64,000 nt of DNA, taken from NCBI RefSeq assembly GCF_001969445.1, contig NZ_CP017297.1:1922001-1986000 (forward strand), given 5' to 3'. This document shows positions 1 to 64,000 of the stretch, one piece after another (the first letter of the stretch is position 1; each line of letters begins with the position of its first letter). The notes under the pieces are model-generated. The model was not told the DNA's origin. It saw nothing but the letters and a program-made list of their open reading frames with translations, and did not search any database. A program made the position numbers and the translations under genes. Source of the DNA: Brachybacterium sp. P6-10-X1. Its GTDB lineage: Bacteria > Actinomycetota > Actinomycetes > Actinomycetales > Dermabacteraceae.

Positions 1-1527
1 GTTCCACGGCTCCTGGGTGCGGTGCATGGCCTCGACGTGGCCGACGAGGATGTCCCGCATCTCGGCGAGCTCCGCCGGGGCGGCGTCCTCGGCCCCGAGT
101 CCGTGGGAGCCGGCCCGGCGCAGGCTGCGCAGCAGCGCCGCGGAGGCGTTGCGCTGCAGCGACGGGTCCGGCGAGAGGTCGAAGACGAGCTCCTCGAGGC
201 CCCGCTGATGGGCGATGGCGACCAGCTGGGCCAGATTGCGGCGGCGCCGGGAGACGACCAGGACGCTGCGGCCGCGGGCATTGAGCTCCTCGGCGAGATC
301 GACGACGAGGTCGAGGCTGCCGGTGCCGGGAGGGGCGGCGACGGCGAGATCCTGACCGGCGAGCACCCGCCCCAGGACGGCGCGGTGATCGGGGTCGACC
401 GCGGAGACCAACTCGTCCTCCGCCACCTCGGGGACCGCCTGCTCGGCCTCGACGCCGCGCACCACGGTCCGGGCCCCGGCGTCACCGGCGAGGGCGGCCA
501 CCAGCGGGGAGGAGACCCAGTCGGGGCGGTCCTCGGCGAGATCCTCCGCGACGGAGCCTGCGGCATCCATCAGGTTGCCGACCACGAGGGCGTGGGTGAT
601 GCGGAAGCCCGGAAGCGGCTGGCCGAGCGAGCGGAAGGCGTCCAGGACGGGGTTGGGATCGAAGCCGTGTGAGCCGTCGGTGGTCGCCAGCAGCGCCCGC
701 GCGTCGACCGCGACCCCGGCTTCGCGCAGCGAGCGCAGCAGCACCGGGTTGAGGTCGGCGGTCGAGTCGACCTCGAGGTCGACGTCCTCGCGGGCGTTGC
801 CGCGCAGGCGCAGCGTGACCGGCCGCACCAGGACGGGGGCGTGGATCGGGGCGGAGCCGTCCTCGGGGTACCAGGTCGCCTCGCCGATGCCGAGGTGGCA
901 GGTGGTCAGCCCGACCTCCTCCGCGTGGCGCTCGGCGATCTCACGGATGGTGCGGGCGTGGGCGCGGGCGTCGGCCAGGGCCCCGACCTCCCGGACCAGC
1001 GAGGACAGGCGCGTCGGGCCGCGGCCGGCCAGGAGCTGTGCGAGGCCCGAGGGATGCGAGTGGCTCAGGTCCAGGACGGTCGAGCCGGCGCGGAGCTGGG
1101 TGAGGAAGGAGGGGGCGGTGACGCCGCCGGTGATCTGCTGGGCCCAGCGGTCCAGAGCGTCGGCGACGAGGTCCTCGCGGCTGAGGGGGCGGTGCTCGCG
1201 CGGCTCGGCGGGGAAGTCGTTCTCGTCCTGTTCGGGAGCGATGCCGGCTCCGACCTCGTCGAGGTGGCGGTCCACGACGACGTCGTAGCCGCCGGTGCTC
1301 GTCCCGGCCTCCCGGGGTGACGACGACGCCGGCGTGCGGTCGTGCTGCGCGGCGACGCGGCGCCGGTCCTGCGCGTCCCGTTGATCCTGCTGGTCCTGCT
1401 GATCCTGCGCCCCGTGCTGCGCGCTGTCGCGACGCTCACGGGCGAGGGCCGACAGGGCGTCGCCGCGAGCGTCCGCGTCCTCGGCCGTGCCGTCGGGGCG
1501 CTTCTTGCCGCGCAGGAGTCTCCACAT
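1..1527 (-). CDS. Large P-loop ATPase/helicase-like protein, N-terminal part (runs off left edge)
   Basis: An open frame runs leftward from ATG at 1527 without a stop to base 1, so at least 509 residues are present and the C-terminus is outside the window. A short Gln/Asp-rich stretch lies near residues 43-55. A conserved-looking region around residues 145-185 (containing LDLSHSHPSGLAQLLAGR) is followed by a P-loop-like APPGTGS near residue 397. This layout resembles large actinobacterial proteins annotated as AAA or superfamily I helicases with a non-catalytic N-terminal half; that assignment is from memory and the helicase motifs would lie beyond the edge. GAGG sits 8 nt to 5 nt before the start, and TAGCGT lies 8 nt upstream. 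Role unknown; DNA repair or defence would be guesses. Confidence 0.6.
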   Translation of the reverse strand, partial: MWRLLRGKKRPDGTAEDADARGDALSALARERRDSAQHGAQDQQDQQDQRDAQDRRRVAAQHDRTPASSSPREAGTSTGGYDVVVDRHLDEVGAGIAPEQDENDFPAEPREHRPLSREDLVADALDRWAQQITGGVTAPSFLTQLRAGSTVLDLSHSHPSGLAQLLAGRGPTRLSSLVREVGALADARAHARTIREIAERHAEEVGLTTCHLGIGEATWYPEDGSAPIHAPVLVRPVTLRLRGNAREDVDLEVDSTADLNPVLLRSLREAGVAVDARALLATTDGSHGFDPNPVLDAFRSLGQPLPGFRITHALVVGNLMDAAGSVAEDLAEDRPDWVSSPLVAALAGDAGARTVVRGVEAEQAVPEVAEDELVSAVDPDHRAVLGRVLAGQDLAVAAPPGTGSLDLVVDLAEELNARGRSVLVVSRRRRNLAQLVAIAHQRGLEELVFDLSPDPSLQRNASAALLRSLRRAGSHGLGAEDAAPAELAEMRDILVGHVEAMHRTQEPWN

Positions 1528-1597
1528 GGGACCTCACGCTACCGGCGCCGCGGCCCGACCTCGTGCAGGCGTGCCGCAGGTGGGGCGACCGTCCTGC

Positions 1598-2455
1598 TCA
1601 CACCTCGTGCAGGGTCACGGAGGCTTCCTCAAGGTGGGTCCTGAGCTCGTCGGGCACGGGGCCGGGGATGATCAGATCGGTGAGCACGGAGACCGGGCAG
1701 ATGCCCGCCAGGGCGCGGTGGCCGAGCTTGTCCGGGGTCGCCAGGCCCACCACTCGGCGGGCATGCCCGATCATGATCCGAGTGACCCCTGCTTCGGCGT
1801 CGGAGTTGCAGGTCAGACCCGCGGCGACGTCGAGCCCGACGGTGCCGACGAACATGGTGTCCAGCCACAGGTCGCGCATGGTCGCCGTCGCCAGCGGGCC
1901 GGTGAGCTCGAAGGAGTAGGGCTCGGCGACACCGCCGAGCACGACCGTGCGCACCGATGGGCGCAGCACCGCCTCGGTCGCGATGTTCAGCGCGGCGCAC
2001 ACCACCGTCAGACCGGGCGAGCCGTCGCGGGAGTCGAGATCTCCCCGCGCCACCGCCCGCCGGGCGGTGGACGTGGTGGTGCGCCCGCCGTTGAAGCCGA
2101 TGATCTGCCCCGGCTGCACCAGGGAGGCGGCACGGTCGGAGACACGCTCGCGGAAGGCCGACCCCTCGTCCGTGCTGCGCGGCACGGTGGCCAGCGAGTA
2201 GGCGACGTCGACGGCGACGATCCCGCCGTGGGTGCGACGGGCGAGCTGCGCCCGCTCCATCTCCATGAAGTCGCGCCGCACGGTGGACTCGCTGATCCCG
2301 AGCTCCCGCGCGACCTCCGCGACGCTCAGGCGTTTGGTTGTCGACAGCAGCGTCAGGACATGGTCCCAGCGCGCCGAGCGGTCCCGGGGCGTACGGGACG
2401 CCGGCTCGCCGGCCACGCCGGGCTTCTCGTCAGCTTCGGAATTATGCACAGTCAC
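1598..2455 (-). CDS. DeoR-family transcriptional regulator
   Basis: 285 residues from a GTG start. An N-terminal winged HTH lies at about residues 28-82 (LSVAEVARELGISESTVRRD is the recognition region). A C-terminal DeoR sugar-sensor domain with a ribose-isomerase-like fold follows, with IIGFNGGRTT and the typical FVGTVGLD/LTCNSDAEAG segment. Members normally repress sugar or nucleoside catabolic genes and respond to phosphorylated sugars. No sugar gene is adjacent: the left neighbour is the helicase-like gene and the right neighbour is a divergent small stress-type protein, so the target is unknown. No convincing Shine-Dalgarno precedes the GTG; a second in-frame GTG two codons on is an alternative. 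Confidence 0.85.
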   Translation of the reverse strand: MTVHNSEADEKPGVAGEPASRTPRDRSARWDHVLTLLSTTKRLSVAEVARELGISESTVRRDFMEMERAQLARRTHGGIVAVDVAYSLATVPRSTDEGSAFRERVSDRAASLVQPGQIIGFNGGRTTTSTARRAVARGDLDSRDGSPGLTVVCAALNIATEAVLRPSVRTVVLGGVAEPYSFELTGPLATATMRDLWLDTMFVGTVGLDVAAGLTCNSDAEAGVTRIMIGHARRVVGLATPDKLGHRALAGICPVSVLTDLIIPGPVPDELRTHLEEASVTLHEV

Positions 2456-2538
2456 GCAGCCAGTATTGCGCGGCTGGTCACGTTATGCAGCGATAGCGGT
2501 CAGCAATCGTCAGATGAGCCCATATGTCCAGGTCACAT

Positions 2539-2568
2539 TTGAGTCTCGGCGAGAAGCCGTCGTATGTT
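2539..2568 (+). promoter_or_regulatory. Candidate sigma-70-type promoter for the Rv0909-like gene
   Basis: TTGAGT (2539-2544) and TATGTT (2563-2568) are separated by 18 bp, about 50 nt before the ATG at 2619. This region is noticeably more A+T-rich than its surroundings. Confidence 0.45.
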
Positions 2569-2618
2569 GACGGCGTCGCCCTGGACGGGGCGGTTCCGCG
2601 AACGAAAGGACACCGATC

Positions 2619-2822
2619 ATGGGTTTCGATGACGCGCTGAACAAGGCCAAGGACTTCGCCGGGGAGAACTCGGAGCAGGTCGATCAGGGGATCGACGCCG
2701 CGACCGAGCAGATCAAGGAACGTACTCCGGATTCGGTTGACGAGCACGTCGACTCCGGCGCTGACGCCGCCCGCGAGCAGTTCGGGCTCGGCGGCGGCGA
2801 GGGGGAGGAAGGGGGCAACTGA
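2619..2822 (+). CDS. Rv0909-family small protein (putative antitoxin-like)
   Basis: A 67-residue acidic, amphipathic helical protein beginning MGFDDALNKAKDFAGEN, with repeated Asp/Glu/Gln heptad-like spacing and a Gly/Glu-rich tail. It matches the general pattern of the short MT0933/Rv0909 family annotated as putative antitoxins, many members of which have no demonstrated toxin partner. No toxin-like gene is adjacent here. AAAGGA lies 9 nt upstream of the ATG. A strong hairpin follows the stop, so the gene looks monocistronic. Confidence 0.75.
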   Translation: MGFDDALNKAKDFAGENSEQVDQGIDAATEQIKERTPDSVDEHVDSGADAAREQFGLGGGEGEEGGN

Positions 2823-2847
2823 GCTCGCCTCCCCTCTGACGTCGAAC

Positions 2848-2875
2848 GGCCCCCGATGCTCCGGCATCGGGGGCC
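2848..2875 (+). terminator. Intrinsic-type hairpin after the Rv0909-like gene
   Basis: A perfect 12-bp stem (2848-2859 with 2864-2875) closes a TCCG tetraloop 25 bp after the stop codon. There is no U-tract, which is common in high-GC actinobacteria. Confidence 0.75.
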
Positions 2876-3325
2876 GCTTCGCATGTCAGCGCCCGACGCG
2901 TGTCGAGGCGAGCACGGCGGGTCACCCACTGTCCACCTGGTCGCCCGCAGTACGCCTGATCACCACAGCCCACCTGGGCACCCACAGCCCACCTGGTCAC
3001 CCACAGCACGCCTGGTCGTGTACTGGCGCTCCAGCGAGTGTCCTGCCTATATGGGCACCGTGCACGCTATGTCGCCAGTAGCCGACCGCTCCCCCTCACC
3101 GCTCCCAGCCCACCTGGTCACCCGCAGCACGCCTGATCGCCCCCCGCACGCCTGGTCACCACAGCACACCTGGGCACCCACTGCCCACCTGGTCACCCGC
3201 AGCACGCCTGGTCGTGTACTGGCGCTCCAGCGAGTGTCCTGCCTATATGGGCACCGTGCACGCTATGTCGCCAGTAGCCGACCGCTCCCCCTCACCGCTC
3301 CCGGAGGACATCGCCCCCGCGGGTC
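2876..3325. other. 450-bp gene-free region between the Rv0909-like gene and copC
   Basis: I see no credible coding sequence on either strand. Almost the whole stretch is built of CACCTGGTCACCC/GCACGCCTGGTC-type words and a duplicated block, annotated separately. Confidence 0.7.
2950..3302. repeat. Tandem duplication with 196-bp period containing short CACCTGG-type subrepeats
   Basis: Bases 2987-3106 and 3183-3302 are two 120-bp copies differing at one position (A/G). Weaker similarity extends about 35 bp further left at the same 196-bp offset. Inside and between the copies, the words CACCTGG(T/G)CACCC and GCACGCCTGGTC recur many times, giving a minisatellite-like texture. The 3' part of each copy contains a TATATGGGCACCGTGCAC segment. 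No transposase or terminal repeats flank it. Confidence 0.9.
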
Positions 3326-4039
3326 TCAGCGACGCTTGCGCAGGGTGAAGAAGGCGGCGATCGCGACACCCACCACGGCCACCCCGACGATGCCGAGCAG
3401 CAGGGGCATCGCCGAGCTCTCGGAGCCGGTGTCCTCGCTGGCAGAGCCCTCGGAGGAGGTATCACCCCCGGAGGCTCCCCCGCCGTCGCCGGCCTCGGCC
3501 GAGCCGCCGGCGTCGGACGCGGTGCTCGAGGCGGACTCCTCTGCTCCCCCGGCATCGCTCGCCTCGGCTCCGCCGTCGTCGCCGGCCCCGGACTCCTCGT
3601 CGCTCGGGGCAGCCGCCCCGGCGGCGTCCTGCTCGACGTCGAAGGTGAAGCTGCCCTCGATCGGGTGGCCATCGCTGGAGACCACGCGCCACTGGACGGT
3701 GTAGGTCCCGGCGGCCAGCGGCTCCTCGAGCTCGGCGGTCACGGTCGGCCCGTCGACGGTGGGCGTCACCTCGGCGAGGGTGTCCCCGTCCTCGTCGTCG
3801 ATCCGCACCACCGGGCTCACCTCGAGGATGTCCGCCGAGTAGGTCAGCGTGAGCGCCTCGGGCGAGGTCTCGAGCGTCTCGCCGTCGGACGGATCGGTCT
3901 CGATCAAGGTGTCGTGCGCGTGCGCCGGCAGCGGGAGCAGCGTCAGGACGCCGAGTGTCAGGGCGGCGGCGAGCGCGAGCAGCGCGGTGGGACGGCTGGG
4001 GCGGCTGGGACGGCTGGTCAGAGAGGTCGCAGTGGTCAC
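3326..4039 (-). CDS. CopC-domain protein, signal peptide and C-terminal membrane anchor
   Basis: 237 residues from GTG. A signal peptide (about 1-42) ends at AHAHD, placing a histidine at the mature N-terminus, as expected for the Cu-binding site of CopC/YobA-like domains. The CopC beta-sandwich spans about 42-140, with SDGHPIEGSFTFDV near its end. A long Ser/Ala/Glu/Gly-rich linker follows, then one membrane helix (about 213-232) and a basic RKRR tail. It probably binds or chaperones copper outside the membrane. No CopD follows; the next leftward DNA is repeat. TAGCCT 6 nt before the GTG suggests a leaderless transcript. Confidence 0.85.
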   Translation of the reverse strand: MTTATSLTSRPSRPSRPTALLALAAALTLGVLTLLPLPAHAHDTLIETDPSDGETLETSPEALTLTYSADILEVSPVVRIDDEDGDTLAEVTPTVDGPTVTAELEEPLAAGTYTVQWRVVSSDGHPIEGSFTFDVEQDAAGAAAPSDEESGAGDDGGAEASDAGGAEESASSTASDAGGSAEAGDGGGASGGDTSSEGSASEDTGSESSAMPLLLGIVGVAVVGVAIAAFFTLRKRR

Positions 4040-4045
4040 TCCAGC

Positions 4046-4051
4046 AGGCTA
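4046..4051 (-). promoter_or_regulatory. -10 element (TAGCCT) of leaderless copC transcript
   Basis: TAGCCT, then exactly 6 nt, then GTG (4039). The predicted transcription start coincides with the start codon. Confidence 0.55.
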
Positions 4052-4100
4052 CGCCAGCTGGTCGGAGCCGATCCTGGAGGGTGAGGGAGATCGCAGACGC

Positions 4101-5588
4101 TCACGGCTCGGGCAGCTCGACGGCATGCGTGAGGACCGGCAGGGCCTCGCGGGCGGCCTCGATCTCGGCGAGGTCGAGGTCGACCAGCAGCATCCCGGGT
4201 TCACGTGCGAGTTCCTGGCGGATCTGCCCGAGTGGACCGACGACGGCGCTCTGGCCGATTCCCCGGGGCGCCCGGCCGCGATGCTCGGGCGGCGGCGCCT
4301 GGTCGGCGGCGAGGACCACGGTCGTCGAATCCAGCGCCCGGGCCCTCAGCAGCAGTCGCAGCTGCTCGGACTTGGTGGGGCCGTCGCCCCAGGCCATCGG
4401 CAGCAGGACGGCGTGTGCTCCGCGGCGGGCCAGCGCCGTGAACTGCTCGGGGAAGCGCACGTCGTAGCAGGTGGCGAGTCCGAGGCGGGCACCGTCGAGG
4501 TCGACCATGAGCAGCTGGTCGCCGGGGGCGACGGTGTCGGACTCGCGGACGCCGTAGGCGTCGAAGAGGTGGATCTTGCGGTACTCGGCGGAGAGGGCGT
4601 CGGCGTCCCGATCGACGCTTTCGGCGCTGCTGTCGCGGCTGCTCGAGCGGACGCGCACGGGGCCGCGCACGATCACGGTGTTGTGCACCCTCTCGCCGTC
4701 GGCCGGGGTGAAGGATCCGGCGACCACCACGAGATCGTGGGTGGTGGCGAGCTCCTGGATCAGGTGGGCGAAGTCTTCGTGGCGGGTCTCGGCGGCTGCG
4801 CGCAGGTCGGTGCCGAAGGGGGTCAGGGTGGCCTCGGGCAGCAGCACGAGCCGGGCACCGGCATCGGCCGCCTCCGCCACGGCCCGGCGGACGGTCCCTG
4901 CCGTGGTCCCGGAGTCCTCGCTGACCTCGATCTGGGCCAGGGCGATGCGAGGGCCGGCGGCGCGGCGCACCTGCTCGAGGGCGTCGGGGGTGTCGATGTC
5001 CGCGCCCTCCGCTCCGGCGGCCCGGCGGGCGACCAGCTCGTCGTCGTCGAGCTGGGCATACAGGCGACGCAGGCTGAGATCGGCCCAGCCGCCGCCGGGA
5101 TGCTCGACGTCGGCGAGGGCGCGGCGCAGGCGCTCCAGCGGCCAGGCGGCGCAGAGGAATTGGACGTGACCGTCCTCGGCGGTCAGCGCAGCCACCGTCT
5201 GCTCGGCTCGGCTGGTCGCAGCGAGGGCGGCGAGGGTCTCGCGGCGCAGCAGCGGCATGTCCCCGCCGAGCACCAGCACCGTGGTCTCGGCCGGAGCATC
5301 CTCGAGGTCGGCGACGCCGCGCTCGAGCGCGGCCAGCGGGCCGGAGCGCGGCGGGTCCTCGAGGACGAAGCGGGCGCCGTGGCGCTCGGCGAGCGCGTCC
5401 CCGTCGGTCCCGCCGGGGCCGACGACGACGCGTCGGTCGGCCGGGGCGACACGCAGCACGCGCTCGAGCGCGGTGGCCCCGGCAATGGGCAGCCGGGTCT
5501 TGTCCTCCCCGCCCATGCGGGCAGCAGCCCCGCCGGCCAGGATAATCGCGGCGGTGGTGGCGGTTCTCTCGTGCTGCGAGCTCGACAT
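4101..5588 (-). CDS. Fusion of MobA-like nucleotidyltransferase and nitrilase-superfamily amidohydrolase
   Basis: 495 residues from ATG 5588, chosen over the upstream ATG at 5642 because GGGAGG lies 8 nt before it. Residues about 12-205 form a MobA/MobB-like NTP transferase with the signature LAGGAAARMGGEDK and the metal-binding GGDMP. Residues about 212-490 form a carbon-nitrogen hydrolase with a complete Glu-Lys-Cys triad: E252 (LLPEATLTPFG), K338 (YRKIHLF) and C374 (TCYDVRFPE). The first domain should transfer a guanylyl or cytidylyl group to a molybdopterin or related acceptor. The second resembles Nit1/omega-amidase-like enzymes. The reading frame is continuous across the junction, so the fusion is real in this sequence. 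No other Moco genes are nearby. What links the two activities is not evident. Confidence 0.85.
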   Translation of the reverse strand: MSSSQHERTATTAAIILAGGAAARMGGEDKTRLPIAGATALERVLRVAPADRRVVVGPGGTDGDALAERHGARFVLEDPPRSGPLAALERGVADLEDAPAETTVLVLGGDMPLLRRETLAALAATSRAEQTVAALTAEDGHVQFLCAAWPLERLRRALADVEHPGGGWADLSLRRLYAQLDDDELVARRAAGAEGADIDTPDALEQVRRAAGPRIALAQIEVSEDSGTTAGTVRRAVAEAADAGARLVLLPEATLTPFGTDLRAAAETRHEDFAHLIQELATTHDLVVVAGSFTPADGERVHNTVIVRGPVRVRSSSRDSSAESVDRDADALSAEYRKIHLFDAYGVRESDTVAPGDQLLMVDLDGARLGLATCYDVRFPEQFTALARRGAHAVLLPMAWGDGPTKSEQLRLLLRARALDSTTVVLAADQAPPPEHRGRAPRGIGQSAVVGPLGQIRQELAREPGMLLVDLDLAEIEAAREALPVLTHAVELPEP

Positions 5589-5664
5589 GGAGCGATCCTC
5601 CCACGGGGCGCTAGGATGTCGGCGGTCCGTGGGACGCACCATGGCGTCGTCCGGGAACCGATCG

Positions 5665-5737
5665 GCCCCCGTAGCTCAGGGGATAGAGCACCGCTCTCCT
5701 AAAGCGGGTGTCGCGCGTTCGAATCGCGCCGGGGGCA
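5665..5737 (+). tRNA. tRNA-Arg (anticodon CCT)
   Basis: A 73-nt cloverleaf: 7-bp acceptor GCCCCCG/CGGGGGC, anticodon stem CCGCT/AGCGG with loop CTCCTAA (anticodon 5698-5700), T stem GCGCG/CGCGC with loop TTCGAAT, and discriminator A. CCA is not encoded. It reads AGG codons, which should be rare in this genome. Confidence 0.97.
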
Positions 5738-5941
5738 CGCAGGCGCGGGACATCGCAGGACATGGTGTTCGGCGCGCCAGGAACGCGACCGCTGCTCGCC
5801 TCGCATCGCGACCACTGCTCGCATCGCAGTGCGAGGTCTTCCCCGTGCTCATCGAGCTGCGCGGCGAGCCGCAGCATCATCGGTCGGCACTCGCGGGCTC
5901 CGAGACGGCTCCGGACGCCCGCTTCGAACGCCTCGCGGATG

Positions 5942-7252
5942 TCAGATCGCGGTGACGGCTCCGAATGCACCCGCCCGGAAGGCGTTGACGAACCGCCGAT
6001 GATCGGCGCGGGTCGTCACCGCATACGTCATCGCGAAGTCCTGCACCCATTCGACGAAGTCGTCCTCCGATCCCTGCACGGCGGCGGCCACGTGGTCTTC
6101 CACCTGGACATCGACGACGCTGTCCTCGGCATCGGCATCCGCCACGCAGTGCACCTTGGCCGTCGCCCGACCCAGGTCGGCCACCAGCGGCCCGATGTCC
6201 TCCGGTTCGACGAGGTCCTTCCAGGGCAGCTCCAGCTCGTACGGCGAGACCTCGCGCACCACGAATCCGGTGCCGTCGAGTTCGGTCCATCCGAGGAACG
6301 GGTCCGCGTGCGCCTGGAGGGCGCGCTGTGACATCGCCGCGCGGTGACCCTGGTGCTCGAAGGCCTCGGCGAGCCGGGGGTCCCGGACCACAGCGCTGGG
6401 AGCGGGGACGTTGCCCTCCTTCATGCTGAGCAGGACATCGTTCTCCAGCGCCTGGCTGTGCCCCTCGATGAGCAGACTGTACGTCGTCAATCCGGCGCTG
6501 CCGATACCCAGTCCGCTGCGGGCGACGACGTCCTTGACGGTGTAGGCGACGTCGCGGTCCAGCCGCTTGTCCTCGGGGATCGTGGACAGGTACCGGTCAT
6601 AAGCCTCGGCGAGCCGTTCCCGCTCCGCGGCCTCGAGCGGACGGCTGTCGGCATCGCGGCGGAACGAGCGCGAATGGTCGACGTCCGCGGTCTCCCGATC
6701 GAGCAACCCGATCCGGGTGGAGGCCTGTGCCGCTCGGAGAGTGGCCAACACCGTGCCCTCGGCGTTGTCGATGTTCAGCGACCACGCCAGGTCGTCGTCC
6801 GCCTCGACGTAGTGGCGGACCTGATCGAGATAGGCGCGCACGTAGCGCTCCACGATCGTCCGGATCACGTCATCAGGGAAGGCGCGGCGCCAGCCCAACA
6901 GGGCCAGACTGGTCGCACAGCGCAGGAGATCCCAGGTGAAGTGACCCAGATACGCCTCATCGAAGTCGTTGACGTCGAAGACGAGGACGCCTCGGTCATC
7001 CATGTAGGTGCCGAAGTTCTCCGCGTGCAGGTCCCCGTGGATCCACGCCCGGGAGGTCACGTCGTCCACCCAGGGATCCTCGAGCTCCGCGACGTCATCG
7101 TAGAAGAGCCCCGCCGAACCCCGGTAGAACGCGAACGGGTCCACTGCCATCTTCCGGAAGCGGCGCCTGAAGGCCAGCGGATTGCGGGACATCAGGTCCG
7201 AGAAGTCTCGTTCCAGGAGATGGACGATCCGGTCGGCGCGTTCCTCGCTCAT
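5942..7252 (-). CDS. DUF2252 family protein
   Basis: 436 residues starting MSEERADRIV. Kinase-fold-like features of DUF2252 are visible: AWIHGDLHAENFGTY near residue 68 and LVFDVNDFDEAYLGHFTWD shortly after, which resemble the HGD and IDFD catalytic motifs of aminoglycoside-phosphotransferase/HipA-like kinases. A second conserved block (SRSGLGIGSAG-like, about residues 245-255) follows. Substrate unknown. The gene is divergent from the S9 peptidase, with 87 bp between start codons. I prefer the ATG at 7252 to an upstream in-frame start at 7618 because the family aligns from here and a TAGCCT element lies 7 nt upstream. Confidence 0.8.
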   Translation of the reverse strand: MSEERADRIVHLLERDFSDLMSRNPLAFRRRFRKMAVDPFAFYRGSAGLFYDDVAELEDPWVDDVTSRAWIHGDLHAENFGTYMDDRGVLVFDVNDFDEAYLGHFTWDLLRCATSLALLGWRRAFPDDVIRTIVERYVRAYLDQVRHYVEADDDLAWSLNIDNAEGTVLATLRAAQASTRIGLLDRETADVDHSRSFRRDADSRPLEAAERERLAEAYDRYLSTIPEDKRLDRDVAYTVKDVVARSGLGIGSAGLTTYSLLIEGHSQALENDVLLSMKEGNVPAPSAVVRDPRLAEAFEHQGHRAAMSQRALQAHADPFLGWTELDGTGFVVREVSPYELELPWKDLVEPEDIGPLVADLGRATAKVHCVADADAEDSVVDVQVEDHVAAAVQGSEDDFVEWVQDFAMTYAVTTRADHRRFVNAFRAGAFGAVTAI

Positions 7253-7259
7253 GGAGCCG

Positions 7260-7265
7260 AGGCTA
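7260..7265 (-). promoter_or_regulatory. -10 element (TAGCCT) for the DUF2252 gene
   Basis: TAGCCT with 7 nt to the ATG at 7252; consistent with a leaderless transcript. Confidence 0.5.
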
Positions 7266-7327
7266 GCGAACGGGGCTGGACCCGACCTCACCGTCGTATG
7301 CGCGGGGCGTGAACCCGGAGCGCACGA

Positions 7328-7333
7328 TAGCGT
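7328..7333 (+). promoter_or_regulatory. -10 element (TAGCGT) for the S9 peptidase gene
   Basis: TAGCGT followed by GTGGCG and then ATG at 7340. The 6-nt spacing favours leaderless translation from 7340 over the GTG at 7334. Confidence 0.55.
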
Positions 7334-7339
7334 GTGGCG

Positions 7340-9463
7340 ATGCCCCGCCCTGCCACGCATCAAGAGGCCGCTGCTCCCGTCGATCCGGCCGAGCCCTCGA
7401 GCACCGGTTTCTCCGACTTCTCCGACATCGACGGCTTCCTGCGGATCCCGCGCCTCACCTCCCTGGCCGCCGGCCCCGACGGCCGCGCGGTCGCGGCGAT
7501 CCAGGAGGCCGATGAGCACGGCGCGAAGCTCGTCTCCTCGCTCTGGGAGCTCGATCCCGAGGGCGAACGAGCTGCCCGCCGCCTGACCTTCTCCGCACAG
7601 GGCGAGAGCTCCCCGCACTTCGCCCCGGATGGTTCGCTGCTGTTCAGCTCCGCCCGTGCGGATCCCTGCGGCGATGCCGAGGAGGACACCTCAGCGATCT
7701 GGCGCCTGCCGCGCACCGGCGAGGCCGAGGTCGTCGCCTCCGCGCCCGGCGGGCTCGCGCTGCTCTCGGTGGCCGACGACGGCACGATGCTCGCAGCGAC
7801 CTCCGTGCTGCCGGGCGGGCCCCTCGAGGACGACGCCGAGCGTCGGAAGGCCCGCGAGGACGCGAAACAGACCACCATCTGGCACACGGGCATGCCGATC
7901 CGGCAGTGGGACCACGAGATCGGGGACAGCAGCCGTCGCCTGGTCCTGGTCTCCCCGGGCGGCGACCTCACCGACCTCACCCCGGACGTCGGCACCGTGA
8001 CCCTCTACGCGGCCTCCGCGGACCTCTCCCCCGACGGTGCCACGGTGGCGACCTCCTGGACCCAGCGCGTGCGCGGCGGGGAGACCCGCAGCTCGATCGT
8101 GCTGATCGACACTGCGACCCTGCGCCGCGTCGTGCTGCTGCAGGGCGATGACGAGACCCAGTACGACAGCCCGCTGTTCTCGCGGGACGGCCGCCGTCTG
8201 GCCGTGACCCGGTCGACCGCCTCGAGCCCGACGGACACCAGCTACAGCCGCCTGGCGATCCATCCGATCGGCGGTGGGGCACCGGTCACCGCACAGCTCG
8301 GCGACCTGAGCATCGGCGAGGTGGAATGGGCCGAGGACGGCACCCTCCTGGTGTCCGGCGACCTGCACTCCTCCGGGGCGATCCTCGCGATCGATCCAGC
8401 GACCGGCACGGCGCGCACGGTGGCGGCCGACGGGGTCTTCTCCGCCCTCGCCCCGGCGGCCGACGGCTCCCTGCTCGCGCTGCGCAGCGACATCGGGTCC
8501 GCGGCCCGGCCGCTGCGGATCGCGGCGGCGGACGTCGCATCCCAGCGGCCCGCCGACGCTGACCTGTCCACCGGCACCGCCCAGGAGCCGCCCACGTCGG
8601 GCCCCACCCGCGAGATGCCCGCCCCGGGCGCCGTCGCCGCGCTGCCCGGCACGCTGGAGTGGGTGACGACGGACGTGGACGGGATCAGCGTCGGGGGCTG
8701 GCTGTGCGTCCCGGCCTCAGCCTCGGCCACCTCCCCCGCGCCGGCGATGCTGTGGATCCACGGCGGTCCGCACGGGTCCTACAACGCCTGGAGCTGGCGC
8801 TGGTGCCCCTGGCTGGCGGTGGAGCGCGGCTACGCGGTGCTGATGCCGGATCCGGCGATGTCCACCGGCTACGGGGACGCGGGGCTGAACCGCGGCTGGC
8901 CGCGCCGACCCGACGTGGTCTTCGACGAATGCGAGAGGCTCTTCGACGCGGTGCTGGCCCGCCCGGAGCTCGACGGCACCCGCACCGCGATGCTCGGCGC
9001 ATCGTTCGGCGGGTTCATGGCCAACTGGATCGCCGGGCACACGGACCGCTTCGATGCGATCGTCACGCACGCCGGACTGTGGGCGCTGGAGCAGCAGCAC
9101 CGCACCACGGACGCCGCCGCGTCGAAGATGCGCGTGCACCGCCACGAGGACGAGGATCCGGACTGGTACCGCGCCTTCTCCCCGCATCGCGCCGCCGCGG
9201 CGATCACCACCCCGATGCTCATCACCCACGGCAACCGCGACTACCGGGTGCCGATCAGCGAGGCGCTGCGACTGTGGTGGGACCTGGTCTCGGGGTGGGA
9301 CGGCCCACCACAGACGATGCCGCACCGTTTCCTGCAGCTGACCAGCGAGAGCCACTGGGTGTTGACCCCGTCGAACGCCCTGGCGTGGAACCGGGCCGTG
9401 CTCGCCTTCTGCGACCAGCACGTGCTCGGCGGCGACCCGGTCCCCGAGGTGCTGCCCTGGTGA
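7340..9463 (+). CDS. S9 family prolyl oligopeptidase/acyl-peptide hydrolase-like peptidase
   Basis: 707 residues. The N-terminal ~400 residues are WD/beta-propeller-like, with repeated SPDG/FSRDGRR-type turns. The C-terminal ~270 residues are an alpha/beta hydrolase: MLWIHGGPHG oxyanion region, nucleophile Ser in LGASFGGFMANW, Asp in THGNRDYRVP and His in SESHWVL. The complete triad predicts an active serine peptidase on short peptides. No signal peptide is seen, so it is cytoplasmic. It is divergent from the DUF2252 gene and convergent with the SulP gene. GTG at 7334 is an alternative start two codons upstream. Confidence 0.9.
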   Translation: MPRPATHQEAAAPVDPAEPSSTGFSDFSDIDGFLRIPRLTSLAAGPDGRAVAAIQEADEHGAKLVSSLWELDPEGERAARRLTFSAQGESSPHFAPDGSLLFSSARADPCGDAEEDTSAIWRLPRTGEAEVVASAPGGLALLSVADDGTMLAATSVLPGGPLEDDAERRKAREDAKQTTIWHTGMPIRQWDHEIGDSSRRLVLVSPGGDLTDLTPDVGTVTLYAASADLSPDGATVATSWTQRVRGGETRSSIVLIDTATLRRVVLLQGDDETQYDSPLFSRDGRRLAVTRSTASSPTDTSYSRLAIHPIGGGAPVTAQLGDLSIGEVEWAEDGTLLVSGDLHSSGAILAIDPATGTARTVAADGVFSALAPAADGSLLALRSDIGSAARPLRIAAADVASQRPADADLSTGTAQEPPTSGPTREMPAPGAVAALPGTLEWVTTDVDGISVGGWLCVPASASATSPAPAMLWIHGGPHGSYNAWSWRWCPWLAVERGYAVLMPDPAMSTGYGDAGLNRGWPRRPDVVFDECERLFDAVLARPELDGTRTAMLGASFGGFMANWIAGHTDRFDAIVTHAGLWALEQQHRTTDAAASKMRVHRHEDEDPDWYRAFSPHRAAAAITTPMLITHGNRDYRVPISEALRLWWDLVSGWDGPPQTMPHRFLQLTSESHWVLTPSNALAWNRAVLAFCDQHVLGGDPVPEVLPW

Positions 9464-9514
9464 ACGCCCCCGGTCACCCGGCCCGTGATCGTTCAGGTGC
9501 CCTGCGCCGCGGTC

Positions 9515-9536
9515 TCCGCCGCGCTCGCGCGGCGGA
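9515..9536. terminator. GC-rich hairpin between convergent S9 peptidase and SulP genes
   Basis: TCCGCCGCGC pairs with GCGCGGCGGA around a TC centre (realistically an 8-bp stem with a 6-nt loop). It lies between two convergent stops and could act in both directions; no U-tract. Confidence 0.5.
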
Positions 9537-9545
9537 CGTCGTCGT

Positions 9546-11009
9546 TCAGTTCAGCGTGCCGGTGAGCCTGCCGTGGAAACGGGTCGAGTGCTCGTCCAGG
9601 CCCGTGAAGCGCACCTCGATGTCGTGGGCGGCGTACTTGGTCTGCACCGAGTCGAGCACGGCGACCGTGGAGGCATCCCAGATCTGCGCTGCGGCGAAGT
9701 CGACGGTGACCTGCGGCGGATCCTCCGCGTAGGAGAACTGCTCGACGAGGTCGTTGCTGCTGCCGAAGAACAGGGGGCCGCGCACCGTATAGGCGGCCGA
9801 CTCCTCGTCGACGACCCGTTCGACCGTGGTCACATGCGCGACGCGCCGGGCGAACAGCACCATCGCCAGCACGGCCCCCGTCGCGACGCCGATCGCGAGG
9901 TTGTTCGTGGCAACCACGACGGCCACGGTCACGAGCATCACGCAGGTCTCCGACAGCGGCATCCGCTTCAGCGTCGCGGGACGCACGCTATGGAAGTCCA
10001 CGGTGGACAGGGCCACCACCATCATGACGGCGGCGAGCGCAGCCATGGGGATCTGCTCCATGAGATCAGACAGCGCGGTGACCAGCACCAGCAGGAGCAC
10101 TCCGGCGATGAACGTGGAGATCCTGGTGCGGGCGCGGCCGAGCTTCACGTTCACGACGGTCTGGCCGATCATGGCGCAGCCGGCGATGCCGCCCCAGAAC
10201 CCGGCGAGGATGTTCGCGGTGCCGAGCGCCCAGGACTCCCGTCCCTTGTGCGAGGTCGTCTCGGTGATGTCGTCGACGAGCTTCGCGGTCAGCAGCGTCT
10301 CCATGAGACCCACGAATGCGACGCTGAGCGCCGTCGGCCCGATGATCCGCAGCGTCTCGAGGCTCAGCGGGACCTGGAGCTGGGTGATCCCGGGCAGCCC
10401 GCCGGCGACCTCGCCCTGATCGCCGACGTTCGGGACGCTCAGGTGAGCGATCATCGCGATCGCCGTCACCGCGATGATCGCCACCAGCGGTGCCGGAACG
10501 GCCTTGGTCAGCCGCGGGAGCACGAGCACGATGACGAGTGTGAGGACGAACAGCGGGTACACCGCCCGCGGCACGTCGAGGACATGGTGCAGCTGCGCGG
10601 TGAAGATGAGGATGCCCAGGGAGTTGACGAAGCCGATCATCACCGAGCGGGGGATGAAACGCATGATCCGGGCCAGCCCCGTGACCCCGAAGACGATCTG
10701 GATGATGCCAGCCAGGATCACGGTGGGCAGGAGGTATTCGACCCCGTGGGTGTGCACCAGAGGTGCGACCACGAGCGCGACGGCGCCGGCCGCCGCAGTG
10801 ATCATCGCGGGTCGCCCGCCGAGGATCGACATCGACACGGCGAGCACGACCGAGGCGATCAGGCTGACCTTCGGGTCGACCCCCGCGATCACCGAGAAGG
10901 AGATCACCTCGGGGATGAGAGCGAGGGTGGTCACGGCCCCTGCGAGCACCTCGGTGGTGAGCAAGCGCGGGCGACGCAAGGCCTGGAGAGTCGTGGGGGG
11001 AGCGGTCAC
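9546..11009 (-). CDS. SulP-family anion transporter with STAS domain
   Basis: 487 residues. About ten to twelve hydrophobic segments occupy residues 15-385, beginning with the family-typical VTTLALIPEVISFSVIAGVDP. GFWGGIAGCAMIGQTVVNVK resembles the conserved SulP core. A C-terminal STAS domain (about 395-487) contains VTVDFAAAQIWDASTVAVLD. Members carry sulfate, bicarbonate or dicarboxylates; no sulfur or carbonic anhydrase gene is adjacent, so the substrate is open. TAATAT lies 6 nt upstream of the GTG start, indicating a leaderless mRNA. Confidence 0.9.
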   Translation of the reverse strand: MTAPPTTLQALRRPRLLTTEVLAGAVTTLALIPEVISFSVIAGVDPKVSLIASVVLAVSMSILGGRPAMITAAAGAVALVVAPLVHTHGVEYLLPTVILAGIIQIVFGVTGLARIMRFIPRSVMIGFVNSLGILIFTAQLHHVLDVPRAVYPLFVLTLVIVLVLPRLTKAVPAPLVAIIAVTAIAMIAHLSVPNVGDQGEVAGGLPGITQLQVPLSLETLRIIGPTALSVAFVGLMETLLTAKLVDDITETTSHKGRESWALGTANILAGFWGGIAGCAMIGQTVVNVKLGRARTRISTFIAGVLLLVLVTALSDLMEQIPMAALAAVMMVVALSTVDFHSVRPATLKRMPLSETCVMLVTVAVVVATNNLAIGVATGAVLAMVLFARRVAHVTTVERVVDEESAAYTVRGPLFFGSSNDLVEQFSYAEDPPQVTVDFAAAQIWDASTVAVLDSVQTKYAAHDIEVRFTGLDEHSTRFHGRLTGTLN

Positions 11010-11015
11010 GCAGGG

Positions 11016-11021
11016 ATATTA
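11016..11021 (-). promoter_or_regulatory. -10 element (TAATAT) for the SulP gene
   Basis: TAATAT, 6 nt, then GTG at 11009. This is close to the sigma-A consensus. Confidence 0.6.
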
Positions 11022-11164
11022 CGGGACCATCGGTCCCCCGGGTCGTGGCGTGGGACTCGACCCGACCGCTCGGCATGCCCGCGGTCGGGCGTCGGGGCTA
11101 CGCTTTCACCACCGTGCCCTGCTCGCGTATCGCGCCTGCCGGGCCCCGACCGGACAGAGGACGT

Positions 11165-11446
11165 ATGACTCCCCGCACGCGCCGCCGCTTCGACGCCACC
11201 TGGCTCCCCTTCGGCATGATGGTCGGCTTCGTGGTCGGGATCGGCACCGCGCTCGCGGTCACCGACAATCTGCTGGTGGGTGCGGTGGTCGGGTTCCTGA
11301 TCGGGGGCGCCCTCGGGGTAGTGCTCGGGCTGCGTCCGCGCGATACGTCCACGGCCGACGAGGACGCCGAGGACGACCGCTACCGCGCCGCGCACGGTGA
11401 TCCGACACTCCGCCGGGACGGCGACGAGACCGACGACGAGAGCTGA
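11165..11446 (+). CDS. Small two-helix membrane protein
   Basis: 93 residues. Two hydrophobic segments (about 14-33 and 35-56, the second Gly-rich, GAVVGFLIGGALGVVLG) are followed by a strongly acidic cytoplasmic tail with RYRAAHGDP. AGAGGA precedes the ATG by 5 nt. Divergent from the SulP gene. I do not recognise a characterised family. Confidence 0.75.
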   Translation: MTPRTRRRFDATWLPFGMMVGFVVGIGTALAVTDNLLVGAVVGFLIGGALGVVLGLRPRDTSTADEDAEDDRYRAAHGDPTLRRDGDETDDES

Positions 11447-11610
11447 GCGTCGCCGCACAGCGCCGATCACCGATCGATCCTCCCCACACCACGGCCGTCC
11501 ACAGTTCTTTGAGGTGCCGTACCGCGAAATCCGAGGTCGTGGTGCCATGGTGGTCCTCACCTGGCCAGGACGGGCCAGCGATCATCGTCTGACGTCTCCA
11601 GGAGGATCCG

Positions 11611-11823
11611 ATGAAGGTCACCGACACTCATGGCGCCGCGGCCGGCCACTTCGACTATCTCGAGGCCGAGACCGCGCCGCAGACCATTCCCGCCGACGTC
11701 CATGACTTCCCCGCAGCAAGCACCGAGCACCTGGTCGATCTGGTCGAGACGACCGGCTCCCGCCCGGCGGTCACCGGTCCCGTCCGCATCGGCGCGGAGC
11801 CTCTCGCCGCACGCAGCGCCTGA
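11611..11823 (+). CDS. Small hypothetical protein, 70 residues
   Basis: Starts MKVTDTHGAAAGHFDYLEAE with AGGAGG 5 nt upstream of the ATG, a near-ideal ribosome binding site in a region with few competing frames. No signal peptide or membrane segment; acidic, Ala/Thr-rich. No family recognised. Confidence 0.65.
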   Translation: MKVTDTHGAAAGHFDYLEAETAPQTIPADVHDFPAASTEHLVDLVETTGSRPAVTGPVRIGAEPLAARSA

Positions 11824-11954
11824 GACCCGCGCCCCGGGACCCTGCCATCGCGGCCCCGCGCCCGGGCACGGCCCTCGGCGCGGAACCCGGGCCGGAGTCG
11901 CCGTGCCCGGCGTCGTGACCGACGGCGCGCTCGTCGGCATGTCCGAGCGCGCGC

Positions 11955-13001
11955 TCAGTCCCGGTCCGGGCGACGGGCGATGGTCACCAGGTGATCGACC
12001 GGGCCGTGCCCGTCCTGCGGGGTGAAGGAGAGCTGCTGCTCGGCCCCGCCGCGCAGCGCACGCTGCAGGAAATCGCGGGCGGCCGCGATCGCCGCGAGGT
12101 CATCGCCCCGCCAGCGGGCCGGACCCCGCTCACCCGCCGAGCCCCGCACCGCGGCCGACCCCTGCTCGTCGGGCCCGCACAGCTCGTCCGCCGCATCCTG
12201 CGTGGTCGCGAGCCGCCTCAGCGATCCGGCGACGGGATTCCGCGCGACGGCGAGGCGGGCGTACTGGGCGGCGATCGCCGCGGAGAGGGTGCACCCGGTG
12301 CCATGCGTCGCTCGTGTGCGCACGCGCTCGCCCCGCAGCAGGTCGATGCCCCCGGGATGAGCGACCACATCGACGATCTCGTCGCCCGCGCGATGGCCGC
12401 CCTTGAGGACCACGACGTCGACGCCGACACCCCGCAGCTGCTCGGCCTGCTCGCACATGGCCTCGACATCGGTGGCTTCCGGGACTCCCAGCAGCCGTGC
12501 GGCCTCCGGCAGGTTGGGGGTGACCACATCCGCCAGCGGCAGCAGCCGCTCGCGCAGCAGATCCGTCGCGATATCGGGCAGCAGCACGTCTCCGCTGGTG
12601 GCGACCATGACGGGGTCGAGCACGAGGCGGCCGAGATCCTCCCTCCGGCTCTCGAGGGTCTCCGCCACGGCGGCGATCACCTCGGCGGAGGCGAGCATCC
12701 CGATCTTCGTCGCATCCAGCGGGATGTCGTCGAGCACACTGGTGATCTGCCGCGCGACGTCCCGCGGGGCGACCGGGATCACGGCCTGCACTCCGAGGGT
12801 GTTCTGCGCGGTCAGCGCCGTGATCGCCGAGGTGCCGTAGACGCCGAGAGCGGTGAAGGTCTTCAGATCGGCCTGGATGCCGGCGCCCCCACCGGAGTCG
12901 GAGCCGGCGATGGTCAGCGACGTGGGCGGTCGCATGACGGGGCGCTCCGGGGACGGGGACGATTCCTGGGGCGGGGCGGTCGCGCCGGGTGCGTCATCCA
13001 C
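11955..13001 (-). CDS. thiD: Hydroxymethylpyrimidine/phosphomethylpyrimidine kinase
   Basis: 348 residues from GTG 13001. The catalytic core starts at about residue 23 (LTIAGSDSGGGAGIQADLKT, the ribokinase-fold substrate loop). VLDPVMVATSGD and the anion-hole/catalytic motif THGTGCTLSAAIAA are present. It phosphorylates HMP and HMP-P for thiamine synthesis or salvage. GTG 13001 overlaps the thiE stop (GTGGATGA) and has AGGAGG 9 nt upstream, implying translational coupling. ATG 12935, which matches the family's usual N-terminus and has GGAG upstream, is a serious alternative. An extra ~70-residue tail after the core is not obviously a known domain. Third gene of the thiM-thiE-thiD operon. Confidence 0.9.
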   Translation of the reverse strand: MDDAPGATAPPQESSPSPERPVMRPPTSLTIAGSDSGGGAGIQADLKTFTALGVYGTSAITALTAQNTLGVQAVIPVAPRDVARQITSVLDDIPLDATKIGMLASAEVIAAVAETLESRREDLGRLVLDPVMVATSGDVLLPDIATDLLRERLLPLADVVTPNLPEAARLLGVPEATDVEAMCEQAEQLRGVGVDVVVLKGGHRAGDEIVDVVAHPGGIDLLRGERVRTRATHGTGCTLSAAIAAQYARLAVARNPVAGSLRRLATTQDAADELCGPDEQGSAAVRGSAGERGPARWRGDDLAAIAAARDFLQRALRGGAEQQLSFTPQDGHGPVDHLVTIARRPDRD

Positions 13002-13719
13002 GACGGATCCCCTCCTCGAACGCGGCGAGCAGCTCGGCGGCCGCCCGCTCCGGGTCCGTCGCCGCGGCGATGCGCGAGACGACGCAGACGCCTTCGATGC
13101 CGGTGGCCGCCAGCTGCCCGGCCAGCACGGCATCGATCCCGCCGATGGCCACGGCGCGCGGAAGGTCTCGACCCTGCGCTCCAGCCGTCCGACGGGCCGC
13201 GGCCCACGGGGCGAGGCAGGCGGCCAGCCCCTCGAGGCCGAGCGGTGCGGCGGCGTCGGTCTTGGTGTCGGTGGCGCGGATCGGGCCGATGCCGAGCATG
13301 TCGGCCGACCCGTCGGCCAGCGCCTCCTCCACCTGGTCGGGAGTCCCGGCGGACACGCCGATCATGAGGTCCTCGCCGAGGATCTCGCGGGCACGGGAGG
13401 GCGGCACGTCGTCCTGGCCCACATGGAGGTGGCAGCGGGTCTGCTCGGCGACGGTGAGCCGGTCGTCGACCACCAGCGGGATCTGCGCCGCACGGGGCCC
13501 GAGCTCTGCCCGGAGCACCTCGCGACACTCGCGGACCAGCGCCACCAGGTCGGCATCGGTGGCGTTCTTGTCCCGCAGCTGGATCATGCCCGCCCCGCCG
13601 CGGACGGCTGCCAGCACCACAGCAGGCACGGCGTCGATCCCGCCGGACAGCTCCGAGTCGGTGACGTGGTAGAGACGCAGGTCGGTGGCGTGGGCTGCGC
13701 GCAAAGAGGGTCGCATCAT
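12994..13719 (-). CDS. thiE: Thiamine-phosphate synthase
   Basis: 241 residues. TIM-barrel features of ThiE are visible: MIQLRDKNATDADLV near residue 45, VVDDRLTVAEQT at about 78, HLHVGQDDVPPSRAREILG at about 90, the pyrophosphate-binding IGVSAGT segment and AIGGIDAV near 195. It joins HMP-PP and THZ-P to make thiamine phosphate. The ATG overlaps the thiM stop by 4 nt (ATGA), so the genes are translationally coupled. Confidence 0.93.
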   Translation of the reverse strand: MMRPSLRAAHATDLRLYHVTDSELSGGIDAVPAVVLAAVRGGAGMIQLRDKNATDADLVALVRECREVLRAELGPRAAQIPLVVDDRLTVAEQTRCHLHVGQDDVPPSRAREILGEDLMIGVSAGTPDQVEEALADGSADMLGIGPIRATDTKTDAAAPLGLEGLAACLAPWAAARRTAGAQGRDLPRAVAIGGIDAVLAGQLAATGIEGVCVVSRIAAATDPERAAAELLAAFEEGIRRG

Positions 13720-14555
13720 GCCGTCGCTCCGGCCGGGCCCTCCTGGATCTGCACCAGGGTCACGACATCCTCGGGAGTGAGGGTGTCCAGGGCGTCGAGC
13801 CAGGCGACGGCGAAAGTTCCGACGCCGCGGGCCTCGCGGGCGGCGACGGTGCCGGCGGCGCCGAGCAGGGCGTGGGCGGCCAGCACCGCGTCGTGCGCGG
13901 TGAGGTCGCTGCCGCGGAGGGCGCCGAGCAACGCCGCGCAGACCGCGCCGAGGGAGCAGCCGGTCCCGATCACGCGGGGCATCAGGGCGTCCCCACTGGT
14001 GAGGACCGTGGAGCGGTCGGCGGAGAGGATCGCGTCGCGCTCCCCGGAGACGGCGATCACGGCGCCGCTGCGGCGGGCGAGATCACCGCCGGCGCGCAGG
14101 ACGCCCTCGACGGAATCGGTGGCGTCGACGCCACGGCCGCCGGCGCTATCGCCCGCCAGGGCGGCGATCTCGGAGGCATTGCCGCGGATCGCGGTGGGTC
14201 CGAGGGCCAGCAGCTCGTGGGCGAGCGGGGTGCGCACGGGCAGGGAGCCGACGGCGACCGGGTCCAGCACCCACGGTGTGCCGGCCTCCGCGGCGGCGCG
14301 GGCCGTTGCGGGCATCGCCGCAGCCTGGTCCGGGGACACGGTCCCCACGTTGATCAGCACTCCGTCGGCCGCGCCGGCGAAGACGGGCGCCTCCTGGGGA
14401 TGGTCGACCATCGCCGGGGCGGCGCGGACGGCCAGCAGGACGTCCGCGGTGATCTGCTGGACCACGGTGTTGGTGAGGCACTGGACGAGGGGGTCGCGTT
14501 CGCGCAGGACCTCGAGGGCGTGCCGGAGTCGGATGCCGGGCGTGCTGGCAGTCAT
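13716..14555 (-). CDS. thiM: Hydroxyethylthiazole kinase
   Basis: 279 residues. Ribokinase-like ThiM: CLTNTVVQQITADVLLAVRAAPAMVDHP at about 26-53, LDPVAVGSLP near 97, RGNASEIAALAG near 125, and GTGCSLGAVCAALLGA near 200. It phosphorylates the thiazole alcohol during thiamine salvage. First gene of the operon, immediately behind a TPP riboswitch. The riboswitch 3' end overlaps the ribosome-binding region (AAGGGAT upstream of ATG 14555), consistent with translational control. Confidence 0.93.
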   Translation of the reverse strand: MTASTPGIRLRHALEVLRERDPLVQCLTNTVVQQITADVLLAVRAAPAMVDHPQEAPVFAGAADGVLINVGTVSPDQAAAMPATARAAAEAGTPWVLDPVAVGSLPVRTPLAHELLALGPTAIRGNASEIAALAGDSAGGRGVDATDSVEGVLRAGGDLARRSGAVIAVSGERDAILSADRSTVLTSGDALMPRVIGTGCSLGAVCAALLGALRGSDLTAHDAVLAAHALLGAAGTVAAREARGVGTFAVAWLDALDTLTPEDVVTLVQIQEGPAGATA

Positions 14556-14562
14556 GGGTGAC

Positions 14563-14638
14563 GATCCCTTCGCAGGCGTTGACCAGGGCAGGTTCGACGG
14601 GTGTGCTCTCAGCCGTCACCTCGACGGCACCCCGTGTC
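14563..14638 (-). promoter_or_regulatory. TPP riboswitch (THI element)
   Basis: On the minus strand the conserved blocks appear in order: GGGGTGCC, GGCTGAGAGCACACCC, AACCTG, and a 3' GCGAAGGGAT, 8 to 10 nt before the thiM ATG. They match the TPP aptamer consensus. The position supports sequestration of the thiM ribosome binding site when TPP is bound. Confidence 0.93.
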
Positions 14639-14649
14639 ACTGGTCGGCG

Positions 14650-14655
14650 ACTCTA
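14650..14655 (-). promoter_or_regulatory. -10 element for the riboswitch-thiMED transcript
   Basis: TAGAGT on the minus strand places transcription start near 14643, just before the aptamer's first helix. No clear -35. Confidence 0.45.
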
Positions 14656-15080
14656 GCAGCAGCCCGATACCTGCCGACCCCCGGCACGGGACCGCCCGGT
14701 CGTCGACCGGTGTGCCGACCGGCGTGCCGCGTGGGGCCGAGCGGTTCCTGCCCGGGTGTCGACCGGATCCCGGCCCCTACCGGTCGGGCGCCACCCGTGA
14801 ACACATGACGCTTCCTTGACCTTTTTTTGACTATTTGACAGGCTGTCCCGAGTGCCCGCACACCACGGGACCGAAGACGTCTGTCAGGGGACCTCGGCGC
14901 GGTCCGGTCACACGACCGGCCGCGCCGCGGTGACGGTCAGGTCGCTCACCAGCGCTTCCCCGCTCCGTCCCCGGTCGCTTACCGTGGGAGCCGCGCCGCC
15001 CTCGGACCGGTGGCGCCGTGGCCGGGACGACCCGGCCGACGGGACCCCGGCGAGGACGGCCTCGGAACAGGACGCCACCC
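14656..15080. other. Gene-free region between thiM promoter and chaA
   Basis: 425 bp with no credible ORF. It holds an unusual A+T patch at 14811-14840 (TTGACC followed by seven T and TTTGACAGG). TACCGT at 14980-14985 could be a -10 for the chaA-like gene, with an ~89-nt leader to 15081. Confidence 0.5.
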
Positions 15081-16337
15081 ATGCCGTCACCCGACCGCTC
15101 CTCCGCTCCCACCGGTCGCACCCTCATCGCCGCGATCCTCACCCGGGACGCGCTCTCCCGCCTCGTGCTCGGCTGGGCCTCCGTCGCCGCCCTCACCGCG
15201 CTCGCCCCGGATCCGGGGACGTCCTCCGGCACGGTCCTGCTCCTGCTGCTGGCCGCGATCGTGGCGGTCATCATCGTCGCCGCGGGCGGCGTCGTGCAGC
15301 AGGCCGAGGCTCTCGCGCGCCGGCTCGGCGACCCCTACGGCACCCTCGTGCTGACGCTGTCCATCGTGGTGATCGAGGTGGTGCTGATCGCCGCCGTGAT
15401 GCTCGGGCCCGGCGAGCACACCACCATCGCCCGGGACTCCGTGATGGCGGTCTCGATGATCATCCTGAACCTGGCGCTCGGGATCTGCGTGCTGGTGGCC
15501 GGCATCCGCCACGGCGACCTGCGGGCGAACCGCGTGGGTGCCTCGACCTACCTGGTGCTGCTCGTCGCCCTCGGCGGTCTCGTCTTCGCCCTGCCGGCGC
15601 TGATCGGCCGCGGCGGATCGTTCACCACGGTCCAGGCTGTCGTGGTGGTCGTGGTGGTCGTGACGCTGTACGGGTTCTTCCTGTGGCGGCAGGCCGGGGC
15701 ACAGGCCGGGGATTTCCAGGAGATCGAGGTGCCCGTCGGCACCGCATCGCCGCGCACCACCGCGTCGCCGGCCCGCCGCGGCACAGCCTCGCCGGCCCGC
15801 CGCGGCACAGCCTCGTCGGCCCCGGCCGGCGCCGAGCCCTCCGCCTCGGACGCCGCCGGGATCACGCAGGTGCTCGCGACCCATCGCGCCGAGCTGCTGT
15901 CCCGGACGGCCGTGCTGGTCGCCACCGTGCTGCCGATCGTGCTGCTCTCCCATCACATGGCGTCCCTGCTGGACGAGGGCCTCGCGCGGCTCGGGGCTCC
16001 CGCAGCGCTCGGCGGGGTGCTCATCGCGATGATCGTGTTCACCCCGGAGACGATCACCGCGGTCCGGGCGGCGCTGGGCGGGGAGATCCAGCGGGTGGTG
16101 AACCTGTGCCATGGCGCCCTGGTCTCGACCTACGCCCTGACGATCCCCACCGTGCTGGTGATCTCGCTGCTCACAGGTCAGCAGGTGGTCTTCGCCGAGT
16201 CCGGTGCGAACCTGCTGCTGCTCGGGGCGACCTTCGCGGTCTCGGCGATCTCGGTCGCCGCCGAACGCGTCACCGCCGTGCACGGCGCCGTCCACCTCCT
16301 GCTGTTCGTGCTCTACGCGCTCGCACTGTTCGCCTGA
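15081..16337 (+). CDS. Ca2+/H+ antiporter family protein (ChaA-like)
   Basis: 418 residues, about ten to eleven membrane segments in two halves. The first-half repeat contains GDPYGTLVLTLSIVVIEVVLIAAVML, whose acidic residue is typical of the CaCA ion site; the second half contains MIVFTPETITAVRAAL. A hydrophilic central loop (about 215-260) carries an in-frame SPARRGTA repeat. It likely exports Ca2+ or Na+/K+ in exchange for protons. I chose ATG 15081 (AGGA 8 nt upstream); GTG 15018 in the same frame would add 21 residues of Arg/Pro-rich sequence. Confidence 0.85.
   Translation: MPSPDRSSAPTGRTLIAAILTRDALSRLVLGWASVAALTALAPDPGTSSGTVLLLLLAAIVAVIIVAAGGVVQQAEALARRLGDPYGTLVLTLSIVVIEVVLIAAVMLGPGEHTTIARDSVMAVSMIILNLALGICVLVAGIRHGDLRANRVGASTYLVLLVALGGLVFALPALIGRGGSFTTVQAVVVVVVVVTLYGFFLWRQAGAQAGDFQEIEVPVGTASPRTTASPARRGTASPARRGTASSAPAGAEPSASDAAGITQVLATHRAELLSRTAVLVATVLPIVLLSHHMASLLDEGLARLGAPAALGGVLIAMIVFTPETITAVRAALGGEIQRVVNLCHGALVSTYALTIPTVLVISLLTGQQVVFAESGANLLLLGATFAVSAISVAAERVTAVHGAVHLLLFVLYALALFA
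15765..15812. repeat. Two in-frame 24-bp repeats in the chaA-like gene
   Basis: 15765-15788 and 15789-15812 are identical and encode SPARRGTA twice, in the central loop. A degenerate third copy follows, and ASPRTTASPA just upstream looks like a decayed one. Confidence 0.9.
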
Positions 16338-16426
16338 CCCCTTCCTCCCCGCGCGGGAGCGAGAACCGGGCGACCGCCGCACGTCGCCGAGGATCGGCCG
16401 ACGCCGCGCGACGGGAAGCACCCGGC

Positions 16427-16432
16427 TACGCT
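16427..16432 (+). promoter_or_regulatory. -10 element (TACGCT) for the dienelactone hydrolase gene
   Basis: TACGCT, 6 nt, ATG at 16439; leaderless. Confidence 0.55.
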
Positions 16433-16438
16433 CGAGGG

Positions 16439-17188
16439 ATGAGTGCGACGACGTCTCAGATCCCCACCGATGCCGGTGACCTGCCCGGGCTGCTCTGGCT
16501 CCCCGAGAACCTCGAGCAGCCGGTGCCCGGCCTCGTGGTGCTGCAGGAGATCTTCGGACTGTCCCCGTACATGCAGCAGCGCTGCGCGGATCTCGCGGCC
16601 CTCGGGTATGCGGTCCTCGCCCCGCAGCTGTTCGCGCGCCTTGACCCACCGGTCGTGGGCGTGGAGGACGGGGACGACGCCGAGGCCTGGCTCGCCGAGG
16701 GCATGGCCCTGGCCGAGCGCCTGCCGTGGGAGCGCGCCGAGGCCGACGCCCTCGCCTCCCTCAACGCGCTGCGGGCGCAGGGCGCCGTCGAGACCGAACG
16801 GGTCGGCGTGATCGGCTTCTGCTACGGGGGCGGCCTGGCCTTCGCGGCCACCGCTGCTGCGACGCTCGAGGGTCGCGCCCCCTCGGTGCTGGTGAGCTAC
16901 TACGGCTCCGCGCTGCCCTCCCTGCTGGAGCAGGCGGCCCATGTGAGGGTGCCGAGCCTGCACCACATCGGCACCGCCGACGACTTCATCCCCCTCGGGA
17001 CGGCCCAGCAGATCCGCGAGGCGGTCACCGCCGGCGGCACCCGGGACCAGGTGCGCTTCGAGCTCCACGAGGGCGCCGGCCACGCCTTCGACAACCCGCA
17101 TCCCTTCGTGCATCACGCGCCCGCGTCCGAGGAGGCCTGGCAGCAGACGGTCGGCTTCCTCGCCGAGACCCTGCCGACGCGGCCCTGA
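16439..17188 (+). CDS. Dienelactone hydrolase family protein
   Basis: 249 residues, full length for the family. Alpha/beta hydrolase with the Cys-His-Asp triad: C in VIGFCYGGGLAF (about residue 125), D in IGTADDFIP, H in EGAGHAFDNPH. LVVLQEIFGLSPYMQ near residue 33 is the usual DLH signature around the catalytic-site Glu. It hydrolyses dienelactone-like esters; no aromatic degradation genes are adjacent, so the physiological substrate is unknown. Confidence 0.9.
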   Translation: MSATTSQIPTDAGDLPGLLWLPENLEQPVPGLVVLQEIFGLSPYMQQRCADLAALGYAVLAPQLFARLDPPVVGVEDGDDAEAWLAEGMALAERLPWERAEADALASLNALRAQGAVETERVGVIGFCYGGGLAFAATAAATLEGRAPSVLVSYYGSALPSLLEQAAHVRVPSLHHIGTADDFIPLGTAQQIREAVTAGGTRDQVRFELHEGAGHAFDNPHPFVHHAPASEEAWQQTVGFLAETLPTRP

Positions 17189-17669
17189 CCCGACGCTCCC
17201 GATCCCCGCCCCGCCCCACGCGCCATCGACCCGGCCCGCCGCCGACCCACCCCGGTCGGCCGGCCGCGAACGCCCGGCCCCATCGGGCCCCACCCCTCGA
17301 CGACGCGGAAGCCCCTCGTCGACGACGTGCGCCAGGTCATCCCCGACCGCCCTGCGTGCCGCGGACATGCGCACGTGATCGAATAGTTATCTCCAGATTG
17401 TCGGACAGTCCGGACATCCGATCGGTGGTGCGAGCCCTGCGCTCGTCATCCCAGGCCATACGGCTTTCCAGAACGTCTCCGCTCTGCTATCACCCCCTCC
17501 CGGGCAACCCCCGTCAGGGGACAAAAGCCCTGTTCCTGGGCACGAACCATTTGCCGAGGCCCTGGGGAAGGGCGATCATGAGGTTCGGACCGGTGTCCTG
17601 CACGTCGGGGGAACAGGCAGAGAGGAGTCGGTCCGCACCTGCCGAACGTCCACCGACGAAGGAGCCCAC
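17189..17669. other. 481-bp gene-free region and presumed long leader of the betaine ABC operon
   Basis: No credible ORF. Contents: the osmotic motif at 17398-17413 and several short potential stems, for example CCCC-GTCA-GGGG near 17510-17521. No conserved aptamer blocks were recognised. Confidence 0.5.
17398..17413. promoter_or_regulatory. TTGTCGGACAGTCCGG motif, shared with the ectABC upstream region
   Basis: Contains the inverted repeat TTGTC-G-GACAg and a CCGG extension. It matches 55886-55901 upstream of ectA at 14 of 16 positions. It lies 257 bp before the start of the betaine ATPase gene, next to an A+T patch (AATAGTTATCT) that may hold the promoter. Candidate operator for an osmotic regulator. 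Confidence 0.5.
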
Positions 17670-18959
17670 GTGCCACCAGTCATCACCGCCGACGGCCTGT
17701 ACAAGGTCTTCGGCCGACGGCCCGCCCGCGGAGTGGAAGCACTCCGGCAAGGCCGGGACCGCGCCGAACTGCGCGAGGAAGGCCTCACCGCTGCGGTGAT
17801 CGATGCGAGTTTCAGCGTCGAGCCCGGTGAGAACTTCGTCGTCATGGGGCTGTCCGGATCCGGCAAGTCCACGCTGATCCGCATGGTCAACGGTCTGCTG
17901 CCCGCCAGCGCCGGCGAGCTGCGCATCGGCGACGAGGTGCTCTCGGCCATGTCCCCGGCGAAGGTGCGCCAGGTGCGTCGCGCCCGCATCTCCATGGTCT
18001 TCCAGCATTTCGCCCTGCTCCCTCATCGCACCGTCGGCGAGAACGCCGCCTACGGGCTCGAGGTCAGCGGCGTGAACCGGGCGGAGCGCCAGAAGAAGGC
18101 CGCCGACGCCCTCGAGATGGTCGGCCTGAAGGGCTGGGGCGGATATCGCCCGGACAACCTCTCCGGCGGCATGAAGCAGCGCGTGGGCCTGGCCCGCGCC
18201 CTGGCCGCCGGCACCGACATCATGCTCATGGACGAGGCCTTCTCCGCCCTGGATCCGCTGATCCGTCGCGACATGCAGGATCAGTTGATCGACCTCCAGC
18301 AGAAGCTGGAGAAGACGGTCCTGTTCATCACGCACGACCTCAACGAGGCCATGCGCATCGGCGATCGGATCGCCATGATGCGCGATGGACGGATCGAACA
18401 GATCGGCACCTCCGACGAGATCCTCAACGAGCCCGCCAACGACTACGTGGCCCGCTTCATCCAGGACGTCGACCGCTCCCGCGTGATGACCGCGGCGAAC
18501 ATCCTCGAGCGGCCCAGCGAGACGCTCGGCGAGGATCACGGCCCGCGCACCGCCCATCGCATGCTGCGCGAGACCCAGAACTCCTGGCTGGTCGCCCTGC
18601 ACCGTGACCGCACCCCGCGCGGCGTCCTGTGGGAGGAGGACGTCGCCGAGGCGGTCAGCAGGGGACAGCAGCAGCTGCCCTGGCGGCCGGGACGCGAGAT
18701 GCCTGTGGTCGCCCACGACACGCCGATCGCCGAGCTGTTCGCGCCCTCCGCCCAGTACGTCAATCCCCTGGTCGTCGTCGACGACGACGGAAAGTTCCTC
18801 GGCGTGATCCCGCGCGTGACGCTCCTGACCGCCGCTGGGACGGGGCACGAGGACGACGACGGCGCCGTCGATCTCGTCGGAGCACCGCCCGCGACGACGC
18901 CGGCCGGGACCGATGCCCCCGAAGACCTGACCCACGAGACCTTCGGAGGTGACCGATGA
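17670..18959 (+). CDS. Glycine betaine/proline-type ABC transporter ATP-binding protein (ProV/OpuAA-like)
   Basis: 429 residues from GTG with AAGGAG upstream. Walker A GLSGSGKST (about 60-68), Q-loop MVFQHFALLPHRT, ABC signature LSGGMKQRVGLARAL (about 165-179) and Walker B IMLMDEAFSALDPL. The C-terminal ~150 residues contain CBS-like segments (PLVVVDDDGKFLGVIPRVTLL), where QAT-family ATPases sense ionic strength. It powers uptake of compatible solutes. The stop overlaps the permease start (ATGA). Confidence 0.92.
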   Translation: MPPVITADGLYKVFGRRPARGVEALRQGRDRAELREEGLTAAVIDASFSVEPGENFVVMGLSGSGKSTLIRMVNGLLPASAGELRIGDEVLSAMSPAKVRQVRRARISMVFQHFALLPHRTVGENAAYGLEVSGVNRAERQKKAADALEMVGLKGWGGYRPDNLSGGMKQRVGLARALAAGTDIMLMDEAFSALDPLIRRDMQDQLIDLQQKLEKTVLFITHDLNEAMRIGDRIAMMRDGRIEQIGTSDEILNEPANDYVARFIQDVDRSRVMTAANILERPSETLGEDHGPRTAHRMLRETQNSWLVALHRDRTPRGVLWEEDVAEAVSRGQQQLPWRPGREMPVVAHDTPIAELFAPSAQYVNPLVVVDDDGKFLGVIPRVTLLTAAGTGHEDDDGAVDLVGAPPATTPAGTDAPEDLTHETFGGDR

Positions 18960-19855
18960 ACCCGGACGAGGGCCTCTTCCCCCGTATCCCGATCGGCGAT
19001 TGGGCCGAGAGCGGCATCGACTGGCTGAAGGAGAACGTCGCCTGGCTGTTCGACGCCTTCACCTGGTTGATGGAGACCCTGGTCGGGAACCTCACCGATG
19101 CGCTGCTGTTCCTGCCGGCCCTGGTGATGATCCCGCTGCTCGCGCTGCTCGCCTGGGTGGTGCGCTCCTGGCGCATGGCCATCGGCACCCTGGTGATGAT
19201 GTTCCTGGTCGTCGCCATGGACCAATGGGTGGCGATGCTCCAGACGATGGCGCTGGTGATCGTGGCGACCGCATTCGCGGTGCTCATCGCCGTCCCGTTG
19301 GGCATCCTGGCCGCCATGAGCTCCACGGTGAGCGCCATCGTGAAACCGATCATGGACTTCATGCAGACGATGCCCGCCTTCGTCTACCTGATCCCCGCGG
19401 TCACCTTCTTCTCGATCGGCCTGGTGCCCGGTGTCTTCTCGACCATCATCTTCGCCCTGCCGCCCGGCGTGCGCATGACGGAGCTCGGCATCCGGCAGGT
19501 CGACGGCGAGACCGTCGAGGCCGGCGAGTCCTTCGGCGCCACGCGAGGGCAGATCCTCCGCGGCATCCAGCTGCCCCTGGCCGTCCCCACCATCATGGCG
19601 GGCGTCAACCAGGTGATCATGCTGGCCCTGTCGATGGCCGTGATCGCCGGCATGGCCGGGACCGACGGCTCCGGCAAGCTCGTGGTCCAGGCGATCTCGA
19701 CCCTGGACCTGCCGCTCGGTGTCGAGGCCGGACTCGGCGTCGTCGCCCTCGCGGTCTTCCTGGACCGCGTCACCGCGGCGCTGGGCAACCCCGGCGACTA
19801 CAAGGGCTCGCTGATCGCGACGTTCAAGCGGCGCCGCGCCGCCGCCACGGCCTGA
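18956..19855 (+). CDS. Glycine betaine-type ABC transporter permease (ProW/OpuAB-like)
   Basis: 299 residues, about six to seven membrane helices. The EAA loop is visible as GESFGATRGQILRGIQLPLAVPTIMAGVNQ (about residues 186-215). The N-terminus has a short amphipathic region before the first helix. It forms the membrane channel with the upstream ATPase, whose stop codon it overlaps by 4 nt. Confidence 0.92.
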   Translation: MNPDEGLFPRIPIGDWAESGIDWLKENVAWLFDAFTWLMETLVGNLTDALLFLPALVMIPLLALLAWVVRSWRMAIGTLVMMFLVVAMDQWVAMLQTMALVIVATAFAVLIAVPLGILAAMSSTVSAIVKPIMDFMQTMPAFVYLIPAVTFFSIGLVPGVFSTIIFALPPGVRMTELGIRQVDGETVEAGESFGATRGQILRGIQLPLAVPTIMAGVNQVIMLALSMAVIAGMAGTDGSGKLVVQAISTLDLPLGVEAGLGVVALAVFLDRVTAALGNPGDYKGSLIATFKRRRAAATA

Positions 19856-19937
19856 TTCCCCGTCGGGGACGGCGCGTCCGCACCGGTCCCGACATCGACC
19901 AGAACCACAGAAACACCCTTGGAAAGGATGTCTGATC

Positions 19938-20885
19938 ATGACCAAGCGAAACTCGCTCTGGACCCCGAACTCCTCCGTCACCCGGCGCTCCGCCCTGGTG
20001 GGCGGCGCCGGCCTGATGGGACTGGGCCTGGCCGCCTGCGGCAGCGAGGGCGGCGGGGACGGCGGGAACGGCGGCGGTGGCGGCCCCGAGGGCAAGACCA
20101 TCACGCTCGGCTACATCGCCTCCTGGACCGACGGGCTGTCGACCGCGTACCTGCTGGACAACCGTCTGACCGCCATGGGCTACACGGTCGAGCACGAGAC
20201 CATCTCCGAGGCGGCGCTGCTGTACGCGGGTCTCGCGCAGGGCGACGTGAGCATGTACCCCTCGGCCTGGCCGGAGGTCACCCACGCCGACTACATGGAC
20301 GAGTACGGCGAGGACATCGAGGACCTGGTCGCCTACTACGAGGGCGCGAAGCTCAACTTCTCCGTCCCCGAGTACGTGGATGACATCACGTCGATCGCGG
20401 ACCTGAAGGGTCAGGCCGACCGCTTCGGCGGCAAGATCTACGGCATCGAGCCCGGCGCGGGCATCACCGCCGCCGCCCAGGACGACGTGATCCCGGGCTA
20501 CGGGCTGGACGGCTTCGAGCTGGTCACCTCCTCCACCCCGGCGATGCTCACCGAGCTGCAGAACGCGATCGATGCCGAGGAGGACATCGTCGTGACCCTG
20601 TGGACCCCGTTCTGGGCGATGACGGCCTTCCCGGTCGTGCCCCTGGAGGATCCGGACGGCCTCTTCGGCGAGCCGGAGTCGCTGCACCACCTGGCCCACA
20701 AGGGCTTCTCCGACGAGAACCCGGAGGCGGCGGAGTGGATCGCTCAGGCGACGATGACCGACGAGGAGTTCGGCTCGCTCGAGGACATGGTCGTGAACCA
20801 GTTCGAGGAGGGCCAGGAGGCCGAGGCGGTGGAGAAGTGGCTCGAGGAGAACCCCGACGTCATGCCGCCGCTGCCGGGCGAGTGA
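19938..20885 (+). CDS. Glycine betaine/choline-type substrate-binding lipoprotein (ProX/OpuAC-like)
   Basis: 315 residues. The N-terminal signal has twin arginines (VTRRSALVGGAG) and a lipobox LAAC (Cys about residue 34), then a Gly-rich linker. The OpuAC fold follows, with TLGYIASWTDGLSTAYLLDN at its start and several Trp residues (SAWPEV, LWTPFWAM) of the kind that form the aromatic cage for quaternary ammonium groups. Last gene of the three-gene operon, followed by a strong hairpin. Confidence 0.92.
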   Translation: MTKRNSLWTPNSSVTRRSALVGGAGLMGLGLAACGSEGGGDGGNGGGGGPEGKTITLGYIASWTDGLSTAYLLDNRLTAMGYTVEHETISEAALLYAGLAQGDVSMYPSAWPEVTHADYMDEYGEDIEDLVAYYEGAKLNFSVPEYVDDITSIADLKGQADRFGGKIYGIEPGAGITAAAQDDVIPGYGLDGFELVTSSTPAMLTELQNAIDAEEDIVVTLWTPFWAMTAFPVVPLEDPDGLFGEPESLHHLAHKGFSDENPEAAEWIAQATMTDEEFGSLEDMVVNQFEEGQEAEAVEKWLEENPDVMPPLPGE

Positions 20886-20945
20886 GCCCCGGACGCTCAC
20901 CGTCGACCCGCGCGGCGGTCTGAGCACCACGATCGACAGCACGCG

Positions 20946-20984
20946 GGACGGGCCGGTCACGACGACGTCGTGGCCGGCCCGTCC
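20946..20984. terminator. Bidirectional terminator hairpin
   Basis: 18-bp arms (20946-20963 and 20967-20984) with a 3-nt loop and one G-T pair, between two convergent genes. TCGCTTCT follows on the plus strand. Confidence 0.8.
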
Positions 20985-20998
20985 TCGCTTCTGGGCGC

Positions 20999-22114
20999 TC
21001 AGCGCTCGATACGCACCTCGGCCCCGGCCTTCGCGGACGCATAGCAGGCATCGATGACCTCGGCGCGGCGCAGGGCGAGCGAGCCGTCATGCGCCGTCCA
21101 GTCCCCGGAGCGGACCTTCTGCAGGAAGGATGCGACCGCGGCGGCATGACGCCCGTCCACCCCGACGGCGGGCTGCAGTTCGGCGGGGATGCCGGCGAGC
21201 TCCGTCCACACGGTGATGGTCTGGTTCCCGGGGGTGCCGCCCCATTCGATGGTGGCCCCGCCGTCGGCCCCGTAGAGGGTGACGTAGCAGAGATCCTCCG
21301 GGATCCACTGCGCCCAGCTGGACTCGAGCAGCAGGGTGCCGCCGCCGTCCAGGCGCAGGAAGGCGGTCGCGAGGTCCTCGACCTCGAAGGGGGCGCCCTC
21401 CTCCGCCTGCGAGATCCCGAAACCGGAGCCGCCCCGGCCCAGCGGGCCGAACTCGGCGTGGGTGGAGGCGGAAGCGGCGGTCACGGCCGGCTCCCCCAGC
21501 AGGTGCAGCGTCATGTCGAGCATGTGGATGCCGATGTCCATCATCGCGCCGCCGCCGGAGCTCTCGGCCTTGGTGAACCAGGTGCCGAGCCCCGGGATCC
21601 CGTGGCGGCGGATCCAGCCGGTCTTGGCGTAGTAGAGCTTGCCCAGCACCCCGGAGTCGACGACGTCCTTCAGCGCGGTGACGTCACCGCGCTGGCGATG
21701 GTTGAAGGACACGTCCAGCACGCGTCCCGCGCGCCGCGCGGCCTCGACCATCCCGGCCGCGGCCTCGGCGTTCTGGGCCATCGGCTTCTCGGTGATCACA
21801 TGCACCCCGGCCTCGAGCGCGGCAGCGGCCATCGACGCGTGCAGGAACGTCGGGGTGGCGATGGAGACGACGTCGAGCTCGGCCTCGGCGAGCATCTGCT
21901 GCCAGTCGCGGTAGCGGCCCGGCACGTCGTGCTGGTCGCCGAACTGCGCCAGGAGGTGCTCCTCCATCGCGGAGAGCGCGGCCAGGTCGACCGTGGGGTC
22001 GGCGGCGTAGGCGGCCACGTGCTGCTGGCCGGCCCAGCCCAGCCCGATCACGCCGGCGCGCAGTCGTCGCGGGGTCTCCGGCGCTGCGTCGGCATTCTGC
22101 TGTGCTTCGGTCAT
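20999..22114 (-). CDS. Gfo/Idh/MocA family oxidoreductase
   Basis: 371 residues. N-terminal Rossmann fold with AGVIGLGWAGQQHVAAYA (about 17-34) and VSIATPTFLHASMA near 85. The EKPMAQNAEAAAGMVEAARR block carries the conserved EKP motif. The C-terminal alpha/beta domain includes GAMMDIGIHMLDMTLHLLGEP, the DxxxH region. NAD(P)-dependent oxidation of a sugar, inositol or derivative is expected. Adjacent to a ROK regulator and a sugar ABC system, so probably part of a sugar-utilisation unit. GAGAGGA precedes the ATG. Confidence 0.9.
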   Translation of the reverse strand: MTEAQQNADAAPETPRRLRAGVIGLGWAGQQHVAAYAADPTVDLAALSAMEEHLLAQFGDQHDVPGRYRDWQQMLAEAELDVVSIATPTFLHASMAAAALEAGVHVITEKPMAQNAEAAAGMVEAARRAGRVLDVSFNHRQRGDVTALKDVVDSGVLGKLYYAKTGWIRRHGIPGLGTWFTKAESSGGGAMMDIGIHMLDMTLHLLGEPAVTAASASTHAEFGPLGRGGSGFGISQAEEGAPFEVEDLATAFLRLDGGGTLLLESSWAQWIPEDLCYVTLYGADGGATIEWGGTPGNQTITVWTELAGIPAELQPAVGVDGRHAAAVASFLQKVRSGDWTAHDGSLALRRAEVIDACYASAKAGAEVRIER

Positions 22115-22178
22115 CGTGCTGAGTCCTCTCGTCGGGGGTCGGTGCGCGGGCCGGGGAACCCCGGTCCGCGCGGATCAT

Positions 22179-23375
22179 TCACTCGATCTGTCGCGGGGAC
22201 GGGTCGAGGAGTTCCAGGGGATCGGCCCGCAGACGGGCCAGGGCGTGCTCGATCGCCCCGCGCACCACGACGTCGCGGCCCAACCGGCTCGGGACGATCT
22301 CCGGGAACGGGGCGCGCGCGATCTCGGGCAGCACGTCGCGGGTGCGGGCGAGCACGGGCTCCATCACGTCGGAGACGGCACCGGCCACGACGATCCGTTC
22401 GACACCGAGCAGGCTGACGAGGATCGCGGCGATGCGGGCGATCCGTTCGCCGATCCGGTCGAGCACGTCGCACGCGAGCTCGTCCCCCGAGGCCGCGGCG
22501 GAGAACACGTCCTCGGAGGTGAGCGCGTCGGAGGGGAGGGCGGCGAGGGACGAGCGGCAGTCGGCGCGATCCAAGCCCGCGAGGGATTCCAGAGCCCAGC
22601 GCCTCGCGAGCGAGGCCACGCCCTCGGCACCCAGATCGTCCTGGAGGATCGCGTCGAGGAACCGCATCTCGCCGGCACCGCCCCGGGCCCCGTGCAGCAG
22701 CCTCCCGTCGACGACGAGTCCGGCGCCGATGCGCTCCCCGGCCAGCAGCGCGACGAGGTTGTCGTCCGGGTGCACGGCATGCTCGGCGAGTGCGGTGAGG
22801 TTCGCGTCGTTCTCGACGAGAACGGTCCCCTCCAGGTGATCGGGGAAGTCCGAGTTCATGAGCCGCCAGAACGTGCCGACGTCCACCGGCGAGATCCCGC
22901 GCAGGTCCACCGGGGCGGGGATGCCGACGACGGTGAGCAGCGGCGGGCCGGTCGCCCCTGCCGCGGCCACCACGTCGGCCACCAGCTCCTGCACCGTGGC
23001 GATGCGCAGATCTCTGTCCACCGAATCCGCGTCGAGATCGCGGTGGGCGGCGGCGAGGACCTCTCCCTGGAGGTCGGCGGAGAGCGCACGGTAGCCGCTG
23101 CGCCCGGCATCGACGCCCACGATGATCCCGGCGTCACGGCGCAGGCGGTGCCGACGAGCGGGTCGGCCGCGGCTCGCGATCCCGGCGACCCGGCTGTCCT
23201 CGGTCTCCTCGAGCCAGCCGACACCCGCGAGCTCATCGCACAGACCCAGCACGGTGGCGCGCGTCAGTCCGGTGGCGGCCATCGCCTCGGCGGCGGTGAA
23301 GTGCTCGACCACGAAGGCATGGCGCAGCAGCGCCTGGATGTTCAGGCGACGCAGCACGCTCGTCGACATTCCCAT
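22179..23375 (-). CDS. ROK-family transcriptional regulator
   Basis: 398 residues from ATG 23375, which has AGGAGG 6 nt upstream (the open frame extends to 23540 but without such a site). N-terminal winged HTH at about 5-65 (FTAAEAMAATGLTRATVLGLCDEL). The ROK sugar-kinase-like domain has IIVGVDAGRSGYRAL, LVENDANLTALAEH and GERIGAGLVVDGRLLHGARGGAGEMRFL. The region after GAGEMRFL lacks an obvious CxCGxxGC zinc motif. Likely controls the divergent sugar ABC operon and the downstream oxidoreductase. Confidence 0.88.
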   Translation of the reverse strand: MGMSTSVLRRLNIQALLRHAFVVEHFTAAEAMAATGLTRATVLGLCDELAGVGWLEETEDSRVAGIASRGRPARRHRLRRDAGIIVGVDAGRSGYRALSADLQGEVLAAAHRDLDADSVDRDLRIATVQELVADVVAAAGATGPPLLTVVGIPAPVDLRGISPVDVGTFWRLMNSDFPDHLEGTVLVENDANLTALAEHAVHPDDNLVALLAGERIGAGLVVDGRLLHGARGGAGEMRFLDAILQDDLGAEGVASLARRWALESLAGLDRADCRSSLAALPSDALTSEDVFSAAASGDELACDVLDRIGERIARIAAILVSLLGVERIVVAGAVSDVMEPVLARTRDVLPEIARAPFPEIVPSRLGRDVVVRGAIEHALARLRADPLELLDPSPRQIE

Positions 23376-23475
23376 GCGCACCTCCTTGACGCCCGTTGTG
23401 ACGACCACCATACTTTCTCCAAGCATTAAATCTAGCAACTGAATTATCAGCTGTGGTGCCGCCGAGGAGACGCTG
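23376..23475. promoter_or_regulatory. A+T-rich divergent promoter/operator region, ROK regulator and sugar ABC operon
   Basis: 100 bp between the two start codons. Bases 23405-23450 drop well below the local G+C (AAGCATTAAATCTAGCAACT core), as expected for a shared promoter and ROK operator. No perfect inverted repeat was found. Confidence 0.45.
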
Positions 23476-24750
23476 TTGTCATCCAGAACCCCCCGCATCG
23501 GGCGACCGTCCCGCCGTTCCCTGCTCGCCGCCGGCGCCACCGGGGCCCTCGCTGCCGGCGGGCTCTCCGCCTGCGGCTCGTCCGGCCGGCCGCGCGTGAC
23601 CTTCTACCAGTCCAAGCGTGAGGTGGTCCCCCACTTCCGGGAACTGGTCAGCGAGTTCAACGCCGCGCAGTCCGACTACACCTACATCCACGACATGGCG
23701 ACGAACCTGCAGGCCGGCTTCGTGCGCTCCAACCCTCCGGACCTCGCCCTGCAGAACTACAACCTCGACATGGCGCGGTTCATGGAGCGCGGGGCGCTGT
23801 CGGACCTCGCGGACCTCCCCGAGGCCGACGCGATCCGTCCGGACGTGCTGGACCTGGTGGACTGGTATCCCGGCTACGAGGGCCGCACGAGCGTGATCCC
23901 GTACTCGGTCGCCGCCGCATCAGTCATCTACAACAAGCGACTCTTCGAGGAGAACGGGCTCGAGGTCCCCACCACGTGGGACGAGCTCCTCACGGTCTGC
24001 GAGACGTTCCTCGAGGCCGGGGTCACCCCGATCTACGGCACCTTCCCGGAGCTGTGGACGACCACGCAGGGTCTGTTCGACTACGTCATCGGCGGCCGGA
24101 TCGACGTGCGCGACTTCATCACGCAGATCAACGAGATCGGCGAGGACGTCGGCCCCGATTCCGAGGTGTCCTTCCAGACGACGCTGCTGGAGCCGGTCCA
24201 GCAGATGCTGGAGCTGCTGCCGTACTTCAACGAGGACGCCCCCAGCCGCACCTACGGGGACGGGAACACGGCGATGGCGCAGGGGGAGGCGGCGATGTAC
24301 CTCCAGGGTCCGTGGGCGCTGGTGGAGATCGAGAAGGCGGCCACGGACATCGAGCTGGGCTCGTTCCCGCTGCCCGTGACCGACGACCCCGCGGACCTCC
24401 GGATCCGCGTGAACATCGATCTCTCGCTGTGGATCCCCGAACAGGCGGACGAGCAGGAGGGCGCCCGGCAGTTCCTGCAGCACCTGATGCGTCCGGAGAT
24501 CCAGTTCCCCTACAACGAACTGGCCCTGGCCTTCTCCACCACGAAGGACGCCCCGGAGGTCACCGACCCCCGGATCTCCGAGATGCAGCCCTACTACGAC
24601 GAGGGGAGGTTCTACATGGGCGCTTCACAGTTCATCCCGCCCACCATCCCGTTCGAGAACTACGTCCAATCGATCGTGCTCGGGGCGGACCCGGAGCCGA
24701 TCCTCGCCCAGATCGACTCCGACTTCGCCCGGCTCGCCTACCGCGCCTGA
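23476..24750 (+). CDS. Extracellular sugar-binding lipoprotein of an ABC transporter
   Basis: 424 residues from a TTG start; GAGGAG lies 6 nt upstream. The twin-arginine-like signal (RPSRRSLLAAGATGAL) ends in a lipobox LSAC (Cys about 33). The mature part is a type 1 extracellular solute-binding fold (cluster B) with VTFYQSKREVVPHFRELV and TAMAQGEAAMYLQGPWALVEI-like segments. First gene of a binding protein-permease-permease operon. Confidence 0.9.
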   Translation: MSSRTPRIGRPSRRSLLAAGATGALAAGGLSACGSSGRPRVTFYQSKREVVPHFRELVSEFNAAQSDYTYIHDMATNLQAGFVRSNPPDLALQNYNLDMARFMERGALSDLADLPEADAIRPDVLDLVDWYPGYEGRTSVIPYSVAAASVIYNKRLFEENGLEVPTTWDELLTVCETFLEAGVTPIYGTFPELWTTTQGLFDYVIGGRIDVRDFITQINEIGEDVGPDSEVSFQTTLLEPVQQMLELLPYFNEDAPSRTYGDGNTAMAQGEAAMYLQGPWALVEIEKAATDIELGSFPLPVTDDPADLRIRVNIDLSLWIPEQADEQEGARQFLQHLMRPEIQFPYNELALAFSTTKDAPEVTDPRISEMQPYYDEGRFYMGASQFIPPTIPFENYVQSIVLGADPEPILAQIDSDFARLAYRA

Positions 24751-24784
24751 GCGGCCCATCCGCCGTCGACCCCGAGGACACCGC

Positions 24785-25741
24785 ATGTCAGCGACGACAT
24801 CCACCGATCCGCATCCCCGCTCCGCCGGGGAGAGCGACCAGCCCGACCCCTCCCCCACCCCGCCCGTGACCCGCCGACGGCGGACGGTGGATCCGGTCTA
24901 CTACGTCTTCCTGTTCCCCGCCCTGGTGATCTTCACCCTCGCGATCACGCTGCCGGCGGTCATCGGGTTCTTCTACAGCTTCACCAACTCGGTGGGCTTC
25001 GGGGACTGGGACTTCATCGGCCTGCGCAACTACATCGCCCTCTTCCAGGACCCCAAGATCCTTGACGCGTACGTGTTCACGCTCGGCTTCGCCCTGGTCA
25101 CCGTCATCGCGGCCAATGTGATCGCCTTCGCTCTCGCTCTGGGACTCACCTCGCGGATCCGTTTCCAGACGGCGCTTCGCACGATCTTCGTGATCCCCAT
25201 GGTGATCTCCGGGATCATCATCGCCTTCGTCTTCAAGTTCCTGCTGTCCAACTCGGTGCCGGCGCTCGGACAGGCGCTGGGCATCGGGTTCCTCTCGGAG
25301 TCGATCCTGGCCAACGAGAACCTCGCCTGGCTGGGCATCGTGATCGTCACCGCGTGGTCGACGATCCCCGGCGCGATGCTCATCTACATCGCAGGTCTCG
25401 TGACGATCCCGGCCGAGCTCTACGAGGCGGCGGCGATCGACGGGGCCTCGGGCTGGCAGCGGCTGACCCGCCTCACCCTGCCGATGGTCTCGGGCTTCAT
25501 CCTGATCAACACGATCCTGGGCTTCAAGGGCTATCTGAACGCCTACGACATCATCGTGGGCCTGACCGACGGCGGCCCCGGCACCGCCACCAGCTCGATC
25601 GCCATGACGATCTTCAAGGGCTTCAGCGGCGGCGACTACGGCTACCAGATGGCCAACGCCGCGGTGTTCTTCGTGATCACCCTGATCCTCGCCGGGATCC
25701 AACTGCGGCTCACCGCCGGGAAAGCGAGCTTCGGAGCATGA
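24785..25741 (+). CDS. Sugar ABC transporter permease, MalF/UgpA type
   Basis: 318 residues, six predicted membrane helices after a Pro/Ser-rich N-terminus. The EAA motif reads ELYEAAAIDGASGWQRLTRLTLPMV (about 217-241). The stop overlaps the next start (ATGA). Confidence 0.92.
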   Translation: MSATTSTDPHPRSAGESDQPDPSPTPPVTRRRRTVDPVYYVFLFPALVIFTLAITLPAVIGFFYSFTNSVGFGDWDFIGLRNYIALFQDPKILDAYVFTLGFALVTVIAANVIAFALALGLTSRIRFQTALRTIFVIPMVISGIIIAFVFKFLLSNSVPALGQALGIGFLSESILANENLAWLGIVIVTAWSTIPGAMLIYIAGLVTIPAELYEAAAIDGASGWQRLTRLTLPMVSGFILINTILGFKGYLNAYDIIVGLTDGGPGTATSSIAMTIFKGFSGGDYGYQMANAAVFFVITLILAGIQLRLTAGKASFGA

Positions 25742-26658
25742 CCATCCCCCAGTCCACGGACTCCCGCGTCCCCGGCGGCCCGGCCGCCGGGACCTCGCCC
25801 GCTCGCAGCGCCTCCGGCCGCCGCGGCGGGATCGGCACCGATCGCATCAACTGGTCCGCCACCGCAATCCTCATCGTGTGCTCGCTCGCCGTGCTCGTGC
25901 CGTTGTTCGTCACGGTGAACATGTCGCTGAAGACGACGGCGCAGGCGGTCGAGGGCCAGGCCTTCGCCCTGCCGGCCCCCTTCTCGCTCGAGGGCTTCGC
26001 GCAGGCCTGGCAGCTGACCAACTTCCCGCGCGGTCTCGCGATCTCCACGTTCATCACGGCCGTGTCGGTGGTCGGAGAGATCGTGATCTCCGCGCTCGCC
26101 GCCTTCGCGATCGTGCGCAACTGGGACCGACGCCTGTTCCGCTGGTCCTTCTACTACCTGCTGGCGGCGATGTTCATCCCGTTCCCGGTGGTGGCGCTGC
26201 CGCAGGTGAAACTCACCGGCATGGTCGGGCTGGACAACCCCCTCGGGGTCGCGATCCTGCACATCGTGTTCGCCCTCGCCTTCAACACCCTGCTGTTCAC
26301 CGCGTTCCTGCGTTCGATCCCGATCTCGCTCGAGGAGTCCATGCGGGTGGACGGGGCGAGCACCTGGCAGGTCTTCGTACGGCTGATCTTCCCGCTGCTC
26401 GCGCCGATGTCCGCCACGGTGGGGATCTTCGCGTTCCTGGCCTCGTGGAACGACTTCATGATGCCGAGCCTGATCACCACGAACCCCGAGCTGCAGACGC
26501 TGCCCGTCCTGCAGCAGATGTTCCAGACCCAGTTCAGCAACAACTACAACATCGCCTTCGCCTCGTACCTCATGGCGATGGCACCGGCGATCGTGGTCTA
26601 CGTCCTCACGCAGAAATGGGTCATCTCCGGACTCACTCAGGGCGCCGTGAAGTCCTGA
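25738..26658 (+). CDS. Sugar ABC transporter permease, MalG/UgpE type
   Basis: 306 residues, six helices. EAA motif: SLEESMRVDGASTWQVFVRLIFPLL (about 195-219). ATG 25738 overlaps the upstream stop by 4 nt. No ATPase gene follows, so the system probably uses a shared ATPase such as an MsiK-like protein encoded elsewhere (inference). Confidence 0.92.
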   Translation: MTIPQSTDSRVPGGPAAGTSPARSASGRRGGIGTDRINWSATAILIVCSLAVLVPLFVTVNMSLKTTAQAVEGQAFALPAPFSLEGFAQAWQLTNFPRGLAISTFITAVSVVGEIVISALAAFAIVRNWDRRLFRWSFYYLLAAMFIPFPVVALPQVKLTGMVGLDNPLGVAILHIVFALAFNTLLFTAFLRSIPISLEESMRVDGASTWQVFVRLIFPLLAPMSATVGIFAFLASWNDFMMPSLITTNPELQTLPVLQQMFQTQFSNNYNIAFASYLMAMAPAIVVYVLTQKWVISGLTQGAVKS

Positions 26659-26873
26659 CGCCGACGGCCGACGGGGAGCCCTCGAAGCAGGAGGACGACG
26701 TGCCGGCGGTCTGATTCCGCAGCACCGCGGGCCTCCGACCGGAGCACGCGCACGACCCCGGACACGTGCGGCATTCCGCACCGCGCCGGCGGCAGCGGAC
26801 GCCGGCCCACTCGGCCTGGGCCCCGAGGCGAAGGCGCCTGTGCGCGGCACGTGCCGTGTCGCTGCTGCGACCT

Positions 26874-27485
26874 CTACGACGTGGAGCGCCGCTGGGCAGA
26901 GGGCTGTGCCGAGGGGCAGATCCCGCCGAGGACGAAGCCGGTTCTGCGGTCGTAGTCCTCGCGGGAGGGACGGGCCCCGTGCTTGAGAGCAAGTGCATTG
27001 TTGATGGTCAGGACGTGGAGATCGTCCGGCGTCACTCCCTGGGCCAGAACACCGGCGGCGTGCCCGTCCTCGACCAGGTCGTCATGGATGGCCCCTCCTG
27101 CATGGCACAGGATCATCAGCTCCTCCGAGTCGGGGAACTCCTGGAGCAGCACATCGTTGACCGCCGGCACCCGGTACTGCAGATCGCGGAGCGCCCTGAC
27201 GTAGTAGGTGATCCGTTCCAGCACGGCGGGGATGGAGCGCGTGGACTCGATGACCCCGAGCAGCTCGGCCGCGACCACGTCATCGAGGACGGCGTCGATC
27301 AGCCCGGCCCGCCCCCCGAACCGGTTGAAGACGGTCCCCTTGCTCACCCCTGCGACGGCAGCGACGGTCTCGAGCGATGCCGACAGACCCTGCTCACGGA
27401 ACACCTCCACCGCAGCCGCACGGATCCGATCGACATTGCGCCGCGCATCCGTGCGCAGCGTCGATGTGCCCCGGGTGTCGGTCAT
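26874..27485 (-). CDS. TetR-family transcriptional regulator
   Basis: 203 residues from ATG 27485. AAGGAG sits 5 nt upstream, and the upstream in-frame ATG at 27530 would run the coding region through the operator. TetR HTH at about 21-65 (LETVAAVAGVSKGTVFNRFGGRAGLIDAV). The C-terminal ligand domain is unremarkable. Divergent from an NmrA-like gene; two candidate operators lie between them, suggesting repression of both genes. Confidence 0.9.
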   Translation of the reverse strand: MTDTRGTSTLRTDARRNVDRIRAAAVEVFREQGLSASLETVAAVAGVSKGTVFNRFGGRAGLIDAVLDDVVAAELLGVIESTRSIPAVLERITYYVRALRDLQYRVPAVNDVLLQEFPDSEELMILCHAGGAIHDDLVEDGHAAGVLAQGVTPDDLHVLTINNALALKHGARPSREDYDRRTGFVLGGICPSAQPSAQRRSTS

Positions 27486-27510
27486 CATCTCTCCTTCTCC
27501 GCCGAACAAC

Positions 27511-27527
27511 TTGACCACATGGGTCAA
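27511..27527. promoter_or_regulatory. Candidate TetR operator 1 (perfect inverted repeat)
   Basis: TTGACC-ACATG-GGTCAA, 6-bp perfect arms, in the divergent region of the TetR and NmrA-like genes. Confidence 0.7.
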
Positions 27528-27556
27528 CATACTGCAGGGTGACTCCCGACAGGAAG

Positions 27557-27573
27557 TTGACCGCCCGAGTCAG
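27557..27573. promoter_or_regulatory. Candidate TetR operator 2 (imperfect copy)
   Basis: TTGACC-GCCCG-AGTCAG, the same 17-bp architecture as operator 1 with two mismatches in the right arm; centres 46 bp apart. Confidence 0.6.
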
Positions 27574-27658
27574 ATTCTGCGGATCAGCACCTCCACTCTG
27601 GCCGCCGCTTCCCCATCAGCGCCGGCCTCCAGAACCGTTTCGACGAAAGGGCATCATC

Positions 27659-28534
27659 GTGATCATCGTGACCGGAGCGACAGGCACCCTCAACGGGGCC
27701 ACGGTCGACCATCTCCTGGGCCGCGTCCCTCCGTCCCGCATCGGCGTCAGCGTCCGCGACCCCGGGCGGGCGAAGCACCTGGCCGACCAGGGGATCCGCG
27801 TGCGACAGGGCAGCTACGACGATCCCGTGGCGCTGAGGGACTCCTTCGCCGGCGCGGAGCAGGTGCTCCTGGTCTCCTCCAGCGACGTCACTGCCGACGT
27901 CGTCACCCAGCACCGTACGGCCATCGATGCAGCGGTCCAGGCCGGGGCACGGCGGATCCTGTACACCGGTGCCCACGGGACCGGTTTCGACACCCCGTAC
28001 CCGCCGCTGGCGATCCATGCCGCCACCGAACAGCACCTCGCCGCGTCCGGCGTGGCGTGGACCGTGCTGCGCAACGGGTTCTACGGGCCCCTCGGGCAGC
28101 TCCTCGGGCCGTGGCAGGAGACAGGGGTGATCGCCAAGCCGGCCGATGGACCGTTCTCCTGGGTCGATCGGCGCGACGCCGCAGAGGCGGCCGCGGCGAT
28201 CCTCGCCGGTGATTCGACCTTCGAGGGCCCCGTCGATCTGACGCCGCCGTCGCCGGTCACTCTCGCGGACTTCGCCTCGGCGGCCTCGGCCCTGACCGGG
28301 CGCCATATCGAGCGTGTCGTCGTCGACGACGAAGAATGGGTGGCCGACGAGATCGCGCACGGGACCCCGGAGGCGGCCGCCCGGTTCACGCTGTCGATGT
28401 TCCAGGCGACACGGAGCGGTCATTTCGCGCAGCCCGATCCGACCACGCTGTCCCAGCTCCTCGGGCGCGAGCCCAGAAGCGCTGCCGACCAGCTGGCCGA
28501 GCACATCACCGGGCAGGCCAGGCTCCGCTCCTGA
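27659..28534 (+). CDS. NmrA-like/atypical SDR family NAD(P)-binding protein
   Basis: 291 residues from GTG 27659 (AAAGG upstream). The N-terminal TGATGTLNGATVDHLL is the atypical SDR nucleotide-binding motif TGATGxxG. VSVRDPGRAKHLADQGIRVRQGSYDD follows, where NmrA-like proteins discriminate NADP. No SDR YxxxK pair is evident, as in QorB/NmrA-type proteins. Likely an NAD(P)H-quinone oxidoreductase or redox sensor. Its promoter overlaps candidate TetR operators, so induction by a toxic small molecule is plausible. Confidence 0.85.
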   Translation: MIIVTGATGTLNGATVDHLLGRVPPSRIGVSVRDPGRAKHLADQGIRVRQGSYDDPVALRDSFAGAEQVLLVSSSDVTADVVTQHRTAIDAAVQAGARRILYTGAHGTGFDTPYPPLAIHAATEQHLAASGVAWTVLRNGFYGPLGQLLGPWQETGVIAKPADGPFSWVDRRDAAEAAAAILAGDSTFEGPVDLTPPSPVTLADFASAASALTGRHIERVVVDDEEWVADEIAHGTPEAAARFTLSMFQATRSGHFAQPDPTTLSQLLGREPRSAADQLAEHITGQARLRS

Positions 28535-28660
28535 AGCGCTGCGATCCCTCGGCGCCCTCGATCCCACGGGTCCCGCCCTGCGTCCCGCCCCTTGCCCCGG
28601 CCACGGTTCCGGTATCTGATGGAGGGGACGGTTCCGCACGTCCCGCCGAAGGAGGCCACG

Positions 28661-29077
28661 ATGAGAAAGCTGCCGAGGAGGCCGACCGCGACCGGTCCGG
28701 CCGAGACGTTCACCGGATCGGTGCTGGTCGACGGCATCCGCGGTGCGATGGATGGCTCCCGGGTCGCCGTGGCCCACGTCCACTTCGCCCCGGGTGCCCG
28801 CACCTACTGGCACACCCATCCCGTCGGCCAGACCCTCTACGGCACCGACGGTATCGGATTGGTGGTCTCCCGGGACGGCACCGTGGTGACCCTCGAGCCG
28901 GGGCGCACCGTATGGATCCCGCCCCTGGAGGAGCACTGGCACGGAGCGATGGATGACCAGCTCATGGCCCATATCGCGATCCAGGAGGGCGATGATGCCG
29001 ACGAGACGGTGACGTGGCTCGACCCGGTCGGCGACGAGGAGTTCGCCCGCGCGAACGACGCCGCGCGAGCTCGCTGA
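28661..29077 (+). CDS. Cupin domain protein
   Basis: 138 residues; AAGGAGG lies 5 nt before the ATG. A single cupin barrel with motif 1 HVHFAPGARTYWHTHPVGQTLY (metal ligands His/His and possibly Glu replaced) and motif 2 PPLEEHWHGAM. Resembles the small cupins often annotated near carboxymuconolactone decarboxylases. Same strand as the NmrA-like gene, 126 bp downstream. Substrate unknown. Confidence 0.85.
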   Translation: MRKLPRRPTATGPAETFTGSVLVDGIRGAMDGSRVAVAHVHFAPGARTYWHTHPVGQTLYGTDGIGLVVSRDGTVVTLEPGRTVWIPPLEEHWHGAMDDQLMAHIAIQEGDDADETVTWLDPVGDEEFARANDAARAR

Positions 29078-29110
29078 GCGCAGCCGACCGCACGCCGCGG
29101 ACGGCACGGC

Positions 29111-29160
29111 GACGACCACCGACGATCACCGACGACCACCGACGACCACCGACGACCACC
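29111..29160. repeat. Five tandem 10-bp units (GACGACCACC)
   Basis: Five exact 10-bp registers; the second unit has one change (GACGATCACC). Degenerate copies continue to about 29187. Intergenic. Confidence 0.9.
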
Positions 29161-29195
29161 CTATGACCACCCGATGACCACCACCCGAGATCGGT

Positions 29196-29255
29196 GGCGC
29201 ATCGGTCGGCGGCGCATCGGTCTGCGGCGCACCGGTCTGCGGCGCACCGGTCGAC
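29196..29255. repeat. Four tandem 15-bp units (GGCGCAYCGGTCKGC)
   Basis: Four registers of 15 bp with two variable positions, directly after the 10-bp array and before the FGGY kinase stop codon. Confidence 0.9.
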
Positions 29256-29301
29256 CGCACGACGTCCGGCGGTACGTCGACAGTCTCCGTCGGGCGACGG
29301 A

Positions 29302-30924
29302 TCAGTGCAGCGCACGCACCTCGGCCACGGCCGAATAGAGGGCTCGGTGAGCGGCCCGCAGGGCGGCGTGCGACCGGGCGGCCGACGGATCCGGGGCCAC
29401 CGAGCGCCCGCCGGAGCGGAGAGCCAGCGGAAGGATGCTGTGGCCCTGCTCGAGCGCTTCGGCCGCGGCCAGCGCGCACCCGATCAGCGCCGCGTCCGCT
29501 CCGTCGACGGCGCGCACCTCCCTGCCCGTGACGTCGGCGAGCATCCGCAGCCACGGCGCGGAGGCGGCGCCGCCACCGGCGACGGCGAGCGGGCGACTCC
29601 GCTCCCCCGTGCCCCGACCCGCCCGGGACGGCGCCGAACCCGCCGAGGCGAGCGCATGGGCGACGCCCTCGAGGACGGCGGCGTACATGTCGATGTCGCG
29701 AGTGCTCGGGCCCATCCCGACGATGGCGGCACGCAGGTCGCCATCGCGCACCGGGTACCGCTCGCCGTGGATCGAGGGCAGCGCGAGCAGCCCCGTCGGC
29801 CCTCTCCCCTCCCGTGCCTCCCGCTCCTCGAGCCGCGCATCGGCCTCAGCCGGACCCGCGCCGCCCAGCAGCGCGGCACGGGCCCAGTCCGCGGCGGCCC
29901 CGGCGGCCAGCAGCGCCGAGATCCGCAGGACGCGGTCGGTTCCCGCGGCGAGGGCGAGGTGGTGCGAGACCCCAGCCTGCTCGGCGGTCGCCGCACTCCC
30001 AGCGGCCCCGCGCTGGTCGGTCGCACTCCCGTCGGCCCCGCGCTGGTCGACCGCACTCCCGCCGGCCCCGCGCTGGTCGGCCGCGCTCCCGTCGGTCCCG
30101 CGTCGCGGGGTCACCGCGGCCAGCCAGCCGCTGGTGCCGAGGTAGGCGTAGTCATCACCCACCTCGAGGCCGACGATCCCGAGCGTCGTCGCGCCCGCAT
30201 CGCCCGGGGCGAGCACGATCGGCACGCCCGAGGGCACGCCCAGCAGATCCTGCGCCGCGGGATCGGTGCGACCGACGATCTGCCCGGTCGCGGTGGTCAG
30301 CGCAGGCAGCAGCTGCTCGTCGAGACCGGCGGCCCGCGCGATGGCCCCGGAGAACGCCCCCGTGCGCGCCTCCAGCAGTCCGGTGGCGGCGGCCGTCGTC
30401 GGGTCGCACCACCGGCCGCAGCCGAGCGCGGACGCGAGGTACCCGGCCGGGCCGAACACCACGCCGCGGGTTCGCCCCGAGAGCCCGGGATCGGTCCGGA
30501 CCAGGCGTCGGAACATCGCGGCACAGCTGGTGGCATCCTGCACCGTGCCCGTCAGGGCGTTCCACGAGACGCCCCCGCGGTCCAGCTGCGCGTGGATCTC
30601 CTCGGCATCCTGCCCGGCCCGCGTGTCGCTGTAGAGGATCGCGGGCGCGATCGCGCCGTCGGTGTCCAGGAGCAGGAGATCCTGCATCTGGCCGGTGAGG
30701 CTCAGGGCGAGGAGGTCACCGCTCGCGGCCCGGTCACGCAGGAGCTCGGTGATCGCCGTGCGGGCGGCGCGCAGCCAGTCCTGCGGATCCTGCTCCGCTC
30801 CCCCGTCCGCCGTGGTGCGCGTGGGATAGGAGCAGCTCGCCCGGCCATGGACGGCGCCATCGAGGCCGACGAGCGCCGCCTTGGCGGCGGAAGTCCCGAG
30901 ATCCAGACACAGCACGGACGGCAT
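29302..30924 (-). CDS. FGGY-family carbohydrate kinase (xylulokinase-like)
   Basis: 540 residues from ATG 30924. The N-terminal ATPase lobe starts LCLDLGTSAAKAALVGLDG; SLTGQMQDLLLLD near 77 resembles the xylulokinase substrate region. LAPGDAGATTLGIVG (about 235) carries the catalytic Asp, and VAGGGAASAPWLRMLADVTGREV (about 450) is the second FGGY motif. It phosphorylates a pentulose or related sugar. An insertion of three to four DQRGADGSA-like repeats at about residues 270-310 sits between catalytic motifs. No isomerase gene is adjacent. TACTGT 6 nt upstream suggests a leaderless mRNA. Confidence 0.88.
   Translation of the reverse strand: MPSVLCLDLGTSAAKAALVGLDGAVHGRASCSYPTRTTADGGAEQDPQDWLRAARTAITELLRDRAASGDLLALSLTGQMQDLLLLDTDGAIAPAILYSDTRAGQDAEEIHAQLDRGGVSWNALTGTVQDATSCAAMFRRLVRTDPGLSGRTRGVVFGPAGYLASALGCGRWCDPTTAAATGLLEARTGAFSGAIARAAGLDEQLLPALTTATGQIVGRTDPAAQDLLGVPSGVPIVLAPGDAGATTLGIVGLEVGDDYAYLGTSGWLAAVTPRRGTDGSAADQRGAGGSAVDQRGADGSATDQRGAAGSAATAEQAGVSHHLALAAGTDRVLRISALLAAGAAADWARAALLGGAGPAEADARLEEREAREGRGPTGLLALPSIHGERYPVRDGDLRAAIVGMGPSTRDIDMYAAVLEGVAHALASAGSAPSRAGRGTGERSRPLAVAGGGAASAPWLRMLADVTGREVRAVDGADAALIGCALAAAEALEQGHSILPLALRSGGRSVAPDPSAARSHAALRAAHRALYSAVAEVRALH
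29995..30114. repeat. In-frame 30-bp repeats within the FGGY kinase gene
   Basis: Units begin at 29995, 30025, 30055 and 30085 (ACTCCC/GCTCCC marks each) and encode the 10-residue period seen as DQRGADGSAT. The fourth unit is diverged. Confidence 0.9.
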
Positions 30925-30930
30925 GGGGTC

Positions 30931-30936
30931 ACAGTA
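30931..30936 (-). promoter_or_regulatory. -10 element (TACTGT) for the FGGY kinase gene
   Basis: TACTGT, 6 nt, ATG at 30924; leaderless. Confidence 0.55.
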
Positions 30937-31112
30937 GGCGCTCCAGCGGCCCGAGCGGCAGGCGCCCGCGGACGAGCGCCCGGGTCGCCCCGAACACCGG
31001 GTCGTCCCTGTGAGGACAGGACCTGTCCTCCCCATGGTCCAGCATGGACGCGAGGCCGGCGACGCCGCCGTGCCCGAGGGACCCCTACTGCGACCCGACG
31101 ACGGAGGACGCC

Positions 31113-31574
31113 ATGTCCAGCACCATCCAGGTCACCTTCGATGCCCGCGACCCGCGCTCGCTCTCGATCTTCTGGAAGGAGGTGCTCGGGTACGTCCACC
31201 CCGCCCCACCCGGCGTGGAGCTCGCCCCGGGGGCGGATCCCCTCGCCGCCTGGGACGAGTTCCTCGAGGCCCACCAGGTGCCGGTCGAGCTGCGCAACAG
31301 CTCCTCCGCCCTCGAGGACCCCGACGGGGCCGGGCCTCGGATCTTCTTCCAGCAGGTCCCCGAGGACAAGGTCGCCAAGAACCGGGTGCATCTCGACGTG
31401 CGCACCGCCTCCGATCTGCGCGACCAGGAGCGGATGGAGGCGCTCGAGGCCGAGGGCGCGCGGCTGATCGGCCTCGGGGCGGATCGGCTGGCCCGCCATG
31501 ATCCCGAGCCTCCGCTGAGCATCGGATTCCTGGTCCTGGCCGACCCGGAGGGCAACGAGTTCTGCCTCGACTGA
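31113..31574 (+). CDS. VOC (glyoxalase/bleomycin-resistance fold) family protein
   Basis: 153 residues from ATG 31113 (CGGAGG 5 nt upstream). Two beta-alpha-beta-beta-beta modules: IQVTFDARDPRSLSIFWKEVLGY at the start and NRVHLDVRTASDLRDQERM in the second half, ending LVLADPEGNEFCLD, the usual terminal metal/ligand segment. Substrate not predictable. Confidence 0.88.
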   Translation: MSSTIQVTFDARDPRSLSIFWKEVLGYVHPAPPGVELAPGADPLAAWDEFLEAHQVPVELRNSSSALEDPDGAGPRIFFQQVPEDKVAKNRVHLDVRTASDLRDQERMEALEAEGARLIGLGADRLARHDPEPPLSIGFLVLADPEGNEFCLD

Positions 31575-31675
31575 GCGGTGAGTGCGCCGTCGTGATCCGT
31601 GCACCGGTCAGCGCCCTCGACCCGGCGCGCCGGGTCGCGGATACTGGGGACCACCGCACCCGTCAGGAGGCAGAC

Positions 31676-32092
31676 ATGGTCGACGACGACGATGCCCGGC
31701 TCGCCGCGCTCGCCCTGCGCGCGGAGCAGGGGGAACTCACGGCCCCGCCCGCTGCGGCCCGCCGCGGCCCGGAGGCCCGGGCGGATACCCACACGATGCT
31801 GTTCACGGTGCTCGGCCGCCTGCCTCAGGCGGCCGAGAGCGACCTGTTCGGCCCCGGCGTCCAGCGGGTGCTGTACGTCTACTACCCCGAAGGGTCCACG
31901 CTGGTCGGCGCCGTGCTGGATCCCCCGGTCTCGGTCCATGCGCCGACGACGGACGCCCTCGACGCGAAGGTGCGGGCGTATGTCGCCGAGCAGCGCGGTG
32001 TGGTCGAGGCCGACGTCCATCCCTTCGGCAAGCGCGTGGACCGCGCACGCGCCGTGGAGGCGCTCGAGCGCCTGGTCGACGGTTCCCGATAG
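31676..32092 (+). CDS. Hypothetical protein, 138 residues
   Basis: ATG 31676 with AGGAGG 6 nt upstream. Acidic start MVDDDDARLAALALRAEQG, then a central LYVYYPEGSTLVGAVLDPP and a helical C-terminus. No signal peptide or membrane segment. No family recognised. Convergent with the next small gene. Confidence 0.7.
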   Translation: MVDDDDARLAALALRAEQGELTAPPAAARRGPEARADTHTMLFTVLGRLPQAAESDLFGPGVQRVLYVYYPEGSTLVGAVLDPPVSVHAPTTDALDAKVRAYVAEQRGVVEADVHPFGKRVDRARAVEALERLVDGSR

Positions 32093-32142
32093 GTCAGCCG
32101 TCGAGATCCCCGGCAGGCCACTCGCCGGAGGTCACCAGCGGG

Positions 32143-32322
32143 TCAGCCGCGACCGAGGTACTTCCGGGCGCTGTGCTGGGCCTTGTCGATCCTCGCGCGG
32201 TGGCGCGGGGAGGCGCGGCGCGCGGTGTCGGCCGCAGTGTCGGTCAGGCGCCCGGCAATCTGGCGCCCCTTCTCGGTCCGCAGCGCGGCCCGTCCGGCGT
32301 AGAGCAGTCGGCTGAGCTTCAT
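32143..32322 (-). CDS. Small basic protein, 59 residues
   Basis: Open frame MKLSRLLYAGRAALRTEKGR ending KYLGRG, strongly basic and helical, with Ala/Arg periodicity resembling small antitoxin-like or nucleoid-type actinobacterial proteins. No convincing ribosome binding site upstream of ATG 32322. The amino acid composition and position between convergent genes support coding, but this is inference. Confidence 0.55.
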   Translation of the reverse strand: MKLSRLLYAGRAALRTEKGRQIAGRLTDTAADTARRASPRHRARIDKAQHSARKYLGRG

Positions 32323-32391
32323 GGGGCGAGTCGACCACGTGGGACTGGATCCTCTCTGGACGCCCGCTGGGAACAGCTGTGCCCGCAGCGG

Positions 32392-33768
32392 TCAGGACCG
32401 CCAAGGAGCCGGATCCAGCACGAGCAGAAGGATCGGCACCAGCAGCACCGCGGCGACGATGCCGAGCACGGAGAAGCTGGTGGCCACCATGAGCGGGCCG
32501 GCGGCGAACGACGTGGTGGCCCCCAGGAGGTTCGACAGCGCATCCGCGCCGCCCTGCGCGGAGGCGCGCGAGCGGTCCGCGATGGCCGTGGCGAACAGGG
32601 CGGAGGCGGCGACGTTCATGAAGGACCAGCCCAGGCCCAGCAGGACCAGGGAGACCATGACTCCCGCGAGGGAGCCCGCTGCGAAGATCGCGGCGGCCAG
32701 GGAGCCGGCGAAGATCACGATGCCGATCGCGATCGTCCCGCGGTGACCGATCCGGTCCACGAGGATCCCGACCACCGGGGAGAGGCCGAACATCCCGGCC
32801 ACGTGGAGGCTGATGGTGAGGCCGACGACGGTCAGCGATCCGCCCTGGTGCTCGATGTGCACGGGCGTCATGGTCATCAGCGAGACCATGACGACCTGTG
32901 AGGTCAGCAGCGCCACCAGCGCGGTGCGGGCCCGACGGTTCACCCGCAGCGCGGCGACCATGCGGCGGAAGCGCTCGCCCCGGCGGGGTCGGGCGCGAGC
33001 TGCGATCTCCGCGTCCGGGACGACGTCGGCCAGGACGTCGGACGCGGCCTCGGACGTCACCGCAGGATGCTTCTCGGGCCCGGCCCCCGTCACGTCGCGG
33101 GCGGAGGCCCTCTGCCGTCGGGCGAGGACCAGCAGCGGGTCCGGCCGCAGCAGAGCGAAGATCACCGTGCCGGCGAGCAGGGAGGCCACGGCGGCGATCA
33201 GGAACGCCGCCGCGTACACGCTGAGCCCGGTCGCCTCCCCGACCACCTCCCCCGGCACGCCGAGGTTCGGGCCCAGGACGTTGCCGATCGCGCCCATCCA
33301 CACCACGAGGGAGAGGGAGCGGGCCCGGGTCGAGGGGGCGGCGAGGTCGGTCGCCGCGAAGCGGGCCTGCAGGCTCGCCGCCGTTCCCGCACCGGTCATC
33401 AGCAGACCCAGGAACAGCGGGATCACGGTCTCGAACTGCGCCGCGGCGACCAGCAGCGCCGCCCCGGCAGCGGCCACCCACCAGCCGGTGGCCAGCGCGG
33501 TGCGTCGACCTCGTCGCGCGGCGAGGTTGCCCAGCGGGATCCCGAGCAGCGCCGCCCCGAGGGTGGAGGAGGTGCGAGCGAGTCCCGCCCAGGCCTCGTT
33601 GTCGGTGACCTCGCCCGCCAGGAGGATCCCGATCGACGGGGCGACGCCCAGGCCGACGGTGCCCAGGATCTGGGCGATCACGAGCACCACGAGGGTGCGT
33701 CGCTGGGCGGTGTCCCGACCTCCCGGGCGATCCCTCGCCGCGGCGAGGGACGCGGTCGTTCGCGTCAT
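32392..33768 (-). CDS. MFS transporter
   Basis: 458 residues from ATG 33768 (AGGA 6 nt upstream; the ATG at 33807 is an alternative). Twelve predicted helices. The loop 2-3 signature is degenerate (GNLAARRGRRTALA). A long acidic/Ala-rich central loop separates the halves. Loop 8-9 reads GILVDRIGHRGTIAIG. Substrate unknown. A 23-bp inverted repeat lies upstream and a GntR gene is next on the same strand, suggesting regulation by that protein. Confidence 0.88.
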   Translation of the reverse strand: MTRTTASLAAARDRPGGRDTAQRRTLVVLVIAQILGTVGLGVAPSIGILLAGEVTDNEAWAGLARTSSTLGAALLGIPLGNLAARRGRRTALATGWWVAAAGAALLVAAAQFETVIPLFLGLLMTGAGTAASLQARFAATDLAAPSTRARSLSLVVWMGAIGNVLGPNLGVPGEVVGEATGLSVYAAAFLIAAVASLLAGTVIFALLRPDPLLVLARRQRASARDVTGAGPEKHPAVTSEAASDVLADVVPDAEIAARARPRRGERFRRMVAALRVNRRARTALVALLTSQVVMVSLMTMTPVHIEHQGGSLTVVGLTISLHVAGMFGLSPVVGILVDRIGHRGTIAIGIVIFAGSLAAAIFAAGSLAGVMVSLVLLGLGWSFMNVAASALFATAIADRSRASAQGGADALSNLLGATTSFAAGPLMVATSFSVLGIVAAVLLVPILLLVLDPAPWRS

Positions 33769-33942
33769 GCGAGGTCCTGTTCTCTCGTCCTGCACTGCGG
33801 GCGACACGGGGTCGGATGCTGCGGGTGCCGGCGAGTCCGCGCAGGGCGGATGAGGCCGGAGCGCTCCCGCCGCGGTGCATCGCCGAACGGCGGATCGGTC
33901 CTGCTCCCGGACGGACGCGGGGCATCTCCGCAGCCGTCCAGG

Positions 33943-33965
33943 CTAGGACACAACTTGTATCCTAG
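33943..33965. promoter_or_regulatory. Candidate GntR operator upstream of the MFS gene
   Basis: 23-bp near-perfect inverted repeat: CTAGGACACAA-C-TTGTATCCTAG (one mismatched pair). The core resembles TTGTATACAA-type sites bound by FCD-class GntR proteins. It lies between the MFS gene and the GntR gene. Confidence 0.7.
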
Positions 33966-34058
33966 ATGACGGAGAGGGCGTCGTCGAGGCACGATCGGCC
34001 GTGGATGCCGAGAGCCCGTCGAGGAGCCGGCCCCGCCCCGACCACCCGCGGTCAATCT

Positions 34059-34703
34059 TCAATCGGCCTCGCGCGGCGCCCCCCTCTCCGAGACGTGAGC
34101 GCTGAGCAGGTCCGCGAACTGCTCGGAATCGCCATCGCGGAAGTGCTCCCACAGCTGCACGTGCTCCGCGATCCCGCGCTCGCCGCGCTCCAGCTGCTCT
34201 TCCCCGTCGGCCGAGAGCGCGAAGCGGTGCCGGTCGGCCAGTCGGTCGTACAGCTCCAGCTGCACCTGGTTCCCGCCCGCCTCGACGAATCCACGATGGA
34301 AGGCCTGCAGCAGGCCCACGAAGGTGTGCAGGTCGTGGGCGCGCAGGGCGGACCTCTGGTCCTCGATGGTCTCCGCGAGCTGCGCCGCGATCCGCGCGCG
34401 ATCATCGGGTGCGGCACGCTCCGCCCCGGCCCGCTCCAGCAGGACCCGCGTCTCGGCGAGCTCGGAGACTGCCCGCTGGCTGAGCCCGCGGACGAGGGCC
34501 CCGCGCTGGGGATAGATGCTGATCCATCCCTCGTCCTGCAGACGCGACAGCGCGGTCCGCACGGGGGTACGGCTCATCTCGAGCTGCGAAGCCAGCCCGG
34601 ACTCGCCGAGCATCGTGCCCGGCGGGACGTCTCCATCGAGGATCTGCTCGCGAATGCTCTGGTACGCGCGATCGGCGGCGCTGGGCACACGGTCCTCCTG
34701 CAT
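34059..34703 (-). CDS. GntR-family transcriptional regulator, FCD subfamily
   Basis: 214 residues from ATG 34703 (AGGAGG 9 nt upstream). N-terminal winged HTH at about 8-70 (ESGLASQLEMSRTPVRTALSRLQDEG). The C-terminal all-helical FCD domain at about 80-205 includes FHRGFVEAGGNQVQLELYDRL and HVQLWEHFRDGD; the two His are candidate metal/ligand residues. Probably represses the downstream MFS gene in response to a small organic acid (inference). Confidence 0.9.
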   Translation of the reverse strand: MQEDRVPSAADRAYQSIREQILDGDVPPGTMLGESGLASQLEMSRTPVRTALSRLQDEGWISIYPQRGALVRGLSQRAVSELAETRVLLERAGAERAAPDDRARIAAQLAETIEDQRSALRAHDLHTFVGLLQAFHRGFVEAGGNQVQLELYDRLADRHRFALSADGEEQLERGERGIAEHVQLWEHFRDGDSEQFADLLSAHVSERGAPREAD

Positions 34704-34852
34704 CGTCGGCGGCCTCCTGCGCGAGCTGTGCGGCGCCGTCTGTGCGTGGCGCGCTGGACCCACAGTACCGAGATCCTCCGGAGGGGTCTCGACCCGGCTC
34801 GTCGGTCGGCGCCGGAGGAGGACGGCGGGACGTGGGCCGGGAGGTCCTCCCC

Positions 34853-35938
34853 TCAGGGAGTCGGCAGCCGACCTCCGGTGGGTCGGCTCTCGCAGAGCGG
34901 GGCCTCGGCATCCGCGACAGCGGCCGGGGGCGCGCTCGGGCCGCCGTCATGGTCGCGCGGGACCGGCATCGTTGCGCTCCGTCCCGGGGCCGGAAGGGTG
35001 TAGAGGAAGCCGGTCGCCGGGCGCAGGAGCACGGCGAGCACGCAGACCCCGAGCGTGACCAGGACGAAGAGCGCGGTCGTCGCACGGCTCGGGGGCAGGT
35101 CGAGGTGCCGGGCGAGAAGCTCGATGACCGGGAGGTGGACGAGGTACAGCACGATCGAGTGGCGCCCCAGCCACTCCAGCATGCGCACCGCCCGGATCCG
35201 GGGCAGCCGCTGGGCGAGGGCGACGCCCGCGAGCACGGCGACCAGCACCACCAGCTGGGAGAGGATCGGCACCTCCGGGTCCCGATCGATCCGCACGGCG
35301 AAGGCCGCCCATCCCAGGGCCAGGAGAAGTCCGGGAGCGAGGACCCACAGCGGCATCCTGCGGACCAGCACGATCCGGCGCAGCGCGGCGCCCGCGAAGA
35401 AGAACACGGCGTAGTACACGAACTTGTCGGGCCGGTAGCTGGGATCGATGAGGGCGGACCCGAACATCTGCATCACGGTCCAGGCCGCCAGGCTCGCCAG
35501 CGCCACCCACCCGGGCGCGACCCTCCGGGTGAGCAGGCCGACGACGTAGTACACGAACAGCGCCAGCAGGAACCAGGTGTACATGCCGTTGACCCACCAC
35601 AGCGGGTCGGTGCCGAACCCCCACCCCATGATCGCCAGCATGAGCACGGACCACAGCAGCCACGGCCACAGCAGGCTGCGCACCTTGCCGATCAGGAAGC
35701 GGCCGGCCGGCTTCTCCAGCGACCGCGGCAGCAGGATGCCGGAGGCGAACAGCAGCGCCGGCATGCGGAACGGTTTGGCGGCCTCGGAGAGCAGCACGGC
35801 CTCGTGCGCGGTGCCGCCGTCCCAGATCTGCTGGACGATGCTGATGTGGTGGACGATCACCAGCAGGATCGCCGCACCCCGCAGCAGGTCCATCCAGTGC
35901 TGCCGCCCCTGCGGGGGTCCGGGCTCGAGACTGCTCAT
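34853..35938 (-). CDS. Acyltransferase-3 family membrane protein
   Basis: 361 residues from ATG 35938, about ten membrane helices. The active-site-type His pair is in LVIVHHISIVQQ near residue 29, after WMDLLRGAAILL. It resembles OafA/YrhL-like O-acyltransferases that modify cell-surface glycans. The extended frame to 36259 is Arg-rich noise and was not used. Confidence 0.85.
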   Translation of the reverse strand: MSSLEPGPPQGRQHWMDLLRGAAILLVIVHHISIVQQIWDGGTAHEAVLLSEAAKPFRMPALLFASGILLPRSLEKPAGRFLIGKVRSLLWPWLLWSVLMLAIMGWGFGTDPLWWVNGMYTWFLLALFVYYVVGLLTRRVAPGWVALASLAAWTVMQMFGSALIDPSYRPDKFVYYAVFFFAGAALRRIVLVRRMPLWVLAPGLLLALGWAAFAVRIDRDPEVPILSQLVVLVAVLAGVALAQRLPRIRAVRMLEWLGRHSIVLYLVHLPVIELLARHLDLPPSRATTALFVLVTLGVCVLAVLLRPATGFLYTLPAPGRSATMPVPRDHDGGPSAPPAAVADAEAPLCESRPTGGRLPTP

Positions 35939-36245
35939 GGCGATCGAGCGTAGACGCACGCGGCGGGCCCGGCCTCGTCCGCGCCCCGGTCGCCCGGGGA
36001 ACATCGGGTGACGAGTCGGTGTCCGGGCGATGGCCGCGGTCCGGCGCATCGAGCGCGAGCAGGGCACGGTCGATGGACCGTGCGGGACGCGGGCACGGCG
36101 CGCCCGTCGTCTCGGGTGCGGATCACCCGTCGACCCGGTGGGGCAGAACGTGGCCGGACACACGTACCGCGCCCCGACCCGTCGGCCGTACCGTGTCAGT
36201 GGCACAAGAAGCCCTTCCTCCCCCTCCCCGGAGCACTCCCCCACG
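35939..36245. other. 307-bp divergent intergenic region
   Basis: Between the acyltransferase and the amino acid permease. TACGCT lies 8 nt before the acyltransferase ATG and may be its -10. I see no gene or clear operator in the rest. Confidence 0.45.
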
Positions 36246-37634
36246 ATGAGCACGTCCACGCAGGAGAACCCCTCCCCCGCCCCGACGCGGCGCCGACCCG
36301 GCCTGAAGGCCCGTCACCTCCACTTCATCGCCCTCGGCTCCGCGATCGGGACGGGCCTGTTCTACGGCTCGGCCGGCGCGATCCAGGCCGCCGGCCCCTC
36401 GGTGCTGCTGGTCTACCTGCTCGGCGGCGCGGTCGTGTACTTCATGCTGCGGGCGCTCGGCGAGATGGCGGTGCGGATGCCGATCTCCGGCTCCTTCGCC
36501 GAGTACACCCGCCGCTTCCTGGGCCCGTGGGCCGGGTACATCACCGGGTGGATGTTCGCCTTCGAGATGCTCATCGTGTGCCTCGCGGATCTCACCGCGA
36601 TCGCGATCTACATGGGATTCTGGTTCCCGGACACCGCGCAGTGGGTCTGGGTGGCGCTCACGCTGCTGATCGTGGGCGCCGCGAACCTCGCGAGCGTCCG
36701 CTGGTTCGGGGAGCTCGAGTTCGTGTTCACGATCGTCAAGGTCGCCGCGGTGGTCGCGATGATCCTCGGCGGTGCGGCGATCCTGGCGTTCGGCCTCGGC
36801 GCACGGACCGGCGGGAACCCGCTGGCGGACCTCACGGCCGACGGCGGCTTCTTCCCCCACGGCGCCGGCGGCATGATCAGCGCGTTCATCCTGGTGCTGT
36901 TCGCCTTCGGCGGCACGGAGATCATCGGAGTCGCGGGCACCGAGGCGGAGGACCCCGACACGGCCGTCCCGAAGGCGGTCAACACCGTGCCGGTGCGGAT
37001 CCTGCTGTTCTACGTGCTCGCGATCGGCGTGATCCTGCTGATCACCCCCTGGCGCACGATCACCGGCGAGCAGTCGCCGTTCGTGCAGATCTTCGACACC
37101 CTCGGCGTGAACTGGGCGGCGGCGGCGCTGAACGTCGTGGTGATCACGGCGGCGCTCTCGGCGATCAACGCGGACCTGTTCGGCGCCGGCCGGGTGGTCT
37201 CGGGGATGGCCCGGCAGCGCCTGGCGCCGCTCGCCTTCTCCCGCACCGTGCAGGGCGTCCCGGTGGTCACCACCGTGGCGATGCTCGGCGTGCTGGTCGT
37301 CGGCGTGGCGCTGAACTGGGCGCTGCCCGAGGCGGTGTTCACGATCGTCGCCTCGCTCGCGACCTTCGCGACGATCTTCGTGTGGCTGATGATCCTGCTC
37401 TCCCAGGTCGCCTCGCGCCGCGGCATGTCCTCCGCCGAGCGGGCGGCGCTGGTGTTCCCGGTGCCGCTGTGGCCCTACGGGCAGGCGTTCGCGATCGCGT
37501 TCATCCTGTGCACGATCGGGATCATGGTCTGGCAGCCCGCCTACCACCTGGCACTCGCGGTGGGGATCGGCTTCGTCGCGGTGATGTCGCTGCTCTATGG
37601 CGCGGTGGTCCGCCGACGGGTGGAGCACGGCTGA
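36246..37634 (+). CDS. Amino acid permease (APC superfamily, AAT-type)
   Basis: 462 residues, twelve helices. The first helix has IALGSAIGTGLFYGSAGAIQAAGP, the consensus AAT substrate/ion site. FAFGGTEIIGVAGTEAEDP (about residue 220) is the helix 6 motif of the proline/GABA/aromatic permease group. GGAG lies about 13 nt before the ATG. Substrate likely proline, GABA or an aromatic/histidine-type amino acid; no metabolic genes nearby to decide. Confidence 0.9.
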   Translation: MSTSTQENPSPAPTRRRPGLKARHLHFIALGSAIGTGLFYGSAGAIQAAGPSVLLVYLLGGAVVYFMLRALGEMAVRMPISGSFAEYTRRFLGPWAGYITGWMFAFEMLIVCLADLTAIAIYMGFWFPDTAQWVWVALTLLIVGAANLASVRWFGELEFVFTIVKVAAVVAMILGGAAILAFGLGARTGGNPLADLTADGGFFPHGAGGMISAFILVLFAFGGTEIIGVAGTEAEDPDTAVPKAVNTVPVRILLFYVLAIGVILLITPWRTITGEQSPFVQIFDTLGVNWAAAALNVVVITAALSAINADLFGAGRVVSGMARQRLAPLAFSRTVQGVPVVTTVAMLGVLVVGVALNWALPEAVFTIVASLATFATIFVWLMILLSQVASRRGMSSAERAALVFPVPLWPYGQAFAIAFILCTIGIMVWQPAYHLALAVGIGFVAVMSLLYGAVVRRRVEHG

Positions 37635-39004
37635 ACCGGCTCAGGCCGGTCGCGTCGCCTTCCCGTCGAGCCGGACGGAGCAGCTCGCGACGCCGACGGT
37701 GTGCGAGATCGGTGGATCCGCAGCAGCGCGATCGACCCCAGGCAGACGGCGATCGCCGTGGTCAGGGGTGTGGCCCCGGCCAGCAGGAGCAGCAGCACCG
37801 CGGCGAGCCCCAGCAGCACGCCCTGCAGGGCGCGTCGGGGAGAGTCCGTCGGCCATGGTGCGCGGCGGCGTTCGATCCCGCCGAGCAGCCACGCCACGCC
37901 GAGGGTGAGCAGGACCGTCCCGATCAGCCATACGGGCCGGGTCACCCACCACGCCGGGCTGGAGGGCTCGGGCAGCGGTCCGGCGCCGAGCAGGGCGAGG
38001 TGCGCGGAGGCCCCCGCCGCGAACAGCAGCACCGGCAGGTTCCACAGGTAGATCGTCATGGAGTGCGCCGTGACGAAGCGGGTGGATGCGGCGACGCGTG
38101 GACGCTCGCTGAGAGCCGTCAGCGGGCGCCGCAGCAGGGAGATCAGCAGGGTCTGGGCGAGGCCGACCAGCAGCAGCGCCGTCGTCGGCGGGTTCATGTG
38201 CGCGATGAGATCGGCGGACCACCCTCCGGCGGCGACGACCAGGACGAGGACCGTCACGGCCGCGATGCCCGCCGCCTTCCGCACCGGGACGGGGAGGCGC
38301 TCGAGGTGCCCGTCGGCGAGGAGGAATCCCAGCTGCTGCAGGGCGAGCCAGACGAAGGCGAGATTCGCGTAGCCGATCGCGTCGGCTCCGGTGGCGCCGC
38401 GCAGCACGTCGACCGCCACGGCCGCCGCGGCCAGAGCGGCGAACAGCGCCCACGGCGCCCGGGCGTGGAGTGCGAGCTGGGCGGGCAGCAGGGCCTGGCA
38501 GGCGAGGAACACGCCGAGGAACCACAGCGGTTCGCTGTAGCGCAGTCCGATCTCCCGGATCAGGTCGGCCGGGGCCCCTGCGCCCGGCAGCAGCGCGAGG
38601 CCGAGGCCGACGGCGCCGATCGTCGCCACGGCGGGCAGCAGGAGGCGGTGGACGCGTCCGGCCACGAAGGCGGTCGCGGTGCCGCCCCGCGCGAGGGAGC
38701 GGCGGTGCGCCACCAGTCCTGCGAAGCCACCGATGACGAAGAACACCGGCATCACCTGCAGGATCCAGGTGACCGGTGGATACCAGGCAGCACCCCGGGT
38801 GGCGTACTGGAGGGCCGGCCCCGACTCCCCGACCGTGGCGCTGACCTGCAGGCCGTGCAGGACGAGGATCGCGAGCAGGCAGAGCGCGCGGACCAGGTCG
38901 ATGCCGGTGTCCCGCGCGGCGGGCAGCGGCGGATGCCCCGTGGTGGACGGCGGTGCGGAGCGGCGGTCGGCCGGTGGGAGCGGCCGGCTCGGGCTGAGGG
39001 TCAT
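37595..39004 (-). CDS. Acyltransferase-3 family membrane protein
   Basis: 469 residues; AGGAGG lies 5 nt before the ATG. Roughly ten to eleven membrane helices. GIDLVRALCLLAILVLHGLQ (about 34-53) holds the His normally found in this family; VMPVFFVIGGFAG follows. The basic, low-complexity C-terminus overlaps the end of the convergent permease gene by 40 bp. Similar proteins acylate polysaccharides or antibiotics. Confidence 0.85.
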   Translation of the reverse strand: MTLSPSRPLPPADRRSAPPSTTGHPPLPAARDTGIDLVRALCLLAILVLHGLQVSATVGESGPALQYATRGAAWYPPVTWILQVMPVFFVIGGFAGLVAHRRSLARGGTATAFVAGRVHRLLLPAVATIGAVGLGLALLPGAGAPADLIREIGLRYSEPLWFLGVFLACQALLPAQLALHARAPWALFAALAAAAVAVDVLRGATGADAIGYANLAFVWLALQQLGFLLADGHLERLPVPVRKAAGIAAVTVLVLVVAAGGWSADLIAHMNPPTTALLLVGLAQTLLISLLRRPLTALSERPRVAASTRFVTAHSMTIYLWNLPVLLFAAGASAHLALLGAGPLPEPSSPAWWVTRPVWLIGTVLLTLGVAWLLGGIERRRAPWPTDSPRRALQGVLLGLAAVLLLLLAGATPLTTAIAVCLGSIALLRIHRSRTPSASRAAPSGSTGRRRDRPEPVQPCSTRRRTTAP

Positions 39005-39126
39005 GGGGGTCCTCCTCGGATCGTCGCGAGGAGATTAGGAGCGCGGCGCCCGAGGACACGTCGCCCGCAGGTGCGGTGTGGGCCCCCTACCGGGGAGTGA
39101 GTCCGCCGGGGCAGGCGGTACCGGAG

Positions 39127-39798
39127 TCAGGGGGCGGGCTCGACGAGGCCGTTGTCGAAGGCGAAGATCACGGCCTGGACCCGGTCGCGGGCGCCGATCT
39201 TCGTCAGCAGCCGGCCCACGTGGGTCTTCACGGTGTGGTCCGAGATGAACAGTTCCTGGCCGATCTCCCGGTTCGACAGGCCCCGGCCCAGCAGGACGAG
39301 CACCTCGCGCTCCCGCTCGGTGAGGCGGGCCAGCACGGCCGCTGCCCGCGGTCGCCGCGGCTTCCGCGCGGCGAACTGCGCGATCATCCGGCGGGTGATG
39401 CCCGGGGAGAGCAGCGCATCCCCGGCGGCGACCACGCGCACGGCGTGGGCGAGCTCGTGGGCGGAGGCGTCCTTGAGCAGGAACCCGCTGGCCCCGGCCT
39501 CGAGGGCGTCGTAGACGTAGTCGTCGATGTCGAAGGTGGTGAGCATGAGGATCCGCGGGGGGCGGGCGACAGGGCTCGCGGGGTCGAGGATGCGACGGGT
39601 CGCCTCGATCCCGTCCATCTCGGGCATCCGCACGTCCATGAGGATCACGTCGGGTTCGAGCCGTGCGGAGCGGGCGATCGCCTCGGTGCCGGTCTCGGCC
39701 TGGCCCACGACGCGCAGGTCCTCCTGGGCATCCAGGAGGGCGGCGAAGCCGGCACGGACCATCGCGGCGTCATCGGCGATCAGCACGGCGATGCTCAT
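39127..39798 (-). CDS. NarL/FixJ-family response regulator
   Basis: 223 residues. Receiver domain at about 3-125 with the acidic pair at DD, phospho-acceptor Asp in [14 protein letters not shown] (about 55) and Lys in FLLKDA. C-terminal LuxR-type HTH at about 152-217 ([21 protein letters not shown]). The start overlaps the histidine kinase stop (ATGA), so it is coupled to that gene. Target unknown; the neighbouring acyltransferase gene is a candidate. Confidence 0.93.
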
Positions 39799-41012
39799 GA
39801 GGATTCCTCCGGGTGGTCGGTGATGGGCAGGGCGGCCGTGACGGTCCAGCCGCCGTCGCGGTCGGGCCCGGCCTGCAGGCTCCCACCGAGCAGGGCGGCG
39901 CGCTCGCGCATTCCGCGCAGTCCGTGGCCGCCGCCTGGGGACTCACCCCCGGCGGAGTCCCCCGGGGCTCGGTTGTGGACCCGGATGATCAGGGTGTCCT
40001 GGGGGGCGTCGAGGACCACCTCGACCGGTGCGCCGGGAGCATGGCGCACGGCATTGCTCAGTGCTTCCTGCGTGATCCTGAACGCGGTGACCTGCACTCC
40101 CAGGGAGAGCGGGGGCGAGCCCACGGGCATGGACAGCCCGACCTCGGCCCCCGCCCGGCGGGCGCCCTCCACCAGCTCCGTGATGTCCTCGAGGCTCCTC
40201 TGCGGGGTGAGCTCCGGGGCGTGGTCCTCGGTGCGCAGCACCCCGAGCAGCCGCCGCATCTCCACCAGCGAGCCCCGTGCGGTCTCCGCGATCTCGCCGA
40301 ACTCACCGATCGCCTCGGGCGGCAGGTCGGAGATCCGGTACTCGGCGGTGGAGGCCTGCACCTGGATCAGCGAGGTGCTGTGCGCGACGATGTCGTGCAG
40401 CTCGCGGGCGATCCGCGTGCGCTCCTCGATCAGCAGCCGGCGCGCCTGCTCCGCGGCGGTGTGCTCCCTCTCCCGGTCCAGCTCCTCCCCGATGCGGAGT
40501 CGCCCGGCGATCAGCACGCCGACCAGGAGCGCGCCGGCGGCGAGCGAGACCGTCACCAACAGATCCACGCCCGTCGCCCCGCGCGGGACCGCGCCGGCGA
40601 ACAGGGAGCCGGTCACGAGGGACCCCGCGGCGGGGAGCGCCCAGGCCGCCAGGCCCGTCCGCCAGCCGTGGAAGGCCGTGACCACCAGCACGAACACGAC
40701 GAACGCGATCATCGCGGGAACGGACCACGGCCACGGCCAGGACAGGTCCCGCTCTGCGGAGACCAGCAGCGGGAGCACGATGGCCGCGACGCCGAACACG
40801 ACGATCGCGACCCGCGGTCGGGTCAGCGCCAGCAGGGGCGCTCCGCACAGCGCCGCGCCGGGTGGGATGGCCAGGGGCACCGCCGTGCCGTACCCGGCAG
40901 ACTGGAGCGCCACCAGCACCGTGAACAGCACGATCGCCACGGCCATGAGCACGATGAGCACCCAGGTGCGCCGGTAGGGCGTTCGAGGAGCTGGGGCGCT
41001 GAGAAGGTCCAC
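39795..41012 (-). CDS. Sensor histidine kinase (HisKA_3 type)
   Basis: 405 residues from GTG 41012. About five membrane segments in residues 15-165. A dimerisation/phosphoacceptor helix follows, with His in [20 protein letters not shown] (about 215), then a HATPase domain ending [16 protein letters not shown]. Partner of the downstream response regulator; such pairs often sense envelope stress. TAGGGT 6 nt upstream of the GTG implies a leaderless transcript. Confidence 0.93.
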
Positions 41013-41018
41013 GCCGTG

Positions 41019-41024
41019 ACCCTA
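41019..41024 (-). promoter_or_regulatory. -10 element (TAGGGT) for the kinase/regulator operon
   Basis: TAGGGT, 6 nt, GTG at 41012. Confidence 0.55.
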
Positions 41025-41133
41025 CGGAGCAGGTGCCCGGGTCCGCATCGGCCAGGAGTAGGGGTGGCGGTGGTACCTGCGAGGGAGCATCCGGCCGTCG
41101 CCGGTCCTGAGGCAGCGTTCCCGTCGCAGCATC

Positions 41134-41336
41134 TCAGGCGACCGGTGGCGGAGCCTGGTCCCTCGTGGCTCGGTCGCGAGCGTCCGGAGTTCTGTGTCGT
41201 GTCGTGACCAGCACGGCTGCCGGCCCGATGGCGATCGGCGGGATGAGCAGCAGGTCTCTGACGCCGGTATGGTCGACCAGGTGCCCGGCGAGCGCATTTC
41301 CGACGGCGCTCCTCGCCCGGCCGATGGGTCGTCGCG
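41134..41336 (-). pseudogene. Possible remnant of an MFS-type transporter C-terminus
   Basis: In a frame different from the intact MFS gene just upstream, the stretch reads ARSAVGNALAGHLVDHTGVR followed by a hydrophobic DLLLIPPIAIGPAAVLV and a stop at 41134. This resembles the last helix pair of an MFS protein. No start or upstream part exists. It may be the tail of a gene deleted when the present MFS gene arrived. The rest of the 41025-41336 gap shows nothing. Confidence 0.35.
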
Positions 41337-42713
41337 TCAGCGCCGGGCCTGGGCCTCTCGGGGCGAGGTGTCGGGAAGCAGCAAGGACACGAGGACCCCG
41401 AGAACCGCCACGGCGACCAGCACCACGAACAGCACGAGGAAGCCGTCCGGCGGTGACGGCGCCAGCGGGCCGGCCAGCAGGGCTGACCCGAGGATGCTGC
41501 CGAGGTAGCGGCTCGCGAAGAACACGCCGGTCGCCGTTCCGGTGTCGGACTCCGCGACGTCGTACAGGGCGCCCAGCTGGAACGGCGTCATCGACAGCCC
41601 CACCCCTGCGCCGAGGACGGCCAGGCACACCGCAAGGGCCACCGGTGGCCAGCTGCTCGCCCCCACGGCCAGCAGCACGAGCCCTGCGGTCATCACCCCG
41701 AGCCCCGTCGTGGCAGGGCGCCGGGGGCCGACCTTGTCCACCAGGCGACCGCCCAGGATCGCGACCGGCGCCGAGGCGACGGTCAGCGCCCCCAGGACGA
41801 GCCCGATGGTGAGCTCCGTCCGCCCCTCGGCGTGCAGGAGCAGCGGCAGGGCCAGCAGCGTCACGTAGAAGGCGAGGTTCGACAGCGCGATCCCTGCCGA
41901 GGCCGAGGCGAAACTGCGCACGGCGAACAGGCGCGGCTGGAGCACTGGACCCTCCCGTCGCAGCTCATACAGGACGAACCCGCCGGCCGCGGCCGCCAGG
42001 ACGACCCAGGCCAGGATCGCGCCCGTCCCCTGCGGCCCGAGGTCGAGCATCAGGGTGAGGCCCACCAGCAGCGCCGACAGCCAGATCCCGCCCAGGACGT
42101 CGAACCGCGGGGCCTTCCCATGATCCGCACCGCGAGGGATCACCCACCAGCCCAGCAGCAGAGCCGCCCCGGTCAGGGGCAGGTTGACCAGGAAGATGGC
42201 CGGCCAGCTGCCCAGCGCGACCAGGCCACCGCCGATCACGGGGCCGACGGCCGCCGCGAGCGGCAGGACGGCCCCGACGATGCCGAACGCGCGTCCGACC
42301 CGATCCGGAGACGCGGTAGCCCGCATCATCGCCATGGCGTTGGGGGCGACCAGCGCCCCGGCGACGGCCTGGCCGACCCGGCAGAGGATCAGCATCCACA
42401 GCGCCGGGGCGATCACTGCCAGGGCGGAGGCCACGAACGCCAGGCCGAATCCGCCCAGCACGACGGGCCGTCGACCGACGCGGTCGCCGAGCTTGCCGGC
42501 CACGGGCTGCAGGGCGGCCGTCGCGATGAGGTAGGCGGTGACCAGCCAGCTCATCGAGGCGCTCGAGACCGCGAAGTGCTCTGCCATCCCCGGCAGCGCC
42601 ACCGCGATCATGGTCGAGTTCAGGGGCCCGACCACGGTGCCGCACAGGACCACCGCGACGATCAGCCGCGGCCGGCCCACCGGGGTGGGTGCAGCGGGAT
42701 CGGCCGTGGTCAT
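41337..42713 (-). CDS. MFS transporter, drug:H+ antiporter-like
   Basis: 458 residues, twelve or more helices. Motif A reads GKLGDRVGRRPVVLGG (about 74-89), and the helix 5 region has AVLPLAAAVGPVIGGGLV, the antiporter motif C pattern. Likely exports a hydrophobic drug. Overlaps the stop of the rifampin-phosphotransferase-like gene by 4 nt, so the two are co-translated. Confidence 0.9.
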   Translation of the reverse strand: MTTADPAAPTPVGRPRLIVAVVLCGTVVGPLNSTMIAVALPGMAEHFAVSSASMSWLVTAYLIATAALQPVAGKLGDRVGRRPVVLGGFGLAFVASALAVIAPALWMLILCRVGQAVAGALVAPNAMAMMRATASPDRVGRAFGIVGAVLPLAAAVGPVIGGGLVALGSWPAIFLVNLPLTGAALLLGWWVIPRGADHGKAPRFDVLGGIWLSALLVGLTLMLDLGPQGTGAILAWVVLAAAAGGFVLYELRREGPVLQPRLFAVRSFASASAGIALSNLAFYVTLLALPLLLHAEGRTELTIGLVLGALTVASAPVAILGGRLVDKVGPRRPATTGLGVMTAGLVLLAVGASSWPPVALAVCLAVLGAGVGLSMTPFQLGALYDVAESDTGTATGVFFASRYLGSILGSALLAGPLAPSPPDGFLVLFVVLVAVAVLGVLVSLLLPDTSPREAQARR

Positions 42714-45124
42714 CCGATGGCGTCCTCGCGTGTCGGGGAGATCGCGCCCGATTCCTCACCGCTCGTGGTGGTCACCGGCGAGACCGATCCCTCGTGGGCA
42801 TCGACCACGACGCGCTGACCGTCGGACAGCGCCGTCGTGCCGTTGCCTGTGCCCATCACGGCCGGGATGCCGCGCTCTCGTGCCACGATCGCGGCGTGCG
42901 AGGCCACCCCGCCGGTGTCGACGACCACGGCCGCGGCGAGGTCGAACAGAGGGGTCCAGGTCGGATTGGTGTACGGGCACACCATGATCTCGCCGCGGCG
43001 CAGGGTGGCGAAGTCCTCCTCGCCGCGGATGATGCGGACCGTCCCGACGGCGATGCCGCGGCTGGCGGTGGCGCCGACCACGGCGTCCTCGCGTCCGCGT
43101 CGTCGCACCAGCTCGGCGGCGATGATCGTGTACCCGTCCAGCGACCGCTCGCGTGCGGCACGGCGGTGCTCGACGAGGGCTCTCATCTCCTGCGGGGGCA
43201 GGTCCAGCTCGTCTTTCCTGAGGTATGCCACGTCCTCCGCGCTGTCGAGTCCACCGCGAGCGGTTGCACGTCGGCCCAGTTCGAGCAGCATGCGCCGGGC
43301 CACGGCCAGCACCATGACCAGCTGGAAGTGGGAGTCCTCGCGGAAGGCGATCGTGGAGCGGGAGACGTCCACCAGAGCGAGGATCGGGCCGCGGAGGAGC
43401 CGGGCGGTGGGTGTGCCGAGCCGATGGAGCTCTGCGCGAGCTGCGGCGGCTCGCTCCTCGGGCTCCGGATCCTGGCTCTCCGGGTGGTCCGCGATCAGTC
43501 CGGCGAGCATGGCATGGACGACGTCGGCCCGTTCCCGCAGCGGGGCGACGCCGAGGCTGAAGATCGACATCTCCCGGAATCCGTAGGAGGCCAGGAACTC
43601 CTCGATGCGCGCTGCGAGCTCGCGCCCCTCCTCGGACGCCCGCAGCCGGCTCGGGACCTCGCTCGTGCTGCTCTCCCGGTAGATCATGCGCAGGGCGGGT
43701 GAGCGGCGGATCGTGGCGGCGAGCTCGGCGAGCGCCGCGTTCGACCGGGTCGTCACGCACGGCACGGCGGTGAGCAGGTCGTCGAGGAGGCGTCGCGCCT
43801 CCTCGGGCCCGATGATCCCCCGAAGGCCGCGCAGCGCGAGGGCCTCGGCGATCACCCCACGCGGCAGGAGCGCGAATCGGCGGAACAGCCTGCCTCCGAG
43901 GGCGCTCAGCAGCATGTCCATCCGTCTCAGCAGGTCGGAGTCCTCGAAGCGACCGGGGTCCTCCCGGTCGATGCGCTCCACCAGGGGCTGCAGCTCGGCG
44001 GTCACCCAGTCCCGGTACCCCGCGACCGGCGCGCACAGATTCCTCAGCACGGCGGGCATCGCCCGGGGCACTCCGAGCACGGCGCGGCCCTGGGGCCGCA
44101 GGGCGGGCGGCCGGATCTGCACCACCCCGTCGTCGATCTCCGTCAGCACGTCCTCGGGGCGCGAGGGGGTGAGGCCCGCCGAGCGCAGGGCGCGCAGGAT
44201 CGCCTCGAGGACGGGACGCACCAACAGGTCCTGGTCGATCGGGAAGGGAGGGTAGGGCATGTGGTCCAAGGCCATCTGCCAGTCCGGGCCGCGGCCGCGC
44301 CTGCGCGACGTGCTCGTCGGCCCCGGGGGCAGAGCCGTGAGCGGGCGGGACTGCACCAGCTGGTAGCCCCGTGACGTGTACGCCCACTCGATGTCCTGCG
44401 GGGACCCGAAGGCTCTCTCGACCGCTCTGCCGAGGCGCGCCAGGCTTCGCTGCCGCGGCAGGGCGGGCGCGCCGTCGAGCTGCCGCAGGGTGCGTTTGCC
44501 GATGGTCCGACGCTCACCGGTCTCCTCCCCCGACACCAGGGATTCTCCCAGTCCCTCGACCGACTCGACGAGCATGTGCCGGCGGTCACCGGTGACGGGG
44601 TCCGCCGTGAACATCACGCCCGCCGTCTCGGCGTCGACCATCTGCTGGACCACGACGGCCAGGGCGAGGTCGTCGTCCGCGTGACCGCTCCGCTCCCGGT
44701 AGGAGACGGCTCGCGGCGTCCACAGCGAGGCCCAGCAGTCCCGGACCGCGGCGATCAGCGCGTCCTCCCCTTTGATCCCGAGATACGTGTCGTGCTGACC
44801 CGCGAACGAGAGATCGGCCAGGTCTTCGGAGGTTCCGGAGGAGCGCACCGCGACCGCGGGTCGCCCCAGAGCGGCGTACGCGGCGCGGATCTCGTCGGCG
44901 AGCCCCGCGTCCATCTCCATCTGCGCGATGCGCCGGTGCGCCGCCTCCGGAGGGAGGCGGGACAGGCCGGCCGCCGTGACGGCGTCGCGGTAGGCGGCGG
45001 TGGTCACGACGAACCCCGGCGGCACCGGGAACCCGTGGCCGATCAGTGCGCCGAGCCCCGAGGCTTTGCCTCCGACGAGGTCGTGATCGGCGGCGCCTCC
45101 GAGCTGCACTGTGTGGGAGGACAC
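42710..45124 (-). CDS. PEP-synthase/rifampin-phosphotransferase-like dikinase
   Basis: 804 residues from GTG 45124 (AAAGGA 6 nt upstream; the ATG at 45154 lies inside the operator). ATP-grasp domain about 1-300: LVGGKASGLGALIGHGFPVPPGFVV, AVRSSGTSEDLADLSFAGQHDT and QQMVDAETAGVMFTADPVTG. A central substrate domain covers about 310-700. A C-terminal swivelling His domain has VDTGGVASHAAIVARERGIP (about 745-764) with the phospho-carrier His. The layout matches rifampin phosphotransferase rather than PEP synthase, which would have a PEP barrel. The central domain does not show the RPH pattern I would expect (FLASYGFREMSIFSLG where RPH has a Glu-Asp-Arg cluster), so the substrate may differ. In operon with an MFS exporter. 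Confidence 0.8.
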   Translation of the reverse strand: MSSHTVQLGGAADHDLVGGKASGLGALIGHGFPVPPGFVVTTAAYRDAVTAAGLSRLPPEAAHRRIAQMEMDAGLADEIRAAYAALGRPAVAVRSSGTSEDLADLSFAGQHDTYLGIKGEDALIAAVRDCWASLWTPRAVSYRERSGHADDDLALAVVVQQMVDAETAGVMFTADPVTGDRRHMLVESVEGLGESLVSGEETGERRTIGKRTLRQLDGAPALPRQRSLARLGRAVERAFGSPQDIEWAYTSRGYQLVQSRPLTALPPGPTSTSRRRGRGPDWQMALDHMPYPPFPIDQDLLVRPVLEAILRALRSAGLTPSRPEDVLTEIDDGVVQIRPPALRPQGRAVLGVPRAMPAVLRNLCAPVAGYRDWVTAELQPLVERIDREDPGRFEDSDLLRRMDMLLSALGGRLFRRFALLPRGVIAEALALRGLRGIIGPEEARRLLDDLLTAVPCVTTRSNAALAELAATIRRSPALRMIYRESSTSEVPSRLRASEEGRELAARIEEFLASYGFREMSIFSLGVAPLRERADVVHAMLAGLIADHPESQDPEPEERAAAARAELHRLGTPTARLLRGPILALVDVSRSTIAFREDSHFQLVMVLAVARRMLLELGRRATARGGLDSAEDVAYLRKDELDLPPQEMRALVEHRRAARERSLDGYTIIAAELVRRRGREDAVVGATASRGIAVGTVRIIRGEEDFATLRRGEIMVCPYTNPTWTPLFDLAAAVVVDTGGVASHAAIVARERGIPAVMGTGNGTTALSDGQRVVVDAHEGSVSPVTTTSGEESGAISPTREDAIG

Positions 45125-45143
45125 GCGGCATCCTTTCCGGGAG

Positions 45144-45171
45144 GTTAACTTCATCGAACAATGAAGTTAAC
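45144..45171. promoter_or_regulatory. Perfect inverted repeat, candidate TetR operator
   Basis: GTTAACTTCAT and ATGAAGTTAAC, perfect 11-bp arms around the 6-bp spacer CGAACA, 19 bp upstream of the dikinase GTG and about 80 bp before the divergent TetR gene. Confidence 0.8.
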
Positions 45172-45239
45172 GTACAGCACGGCACGGCACCTCGGAAGAC
45201 GTGCGGTCCGATCGGGCGGCAGGAACCCCGCCGGCCGGG

Positions 45240-45245
45240 TAGATT
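45240..45245 (+). promoter_or_regulatory. -10 element (TAGATT) for the TetR gene
   Basis: TAGATT with 7 nt to the ATG at 45253. Confidence 0.5.
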
Positions 45246-45252
45246 CACCATG

Positions 45253-45888
45253 ATGGAGACGTCGGCCGAGCACAGCGGACCCGCGCGACGGCGCGGCCGG
45301 TGGCGCACCGGCGCCCGCAGTCGTGAACGGATCCTGGAGGCGGCGAGGTCCTGCTTCGCGCAGCACGGCTACGACCGCGCCACCGTGCGCGAGATCGCCG
45401 GTGCGGCCGGGGTGGATCCTGCGATGGTCCACTACTTCTTCGGGAGCAAGTCCAGGCTGTTCGTCACCGCCATGGAGTTCCCCGTCAATCCGATCGACGA
45501 GATCACCGAGGCTCTGGACGCCGATCCCGAGGAGCTCGGCGGCCGGATCGTGCGGCGCTTCGTCGAGAGCTGGGACGCGTCACCGGGCGCGGGTCCGCTG
45601 GCGGCGCTGCTGCGCTCCCCCGGGGACGAGCGCTCGGAGACCATGTTCTCCGAGTACATCCGACGGGAGATCGCGGGCCACCTGATCCCTGCGATCCCGG
45701 GCGAGGACCCGGAGCTTCGCGCCGAGCTCATCGGCAGCCATCTCATAGGCCTGGCCCTCAGCCGGTACGTCCTCGGGCTCGAGCCGCTCGCGTCCGCGAC
45801 CCCGGAGACTCTCGCGACGTGGATGGGGCCGGCGATCCAGTACTACCTCGCCGGCACGACGGCTCCTCGAGGCCCGCAGCAGGGATGA
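45253..45888 (+). CDS. TetR-family transcriptional regulator
   Basis: 211 residues from the second of two adjacent ATG codons. HTH at about 18-64 (ILEAARSCFAQHGYDRATVR and AGVDPAMVHYFFGSKSRLF). The C-terminal domain resembles the TetR_C subgroup with LLRSPGDERSETMFSEYI. Divergent from the dikinase-MFS operon with a perfect operator-like palindrome between them; probably a drug-responsive repressor. Confidence 0.9.
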   Translation: METSAEHSGPARRRGRWRTGARSRERILEAARSCFAQHGYDRATVREIAGAAGVDPAMVHYFFGSKSRLFVTAMEFPVNPIDEITEALDADPEELGGRIVRRFVESWDASPGAGPLAALLRSPGDERSETMFSEYIRREIAGHLIPAIPGEDPELRAELIGSHLIGLALSRYVLGLEPLASATPETLATWMGPAIQYYLAGTTAPRGPQQG

Positions 45889-46101
45889 CGCAGATGTGCG
45901 AGCCCTCGATGCTCCGCTCGCCCTGAGCGTCATCAGCGATCTGTCGGGTCCTGCATCGGCTCCCCCGGCTCGGGGCGTCATGTCCCTTCCGCAGCGCACC
46001 GACCGCGGCGCCACGACGATCTGCGGCCCGGACCGCACGAGAAGCAGCCATCGGCGGGACCGCAACGTTTCCGGTACGTCGGCGCAGCGCATCGGACGCA
46101 C

Positions 46102-46119
46102 CATCGGTATCGACCGATG
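46102..46119. promoter_or_regulatory. Inverted repeat upstream of the FMN reductase gene
   Basis: CATCGGT-ATCG-ACCGATG, perfect 7-bp arms, ending 25 bp before the ATG. Could be an operator or a short hairpin in the leader. Confidence 0.45.
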
Positions 46120-46144
46120 ACGTCTCCCGAAGGAGTCACCACCG

Positions 46145-46789
46145 ATGACCTCCCGCGCCCTTCCCGCCGAGCAGCCGTCCCGCGACCGAGCCGTGGGCGC
46201 TCCCGTACGGATCGCCGTGATCATGGGCAGCATCCGCGCCGACCGCTTCTGCCCGACGCCGTCGTCGTGGATCGCCGAGCAGGCCCGCACGCACGAGGAC
46301 GTCGACGTCGATCTGATCGATCTGGCCGACTACGACCTGCCCGTGGTGCTGGGCGGCAACGACGAGAGCGCACAGCAGCCCGGGCCCGTCATCGACCTCG
46401 GATGTCGCCTCGCGCCCGCGGATGCTTTCGTCGTGGTCACCCCGATCTACAACCGCTCCTACCCGGCGTCGTTGAAGAACGCCATCGACTGGTACTACAC
46501 CGAATGGCAGCTCAAGCCGGTCGGGTTCATCTCCTACGGCGGGATCACCGGGGGCCTGCAGTCCATCGACGCCTTGCGCAGCGTGTTCACCGAGTTCCAC
46601 AGCGTTCCGCTGCGTGACTCGATCATGTTCGCCAATTTCTGGCAGAGCTTCGACCACGACGGGCGACCCCACGACGTCGAACGCACCTCCGCGCTCGCCG
46701 ACGGCTTCCTCGGCCAGCTCATCTGGTGGGCACAGACCCTACGGCAGGCCCGGACCGACCGCCCGTACCCCTTCGTCGAGTCCGTATGA
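46145..46789 (+). CDS. NADPH-dependent FMN reductase family protein
   Basis: 214 residues; AAGGAG lies upstream of the ATG. Flavodoxin-like fold: RIAVIMGSIRADRF (FMN phosphate loop), VVTPIYNRSYPASLKNAIDW, and FISYGGITGGLQSIDALRSV. Probably reduces quinones or nitro/azo compounds, or supplies FMNH2 to a partner. The next gene is a DHA2 exporter 37 bp downstream, so the two likely form a detoxification operon. Confidence 0.9.
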   Translation: MTSRALPAEQPSRDRAVGAPVRIAVIMGSIRADRFCPTPSSWIAEQARTHEDVDVDLIDLADYDLPVVLGGNDESAQQPGPVIDLGCRLAPADAFVVVTPIYNRSYPASLKNAIDWYYTEWQLKPVGFISYGGITGGLQSIDALRSVFTEFHSVPLRDSIMFANFWQSFDHDGRPHDVERTSALADGFLGQLIWWAQTLRQARTDRPYPFVESV

Positions 46790-46826
46790 CCACCCCTGGA
46801 CGAGGATCTCCGGGAGCTGATCTCGC

Positions 46827-48389
46827 GTGACGACGGACGACTCCTCCCTCGACGCGTCTGCACCGACATGGCGTGCATGGACGGGACTGCTGGTGCTCGC
46901 CCTGCCGTTGTTCATGATGGCGACGGATTTCACCGCGATCTTCCTCGCGATGCCCTCGATCGCCGCGGAGCTGGTCCCCTCGACGCCGCAGCTGCTGTGG
47001 ATCGTGCACATCGGAGAGCTGATCGCCGCCGGTTTCGTGATCACGATGGGGTGGCTCACGGGCCGCATCGGCCCTCGCGCACTGCTGCTGGGCGCGATGG
47101 CCCTGTACGCGGTGGCGTCGGCGCTGGCCGCCTTCGCCCCCGACGCCCAGACCCTGCTGGCCGCCCGGGTGCTGATCGGACTGGCCACGGCGGCCGCCTC
47201 CCCGGCGGGGATCGCTCTGCTGCGCTCGCTGTTCCGCAGCTCCGCGCATGTCGGCATCGGCTTCGCCGTGGTGATGGGAGCCTTCTCCGTCGGCGGAGCA
47301 CTCGGCCCACCCTTGGCCGGTCTGCTCCTGGAACACCTCTGGTGGGGTGCGGTCTTCCTGGTCAACGTCCCGGTGGCCGCCGTGGCGCTGGTGGCCGGGC
47401 TGGGGCTGTTCCCCCGCACCGGGGAACGGACCACCGATCGGATCGACATGGCCAGCGTGGTGATCTCGATGACCGCGGTCATGCTGGGGGTCTACGGGCT
47501 GCAGAACATCGCGGACCGCGGGCTCTCGGCCCCCGACGCTCTGGCCGTGCTCGGCGGCATCGCCCTGGGGTGGTGGTTCCTCCGGCGGCAGCGGCGCATC
47601 GACAACCCGCTGCTGGACCTGACCCTGTTCTCCCTGCGCGTCCTGCGCGTCCTGGCCATCGTCTTCGTCACCTCCCAGGTCGCCTTCATGGCAGTGGATT
47701 TCGTGCTCGTGCAGTATCTCCAGGTGGTCGCGGGCATCCCGACCGCGACGCTCGGACTGCTGCTGGCGGTCCCCGCGACCGGCGCGATCATCGCCACCGC
47801 CCTGACCCCGGCCCTGTCGCGCAGGTTCGCCCCCTCGACCGTGATGACGGCAGGAACGGGCGTCGCCGTGCTGGGGACCGCCTTCGTCCTGGTCTGCCTC
47901 ATGGTGGCGACGGGGACGCCTCTGCTCGCCGTCGGGATGACGGTCGTCTCCGTCGGAGTGAGCCCACCGATGGTGGTGGGCGCGCAGCTCATGGTCACCT
48001 CGGTGACGCAGAGGCAGACCGGCCCGGCCGCCGCGATCCAGGACATCGCGGCGAGCCTCGGGGCGGCCGTGGGGATCGTGCTCCTGGGCAGCCTCGCCAT
48101 GTCCGTCTTCCAGGGGACGTTGCGAGCCGCCGCCCCCGACGCGGTCGAAGGCCGCGCCGTGGACGCAGCCGGCGAGAGCCCGGGCGGTGCGGTGGCTCTC
48201 GCCGAGAGCCTCGGCGGCTCGGTCGGCCAGGAGCTGCTCCTGGCGACACAGGAGGCCCTGACCCGAGGCACGATCGTCGCCTACCTGGGTGCCCTGGTCA
48301 TCGGCCTGGCCACCATGATGATCCTGCGGGGGCTGCGGGGCGTCGACCTTCCCGCCGAGGACGGGACGACGGCAGAGCGCCGTTCGTAG
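46827..48389 (+). CDS. DHA2-family drug:H+ antiporter (14 TM)
   Basis: 520 residues from GTG (GGGAG about 11 nt upstream), fourteen predicted helices. ATDFTAIFLAMPSIAAELVPSTPQLLWIVH is the helix 1-2 region typical of QacA/SmvA-type pumps, with motif D1; GAFSVGGALGPPLAGLLLE is motif C in helix 5. Likely exports quaternary ammonium or other hydrophobic cations. Convergent with the SARP-like regulator 39 bp away. Confidence 0.92.
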   Translation: MTTDDSSLDASAPTWRAWTGLLVLALPLFMMATDFTAIFLAMPSIAAELVPSTPQLLWIVHIGELIAAGFVITMGWLTGRIGPRALLLGAMALYAVASALAAFAPDAQTLLAARVLIGLATAAASPAGIALLRSLFRSSAHVGIGFAVVMGAFSVGGALGPPLAGLLLEHLWWGAVFLVNVPVAAVALVAGLGLFPRTGERTTDRIDMASVVISMTAVMLGVYGLQNIADRGLSAPDALAVLGGIALGWWFLRRQRRIDNPLLDLTLFSLRVLRVLAIVFVTSQVAFMAVDFVLVQYLQVVAGIPTATLGLLLAVPATGAIIATALTPALSRRFAPSTVMTAGTGVAVLGTAFVLVCLMVATGTPLLAVGMTVVSVGVSPPMVVGAQLMVTSVTQRQTGPAAAIQDIAASLGAAVGIVLLGSLAMSVFQGTLRAAAPDAVEGRAVDAAGESPGGAVALAESLGGSVGQELLLATQEALTRGTIVAYLGALVIGLATMMILRGLRGVDLPAEDGTTAERRS

Positions 48390-48428
48390 GCATCGCCCCG
48401 TCCGGAGGACCCCGTCACGGCCGCGAGC

Positions 48429-51254
48429 TCACCGCCTGCGGCGCGGATCGACGTCGCCCTCGGGGCGGGCGATCATCGACTCGACCTGGTCGGCGAAGCC
48501 CAGTCCGTGCTGGGACGCGACCTGCTGGGCCAGGGCGCGGCCCTCCTCCAGCCGGCGGCGCGCCGACGGCAGGTCGCCGGAACGCAGGGAGCTGATCGCC
48601 CCGACGATCCTCCAGTAGGCCGCCTCGGACCAGAACCCCATGTCCTGGCAGATCTCCAGTGCCCGGTCAGCCGCGTCGGCGGCCCGTTCGGCGTGGCCCT
48701 CGACCTCGGCGACGCAGTACTGCACGCCGACCACGAGCGCCAGGCCGTACCCGCGATCGCCGACGGCGCGCAGCACGCTTTCGGGGTCACGGCCGTCCGG
48801 CAGTCCCCGGGGCGGCTCGCCGCGGTCCATCACGATGACCCAGTCGCGCTGGCACGCGGCCACGGCCGCCTCCCAGTCCATACCGCGTCGGATCAGGAGA
48901 TCCACGGCGTCGTCGACGAGTCGCTCGCCCTCGTCATGCAGATCCGCCGCGAGGTACGCCATGCCCGCGAACCACTGCACCTCGGCACGTGCCGCCGCAT
49001 CGTCGCCGAACAGCGCCAGGGCAGCAGTGATCCGCTCGCGGGCCTCGCCGCCCCCGGCGCCGAGGTCGAGCGCCGCGGCCAAGGTCGTCGCCGAGGCGAA
49101 GGCTCTGTCCCGGGGGCCGGGAAGCGCGGTCGCAGCGGCGAGGTCGCCGTGGAGGTCGGCCTGTCTGCCGCTCATCCAGGAGTACCAGAACGTCCCCAGG
49201 ACCAGCGCCACCGCACGCTCTCCGTCCTGGGAGCCGACGGACTCGTGGAAGGCATGGCGCACGGGGACGCGTTCGGCCTCCATCCGCATCAGCCAGTCGC
49301 GCTGAGCAGATCCTCGAAGGCCGCGATCGGCTCGCCGGACCAGATCGAGATAGTGATCCAGGTGGCGACCTGCGACGGCGTCACGTTCACCGGCCTCCGT
49401 GAGCTTCTCGCCCGCGTAGGCGGCGATCGATTCCAGGAGACCGTAGCGAGCACCGGCCGGGGTGGAGATCATCGTGACCATGCTGCGGTCGACGAGGCTG
49501 GTGAGAGCGTCGACGACCTCTGCTCGCTCCGCCGACGTGCTGTCGCGGTTCTCGGACGGGTGAGCGCAGATCGTCTCGGCCGCCTCCAGCCCCATCGCGC
49601 CAGGATGGACCGCGAGGCGACGCAGCACTGCGCGCTCGGTCTCGCTGAGCAGCGACCAGCTCCAGTCGATCATGCCGCGCAGGGTCTGCCGGCGCCGCGG
49701 CACTCCGTGGCCGGGGCGGCGCAGGAGGTTGAGCCGATCGCTGAGGCGTTCCAGGAGGGCGTCGACGGTGAGCCCGCGGATGCGTGCGGCCGCCAATTCC
49801 AGTGCCAGGGGCAGCCCGTCCAGCCGCCGGCACAGCTCGGTCACGGTCGCCGTGCTGTCCTCGTCGAGCACGAACCCCGGGTCCGCGGCGCGGGCGCGCG
49901 CCACGAAGAACTCCACCGCCTCCGCAGGTTCGCCGTCACCTGGTTCCGTGCTGAGGGTGCCGACGTCGTCCCGCTGCTCCTCCGGCAGACCGAGCGGTTC
50001 GCGGCTGGTGGCCAGCACGCGCGCGCCGGCAGCGTGACGAAGGAGCTCGGCCACGAACGCCGCGACCTCGGTGACGACGTGCTCGCAGTTGTCCAGCACC
50101 AGCAGCGCCGTCCGCGCACCGAGGGCCTCTCCGACCCGATGCAGAGCATCGTCGGGGTCAGGGGCACCGACCTCCGCGACGCGCTGGATCAGGCCCATGG
50201 CGGACATCACCGAGCGGGCGATGCGCTCCCCGTGCCCTCCCTCGCCCACCGGCGTGGGCGACAGCTCGGTCAGGTCGATGAACCATACGCCGCGGTCGAA
50301 CTCGGTCGCGCGCGCACGTGCGACGTGCAGCGCGAGGCGGGTCTTTCCCACTCCCCCGATGCCGGTCAACGTCACCAGGCGCGAGGCGTCCACCAGGCGG
50401 CCGAGCTCCTCGAGCTCGTCGTGCCGGCCGATCAGGGGTGCCGTCTCCGCCGGGAGGTTCGTGCGCGCCGGCACGTCGGGGGCGGGCTCGCGCGCCGCGC
50501 CGGGACCCAAGGATGGATCCTGGCGGAGGATCCTGGTGTGGAGCCCCTGCAGATGAGGGCCTGGGTCGATGCCGAGCTCGTCGGCGAGCCGAGTGCGCAG
50601 GGACTCGTACAGCGCCAGCGCCTCGTGCTGCCGGCCGAGCTGGTACAGGCCGTGCATCAGCGCTCCGATCAGCCGCTCCCGGCCGGGGTGCAGGGGCACC
50701 GCGGGCATGCCCGCGTCGATCGCCTCCTGGGGCTCGCCCAGCTCGACCAGCGTCTCGACGAGGAGCTCGACGGCGTCCCCGCGCGCCTGCGCCGACTCCG
50801 CGACGACCGGGGCGAGCCACTCCTCGTCGCGGACGTCGCCGTAGGGCTGCCCCCGCCACAGGTCCAGCGCCTCCCGCAGCGCCTCGGCCGTCCGCACAGG
50901 AGCGTCCAGCCGTCTCGCCCGCGCGAGAGCGGTGGCGAAGGTGCCCGCGTCGACGGCGTCGGGGCCGACCGCGAGCCGGTACCCCGCCGGCGTGCGCTCC
51001 AACAGCTCTCTCGCGCCGGGCTGCGCCGCGTCCAGGAGCGAGCGCAGGTGGGAGAGCTTGGCGCGCAACACAGCGCGGGGATCCCTCGGCGGGCTCTCGC
51101 CCCAGAGCCGGTCGATCAGCGCATCGGCCGGGATCGGCTCCCCTCCGGCGGCGACCAATGCGGCCAGGAGCAGGCGCAGCTTGCGCTCCGGCACGGGGAC
51201 CGGGGCTCCCTCGACCGTCGTGAGACGAACGGGTCCCAGCACCTCGACCAGCAT
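48429..51254 (-). CDS. AfsR/SARP-type regulator with NTPase and tetratricopeptide-like regions
   Basis: 941 residues. N-terminal OmpR-type winged HTH (about 1-95) and BTAD (about 100-245, with HPGRERLIGALMHGLYQLGRQ). An NB-ARC/AP-ATPase follows with Walker A TGIGGVGKTRLALHV (about 297-311), a Walker B-like ALLVLDNCEHV and EPLGLPEE sensor region. The C-terminal ~400 residues are helical repeats. Such proteins activate secondary-metabolite or stress genes. No biosynthetic cluster is present; the nearest candidates are the FMN reductase/exporter pair. TAGGAT 6 nt upstream gives a leaderless start. Confidence 0.88.
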   Translation of the reverse strand: MLVEVLGPVRLTTVEGAPVPVPERKLRLLLAALVAAGGEPIPADALIDRLWGESPPRDPRAVLRAKLSHLRSLLDAAQPGARELLERTPAGYRLAVGPDAVDAGTFATALARARRLDAPVRTAEALREALDLWRGQPYGDVRDEEWLAPVVAESAQARGDAVELLVETLVELGEPQEAIDAGMPAVPLHPGRERLIGALMHGLYQLGRQHEALALYESLRTRLADELGIDPGPHLQGLHTRILRQDPSLGPGAAREPAPDVPARTNLPAETAPLIGRHDELEELGRLVDASRLVTLTGIGGVGKTRLALHVARARATEFDRGVWFIDLTELSPTPVGEGGHGERIARSVMSAMGLIQRVAEVGAPDPDDALHRVGEALGARTALLVLDNCEHVVTEVAAFVAELLRHAAGARVLATSREPLGLPEEQRDDVGTLSTEPGDGEPAEAVEFFVARARAADPGFVLDEDSTATVTELCRRLDGLPLALELAAARIRGLTVDALLERLSDRLNLLRRPGHGVPRRRQTLRGMIDWSWSLLSETERAVLRRLAVHPGAMGLEAAETICAHPSENRDSTSAERAEVVDALTSLVDRSMVTMISTPAGARYGLLESIAAYAGEKLTEAGERDAVAGRHLDHYLDLVRRADRGLRGSAQRDWLMRMEAERVPVRHAFHESVGSQDGERAVALVLGTFWYSWMSGRQADLHGDLAAATALPGPRDRAFASATTLAAALDLGAGGGEARERITAALALFGDDAAARAEVQWFAGMAYLAADLHDEGERLVDDAVDLLIRRGMDWEAAVAACQRDWVIVMDRGEPPRGLPDGRDPESVLRAVGDRGYGLALVVGVQYCVAEVEGHAERAADAADRALEICQDMGFWSEAAYWRIVGAISSLRSGDLPSARRRLEEGRALAQQVASQHGLGFADQVESMIARPEGDVDPRRRR

Positions 51255-51260
51255 CCCCCC

Positions 51261-51266
51261 ATCCTA
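51261..51266 (-). promoter_or_regulatory. -10 element (TAGGAT) for the SARP-like gene
   Basis: TAGGAT, six G, then ATG at 51254. Confidence 0.55.
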
Positions 51267-52355
51267 GGGAGCGCGGTCATCCGTGGCCGGGCTCCCGGCG
51301 TCGCGGGCCCCTCGGGGCGCCGACTCGTGCCGGGGGCGAGCCTCAGCGCCGCCGGAGGGTCGGGTCCAGCAGCGAGGGCGGGGCGTCGTTCCCAGCGACT
51401 TCCGACGGAGGTGCATGGACCAGGATTCGGGCGCGGCGTCGGCGGTGAACGCGAGGAGCTCGAGCAACGTCGCACTCCGCGGCGCTGCCCAGTTGCGATC
51501 CTCCGACGTGGACGGCTCCTTCATCAGGCGCGCCAGCGCGAGGTAGAGGTGGTACCAGAGCGCATCGCGCTCGAGAGCGAGGCTCCCGCCCGCCTCATCC
51601 GCCGGCGGCGCAACCCCCTGCGCTGAGCGGTACCCGGACAGCAGGTCGGGCAACTCTCGGATCGGCAGGCCGACGAGATCGCGAGCAGGCGATCCCCATT
51701 CGGCGCAGCCCCAGTCCAACATTGCGGAGACCCGTCCCCCGCGATCGACCATCACGTTCGCGGGGATCACGTCTCGGTGGAGGAGCACCGGATCCGCCTG
51801 CGACGGACCCTCGGGCTGCAGAAGGGCGAACTGTTCCCCGAGCCACTCGTGCTGCGCACTGCCGATCTCTCCCGCGTCCAGGAGTCGGCCGAGCAGCTCC
51901 GAGGGGGAGAACGTGAAGGGTTCGGGGATCGCCCCGATGGGCTCGACCGCGCTGTACCGGATCTGGTGGAGCGACGCCAGGATCTCGCCGAGTGATCCGA
52001 GCGCACATCGGCGCTCCGCCGAACCTGGTGGCTGTTCTGCCAGAGTCGTGCCATGCACCCGCTGCAGGACCATGTACGGCACTCTCACGACGCTCGACGA
52101 CGCGTCGTAGCGGACGAGTTCCGGTGTCGGTACGCCGGCGTCCCGGACCAGAGGGATGACGTCGGCCTCCTTCGCGAGCTGCTCCGCAGCCGCGGGCGTG
52201 CGCGGGATGCGCAGGACCAGCTCGTCGCCGAGGAAGACCGTGACGTTCACCTGGCCCTGGGTGGGCACGGGCACCACGTCCTTCTCCGCCACGCCATAGT
52301 GCGCCGCCACGGCGTGCACGTCGTCGGTGAACGGCTCCGCATCGGTCATCGTCAT
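51264..52355 (-). CDS. Aminoglycoside/macrolide phosphotransferase-like kinase
   Basis: 363 residues from ATG 52355 (GGAGGAG upstream). APH fold: nucleotide-binding lobe with NVTVFLGDELVLRIPR, catalytic loop VLLHRDVIPANVMVD (HxDxxxxN, about residue 205) and metal-binding MLDWGCAEWGSP. Closest in pattern to the phosphotransferases that inactivate aminoglycosides or macrolides, but environmental homologues act on unknown metabolites. The C-terminal ~50 residues are Arg/Pro-rich and may lie outside the fold. The 3' end crosses the SARP gene's -10 element. Confidence 0.82.
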   Translation of the reverse strand: MTMTDAEPFTDDVHAVAAHYGVAEKDVVPVPTQGQVNVTVFLGDELVLRIPRTPAAAEQLAKEADVIPLVRDAGVPTPELVRYDASSSVVRVPYMVLQRVHGTTLAEQPPGSAERRCALGSLGEILASLHQIRYSAVEPIGAIPEPFTFSPSELLGRLLDAGEIGSAQHEWLGEQFALLQPEGPSQADPVLLHRDVIPANVMVDRGGRVSAMLDWGCAEWGSPARDLVGLPIRELPDLLSGYRSAQGVAPPADEAGGSLALERDALWYHLYLALARLMKEPSTSEDRNWAAPRSATLLELLAFTADAAPESWSMHLRRKSLGTTPRPRCWTRPSGGAEARPRHESAPRGARDAGSPATDDRAP

Positions 52356-52413
52356 GGCGTGCGGTCTCCTCCTGCGGTGCTCTGCGGAACTGTCGACGCG
52401 ATCTTGCACCTCG

Positions 52414-52938
52414 CTACTTGTCCCACGCCTCGACGGGCGGAAGACCACGACTCTCGCGCTCGTCATTCAGCAATTCCTGGATGAGAGAACTCTTCGCTGC
52501 GGTGTAGGCGCGCCCATCGGTGGTCCCGGCGATCTCTTCCTTGAGCTGCTGGTACCTGCGGCGGGCATCCTCATCCTGGAGCAGTTTGTCGCGGAAGAGC
52601 CGTTGGTTGCAGTGCGGCCATTGCTCGGCGCTGAAGACATGCAGGATGTGGGTGCGTCGGGCTTCGGCACTGCGCACGTACACGGCGTGGTTCTTCGGGC
52701 CCGTGACGTGCGAGGCGCACCCGAGGCCTTCCAGCGCCTCCCCCATCGCGAAGGGGTCCGCGCCCTCGACAGCCCGTGCCGCCATGTCGATGATCGGCTT
52801 CGCGAGGAGTCCGGGGACTGCCGTGCTCCCGATGTGCTCGATCGCGTCGACCCTCCCACCCAGCACAGCCGAAGCCTCGTCCGCGGCGTGAACGAATGAA
52901 CCCGCCCAAGCCTCATGATGCGGCTGCAGCTCGACCAT
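52414..52938 (-). CDS. GrpB family protein (UPF0157)
   Basis: 174 residues starting MVELQPHHEAWAGSF. AIEHIGSTAVPGLLAKPIIDMAA (about 33-55) is the GrpB nucleotidyltransferase-fold signature, with GS and the Asp of PIID. Function unclear; often fused to or beside dephospho-CoA kinase. I chose ATG 52938 because the longer frame reads through non-homologous sequence antisense to the argS fragment, and TAGTGT lies 7 nt upstream. Confidence 0.88.
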   Translation of the reverse strand: MVELQPHHEAWAGSFVHAADEASAVLGGRVDAIEHIGSTAVPGLLAKPIIDMAARAVEGADPFAMGEALEGLGCASHVTGPKNHAVYVRSAEARRTHILHVFSAEQWPHCNQRLFRDKLLQDEDARRRYQQLKEEIAGTTDGRAYTAAKSSLIQELLNDERESRGLPPVEAWDK

Positions 52939-52945
52939 GGCGGTG

Positions 52946-52951
52946 ACACTA
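52946..52951 (-). promoter_or_regulatory. -10 element (TAGTGT) for the GrpB gene
   Basis: TAGTGT with 7 nt to the ATG at 52938. Confidence 0.5.
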
Positions 52952-53025
52952 CCCGCTCGCCTGGCGGACCTTCCGGAGCGGAATGCTCGCATCGTCGGCT
53001 CCAGGGCGATCCCTGTAGCCGACGT

Positions 53026-53859
53026 GGGTGACTCGCTCGCCGTCTGGCTGCGCACCACGGCCTTCGGCGACGACTCGGCGACGACAAGGATGGTGTCGTC
53101 ATCTAGTCCGACCGCCAGCCCGCCTACATCTCCGGCGACCTTGCGTACTACCTCGACAAGCGCGAACGCGGATTCGACCGCTGCTTGGTGATGCTCGGTG
53201 CAGATCACCACGGTTACGTGCAGCGCCTCATGGCAATGTGCTCGGCTTTCGGCGATGAGCCCGGAATCAACCTCCAGGTCCTCATCGGTCAGATGGTCAA
53301 CCTTGTGCGCGAAGGTCGTCCGGTGCGCATGTCGAAGCGAGCCGGCACCATCGTCACGCTCGAGGATCTCGTCGAGATCGTGGGCGTGGACGCGGCGCGG
53401 TATGCCCTCGTGCGGAGCTCGGCCGACACCAACCTCGACATCGACCTCGACATCCTTGAGAAGCGCTCGAACGAGAATCCGGTCTTCTCTGTCCAGTACG
53501 CCCACGCTCGCACCATCAACGTCGCGCGTAACGCGGCCGACCGGGGCATCACACGCGCGGCGTTCCAGCCTGAGCTGCTCGAGCACGAGACCGAGGCTGC
53601 ACTGCTCGGCGCCCTCCAAGAGTTCCCCCGCATCGTCAGGTTCGCCGCGGAGGTGCGCGAGCCGTACCGCGTCGCCCACTTCCTTGAGGAGCTCGCCGGG
53701 CTGTACCACCGGTGGTATGGCAACTGCCGCGTGACGCCCAAGGGTGATGCGCCGACTGGGCCAGTGCACGACACGCGCCTCTGGCTGAATGATGCCGCGG
53801 GCCAGGTCTTCCGCAACGGCCTCGGCCTGCTCGGAGTCAGCGCGCCCGAGCGCATGTGA
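53026..53859 (+). pseudogene. argS: Decayed arginyl-tRNA synthetase C-terminal fragment
   Basis: From about 53026 the DNA encodes the second half of ArgS: LAVWLRTTAFGDD, then in another frame DDKDGVVI, an amber stop (TAG, 53104-53106), and [20 protein letters not shown] on to [10 protein letters not shown], the KMSKS-like region [14 protein letters not shown] and a complete anticodon-binding end (stop at 53859, after [11 protein letters not shown]). The catalytic N-terminal half (HIGH region) is absent. The frameshift is explained by an 11-bp tandem duplication at 53064-53085. An intact argS must exist elsewhere. Base composition is less G+C-rich than its neighbours, suggesting import or relaxed selection. 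The 3' 675 bp could still be translated from an internal start, but no ribosome binding site is evident. Confidence 0.85.
53064..53085. repeat. 11-bp tandem duplication inside the argS remnant
   Basis: TCGGCGACGAC occurs at 53064-53074 and again at 53075-53085. Removing one copy joins WLRTTAFGDD to KDGVVI in frame, as expected for ArgS. Confidence 0.9.
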
Positions 53860-53920
53860 TGATTCCCCGGCGACAACCGTTTCACGCGCGCCCCGGCGCG
53901 CGGGTGTACTCGGACCTGAG

Positions 53921-53993
53921 TGGGCCCGGAGGGGATCGAACCCTCGACCCGCGGATTAAAAGTCCGATGCTCTGCCAACTGAGCTACAGGCCC
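53921..53993 (-). tRNA. tRNA-Lys (anticodon TTT)
   Basis: 73-nt cloverleaf on the minus strand: acceptor GGGCCTG/CGGGCCC (one T-G pair), anticodon loop CTTTTAA, T arm GAGGG-TTCGATC-CCCTC, discriminator A at 53921. CCA is not encoded. Its 3' end faces the argS remnant. Confidence 0.97.
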
Positions 53994-54159
53994 TGACCCG
54001 CTTTGCGGGCCCGTCCATCGTAGCGGCGCGGGAGCGACATGGACGACGCCGGGGAGGTGGGTGTGAGCCGCCTCCCCGGCGCCGACGATCATGCGGTGGA
54101 TCGCGGAGCACCGCACGAGCGGCAGCTCGCGCGCACGCACGGGAACCCGCGGCCCGCAC

Positions 54160-55671
54160 TCAGCTCTGCGAGCTCGCCAGCTCCCGCGCGCGCTGGTAGT
54201 CGGCCACGTCCTCGTCCTCCCAGACCTCGACGTTCTTGATCTCGGGCAGGTCCGAGGCCAGGAAGATCGGGTCGAGGCCCTGAGCGCGCTGGGCGTTGTA
54301 GTGGCGCAGCAGCTTCACGGCGGTGGGGGTGAGGATCGCGATCACCACCAGGTTCACCAGGGCGATGAACACCATGGAGACCCCGGCGATGGTCCACGCC
54401 AGGTCGACTGCGATCGCGGAGCCGATGAACACCAGCGCCACCACGGCGGCTCCGAAAGCGATGTGCCAACCGCGCTTGGAGGTCAGGAAGTGCATGTTCG
54501 CCTCGCCGTAGGAGAAGTTCCCCAGCACCGAGGTGAAGGCGAGCAGGAACATGATCACCGCGAGCAGGATCGCGGCCCAGGCACCGAGGTTGCTCGACAG
54601 CGACTCCTGCACCATCACCAGCCCCTCACCGCCGGCCGAGACGTCGGGGAAAGCGACCAGCACGATGAACGCGGTGATGGAGCAGATCAGGATCGTGTCG
54701 AAGTAGACGCCGAGGGTCTGGACCAGGCCCTGCTTGACCGGGTGGCTCACCGAGGCGGTCGCGGCGACGTTCGGGACCGAGCCCATGCCGGCCTCGTTCG
54801 AGAGCATGCCGCGCTGGACGCCGTTGACGATGGCGGCGCCGATGCCGCCGCCGATGGCGGCCTGCGGGTTGAAGGCCCCCTCGACGATCTGGGTGATCAC
54901 GCGCGGCAGCTCACCGACGTTCATGCCGACGATGAGGATGCCGATGATCAGATAGATGACCGCCATGATCGGGACCATGTTCTGCGCGACGGTCGCCACG
55001 CGGCGCATGCCGCCGAAGACGATCCCGGCGGTGAGGGCGGCCAGCAGCACGCCCAGGACGACGGGCAGCCAGGGCATCGCGGCCGGGTCGGTGTAGATGG
55101 CGACGGCGCCGGTGACCGCGTCGACGATGGTGTTGGCCTGCAGCGAGGTGAAGGCGAAGGCGAAGCAGAAGATGAACAGGATCGCGAAGAACACCCCGAA
55201 TCCGCGGCTGCCCAGCCCGCGCTGGATGTAGAAGGCCGGTCCACCTTTGTAGGTGTCGGCGGCCCGAGTCTTCCACAGCTGGGCGAGGGTGGACTCGATG
55301 AAGCTGGCCGCGCCGGTGAGCAGGCACATGACCCACATCCACAGCACTGCGCCCGGGCCGCCCAGGAAGATGGCCCCGGCCACGCCGGAGACGTTCCCGG
55401 TGCCCACACGCGCTGCGGCGGAGATGGAGAAGGCCTGGAAGGCGCTGAGGGACTTGGTGCGCTCGCCGCGCCCGTGTCCCTTTCCGGCCTGCTCGCGCTG
55501 GGCCTTCTGCGTGATCGCCCCGAACATCGCCGGGATCATGCGGATCTGGACCGCACCGCTGCGGATCGTGAAGTAGAGGCCGAGCACGATGACCACGGGC
55601 ATCCCTGCCCAGGTCCACAGCCAGCCCTCGGCATTGCCGAGGAACTCGTTCAGGGTCTCGAGGGGGTTCAT
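54160..55671 (-). CDS. Alanine/glycine:cation symporter (AGCS family)
   Basis: 503 residues from ATG 55671, about eleven helices. Family hallmarks: ISAAARVGTGNVSGVAGAIFLGGPGAVLWMW (about 85-115), DTYKGGPAFYIQRGLG, and RGMLSNEAGMGSVPNVAATA (about 265-284). Imports alanine or glycine with Na+. Divergent from ectABC; an osmotic link is possible but not shown by the sequence. Confidence 0.93.
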   Translation of the reverse strand: MNPLETLNEFLGNAEGWLWTWAGMPVVIVLGLYFTIRSGAVQIRMIPAMFGAITQKAQREQAGKGHGRGERTKSLSAFQAFSISAAARVGTGNVSGVAGAIFLGGPGAVLWMWVMCLLTGAASFIESTLAQLWKTRAADTYKGGPAFYIQRGLGSRGFGVFFAILFIFCFAFAFTSLQANTIVDAVTGAVAIYTDPAAMPWLPVVLGVLLAALTAGIVFGGMRRVATVAQNMVPIMAVIYLIIGILIVGMNVGELPRVITQIVEGAFNPQAAIGGGIGAAIVNGVQRGMLSNEAGMGSVPNVAATASVSHPVKQGLVQTLGVYFDTILICSITAFIVLVAFPDVSAGGEGLVMVQESLSSNLGAWAAILLAVIMFLLAFTSVLGNFSYGEANMHFLTSKRGWHIAFGAAVVALVFIGSAIAVDLAWTIAGVSMVFIALVNLVVIAILTPTAVKLLRHYNAQRAQGLDPIFLASDLPEIKNVEVWEDEDVADYQRARELASSQS

Positions 55672-55678
55672 GACCCCG

Positions 55679-55684
55679 ACGGTA
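55679..55684 (-). promoter_or_regulatory. -10 element (TACCGT) for the AGCS gene
   Basis: TACCGT with 7 nt to ATG 55671. Confidence 0.45.
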
Positions 55685-55885
55685 CCGAGCCGGGCGCCGG
55701 GCGGTCCGCCGATTCCACCATCTCGATCCCGTCTCGCCCGCCGACGACGCCGTTGTCTCTCGCGCGCGCGAGGATCGTGCCGCGCCACACAAGGGAGTGA
55801 CACATGCCACACCGGAGAGTCGCAGCTCTCGTCATGACCCCTCGGGTTCCCGACGAAACCCCAGCTCAGCACGTATAGGCGGGGG

Positions 55886-55901
55886 TTGTCCGACAATCCG
55901 G
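55886..55901. promoter_or_regulatory. TTGTCCGACAATCCGG motif, shared with the betaine ABC operon
   Basis: Contains the perfect inverted repeat TTGTC-C-GACAA. It matches 17398-17413 at 14 of 16 positions and lies about 112 bp before the ectA start. Candidate site for a common osmotic regulator. Confidence 0.55.
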
Positions 55902-55995
55902 CTGTCAGACCTGCTGGGATCACGTTTGCGTCACGACACTCCGAGGATCCCCGTCCGCCCCGAGGCCGGGGGTCCACATTCGTCGCCACTGTCGA

Positions 55996-56001
55996 TAGCG
56001 T
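55996..56001 (+). promoter_or_regulatory. Candidate -10 (TAGCGT) for ectABC
   Basis: TAGCGT 11 nt before the ATG; transcription would begin about 5 nt upstream of the ATG. The -35 region is weak (TCCACA), compatible with an activated or alternative-sigma promoter. Confidence 0.4.
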
Positions 56002-56012
56002 GGGGAACCGTT

Positions 56013-56564
56013 ATGGGCCAGCTGACAACCAGTTCCGACCACCACTCCTCGACCCGAGACATCACAGGGACCCCGGTCCCCGGCTTCGAGATCACCTCCC
56101 CCACCCGCCACCAGGGCGCCGACATGTGGCGCGTGGCCCGGGACAGCGGGACGCTGGACCTGAACACCTCCTACGCCTACCTCCTGATGGCGCGGGACTT
56201 CGCGGAGACCTCCCGCGTCGCAGTCCAGGACGGCGCCGTCGTCGGCTTCGTGCTCGGCTACCGTCGCCCGCTCGATCCCCAGTGCCTGTTCATCTGGCAG
56301 ATCGCCGTCGACTCCTCGATGCGCGGCCGCAGGGTCGCCGCCCAGATGCTCGACGCGCTGGTCTCCGACCTGGCCGAGGTACGCACCCTGGAGACCACCA
56401 TCACCGCGGACAATGCCGCCTCCCAGCGCCTGTTCGCCTCCTTCGCCGAGCGCCACGGCGCCGCCCACCGCATCGAGCCGCTCTTCGAGGAGGCCGACTT
56501 CCCGGACCCCGGGCACGGCGCCGAGCTGCTGCACCTGATCGGGGAGCTGACCTCCGGCTCCTGA
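56013..56564 (+). CDS. ectA: L-2,4-diaminobutyrate N-acetyltransferase
   Basis: 183 residues from ATG 56013, the usual EctA length. GNAT fold: SPTRHQGADMWRVARDSGTLDLNTSYAYLL near the start and an acetyl-CoA region QIAVDSSMRGRRVAAQMLDAL (about 96-116). TITADNAASQRLFASFAERHG is the EctA-type C-terminal helix. It acetylates diaminobutyrate in ectoine synthesis. The frame extends 72 codons upstream, but that stretch is promoter DNA. Confidence 0.95.
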   Translation: MGQLTTSSDHHSSTRDITGTPVPGFEITSPTRHQGADMWRVARDSGTLDLNTSYAYLLMARDFAETSRVAVQDGAVVGFVLGYRRPLDPQCLFIWQIAVDSSMRGRRVAAQMLDALVSDLAEVRTLETTITADNAASQRLFASFAERHGAAHRIEPLFEEADFPDPGHGAELLHLIGELTSGS

Positions 56565-56649
56565 GCGCCACCGAGCACGACCCGTCCCGACGGGCGCTCC
56601 CGCGCGCCCCAAGACCGCCAGACCACCCTCAACCCTCTAGGGAGAGAAC

Positions 56650-57927
56650 ATGACCACCACCGCTGATCACAGCAGCACCACGACCGCCTACGAGTCCGAG
56701 GTCCGCAGCTACTCCCGCGGCTGGCCCGTCACCTTCACCCACGCCAAGGGCAGCACACTGACCGCCGAGGACGGCCGGGAGTACACCGACTTCTTCGCCG
56801 GCGCCGGCACCCTGAACTACGGGCACAACCACCCCGAGCTGAAGAAGATCGTCATCGACCACTTCCTCGAGGACCGTGTGGTGCACGGCCTGGACATGTT
56901 CACCGACGTGCGCAGCCAGTTCCTGCAGTCCTTCAACGACCTCATCCTCGAGCCTCGCGATCTCGACTACAAGGTCGCGTTCCCCGGCCCGGGCGGCACC
57001 AACGCCGTCGAGGCCGCCCTGAAACTGGCCCGCAAGGTCACCGGGCGCGAGTCCGTCGTGAGCTTCACCAACGGCTTCCACGGCATGACCCTCGGCGCCC
57101 TGTCCGTCACCGGCAACTCGATGAAGCGCGGCGGCGCCGGCATCCCCCTGGTGCACTCCACCCCGATGCCGTTCGACGACTACTTCGGCCAGATCGTGCC
57201 GGACTTCATGTACCTCGAGCGTCTGCTCACCGACGGGGGCAGCGGCCTGAACAAGCCCGCCGCCGTGATCGTCGAGACCGTCCAGGGCGAGGGCGGCATC
57301 AACGCCGCACGCGCCGAGTGGCTGCGCGGCCTCGCCGAGCTCTGCAAGACGCACGACATCCTGCTGATCGTGGACGACATCCAGATGGGCTGCGGCCGCA
57401 CCGGCGGCTTCTTCAGCTTCGAGGAGGCCGGCATCGAGCCGGACATGGTCACCCTGTCGAAGTCCATCAGCGGCTACGGCATGCCGCTCGCGCTGACCCT
57501 GATCAAGCCCGAGCTGGACATCTGGGAGCCGGGCGAGCACAACGGAACCTTCCGCGGCTTCGCCCCGGCCTTCGCCTCCGGCACCAAGGCCTTCGAGCTG
57601 TTCTGGAGCGACGACGAGCTGGAGAAGTCCACGATCTCCAAGGGCGCCTACGTCGAGAGCCGCTTCAACCAGATCGCCGCCCGACACGCCGACCAGCACG
57701 AGCTGATCGTCAAGGGCCGCGGCCTCGCCCGCGGGCTCGGGCTGCCCAACGGTGACCTGGCCGGCAAGGTCACCACTCAGGCCTTCGAGGAGGGCCTGCT
57801 CGTGGAGACCTCCGGCCCGGACGACGAGGTCGTCAAGCTGCTGCCGGCACTGACCATCCCCGATGACCAGCTGCGCGATGGCCTGGATATCATCGAGAAG
57901 GCCGTCGACGAGGCGCTGACCGCCTGA
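56650..57927 (+). CDS. ectB: Diaminobutyrate-2-oxoglutarate transaminase
   Basis: 425 residues; GGGAGAG lies 5 nt before the ATG. Class III PLP aminotransferase: DFFAGAGTLNYGHNHPELK, GPGGTNAVEAALKLARK (phosphate-binding), IVDDIQMGCGRTGGFFSFEEAG, and the Schiff-base Lys in MVTLSKSISGYGMPLAL (about residue 270). It makes L-2,4-diaminobutyrate from aspartate semialdehyde. Second gene of ectABC. Confidence 0.97.
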   Translation: MTTTADHSSTTTAYESEVRSYSRGWPVTFTHAKGSTLTAEDGREYTDFFAGAGTLNYGHNHPELKKIVIDHFLEDRVVHGLDMFTDVRSQFLQSFNDLILEPRDLDYKVAFPGPGGTNAVEAALKLARKVTGRESVVSFTNGFHGMTLGALSVTGNSMKRGGAGIPLVHSTPMPFDDYFGQIVPDFMYLERLLTDGGSGLNKPAAVIVETVQGEGGINAARAEWLRGLAELCKTHDILLIVDDIQMGCGRTGGFFSFEEAGIEPDMVTLSKSISGYGMPLALTLIKPELDIWEPGEHNGTFRGFAPAFASGTKAFELFWSDDELEKSTISKGAYVESRFNQIAARHADQHELIVKGRGLARGLGLPNGDLAGKVTTQAFEEGLLVETSGPDDEVVKLLPALTIPDDQLRDGLDIIEKAVDEALTA

Positions 57928-57946
57928 GTCACCCACTCCCCGTCGG

Positions 57947-57969
57947 CCCGCCCCCGTCCGTGGGGCGGG
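57947..57969 (+). terminator. Intercistronic hairpin between ectB and ectC
   Basis: CCCGCCCC/GGGGCGGG, 8-bp GC stem with a 7-nt loop, 20 bp after the ectB stop. May cause partial termination or stabilise the ectAB mRNA. Confidence 0.5.
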
Positions 57970-57978
57970 TCGACGCTG

Positions 57979-57994
57979 CTGAGCGCCTGCTCAG
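57979..57994 (+). other. Second intercistronic stem-loop, ectB-ectC
   Basis: CTGAGC-GCCT-GCTCAG, perfect 6-bp stem. Confidence 0.4.
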
Positions 57995-58013
57995 GACCTG
58001 AAGACCTGTTGAT

Positions 58014-58040
58014 CCACGAAAACCACGAAAACCACGAAAG
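58014..58040. repeat. Three 9-bp direct repeats before ectC
   Basis: CCACGAAAA twice and CCACGAAAG once, back to back at 58014-58040. The last unit supplies the AAAGAGG ribosome binding region of ectC. A-rich and unusual for this genome. Confidence 0.85.
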
Positions 58041-58050
58041 AGGTACCCCC

Positions 58051-58443
58051 ATGCTCGTTCGCACCCTCGACGAGGTCACCGACACCGACGCCGACATCCA
58101 GTCGGAGAACTGGCGCTCCAAGCGCATCATCCTGGCCAAGGAGGGCGTCGGCTTCTCGGTCCACGAGACCACGCTGTACGCCGGGACCGAGAGCTACTTC
58201 TGGTACGCCAACCACATCGAGGCCGTGTTCATCACGCAGGGCGAGGGCACCATCGAGGACCTGGCCACCGGTGAGATCCACGAGCTGGCCCCCGGCAGCC
58301 TCTACCTGCTCAACGACCACGACAAGCACATCGTGCGTCCCCGCACCGAGATCAAGTGCGTGTGCGTGTTCAACCCGCCGGTGACCGGCCGTGAGGTCCA
58401 CGACGAGAACGGCGTGTACCCGCTGGTGACCGAGAACGCCTGA
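58051..58443 (+). CDS. ectC: L-ectoine synthase
   Basis: 130 residues. Cupin-fold Ect[21 protein letters not shown] start, [40 protein letters not shown], and [19 protein letters not shown] containing the residues that bind metal and substrate. It cyclises N-gamma-acetyl-diaminobutyrate to ectoine. Last gene of the operon; no ectD hydroxylase follows. Confidence 0.97.
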
Positions 58444-58480
58444 GCCGTCCCCGTGACGCCGCCGTGCGGCGGCTGACGCG

Positions 58481-58531
58481 CGAAGGAGGGGCCCACCCGG
58501 AGCATCACGCTCCCGGTGGGCCCCTCCTTCG
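58481..58531. terminator. Strong terminator after ectC
   Basis: 17-bp perfect outer stem (58481-58497 with 58515-58531) plus an inner GGAGC/GCTCC stem with loop ATCAC. The outer arm ends CTCCTTCG. Lies between convergent genes and should act both ways. Confidence 0.9.
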
Positions 58532-58588
58532 TGCTGTCGTCCGCCCGGCCCGCGGGCCTGGTGGCCCGTCGCCGGGCCGGCCCCCGGG

Positions 58589-58640
58589 CCTCGGGCCCGT
58601 CCCTCAGACCTCGGGCCCGTCCCGCGGACCTCGGGTCCCT
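58589..58640. repeat. 20-bp tandem repeat, about 2.5 copies
   Basis: Units CCTCGGGCCCGTCCC plus 5 variable bases at 58589, 58609 and (partial) 58629, just downstream of the next gene's stop. Confidence 0.75.
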
Positions 58641-58647
58641 GCAGGCC

Positions 58648-59244
58648 TTAGGCACGGGCGGCGCGCCTGCGCATGATCAGCAGGATCACGCCGATCGCCA
58701 GCAGCACGAAGCCGACGAAGCCGCCCCCGACGCCGAGCAGCACCCCGCCGACCGCGCCGAAGATCCCGCCGATCGAGACGGGCGGGCCGACGGCGACCGG
58801 GGTCCCTCCGCAGTCGATCTCGAACTCCCCGGACTCCTTGACCTCAGCGATGTCGAAGGACTCCCACTGGGTGCCGTCGATCGTCGTGGAGCTCGTGCGG
58901 TTCGGGCCGTCGCTGAGAGCGCCGTCCGAGGGGCCGACGACCTGGCAGCTCGGCATGGGCGTCCCGGCCTTCGCATAGAACTGCAGCAGATCGCCCTCCT
59001 CGGCCGTGACCGTGCCCGAGCCGCTGTCGAGCACCTCGATGTCGCTGATCCCGCCGGCGGCGCTGCTGATGCCGATCACCGTGATCACGATGCCCGCGAT
59101 GACGCTCACCGCCAGGATCACGCCGCCGAGGACGATCAGGATCACGGGCGCCTTGCCGGTCTTCTTCGGCGTCGGAACGGGGCCGGATCCGGCTGGTCCG
59201 TACGGGCTCGCGCCCGGTTGTGGTGCGGGGTTCGGGACGGTCAC
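58648..59244 (-). CDS. Two-helix membrane protein with extracellular domain, unknown function
   Basis: 198 residues from GTG 59244, chosen because AGGAGG lies 5 nt upstream; longer frames reach 59343 without such a site. A Pro/Gly-rich cytoplasmic N-terminus, a membrane helix (about 32-57), a ~90-residue outer domain with two Cys (PSCQVV and EIDCGG, possible disulfide), then a Gly-rich second helix ending in RRRAARA. The architecture resembles actinobacterial small envelope proteins. No family recognised. Confidence 0.75.
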   Translation of the reverse strand: MTVPNPAPQPGASPYGPAGSGPVPTPKKTGKAPVILIVLGGVILAVSVIAGIVITVIGISSAAGGISDIEVLDSGSGTVTAEEGDLLQFYAKAGTPMPSCQVVGPSDGALSDGPNRTSSTTIDGTQWESFDIAEVKESGEFEIDCGGTPVAVGPPVSIGGIFGAVGGVLLGVGGGFVGFVLLAIGVILLIMRRRAARA

Positions 59245-59355
59245 GGGGTCCTCCTGGGCGTTCGGCATGGGCACGGGGACAGACGCGGGCCCGGGGTCCG
59301 GCAGGGGCCGCGGAGCGGGCACGGTCAGCGTAGCGCCCCTCACACGGCCCCCGCC

Positions 59356-59361
59356 TAGACT
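59356..59361 (+). promoter_or_regulatory. -10 element (TAGACT) for the yigZ-like gene
   Basis: TAGACT, 6 nt, ATG at 59368. Confidence 0.6.
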
Positions 59362-59367
59362 CGTGCC

Positions 59368-60048
59368 ATGCCTGCTCCCCTCGTGCTCGCCGCCGACGTC
59401 GAGACCGAGCTGGTCGAGAAGCGCTCACGCTTCGTGACCCGTCTGCATCGGGTGGAGAGTCCCGAGCAGGCCGAGGCGCTGATCCGCGCCGCCCGCCGCG
59501 AGCACCCCGACGCACGCCACCACTGCACGGCGATGGTGCTGGGAGAGACGGAGCAGCGGGCGGAGGTCCACCGATCCAGCGACGACGGCGAGCCGTCCGG
59601 GACGGCGGGGATGCCGATGCTGCAGTCCTTGCTGCACGCCGGGATGGTCGACACCCTCGCGATCGTCATCCGCTACTTCGGCGGGATCAAGCTGGGGGCC
59701 GGGGGCCTGCTGCGCGCGTATACCGCCGGCGTCGAGCAGGCCGTCTCCACCGCCACGCTGCGTCGTCGCACCTCGCTCGCGGTCACCGAGATGGACGTGG
59801 GACTCGCGGAGATCGGCCTGGCGGAGAACGCCGTCCGCCTCTGGGCCGACGCTCGCGGGGCGCAGGTGGAGCCGACCGTCTACACGTCCCGGGACGCGAC
59901 GCTGACGGTGCTGGTCGCCCCGGAGGACCTGGCCGCCCTGCGGGCGGACGTCGCCCGCTGGTCCTCCGGCCGGATCACGGTGGAGGAGACGGGGCGCCGG
60001 ATGGCCGACGTCGCGCTCGAGACGGAAGCGCCGCAACAATCCTCCTGA
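59368..60048 (+). CDS. YigZ/IMPACT family protein
   Basis: 226 residues. The N-terminal UPF0029/Impact domain contains EKRSRFVTRLHRVESPEQAEALI, DDGEPSGTAGMPMLQSLL and TLAIVIRYFGGIKLGAGGLLRAY, the family signatures. A shorter C-terminal ferredoxin-like domain (about 140-210) follows. Bacterial members are widespread and poorly characterised, possibly ribosome- or proline-dipeptidase-related. Confidence 0.92.
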   Translation: MPAPLVLAADVETELVEKRSRFVTRLHRVESPEQAEALIRAARREHPDARHHCTAMVLGETEQRAEVHRSSDDGEPSGTAGMPMLQSLLHAGMVDTLAIVIRYFGGIKLGAGGLLRAYTAGVEQAVSTATLRRRTSLAVTEMDVGLAEIGLAENAVRLWADARGAQVEPTVYTSRDATLTVLVAPEDLAALRADVARWSSGRITVEETGRRMADVALETEAPQQSS

Positions 60049-60090
60049 ACGCAGGGTCGCGCGAGGTGCCGTCAGGGCCCGGCATGACGG

Positions 60091-60170
60091 CGACCCGCTC
60101 GACACGACAGCGACCCGCTCGACATGACGGCGACCCGCTCGACACGACAGCGACCCGCTCGACATGACGA
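60091..60170. repeat. Four 20-bp tandem repeats with A-B-A-B alternation
   Basis: CGACCCGCTCGACAYGACRG at 60091, 60111, 60131 and 60151. Units 1 and 3 are identical, and units 2 and 4 differ at one base, so the true duplicated unit is 40 bp. Diverged copies continue to about 60200. Confidence 0.9.
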
Positions 60171-60260
60171 CGCCCCGGCCAGACATGACACCGCCCCGGC
60201 ACGACGGCGGCGCCGCCCCGAGGTCCGGGACGGCGCCGCCGTGACGCAGGTGAGGAGCGG

Positions 60261-60545
60261 TCAGTCGCGGTTCTTCGTGACCAGGCCGTAGATGGCCATC
60301 ACGATGATGGCGCCGATGACCGACAGCAGGATCGTGCCGATGCTCCACGGGTTGTCCATGATGCCGCTGATCCCGTCGCCCCCGAAGAGGCTGCCGATGA
60401 ACCCGCCGACGATCGCGCCGATGACTCCGAGGATGATGGTCATACCGAGGCCCATCGCCTGCTTACCGGGCATGAGCGCCCTGGCCAGGAGGCCGATGAT
60501 GCCGCCGATGATGATCCACGAGATGATGAGCCAGAGAAGTCCCAT
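60261..60545 (-). CDS. GlsB/YeaQ/YmgE family (transglycosylase-associated) membrane protein
   Basis: 94 residues, three short membrane helices. LIISWIIIGGIIGLLARALMPGKQAMG at the start and TIILGVIGAIVGGFIGSLFG in the middle are the family's Gly-rich hallmarks. Stress-induced in many bacteria; molecular role unknown. GAGG lies 10 nt before the ATG. Confidence 0.93.
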   Translation of the reverse strand: MGLLWLIISWIIIGGIIGLLARALMPGKQAMGLGMTIILGVIGAIVGGFIGSLFGGDGISGIMDNPWSIGTILLSVIGAIIVMAIYGLVTKNRD

Positions 60546-60700
60546 GACTGCTTTTCCTCACTGTGCGGGAAAGGGGAAGCGATGCATGATGATTATCTGC
60601 CACGAGATCACGGCACGGCGAAGATCTCCGCATCGTCACAGGTCACAGCGGCGACCGGGCGGTCCGGCACGCAACGGGACGCATCAGACCGGGCCATGAT

Positions 60701-60742
60701 GCGCTGACGGCGCCGGACCAGGTGGTCCGGCGCCGTCAGCGC
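60701..60742. terminator. Terminator after nrdF
   Basis: Perfect 20-bp arms (60701-60720 and 60723-60742) around GG, 33 bp beyond the nrdF stop. Very stable; no U-tract. Confidence 0.8.
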
Positions 60743-60774
60743 ACGTCACGGGCGGCGCCCGCGGTGGGATGGGA

Positions 60775-61761
<987 letters not shown>

Positions 61762-61852
61762 TCAGGGGTCGTCTCGGATGCTCTCCAGTCTAGGCAGAGG
61801 GGCCGTCGAACTCGCCCAAGGACCGCTTCCCGGCGCGGTGGCTTCGAACACC

Positions 61853-63472
61853 TCATCCGGCGGGGCCCGTCGCGGCCGCGGACGGAGCGGCGCGGTCTCC
61901 GGTTGCTCCCGAGGTGTCGACGGGCTTCGGGGCGTCGACGGGCTTCGGGGCGTCGACGGGCTTCGGGGCGTCGGCGGGCTTCGGGGCGTCGGCGGGCTTC
62001 GGGGCGCCGGCAGATATCGAGGTCCCGGAGCCCTTCAGGGTGTCGGCGCGCTCCGGTTCTCCGGTGCCCTCCGGGGTGAGAGTGATGTCCGTGGCGGTGT
62101 CGTACTCGGTCTGCGAGATGCGCAGGGCGTCCTCCGTCCGCAGCAGGTCGCGTGCGCGGGTCTCGGGGACCAGGAAGGTCGCGGCGGTGGTGATGGCCGC
62201 GAGGGTCGCCATGTACAGGGCCAGGACCATCCAGTTGCCGCCGGTCCAGGCGAGCAGCGCGGCGCCGAGCACGCCGGCCAGTCCTCCGGCGAGGACGGCG
62301 GAGATCTCGCGGGCCATGGCTACACCGAGGTAGCGGTGCCTGTTGCCGAACAGCTCCGGCAGCATCGCGCACTGCGGGCCGAGCATCGAGTTGACGGCCA
62401 CGCCGAGGCCCACGGCGATCACGGCGATCGCGACGACCTCGTTGCCGAGGGAGAGCAGATACCAGGCGGGGACGGAGAAGACCAGCATGAAGACCGCGCC
62501 GAAGCGATACACGGGCACACGGCCGACGCGGTCGGAGATCCGCCCGGTCAACGGCACGGAGAAGATGCCGATCAGGGAGCCGAGGGTGACGCCCCAGGTG
62601 ACCATCCCGCGGTCCATGCCGATGGCCGCGGAGGTCACGAAGGCCAGCGCGATCGACTGGAACATGTAGGAACCGCCGTTCTCGGCCATGCGCAGGCCGA
62701 TGCCGACGACGACGCCGGCGCGGCCCCGGGTGAAGATCTCCCGGATCGGGCGCTCGGCGACCTGCTCCTGCTTCTCGAGCTGGATGAAGGACGGGGTCTC
62801 ACGCAGTCGGGCGCGGATGAACAGGGCGATGAGGATCAGCCCCGCCGAGGCCAGGAACGGCAGCCTCCAGCCCCAGCTCAAGAAGGCCTCGTCCGGCAGC
62901 ATGGTGAGCAGGAAGAACACGACGGAGGCGAGCAGCGTGCCGGCCTGGATGCCGATGAACGGCAGGGCCGAGAAGAAGCCGCGGCGCCGGACGGGCGCGT
63001 ACTCGGCCATCAGCACCGTGGCCCCAGCCTGTTCGGCGCCGGCGCCGAAGCCCTGGGCGAGCCGCAGGACGACCAGCAGGATCGGCGCCAGCACACCGAC
63101 CTGCTCGTACGTGGGCAGCACGCCGATCAGGGTGGAGGCGCCGCCCATGAGCAGGATCGTCGCCACCAGCACCCAGCGTCGCCCGATCCGGTCGCCGATG
63201 GTGCCGAAGAACAGTCCGCCGAAGGGACGGGCGAGGAAGCCGACGCCGTAGATGCCGAAGGCGGCGACCGTGGCCATCGCGGGATGGGCGCTGGAGAAGA
63301 ACAGGCGGTCGAAGACCAGGGCGGTCATCAGGCCGTACATGGCGAAGTCGAAGTACTCCAGCGCGCTGCCGACGCTCGAGGACAGGGTCGCCCTCTTCAG
63401 GTTCGCGGCGTACTCCGCCGGGGACATCGTCCCCGCGCCGTCGGCGCGAGGAGCAGTGGGTGTCAAGCTCAC
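61853..63472 (-). CDS. MFS transporter, metabolite:H+ symporter (MHS) family
   Basis: 539 residues from GTG 63472, which has AAGGAG 5 nt upstream. Twelve helices; SSVGSALEYFDFAMYGLMTALVF (about 31-53) and IGDRIGRRWVLVATI are MHS hallmarks shared with ShiA, KgtP and ProP. No coiled-coil osmosensor is seen at the C-terminus; instead there is a ~90-residue hydrophilic tail with APKPAD/APKPVD repeats. Substrate could be an organic acid, shikimate or betaine. The open frame continues to 63577, but the upstream part lacks a ribosome site. Confidence 0.9.
   Translation of the reverse strand: MSLTPTAPRADGAGTMSPAEYAANLKRATLSSSVGSALEYFDFAMYGLMTALVFDRLFFSSAHPAMATVAAFGIYGVGFLARPFGGLFFGTIGDRIGRRWVLVATILLMGGASTLIGVLPTYEQVGVLAPILLVVLRLAQGFGAGAEQAGATVLMAEYAPVRRRGFFSALPFIGIQAGTLLASVVFFLLTMLPDEAFLSWGWRLPFLASAGLILIALFIRARLRETPSFIQLEKQEQVAERPIREIFTRGRAGVVVGIGLRMAENGGSYMFQSIALAFVTSAAIGMDRGMVTWGVTLGSLIGIFSVPLTGRISDRVGRVPVYRFGAVFMLVFSVPAWYLLSLGNEVVAIAVIAVGLGVAVNSMLGPQCAMLPELFGNRHRYLGVAMAREISAVLAGGLAGVLGAALLAWTGGNWMVLALYMATLAAITTAATFLVPETRARDLLRTEDALRISQTEYDTATDITLTPEGTGEPERADTLKGSGTSISAGAPKPADAPKPADAPKPVDAPKPVDAPKPVDTSGATGDRAAPSAAATGPAG
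61916..62005. repeat. Five in-frame 18-bp repeats in the MHS transporter tail
   Basis: Units start at 61916, 61934, 61952, 61970 and 61988; each encodes a 6-residue APKPVD or APKPAD. Units 1-3 are identical and differ from 4-5 by A/G at one position. Confidence 0.93.
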
Positions 63473-63806
63473 GACATCTCCTTCGATGCGGTTCGCGGGC
63501 CACGTCGGAAGCGGGCCCCGGTCACGTTCACTGCGCCAACGTACTCTCTTTTGAACGATGTGCAACCCCTTGAACACGCGGTCATCCGCGACGAGATCCC
63601 GACCCCAACGGAGTCCGTCGGGCGAGAGCCGGCGAGCGTCGGCGGGAGTCAGCGGGAGTCAGTGGGAGTCAGCGAGCGTCGGCGGCAGTCAGCGCGATTC
63701 AGCGAGCGTCGGCCGCGCGCGCACGCCGCCCGGGCGGGAAGCGGGCGGGCGGGTGCGCGAGGACAGCCCGGCCCGGAGCATTCGGACGGGACTGGTCGCG
63801 GGCATC
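63473..63806. other. 334-bp gene-free region at the right end
   Basis: Contains a relatively A+T-rich patch near 63536-63565 (ACTCTCTTTTGAACG) that may hold the MHS gene promoter, and the 10-bp repeat array. No ORF seen. Confidence 0.5.
63631..63710. repeat. Eight degenerate 10-bp tandem repeats
   Basis: Eight consecutive 10-bp registers of RGYGRSMGTC type (for example AGCGGGAGTC, AGCGAGCGTC). Confidence 0.85.
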
Positions 63807-64000
63807 TCAGGCCGTGGCCTCCGGGCGTCGGGCCAGGGGGTTCGTCAGCCTCGTGGCGATACGGAGGACGGCCGCTCCGATGCGCTCGATGGTCGCGTCA
63901 TCGGCCTCGTCAGTCGACAGGGCCACCCCGATCGCCATCGGCGGATCGCCCGGCCGCCACGGCTCCAGCGGCGCCGCGACGCCGTGGACCCCTTCGATGG
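63807..64000 (-). CDS. IclR-family regulator, C-terminal fragment (cut by right edge)
   Basis: The minus-strand frame reads in from the edge as IEGVHGVAAPLEPWRPGDPP followed by MAIGVALS, then a helix DDATIERIGAAVLRIATRLTN and a TGA at 63807-63809. This matches the end of the IclR effector domain. Only 64 residues are visible, so the assignment is moderate. Confidence 0.6.
   Translation of the reverse strand, partial: IEGVHGVAAPLEPWRPGDPPMAIGVALSTDEADDATIERIGAAVLRIATRLTNPLARRPEATA

Follow-up and report, generated by a model that had tools for sequence, protein, structure and literature searches.

A palindrome before ectoine and betaine-transporter genes of Brachybacterium as a probable operator of an FCD-type GntR regulator

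Introduction

In the accounts available to us, dedicated regulators of ectoine genes (EctR, CosR, EnuR) are described for Proteobacteria, and the actinobacterial ectoine genes are controlled via the global regulators MtrA and GlnR; the available text of PMC13189361 presents MtrA as a direct activator of ectABCD in Streptomyces venezuelae. EnuR/EutR is described as controlling ectoine uptake and breakdown, with alpha-acetyl-diaminobutyrate and diaminobutyrate as inducers (further sources, available in part: PMC5320631, PMC8739950). A literature search over titles and the starts of abstracts returned no FCD-type GntR in control of ectoine or betaine genes and no GntR study in Brachybacterium, which is no proof of absence; the available portions of PMC10454040 and PMC9608346 likewise hold nothing on an FCD-type GntR over such genes.

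Results

The motif and its two loci

The window, the whole 64,000-nucleotide stretch of Brachybacterium sp. P6-10-X1 analysed here, had been noted in a sequence-only reading for two 16-mers said to agree at 14 of 16 positions, each with a TTGTC-N-GACAR inverted repeat, before loci for compatible-solute synthesis and uptake. We found TTGTCGGACAGTCCGG at 17398-17413 and TTGTCCGACAATCCGG at 55886-55901, differing at 2 of 16 positions, both with the inverted repeat. Each belongs to a longer palindrome, about GGATTGTC-S-GACARTCC, with units at 17395-17411 and 55883-55899. The assignment of both loci holds by profile scores (proV/proW/proX-type and ectA/ectB/ectC); for proW and the binding protein the top scores are to choline/betaine models, though under their cut-offs.

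17395-17411, no strand assigned: palindromic putative operator before proV, AGATTGTC-G-GACAGTCC, covering most of 17398-17413
17670-18959, plus: proV-type ATPase of a betaine/choline/proline ABC transporter, GTG start (TIGR01186 370.6 bits, cut-off 326.6)
18956-19855, plus: proW-type permease (TIGR03416 297 bits, under the cut-off of 363)
19938-20885, plus: proX-type substrate-binding protein (Pfam OpuAC 196.4 bits, cut-off 21.2; NCBIfam choline-binding model 120.3, under cut-off)
54160-55671, minus: agcS-type sodium:alanine/glycine symporter, divergent from ectA (TIGR00835 393.7 bits, cut-off 272.65; Pfam Na_Ala_symp; start codon assigned in this analysis)
55883-55899, no strand assigned: palindromic putative operator between agcS and ectA, GGGTTGTC-C-GACAATCC, covering most of 55886-55901
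55919-55934, plus: direct repeat ATCAC-N6-GTCAC, MtrA-box-like in sequence form
55973-56001, plus: putative ectA promoter TCCACA-N17-TAGCGT, with 11 bases from its end to the ATG (read by eye, conserved across relatives)
56013-56564, plus: ectA (TIGR02406 161.1 bits, cut-off 120.6)
56650-57927, plus: ectB (TIGR02407 627.2 bits, cut-off 552.2)
58009-58443, plus: ectC (NF009806 194.5 bits, cut-off 128)

Scans of both intergenic regions found no sigma-70 promoter (the putative ectA promoter included) and no terminator. Rfam gave no family match at the 17398 or 55886 site, and an RNA element there, riboswitch or otherwise, was rejected on that ground.

As a degenerate 16-mer the motif has zero-mismatch sites in the window only at 17398 and 55886, and the other two window matches with up to three mismatches are the same two palindromes on the opposite strand. 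By itself the window count at that threshold is unremarkable and uninformative (4 found where the expected mean is 2.60; 29 of 100 shuffles reach this count). In the whole genome (4,385,603 bases) the 16-mer with at most one mismatch is found only at the two window places, both before compatible-solute operons (reversed control, 1), and the 17-mer with at most two mismatches at five places (reversed control, 0). Exact YTGTCNGACAR cores number 6 genome-wide, barely above the 4 of the reversed control, and this bare count is not telling by itself. Four of the six lie between genes, one each before proV, before ectA/agcS, before an ehuB-like operon and before a sodium/solute symporter gene, and two are within coding sequence. 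The earlier view of the motif as non-random is borne out by position, though the core count is only 6 versus 4. Rejected as targets were the cores at 2395540 and 2484169, inside sulfatase-like and AraC-like frames, and the 2-mismatch places at 420079 and 1629339, inside predicted genes.

The putative operator lies 127 bp upstream of ectA, 272 bp upstream of proV and 347 bp upstream of the symporter gene; at ehuB only 42 bp separate the end of the 17-mer from the ATG, and a putative -10 lies upstream of the site. An AT-rich GAATAG-type element stands just 5′ of the proV site, and likewise in many ectA upstream regions.

The candidate regulator

A GntR- or MarR-like regulator had been proposed, encoded next to neither copy. 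The gene indeed adjoins neither: our candidate is outside the window, 2 Mb away (3955611-3956420, minus strand, in the strain's own genome, G000), divergent from an ehuB-C-D-A-like ABC operon, with a copy of the putative operator in the intergenic region common to gntR and ehuB. Judged from sequence, this FadR-type GntR (FCD) is probably the missing regulator. The GntR half of the proposal is favoured by the operator form, the FCD gene beside a site, the co-occurrence and the half-sites of homologues; the MarR half is not, the linked regulator being GntR/FCD.

Pfam finds two domains only in the 269-aa protein, an N-terminal GntR winged helix (PF00392, 50.3 bits, cut-off 27) and an all-helical C-terminal FCD domain (PF07729, 47.5 bits, cut-off 24.3). 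For the orthologue from B. alimentarium, a structure model (pLDDT 86.0, pTM 0.79) has FCD-type GntR structures as its best Foldseek matches. The metal-site residues of FCD domains are Asp and three His. In the alignment D155 and H159 are conserved throughout, column 203 holds a third His in nearly all sequences but Leu in the strain's own protein, and there is no obvious fourth residue. Against NCBIfam EhuR the protein scores 19.5 bits (cut-off 480). The genome has 13 FCD matches, 12 besides the ehu-linked GntR, one of them inside the window at about 34089-34463. Among the NCBIfam equivalogs, EhuD scores 230.4 (cut-off 205.2) and EhuC 196.0 (cut-off 196.95), both from G021; the strain's own EhuB scores 157.2 (cut-off 190.9), and for a truncated piece the top-scoring model is EhuA, at 213.4 (cut-off 345.4). 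The FadR-subfamily operator form NyGTM-N0-1-KACNy, as given in the available text of PMC4494728, is seen in TTGTC-N-GACAA in Brachybacterium and in TTGTC-TACAA in other genera.

Conservation and co-occurrence in Brachybacterium

Conservation before orthologous ect and betaine operons had been named as a test; it holds within the genus, for ect and proV, and fails before ectA in the 16 genomes from outside the genus. The ectA site has a counterpart at 17 of the 20 ectA loci of Brachybacterium; by genome, the count is 17 of 18 with gntR and 0 of 2 lacking it (Fisher 0.016; 0 of 4 and 0.0007 when two out-of-genus genomes are added), these and the following Fisher values ignoring kinship. The proV site has a counterpart in 19 of 27 loci, 264-287 bp before proV. 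Scored by position it is found in 19 of 21 genomes with gntR and in none of the 6 that lack gntR (Fisher 9.5e-5); under an automatic rule (at most two differences anywhere within 420 bp) the figures are 17 of 19 and 1 of 6 (p 0.002). The positional scoring was done after the automatic rule, counted G006 as present (site in L079), added G058 and G059, and left uncounted the weak matches that G003 and G005 have outside the usual distance. G058 and G059 came from the proV search, with the proV site seen first and gntR found afterwards. On the tree of ProV, at least two changes are required to account for the gntR-less rows, and one gntR-less group is nested among gntR-bearing rows; the co-occurrence is backed by few independent gains or losses. 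Exceptions are G019, which has gntR but carries the site neither before ectA nor before proV, and G003, without the proV site at its usual place.

The gntR/ehuB site is present in the strain's own genome and in 16 of 16 loci of the named collection taken as Brachybacterium. Single matches in G031, G035 (C14) and G039 were rejected as targets, being inside predicted genes, and the single match of G029 and those at G018 368254, G033 C1:678481 and G058 3953180 were left out of the target set.

A second conserved block at ectA resembles an MtrA box, in sequence form: [AG]TnAC-N6-[AG]TnAC is found in 17 of 20 Brachybacterium ectA upstream regions, with 0.007 expected per upstream region from shuffles, and agrees with the described MtrA site (GTnAC-type half-sites in direct repeat, 5-6 bp spacer).

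Other Micrococcales

The divergent gntR-ehuB order is kept in 36 of 36 loci, at regulator identities down to 32-37%. At 20 Micrococcales loci outside the genus with a homologous gntR-ehu pair we found GATTGT-N2/3-ACAATC, perfect in 10 of 20 and with at most two of 12 mismatches in 17 of 20; the motif came from 8-mer counts in the same intergenic regions that were then shuffle-scored, which makes the shuffle values optimistic. The half-site GATTGT is retained, and the centre toggles between two and three bases even between two records named Isoptericola halotolerans.

A cleaner test is the genome search, in 15 of the 20 outside-genus genomes: GATTGTCTACAATC with at most one mismatch gave 14 places (reversed control, 0), eight at ehuB, two at ectoine-hydrolase-like genes (in two genomes), one at an aminotransferase gene and one at a ProP-like gene. 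Two of the 14 do not fit, one lying between hydroxyacid-dehydrogenase and YdiJ/GlcD-like genes and one adjoining a transposase gene (IS1380, next to the G023 match at C2:228106). Along with the ectoine-hydrolase and ProP-like targets, a second AgcS target turned up. Before ectA, the motif is not conserved in the 16 genomes of other genera; the one upstream region matching with at most two mismatches (L224; spacing 3, no GTC/GAC core) was taken as chance.

Discussion

Proposed explanation and alternatives

We consider it probable, on sequence evidence, that the motif is the operator of a FadR-subfamily GntR tying together ehuBCDA, ectABC with the divergent agcS, proVWX and the sodium/solute symporter gene. 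From the sites, their locations, their conservation and their co-occurrence with gntR, we infer binding, repression and a ligand as follows. A GntR dimer would bind the palindromes and act mainly as a repressor, since at ehuB the site lies between a putative -10 and the start codon. The ligand of the FCD domain may be ectoine itself or a compound of the ectoine pathway, for instance acetyl-diaminobutyrate or diaminobutyrate. Osmotic induction would come via another input, probably MtrAB at the neighbouring direct repeat. Because in other Micrococcales the motif stands at gntR-ehu and ectoine-hydrolase genes and not at ectA, the regulator seems to have served the uptake and breakdown of ectoine, with ectABC, proVWX and symporter genes added to its targets in Brachybacterium.

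An operator as far upstream as at ectA, proV and the symporter gene is unusual for simple repression. The same GntR and sites could instead serve activation of ectABC and proVWX, or a dual action by looping, with repression at ehuBCDA only; the distances before ectA and proV and the place of the ectA site upstream of a putative promoter near the ATG speak for this, whereas the GAATAG-type element 5′ of the site may represent the -10 of a promoter further upstream, with its start under the site. We hold this possible, if on the unlikely side. That the motif belongs to a different regulator, whether among the remaining 12 FCD proteins or unrelated to them, with the ehu-linked GntR a co-regulated neighbour only, would agree with the number of FCD matches in the genome, with the likeness of FadR-type operators among paralogues and with the outside-genus copy at unrelated dehydrogenase genes; against it, the site tracks the ehu-linked gntR across the genus and adjoins gntR even at 32-37% identity, and we regard it as distinctly unlikely.

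The control of ectoine genes by CosR and EctR in Proteobacteria (available text of PMC5924519 and PMC7876524) suggests a MarR-type regulator like these. Such a regulator is very improbable here: the motif is of GntR form, the EctR operator, as described, being A/T-rich and made up of two half-sites of 8 bp, and Pfam found no MarR domain in the linked regulator. As for chance resemblance or an RNA-level element, to which we give almost no probability, the window count at three mismatches is not above shuffles, but the genome holds only two one-mismatch matches, the sites are kept at fixed places across relatives, Rfam places no family at either site, and an RNA hairpin cannot close over a single central base.

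Returning to the ehu-linked GntR, we lean towards a broader reading in which this FCD-type protein elsewhere in Micrococcales would govern ectoine import and sometimes breakdown, as a convergent counterpart of EnuR, and in Brachybacterium would have become a compatible-solute hub through copies of its palindrome, laid over an older MtrA-type osmotic input. If so, one ectoine-pathway signal would balance the making, importing and possibly using of solutes. A GntR/FCD switch over both ectoine synthesis and import would show by what means an actinobacterium decides whether to make its protectants or take them up. It would also offer a concrete candidate ligand class and a natural example of how a local regulator grows into a regulon hub.

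Comparison with known systems

CosR/EctR1 of Vibrio and methylotrophs are described as regulators over ectoine synthesis, and CosR over compatible-solute import as well, in which they resemble the system proposed here; they are proteobacterial MarR-family proteins with another operator, whereas the candidate is GntR/FCD. BusR of Lactococcus and Streptococcus, in the available text of PMC8517857, is a GntR-type repressor of a betaine importer; its RCK_C domain senses c-di-AMP and its bipartite operator is separated by 22 bp, in contrast to the FCD domain and single palindrome here, and RCK_C is absent from the Pfam matches of the candidate. MtrA of S. venezuelae has a described direct-repeat site like the second conserved block at ectA, but is a response regulator with another motif and is proposed here as a separate input, not as owner of the palindrome. 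FadR-subfamily (FCD) GntR proteins such as VanR/Atu1419, LldR and PdhR have domains, fold and operator form in common with the candidate, and differ in target set, which here is compatible-solute synthesis and import. EnuR/EutR, of the MocR subfamily of GntR, has the GntR-type winged helix in common with the candidate, and the outside-genus targets (ehu and DoeA/EutD-like genes) are of the same kind as its own. MocR proteins have a large aminotransferase-like C-terminal domain, unlike the candidate, in which Pfam finds FCD within 269 aa, and the Brachybacterium targets add ectoine synthesis and betaine-type import to those of EnuR/EutR.

Palindromes in the source genome

The two 16-mers that the sequence-only reading reported before the betaine ABC transporter and ectABC genes were confirmed at 17398-17413 and 55886-55901, and are the only matches at one mismatch or fewer in the whole 4.39-Mb genome. 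Each overlaps a palindrome.

Palindromes, exact intergenic YTGTCNGACAR cores and associated genes (window coordinates unless marked G000, the source genome)
17395-17411: palindrome with exact core before proV, AGATTGTC-G-GACAGTCC
17670-20885: proV-proW-proX-type genes
55883-55899: palindrome with exact core between agcS and ectA, GGGTTGTC-C-GACAATCC
Divergent from ectA: agcS-type gene
56013-58443: ectA-ectB-ectC
G000 3956659: exact core between the GntR gene (gntR) and an ehuB-like gene
G000 3198910: exact core 347 bp before a sodium/solute symporter gene

Six exact cores are present in the genome and a control search with the reversed pattern gives four, so the evidence lies in the places of the cores rather than in their count. 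Four of the six are intergenic; the remaining two fall inside sulfatase-like and AraC-like frames. Allowing up to two mismatches, the 17-mer is found at five places and the control at none. Sites at a distance of about 335 bp are likewise found upstream of relatives of the symporter gene in two compared genomes (G014 and G021). Further Brachybacterium targets are a second AgcS gene in G012 (locus L066, ~3050), G001 (L084, ~3080) and G002 (L252, ~2591), with proteins of 86% and 79% identity and ~31% identical to the ect-linked AgcS, and a ProP-like betaine/proline transporter gene of G001 (389.3 bits, under the cut-off of 544) preceded by a TTGTCGGACAT site (L083, ~2362). The window also holds a marginal Guanidine-II riboswitch match (15019-15063, plus strand; 33.3 bits, gathering score 32).

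The probable regulator gene and its co-occurrence with the sites

Among site loci from other genomes a layout recurs in which the site lies between a gene and ehuB-C-D-A-like genes, and the gene beside the ehu site codes for a GntR/FCD protein of 269 aa. Its domains, fold and operator form make it a member of the FadR/FCD subfamily. Orthologues with at least 74% identity were found in 20 of 36 genus genomes, and in G058 and G059, added later. In G022 the match is in two pieces in different frames (C1 857077-857825), and the gene is broken or misread there; G008 has a 51% identical homologue, also with site and ehuB. The window carries a second FCD-domain GntR gene (~34089-34463, minus strand; G000 1956089-1956463), which has 31% identity to the ehu-linked one along part of the sequence.

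Of 20 ectA loci in Brachybacterium, 17 have the palindrome 207-247 bp upstream of the EctA domain match, and aligning the upstream regions of these 17 shows it as one of a few blocks with strong conservation. At proV it lies 264-287 bp before the start in 19 of 27 loci, a few of them with one core mismatch. The expected conservation before ect and proV orthologues holds within Brachybacterium and does not extend to ectA of other genera, with no convincing site in 16 genomes. An AT-rich GAATAGTTAT block directly 5′ of the proV palindrome (window ~17384-17391) is conserved as well, and is kept in G019 and G003, whose proV palindrome is lost.

The ectA site is present in 17/18 genomes with gntR vs. 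0/2 without (0/4 once two out-of-genus genomes are included), and the proV site in 19/21 vs. 0/6. The exceptions are G019, which has gntR and lacks both sites, and G003, where the usual proV site position is empty. To account for the rows without gntR, the ProV tree requires a minimum of two changes, and one such group, G035, G016 and G025, is nested in gntR-bearing rows; the co-occurrence rests on few independent events, yet more than one.

Outside the genus

A protein-alignment scan of named genomes gave 36 gntR loci, 16 counted as Brachybacterium (including two with no title beyond Actinomycetales); the other 20 come from Isoptericola, Arthrobacter, Oerskovia, Citricoccus, Promicromonospora, Zhihengliuella and a Micrococcaceae MAG. 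In all 36, ehuB is divergent from gntR. A TGTCNGACA-type site lies between the two genes in 16/16 Brachybacterium loci, whereas YTGTCNGACAR is absent from all 20 others; there GATTGT-N2/3-ACAATC is perfect in 10/20 and within two mismatches of 12 positions in 17/20, with three mismatches in L203, L205 and L216. The Isoptericola operators (L201, L202, L214, L219) have a centre of 2 or 3 bases, which differs even between two loci with the title I. halotolerans, L214 and L219.

At one mismatch or fewer, a search of 15 of the 20 outside genomes gives 14 places for GATTGTCTACAATC, vs. none for the control.

Places of GATTGTCTACAATC
8/14: at ehuB
2/14: directly upstream of DoeA/EutD-like ectoine-hydrolase genes (scores of 409.9 and 429.5 bits, under the cut-off of 613)
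1/14: before an aminotransferase gene
1/14: near a ProP-like gene, Citricoccus
1/14: L243 1501-1514, between hydroxyacid-dehydrogenase and YdiJ/GlcD-like genes
1/14: beside a transposase

The hydrolase and aminotransferase sites are L246 1501-1514, L249 1501-1514 and L247 1501-1514, and the hydrolase genes belong to the genomes that contain the Arthrobacter sp. H14 locus and the Micrococcaceae MAG locus. The L243 site is perhaps that of another FCD regulator. Although ectA is present in 16 of the 20 outside genomes, a convincing palindrome was found upstream of it in none. Control of ect therefore looks like a Brachybacterium trait, and the wider role of the regulator looks like ectoine uptake and breakdown.

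Proposed mechanism, candidate ligand and a possible second input

Most likely, a GntR dimer would sit on the palindromes and lower transcription until a ligand binds its FCD domain. At ehuB, 42 bp separate the end of the site from the ATG, and a GATAGCGT element, present before ectA too, lies upstream of the site. The sites of ectA, proV and the symporter gene lie 127, 272 and 347 bp upstream, distances that leave some probability for activation by the same regulator, or for action through looping. For the proposed ligand-relieved repressor, the targets surround ectoine import, breakdown and synthesis and so suggest as candidate ligand ectoine or one of its acetyl-diaminobutyrate/diaminobutyrate derivatives; such derivatives are the known inducers of EnuR (PMC8739950).

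Osmotic stress would work through another input. Twenty bases past the ectA palindrome starts ATCAC-N6-GTCAC, a repeat form found in 17/20 Brachybacterium and 6/16 other ectA upstreams (0.007 per upstream in shuffles). The exact form is absent from the ectA upstreams of G035, G019 and G003; G005, without gntR, retains one, and the ehu/gntR region holds two. MtrA is a direct activator of ectABCD in Streptomyces venezuelae (PMC13189361), and by analogy may bind this repeat in Brachybacterium.

As far as the open-licence literature searched shows, the target set is new. Comparable work is done in Proteobacteria by CosR, of MarR type, and EnuR, of MocR type; here it is assigned to an FCD protein.
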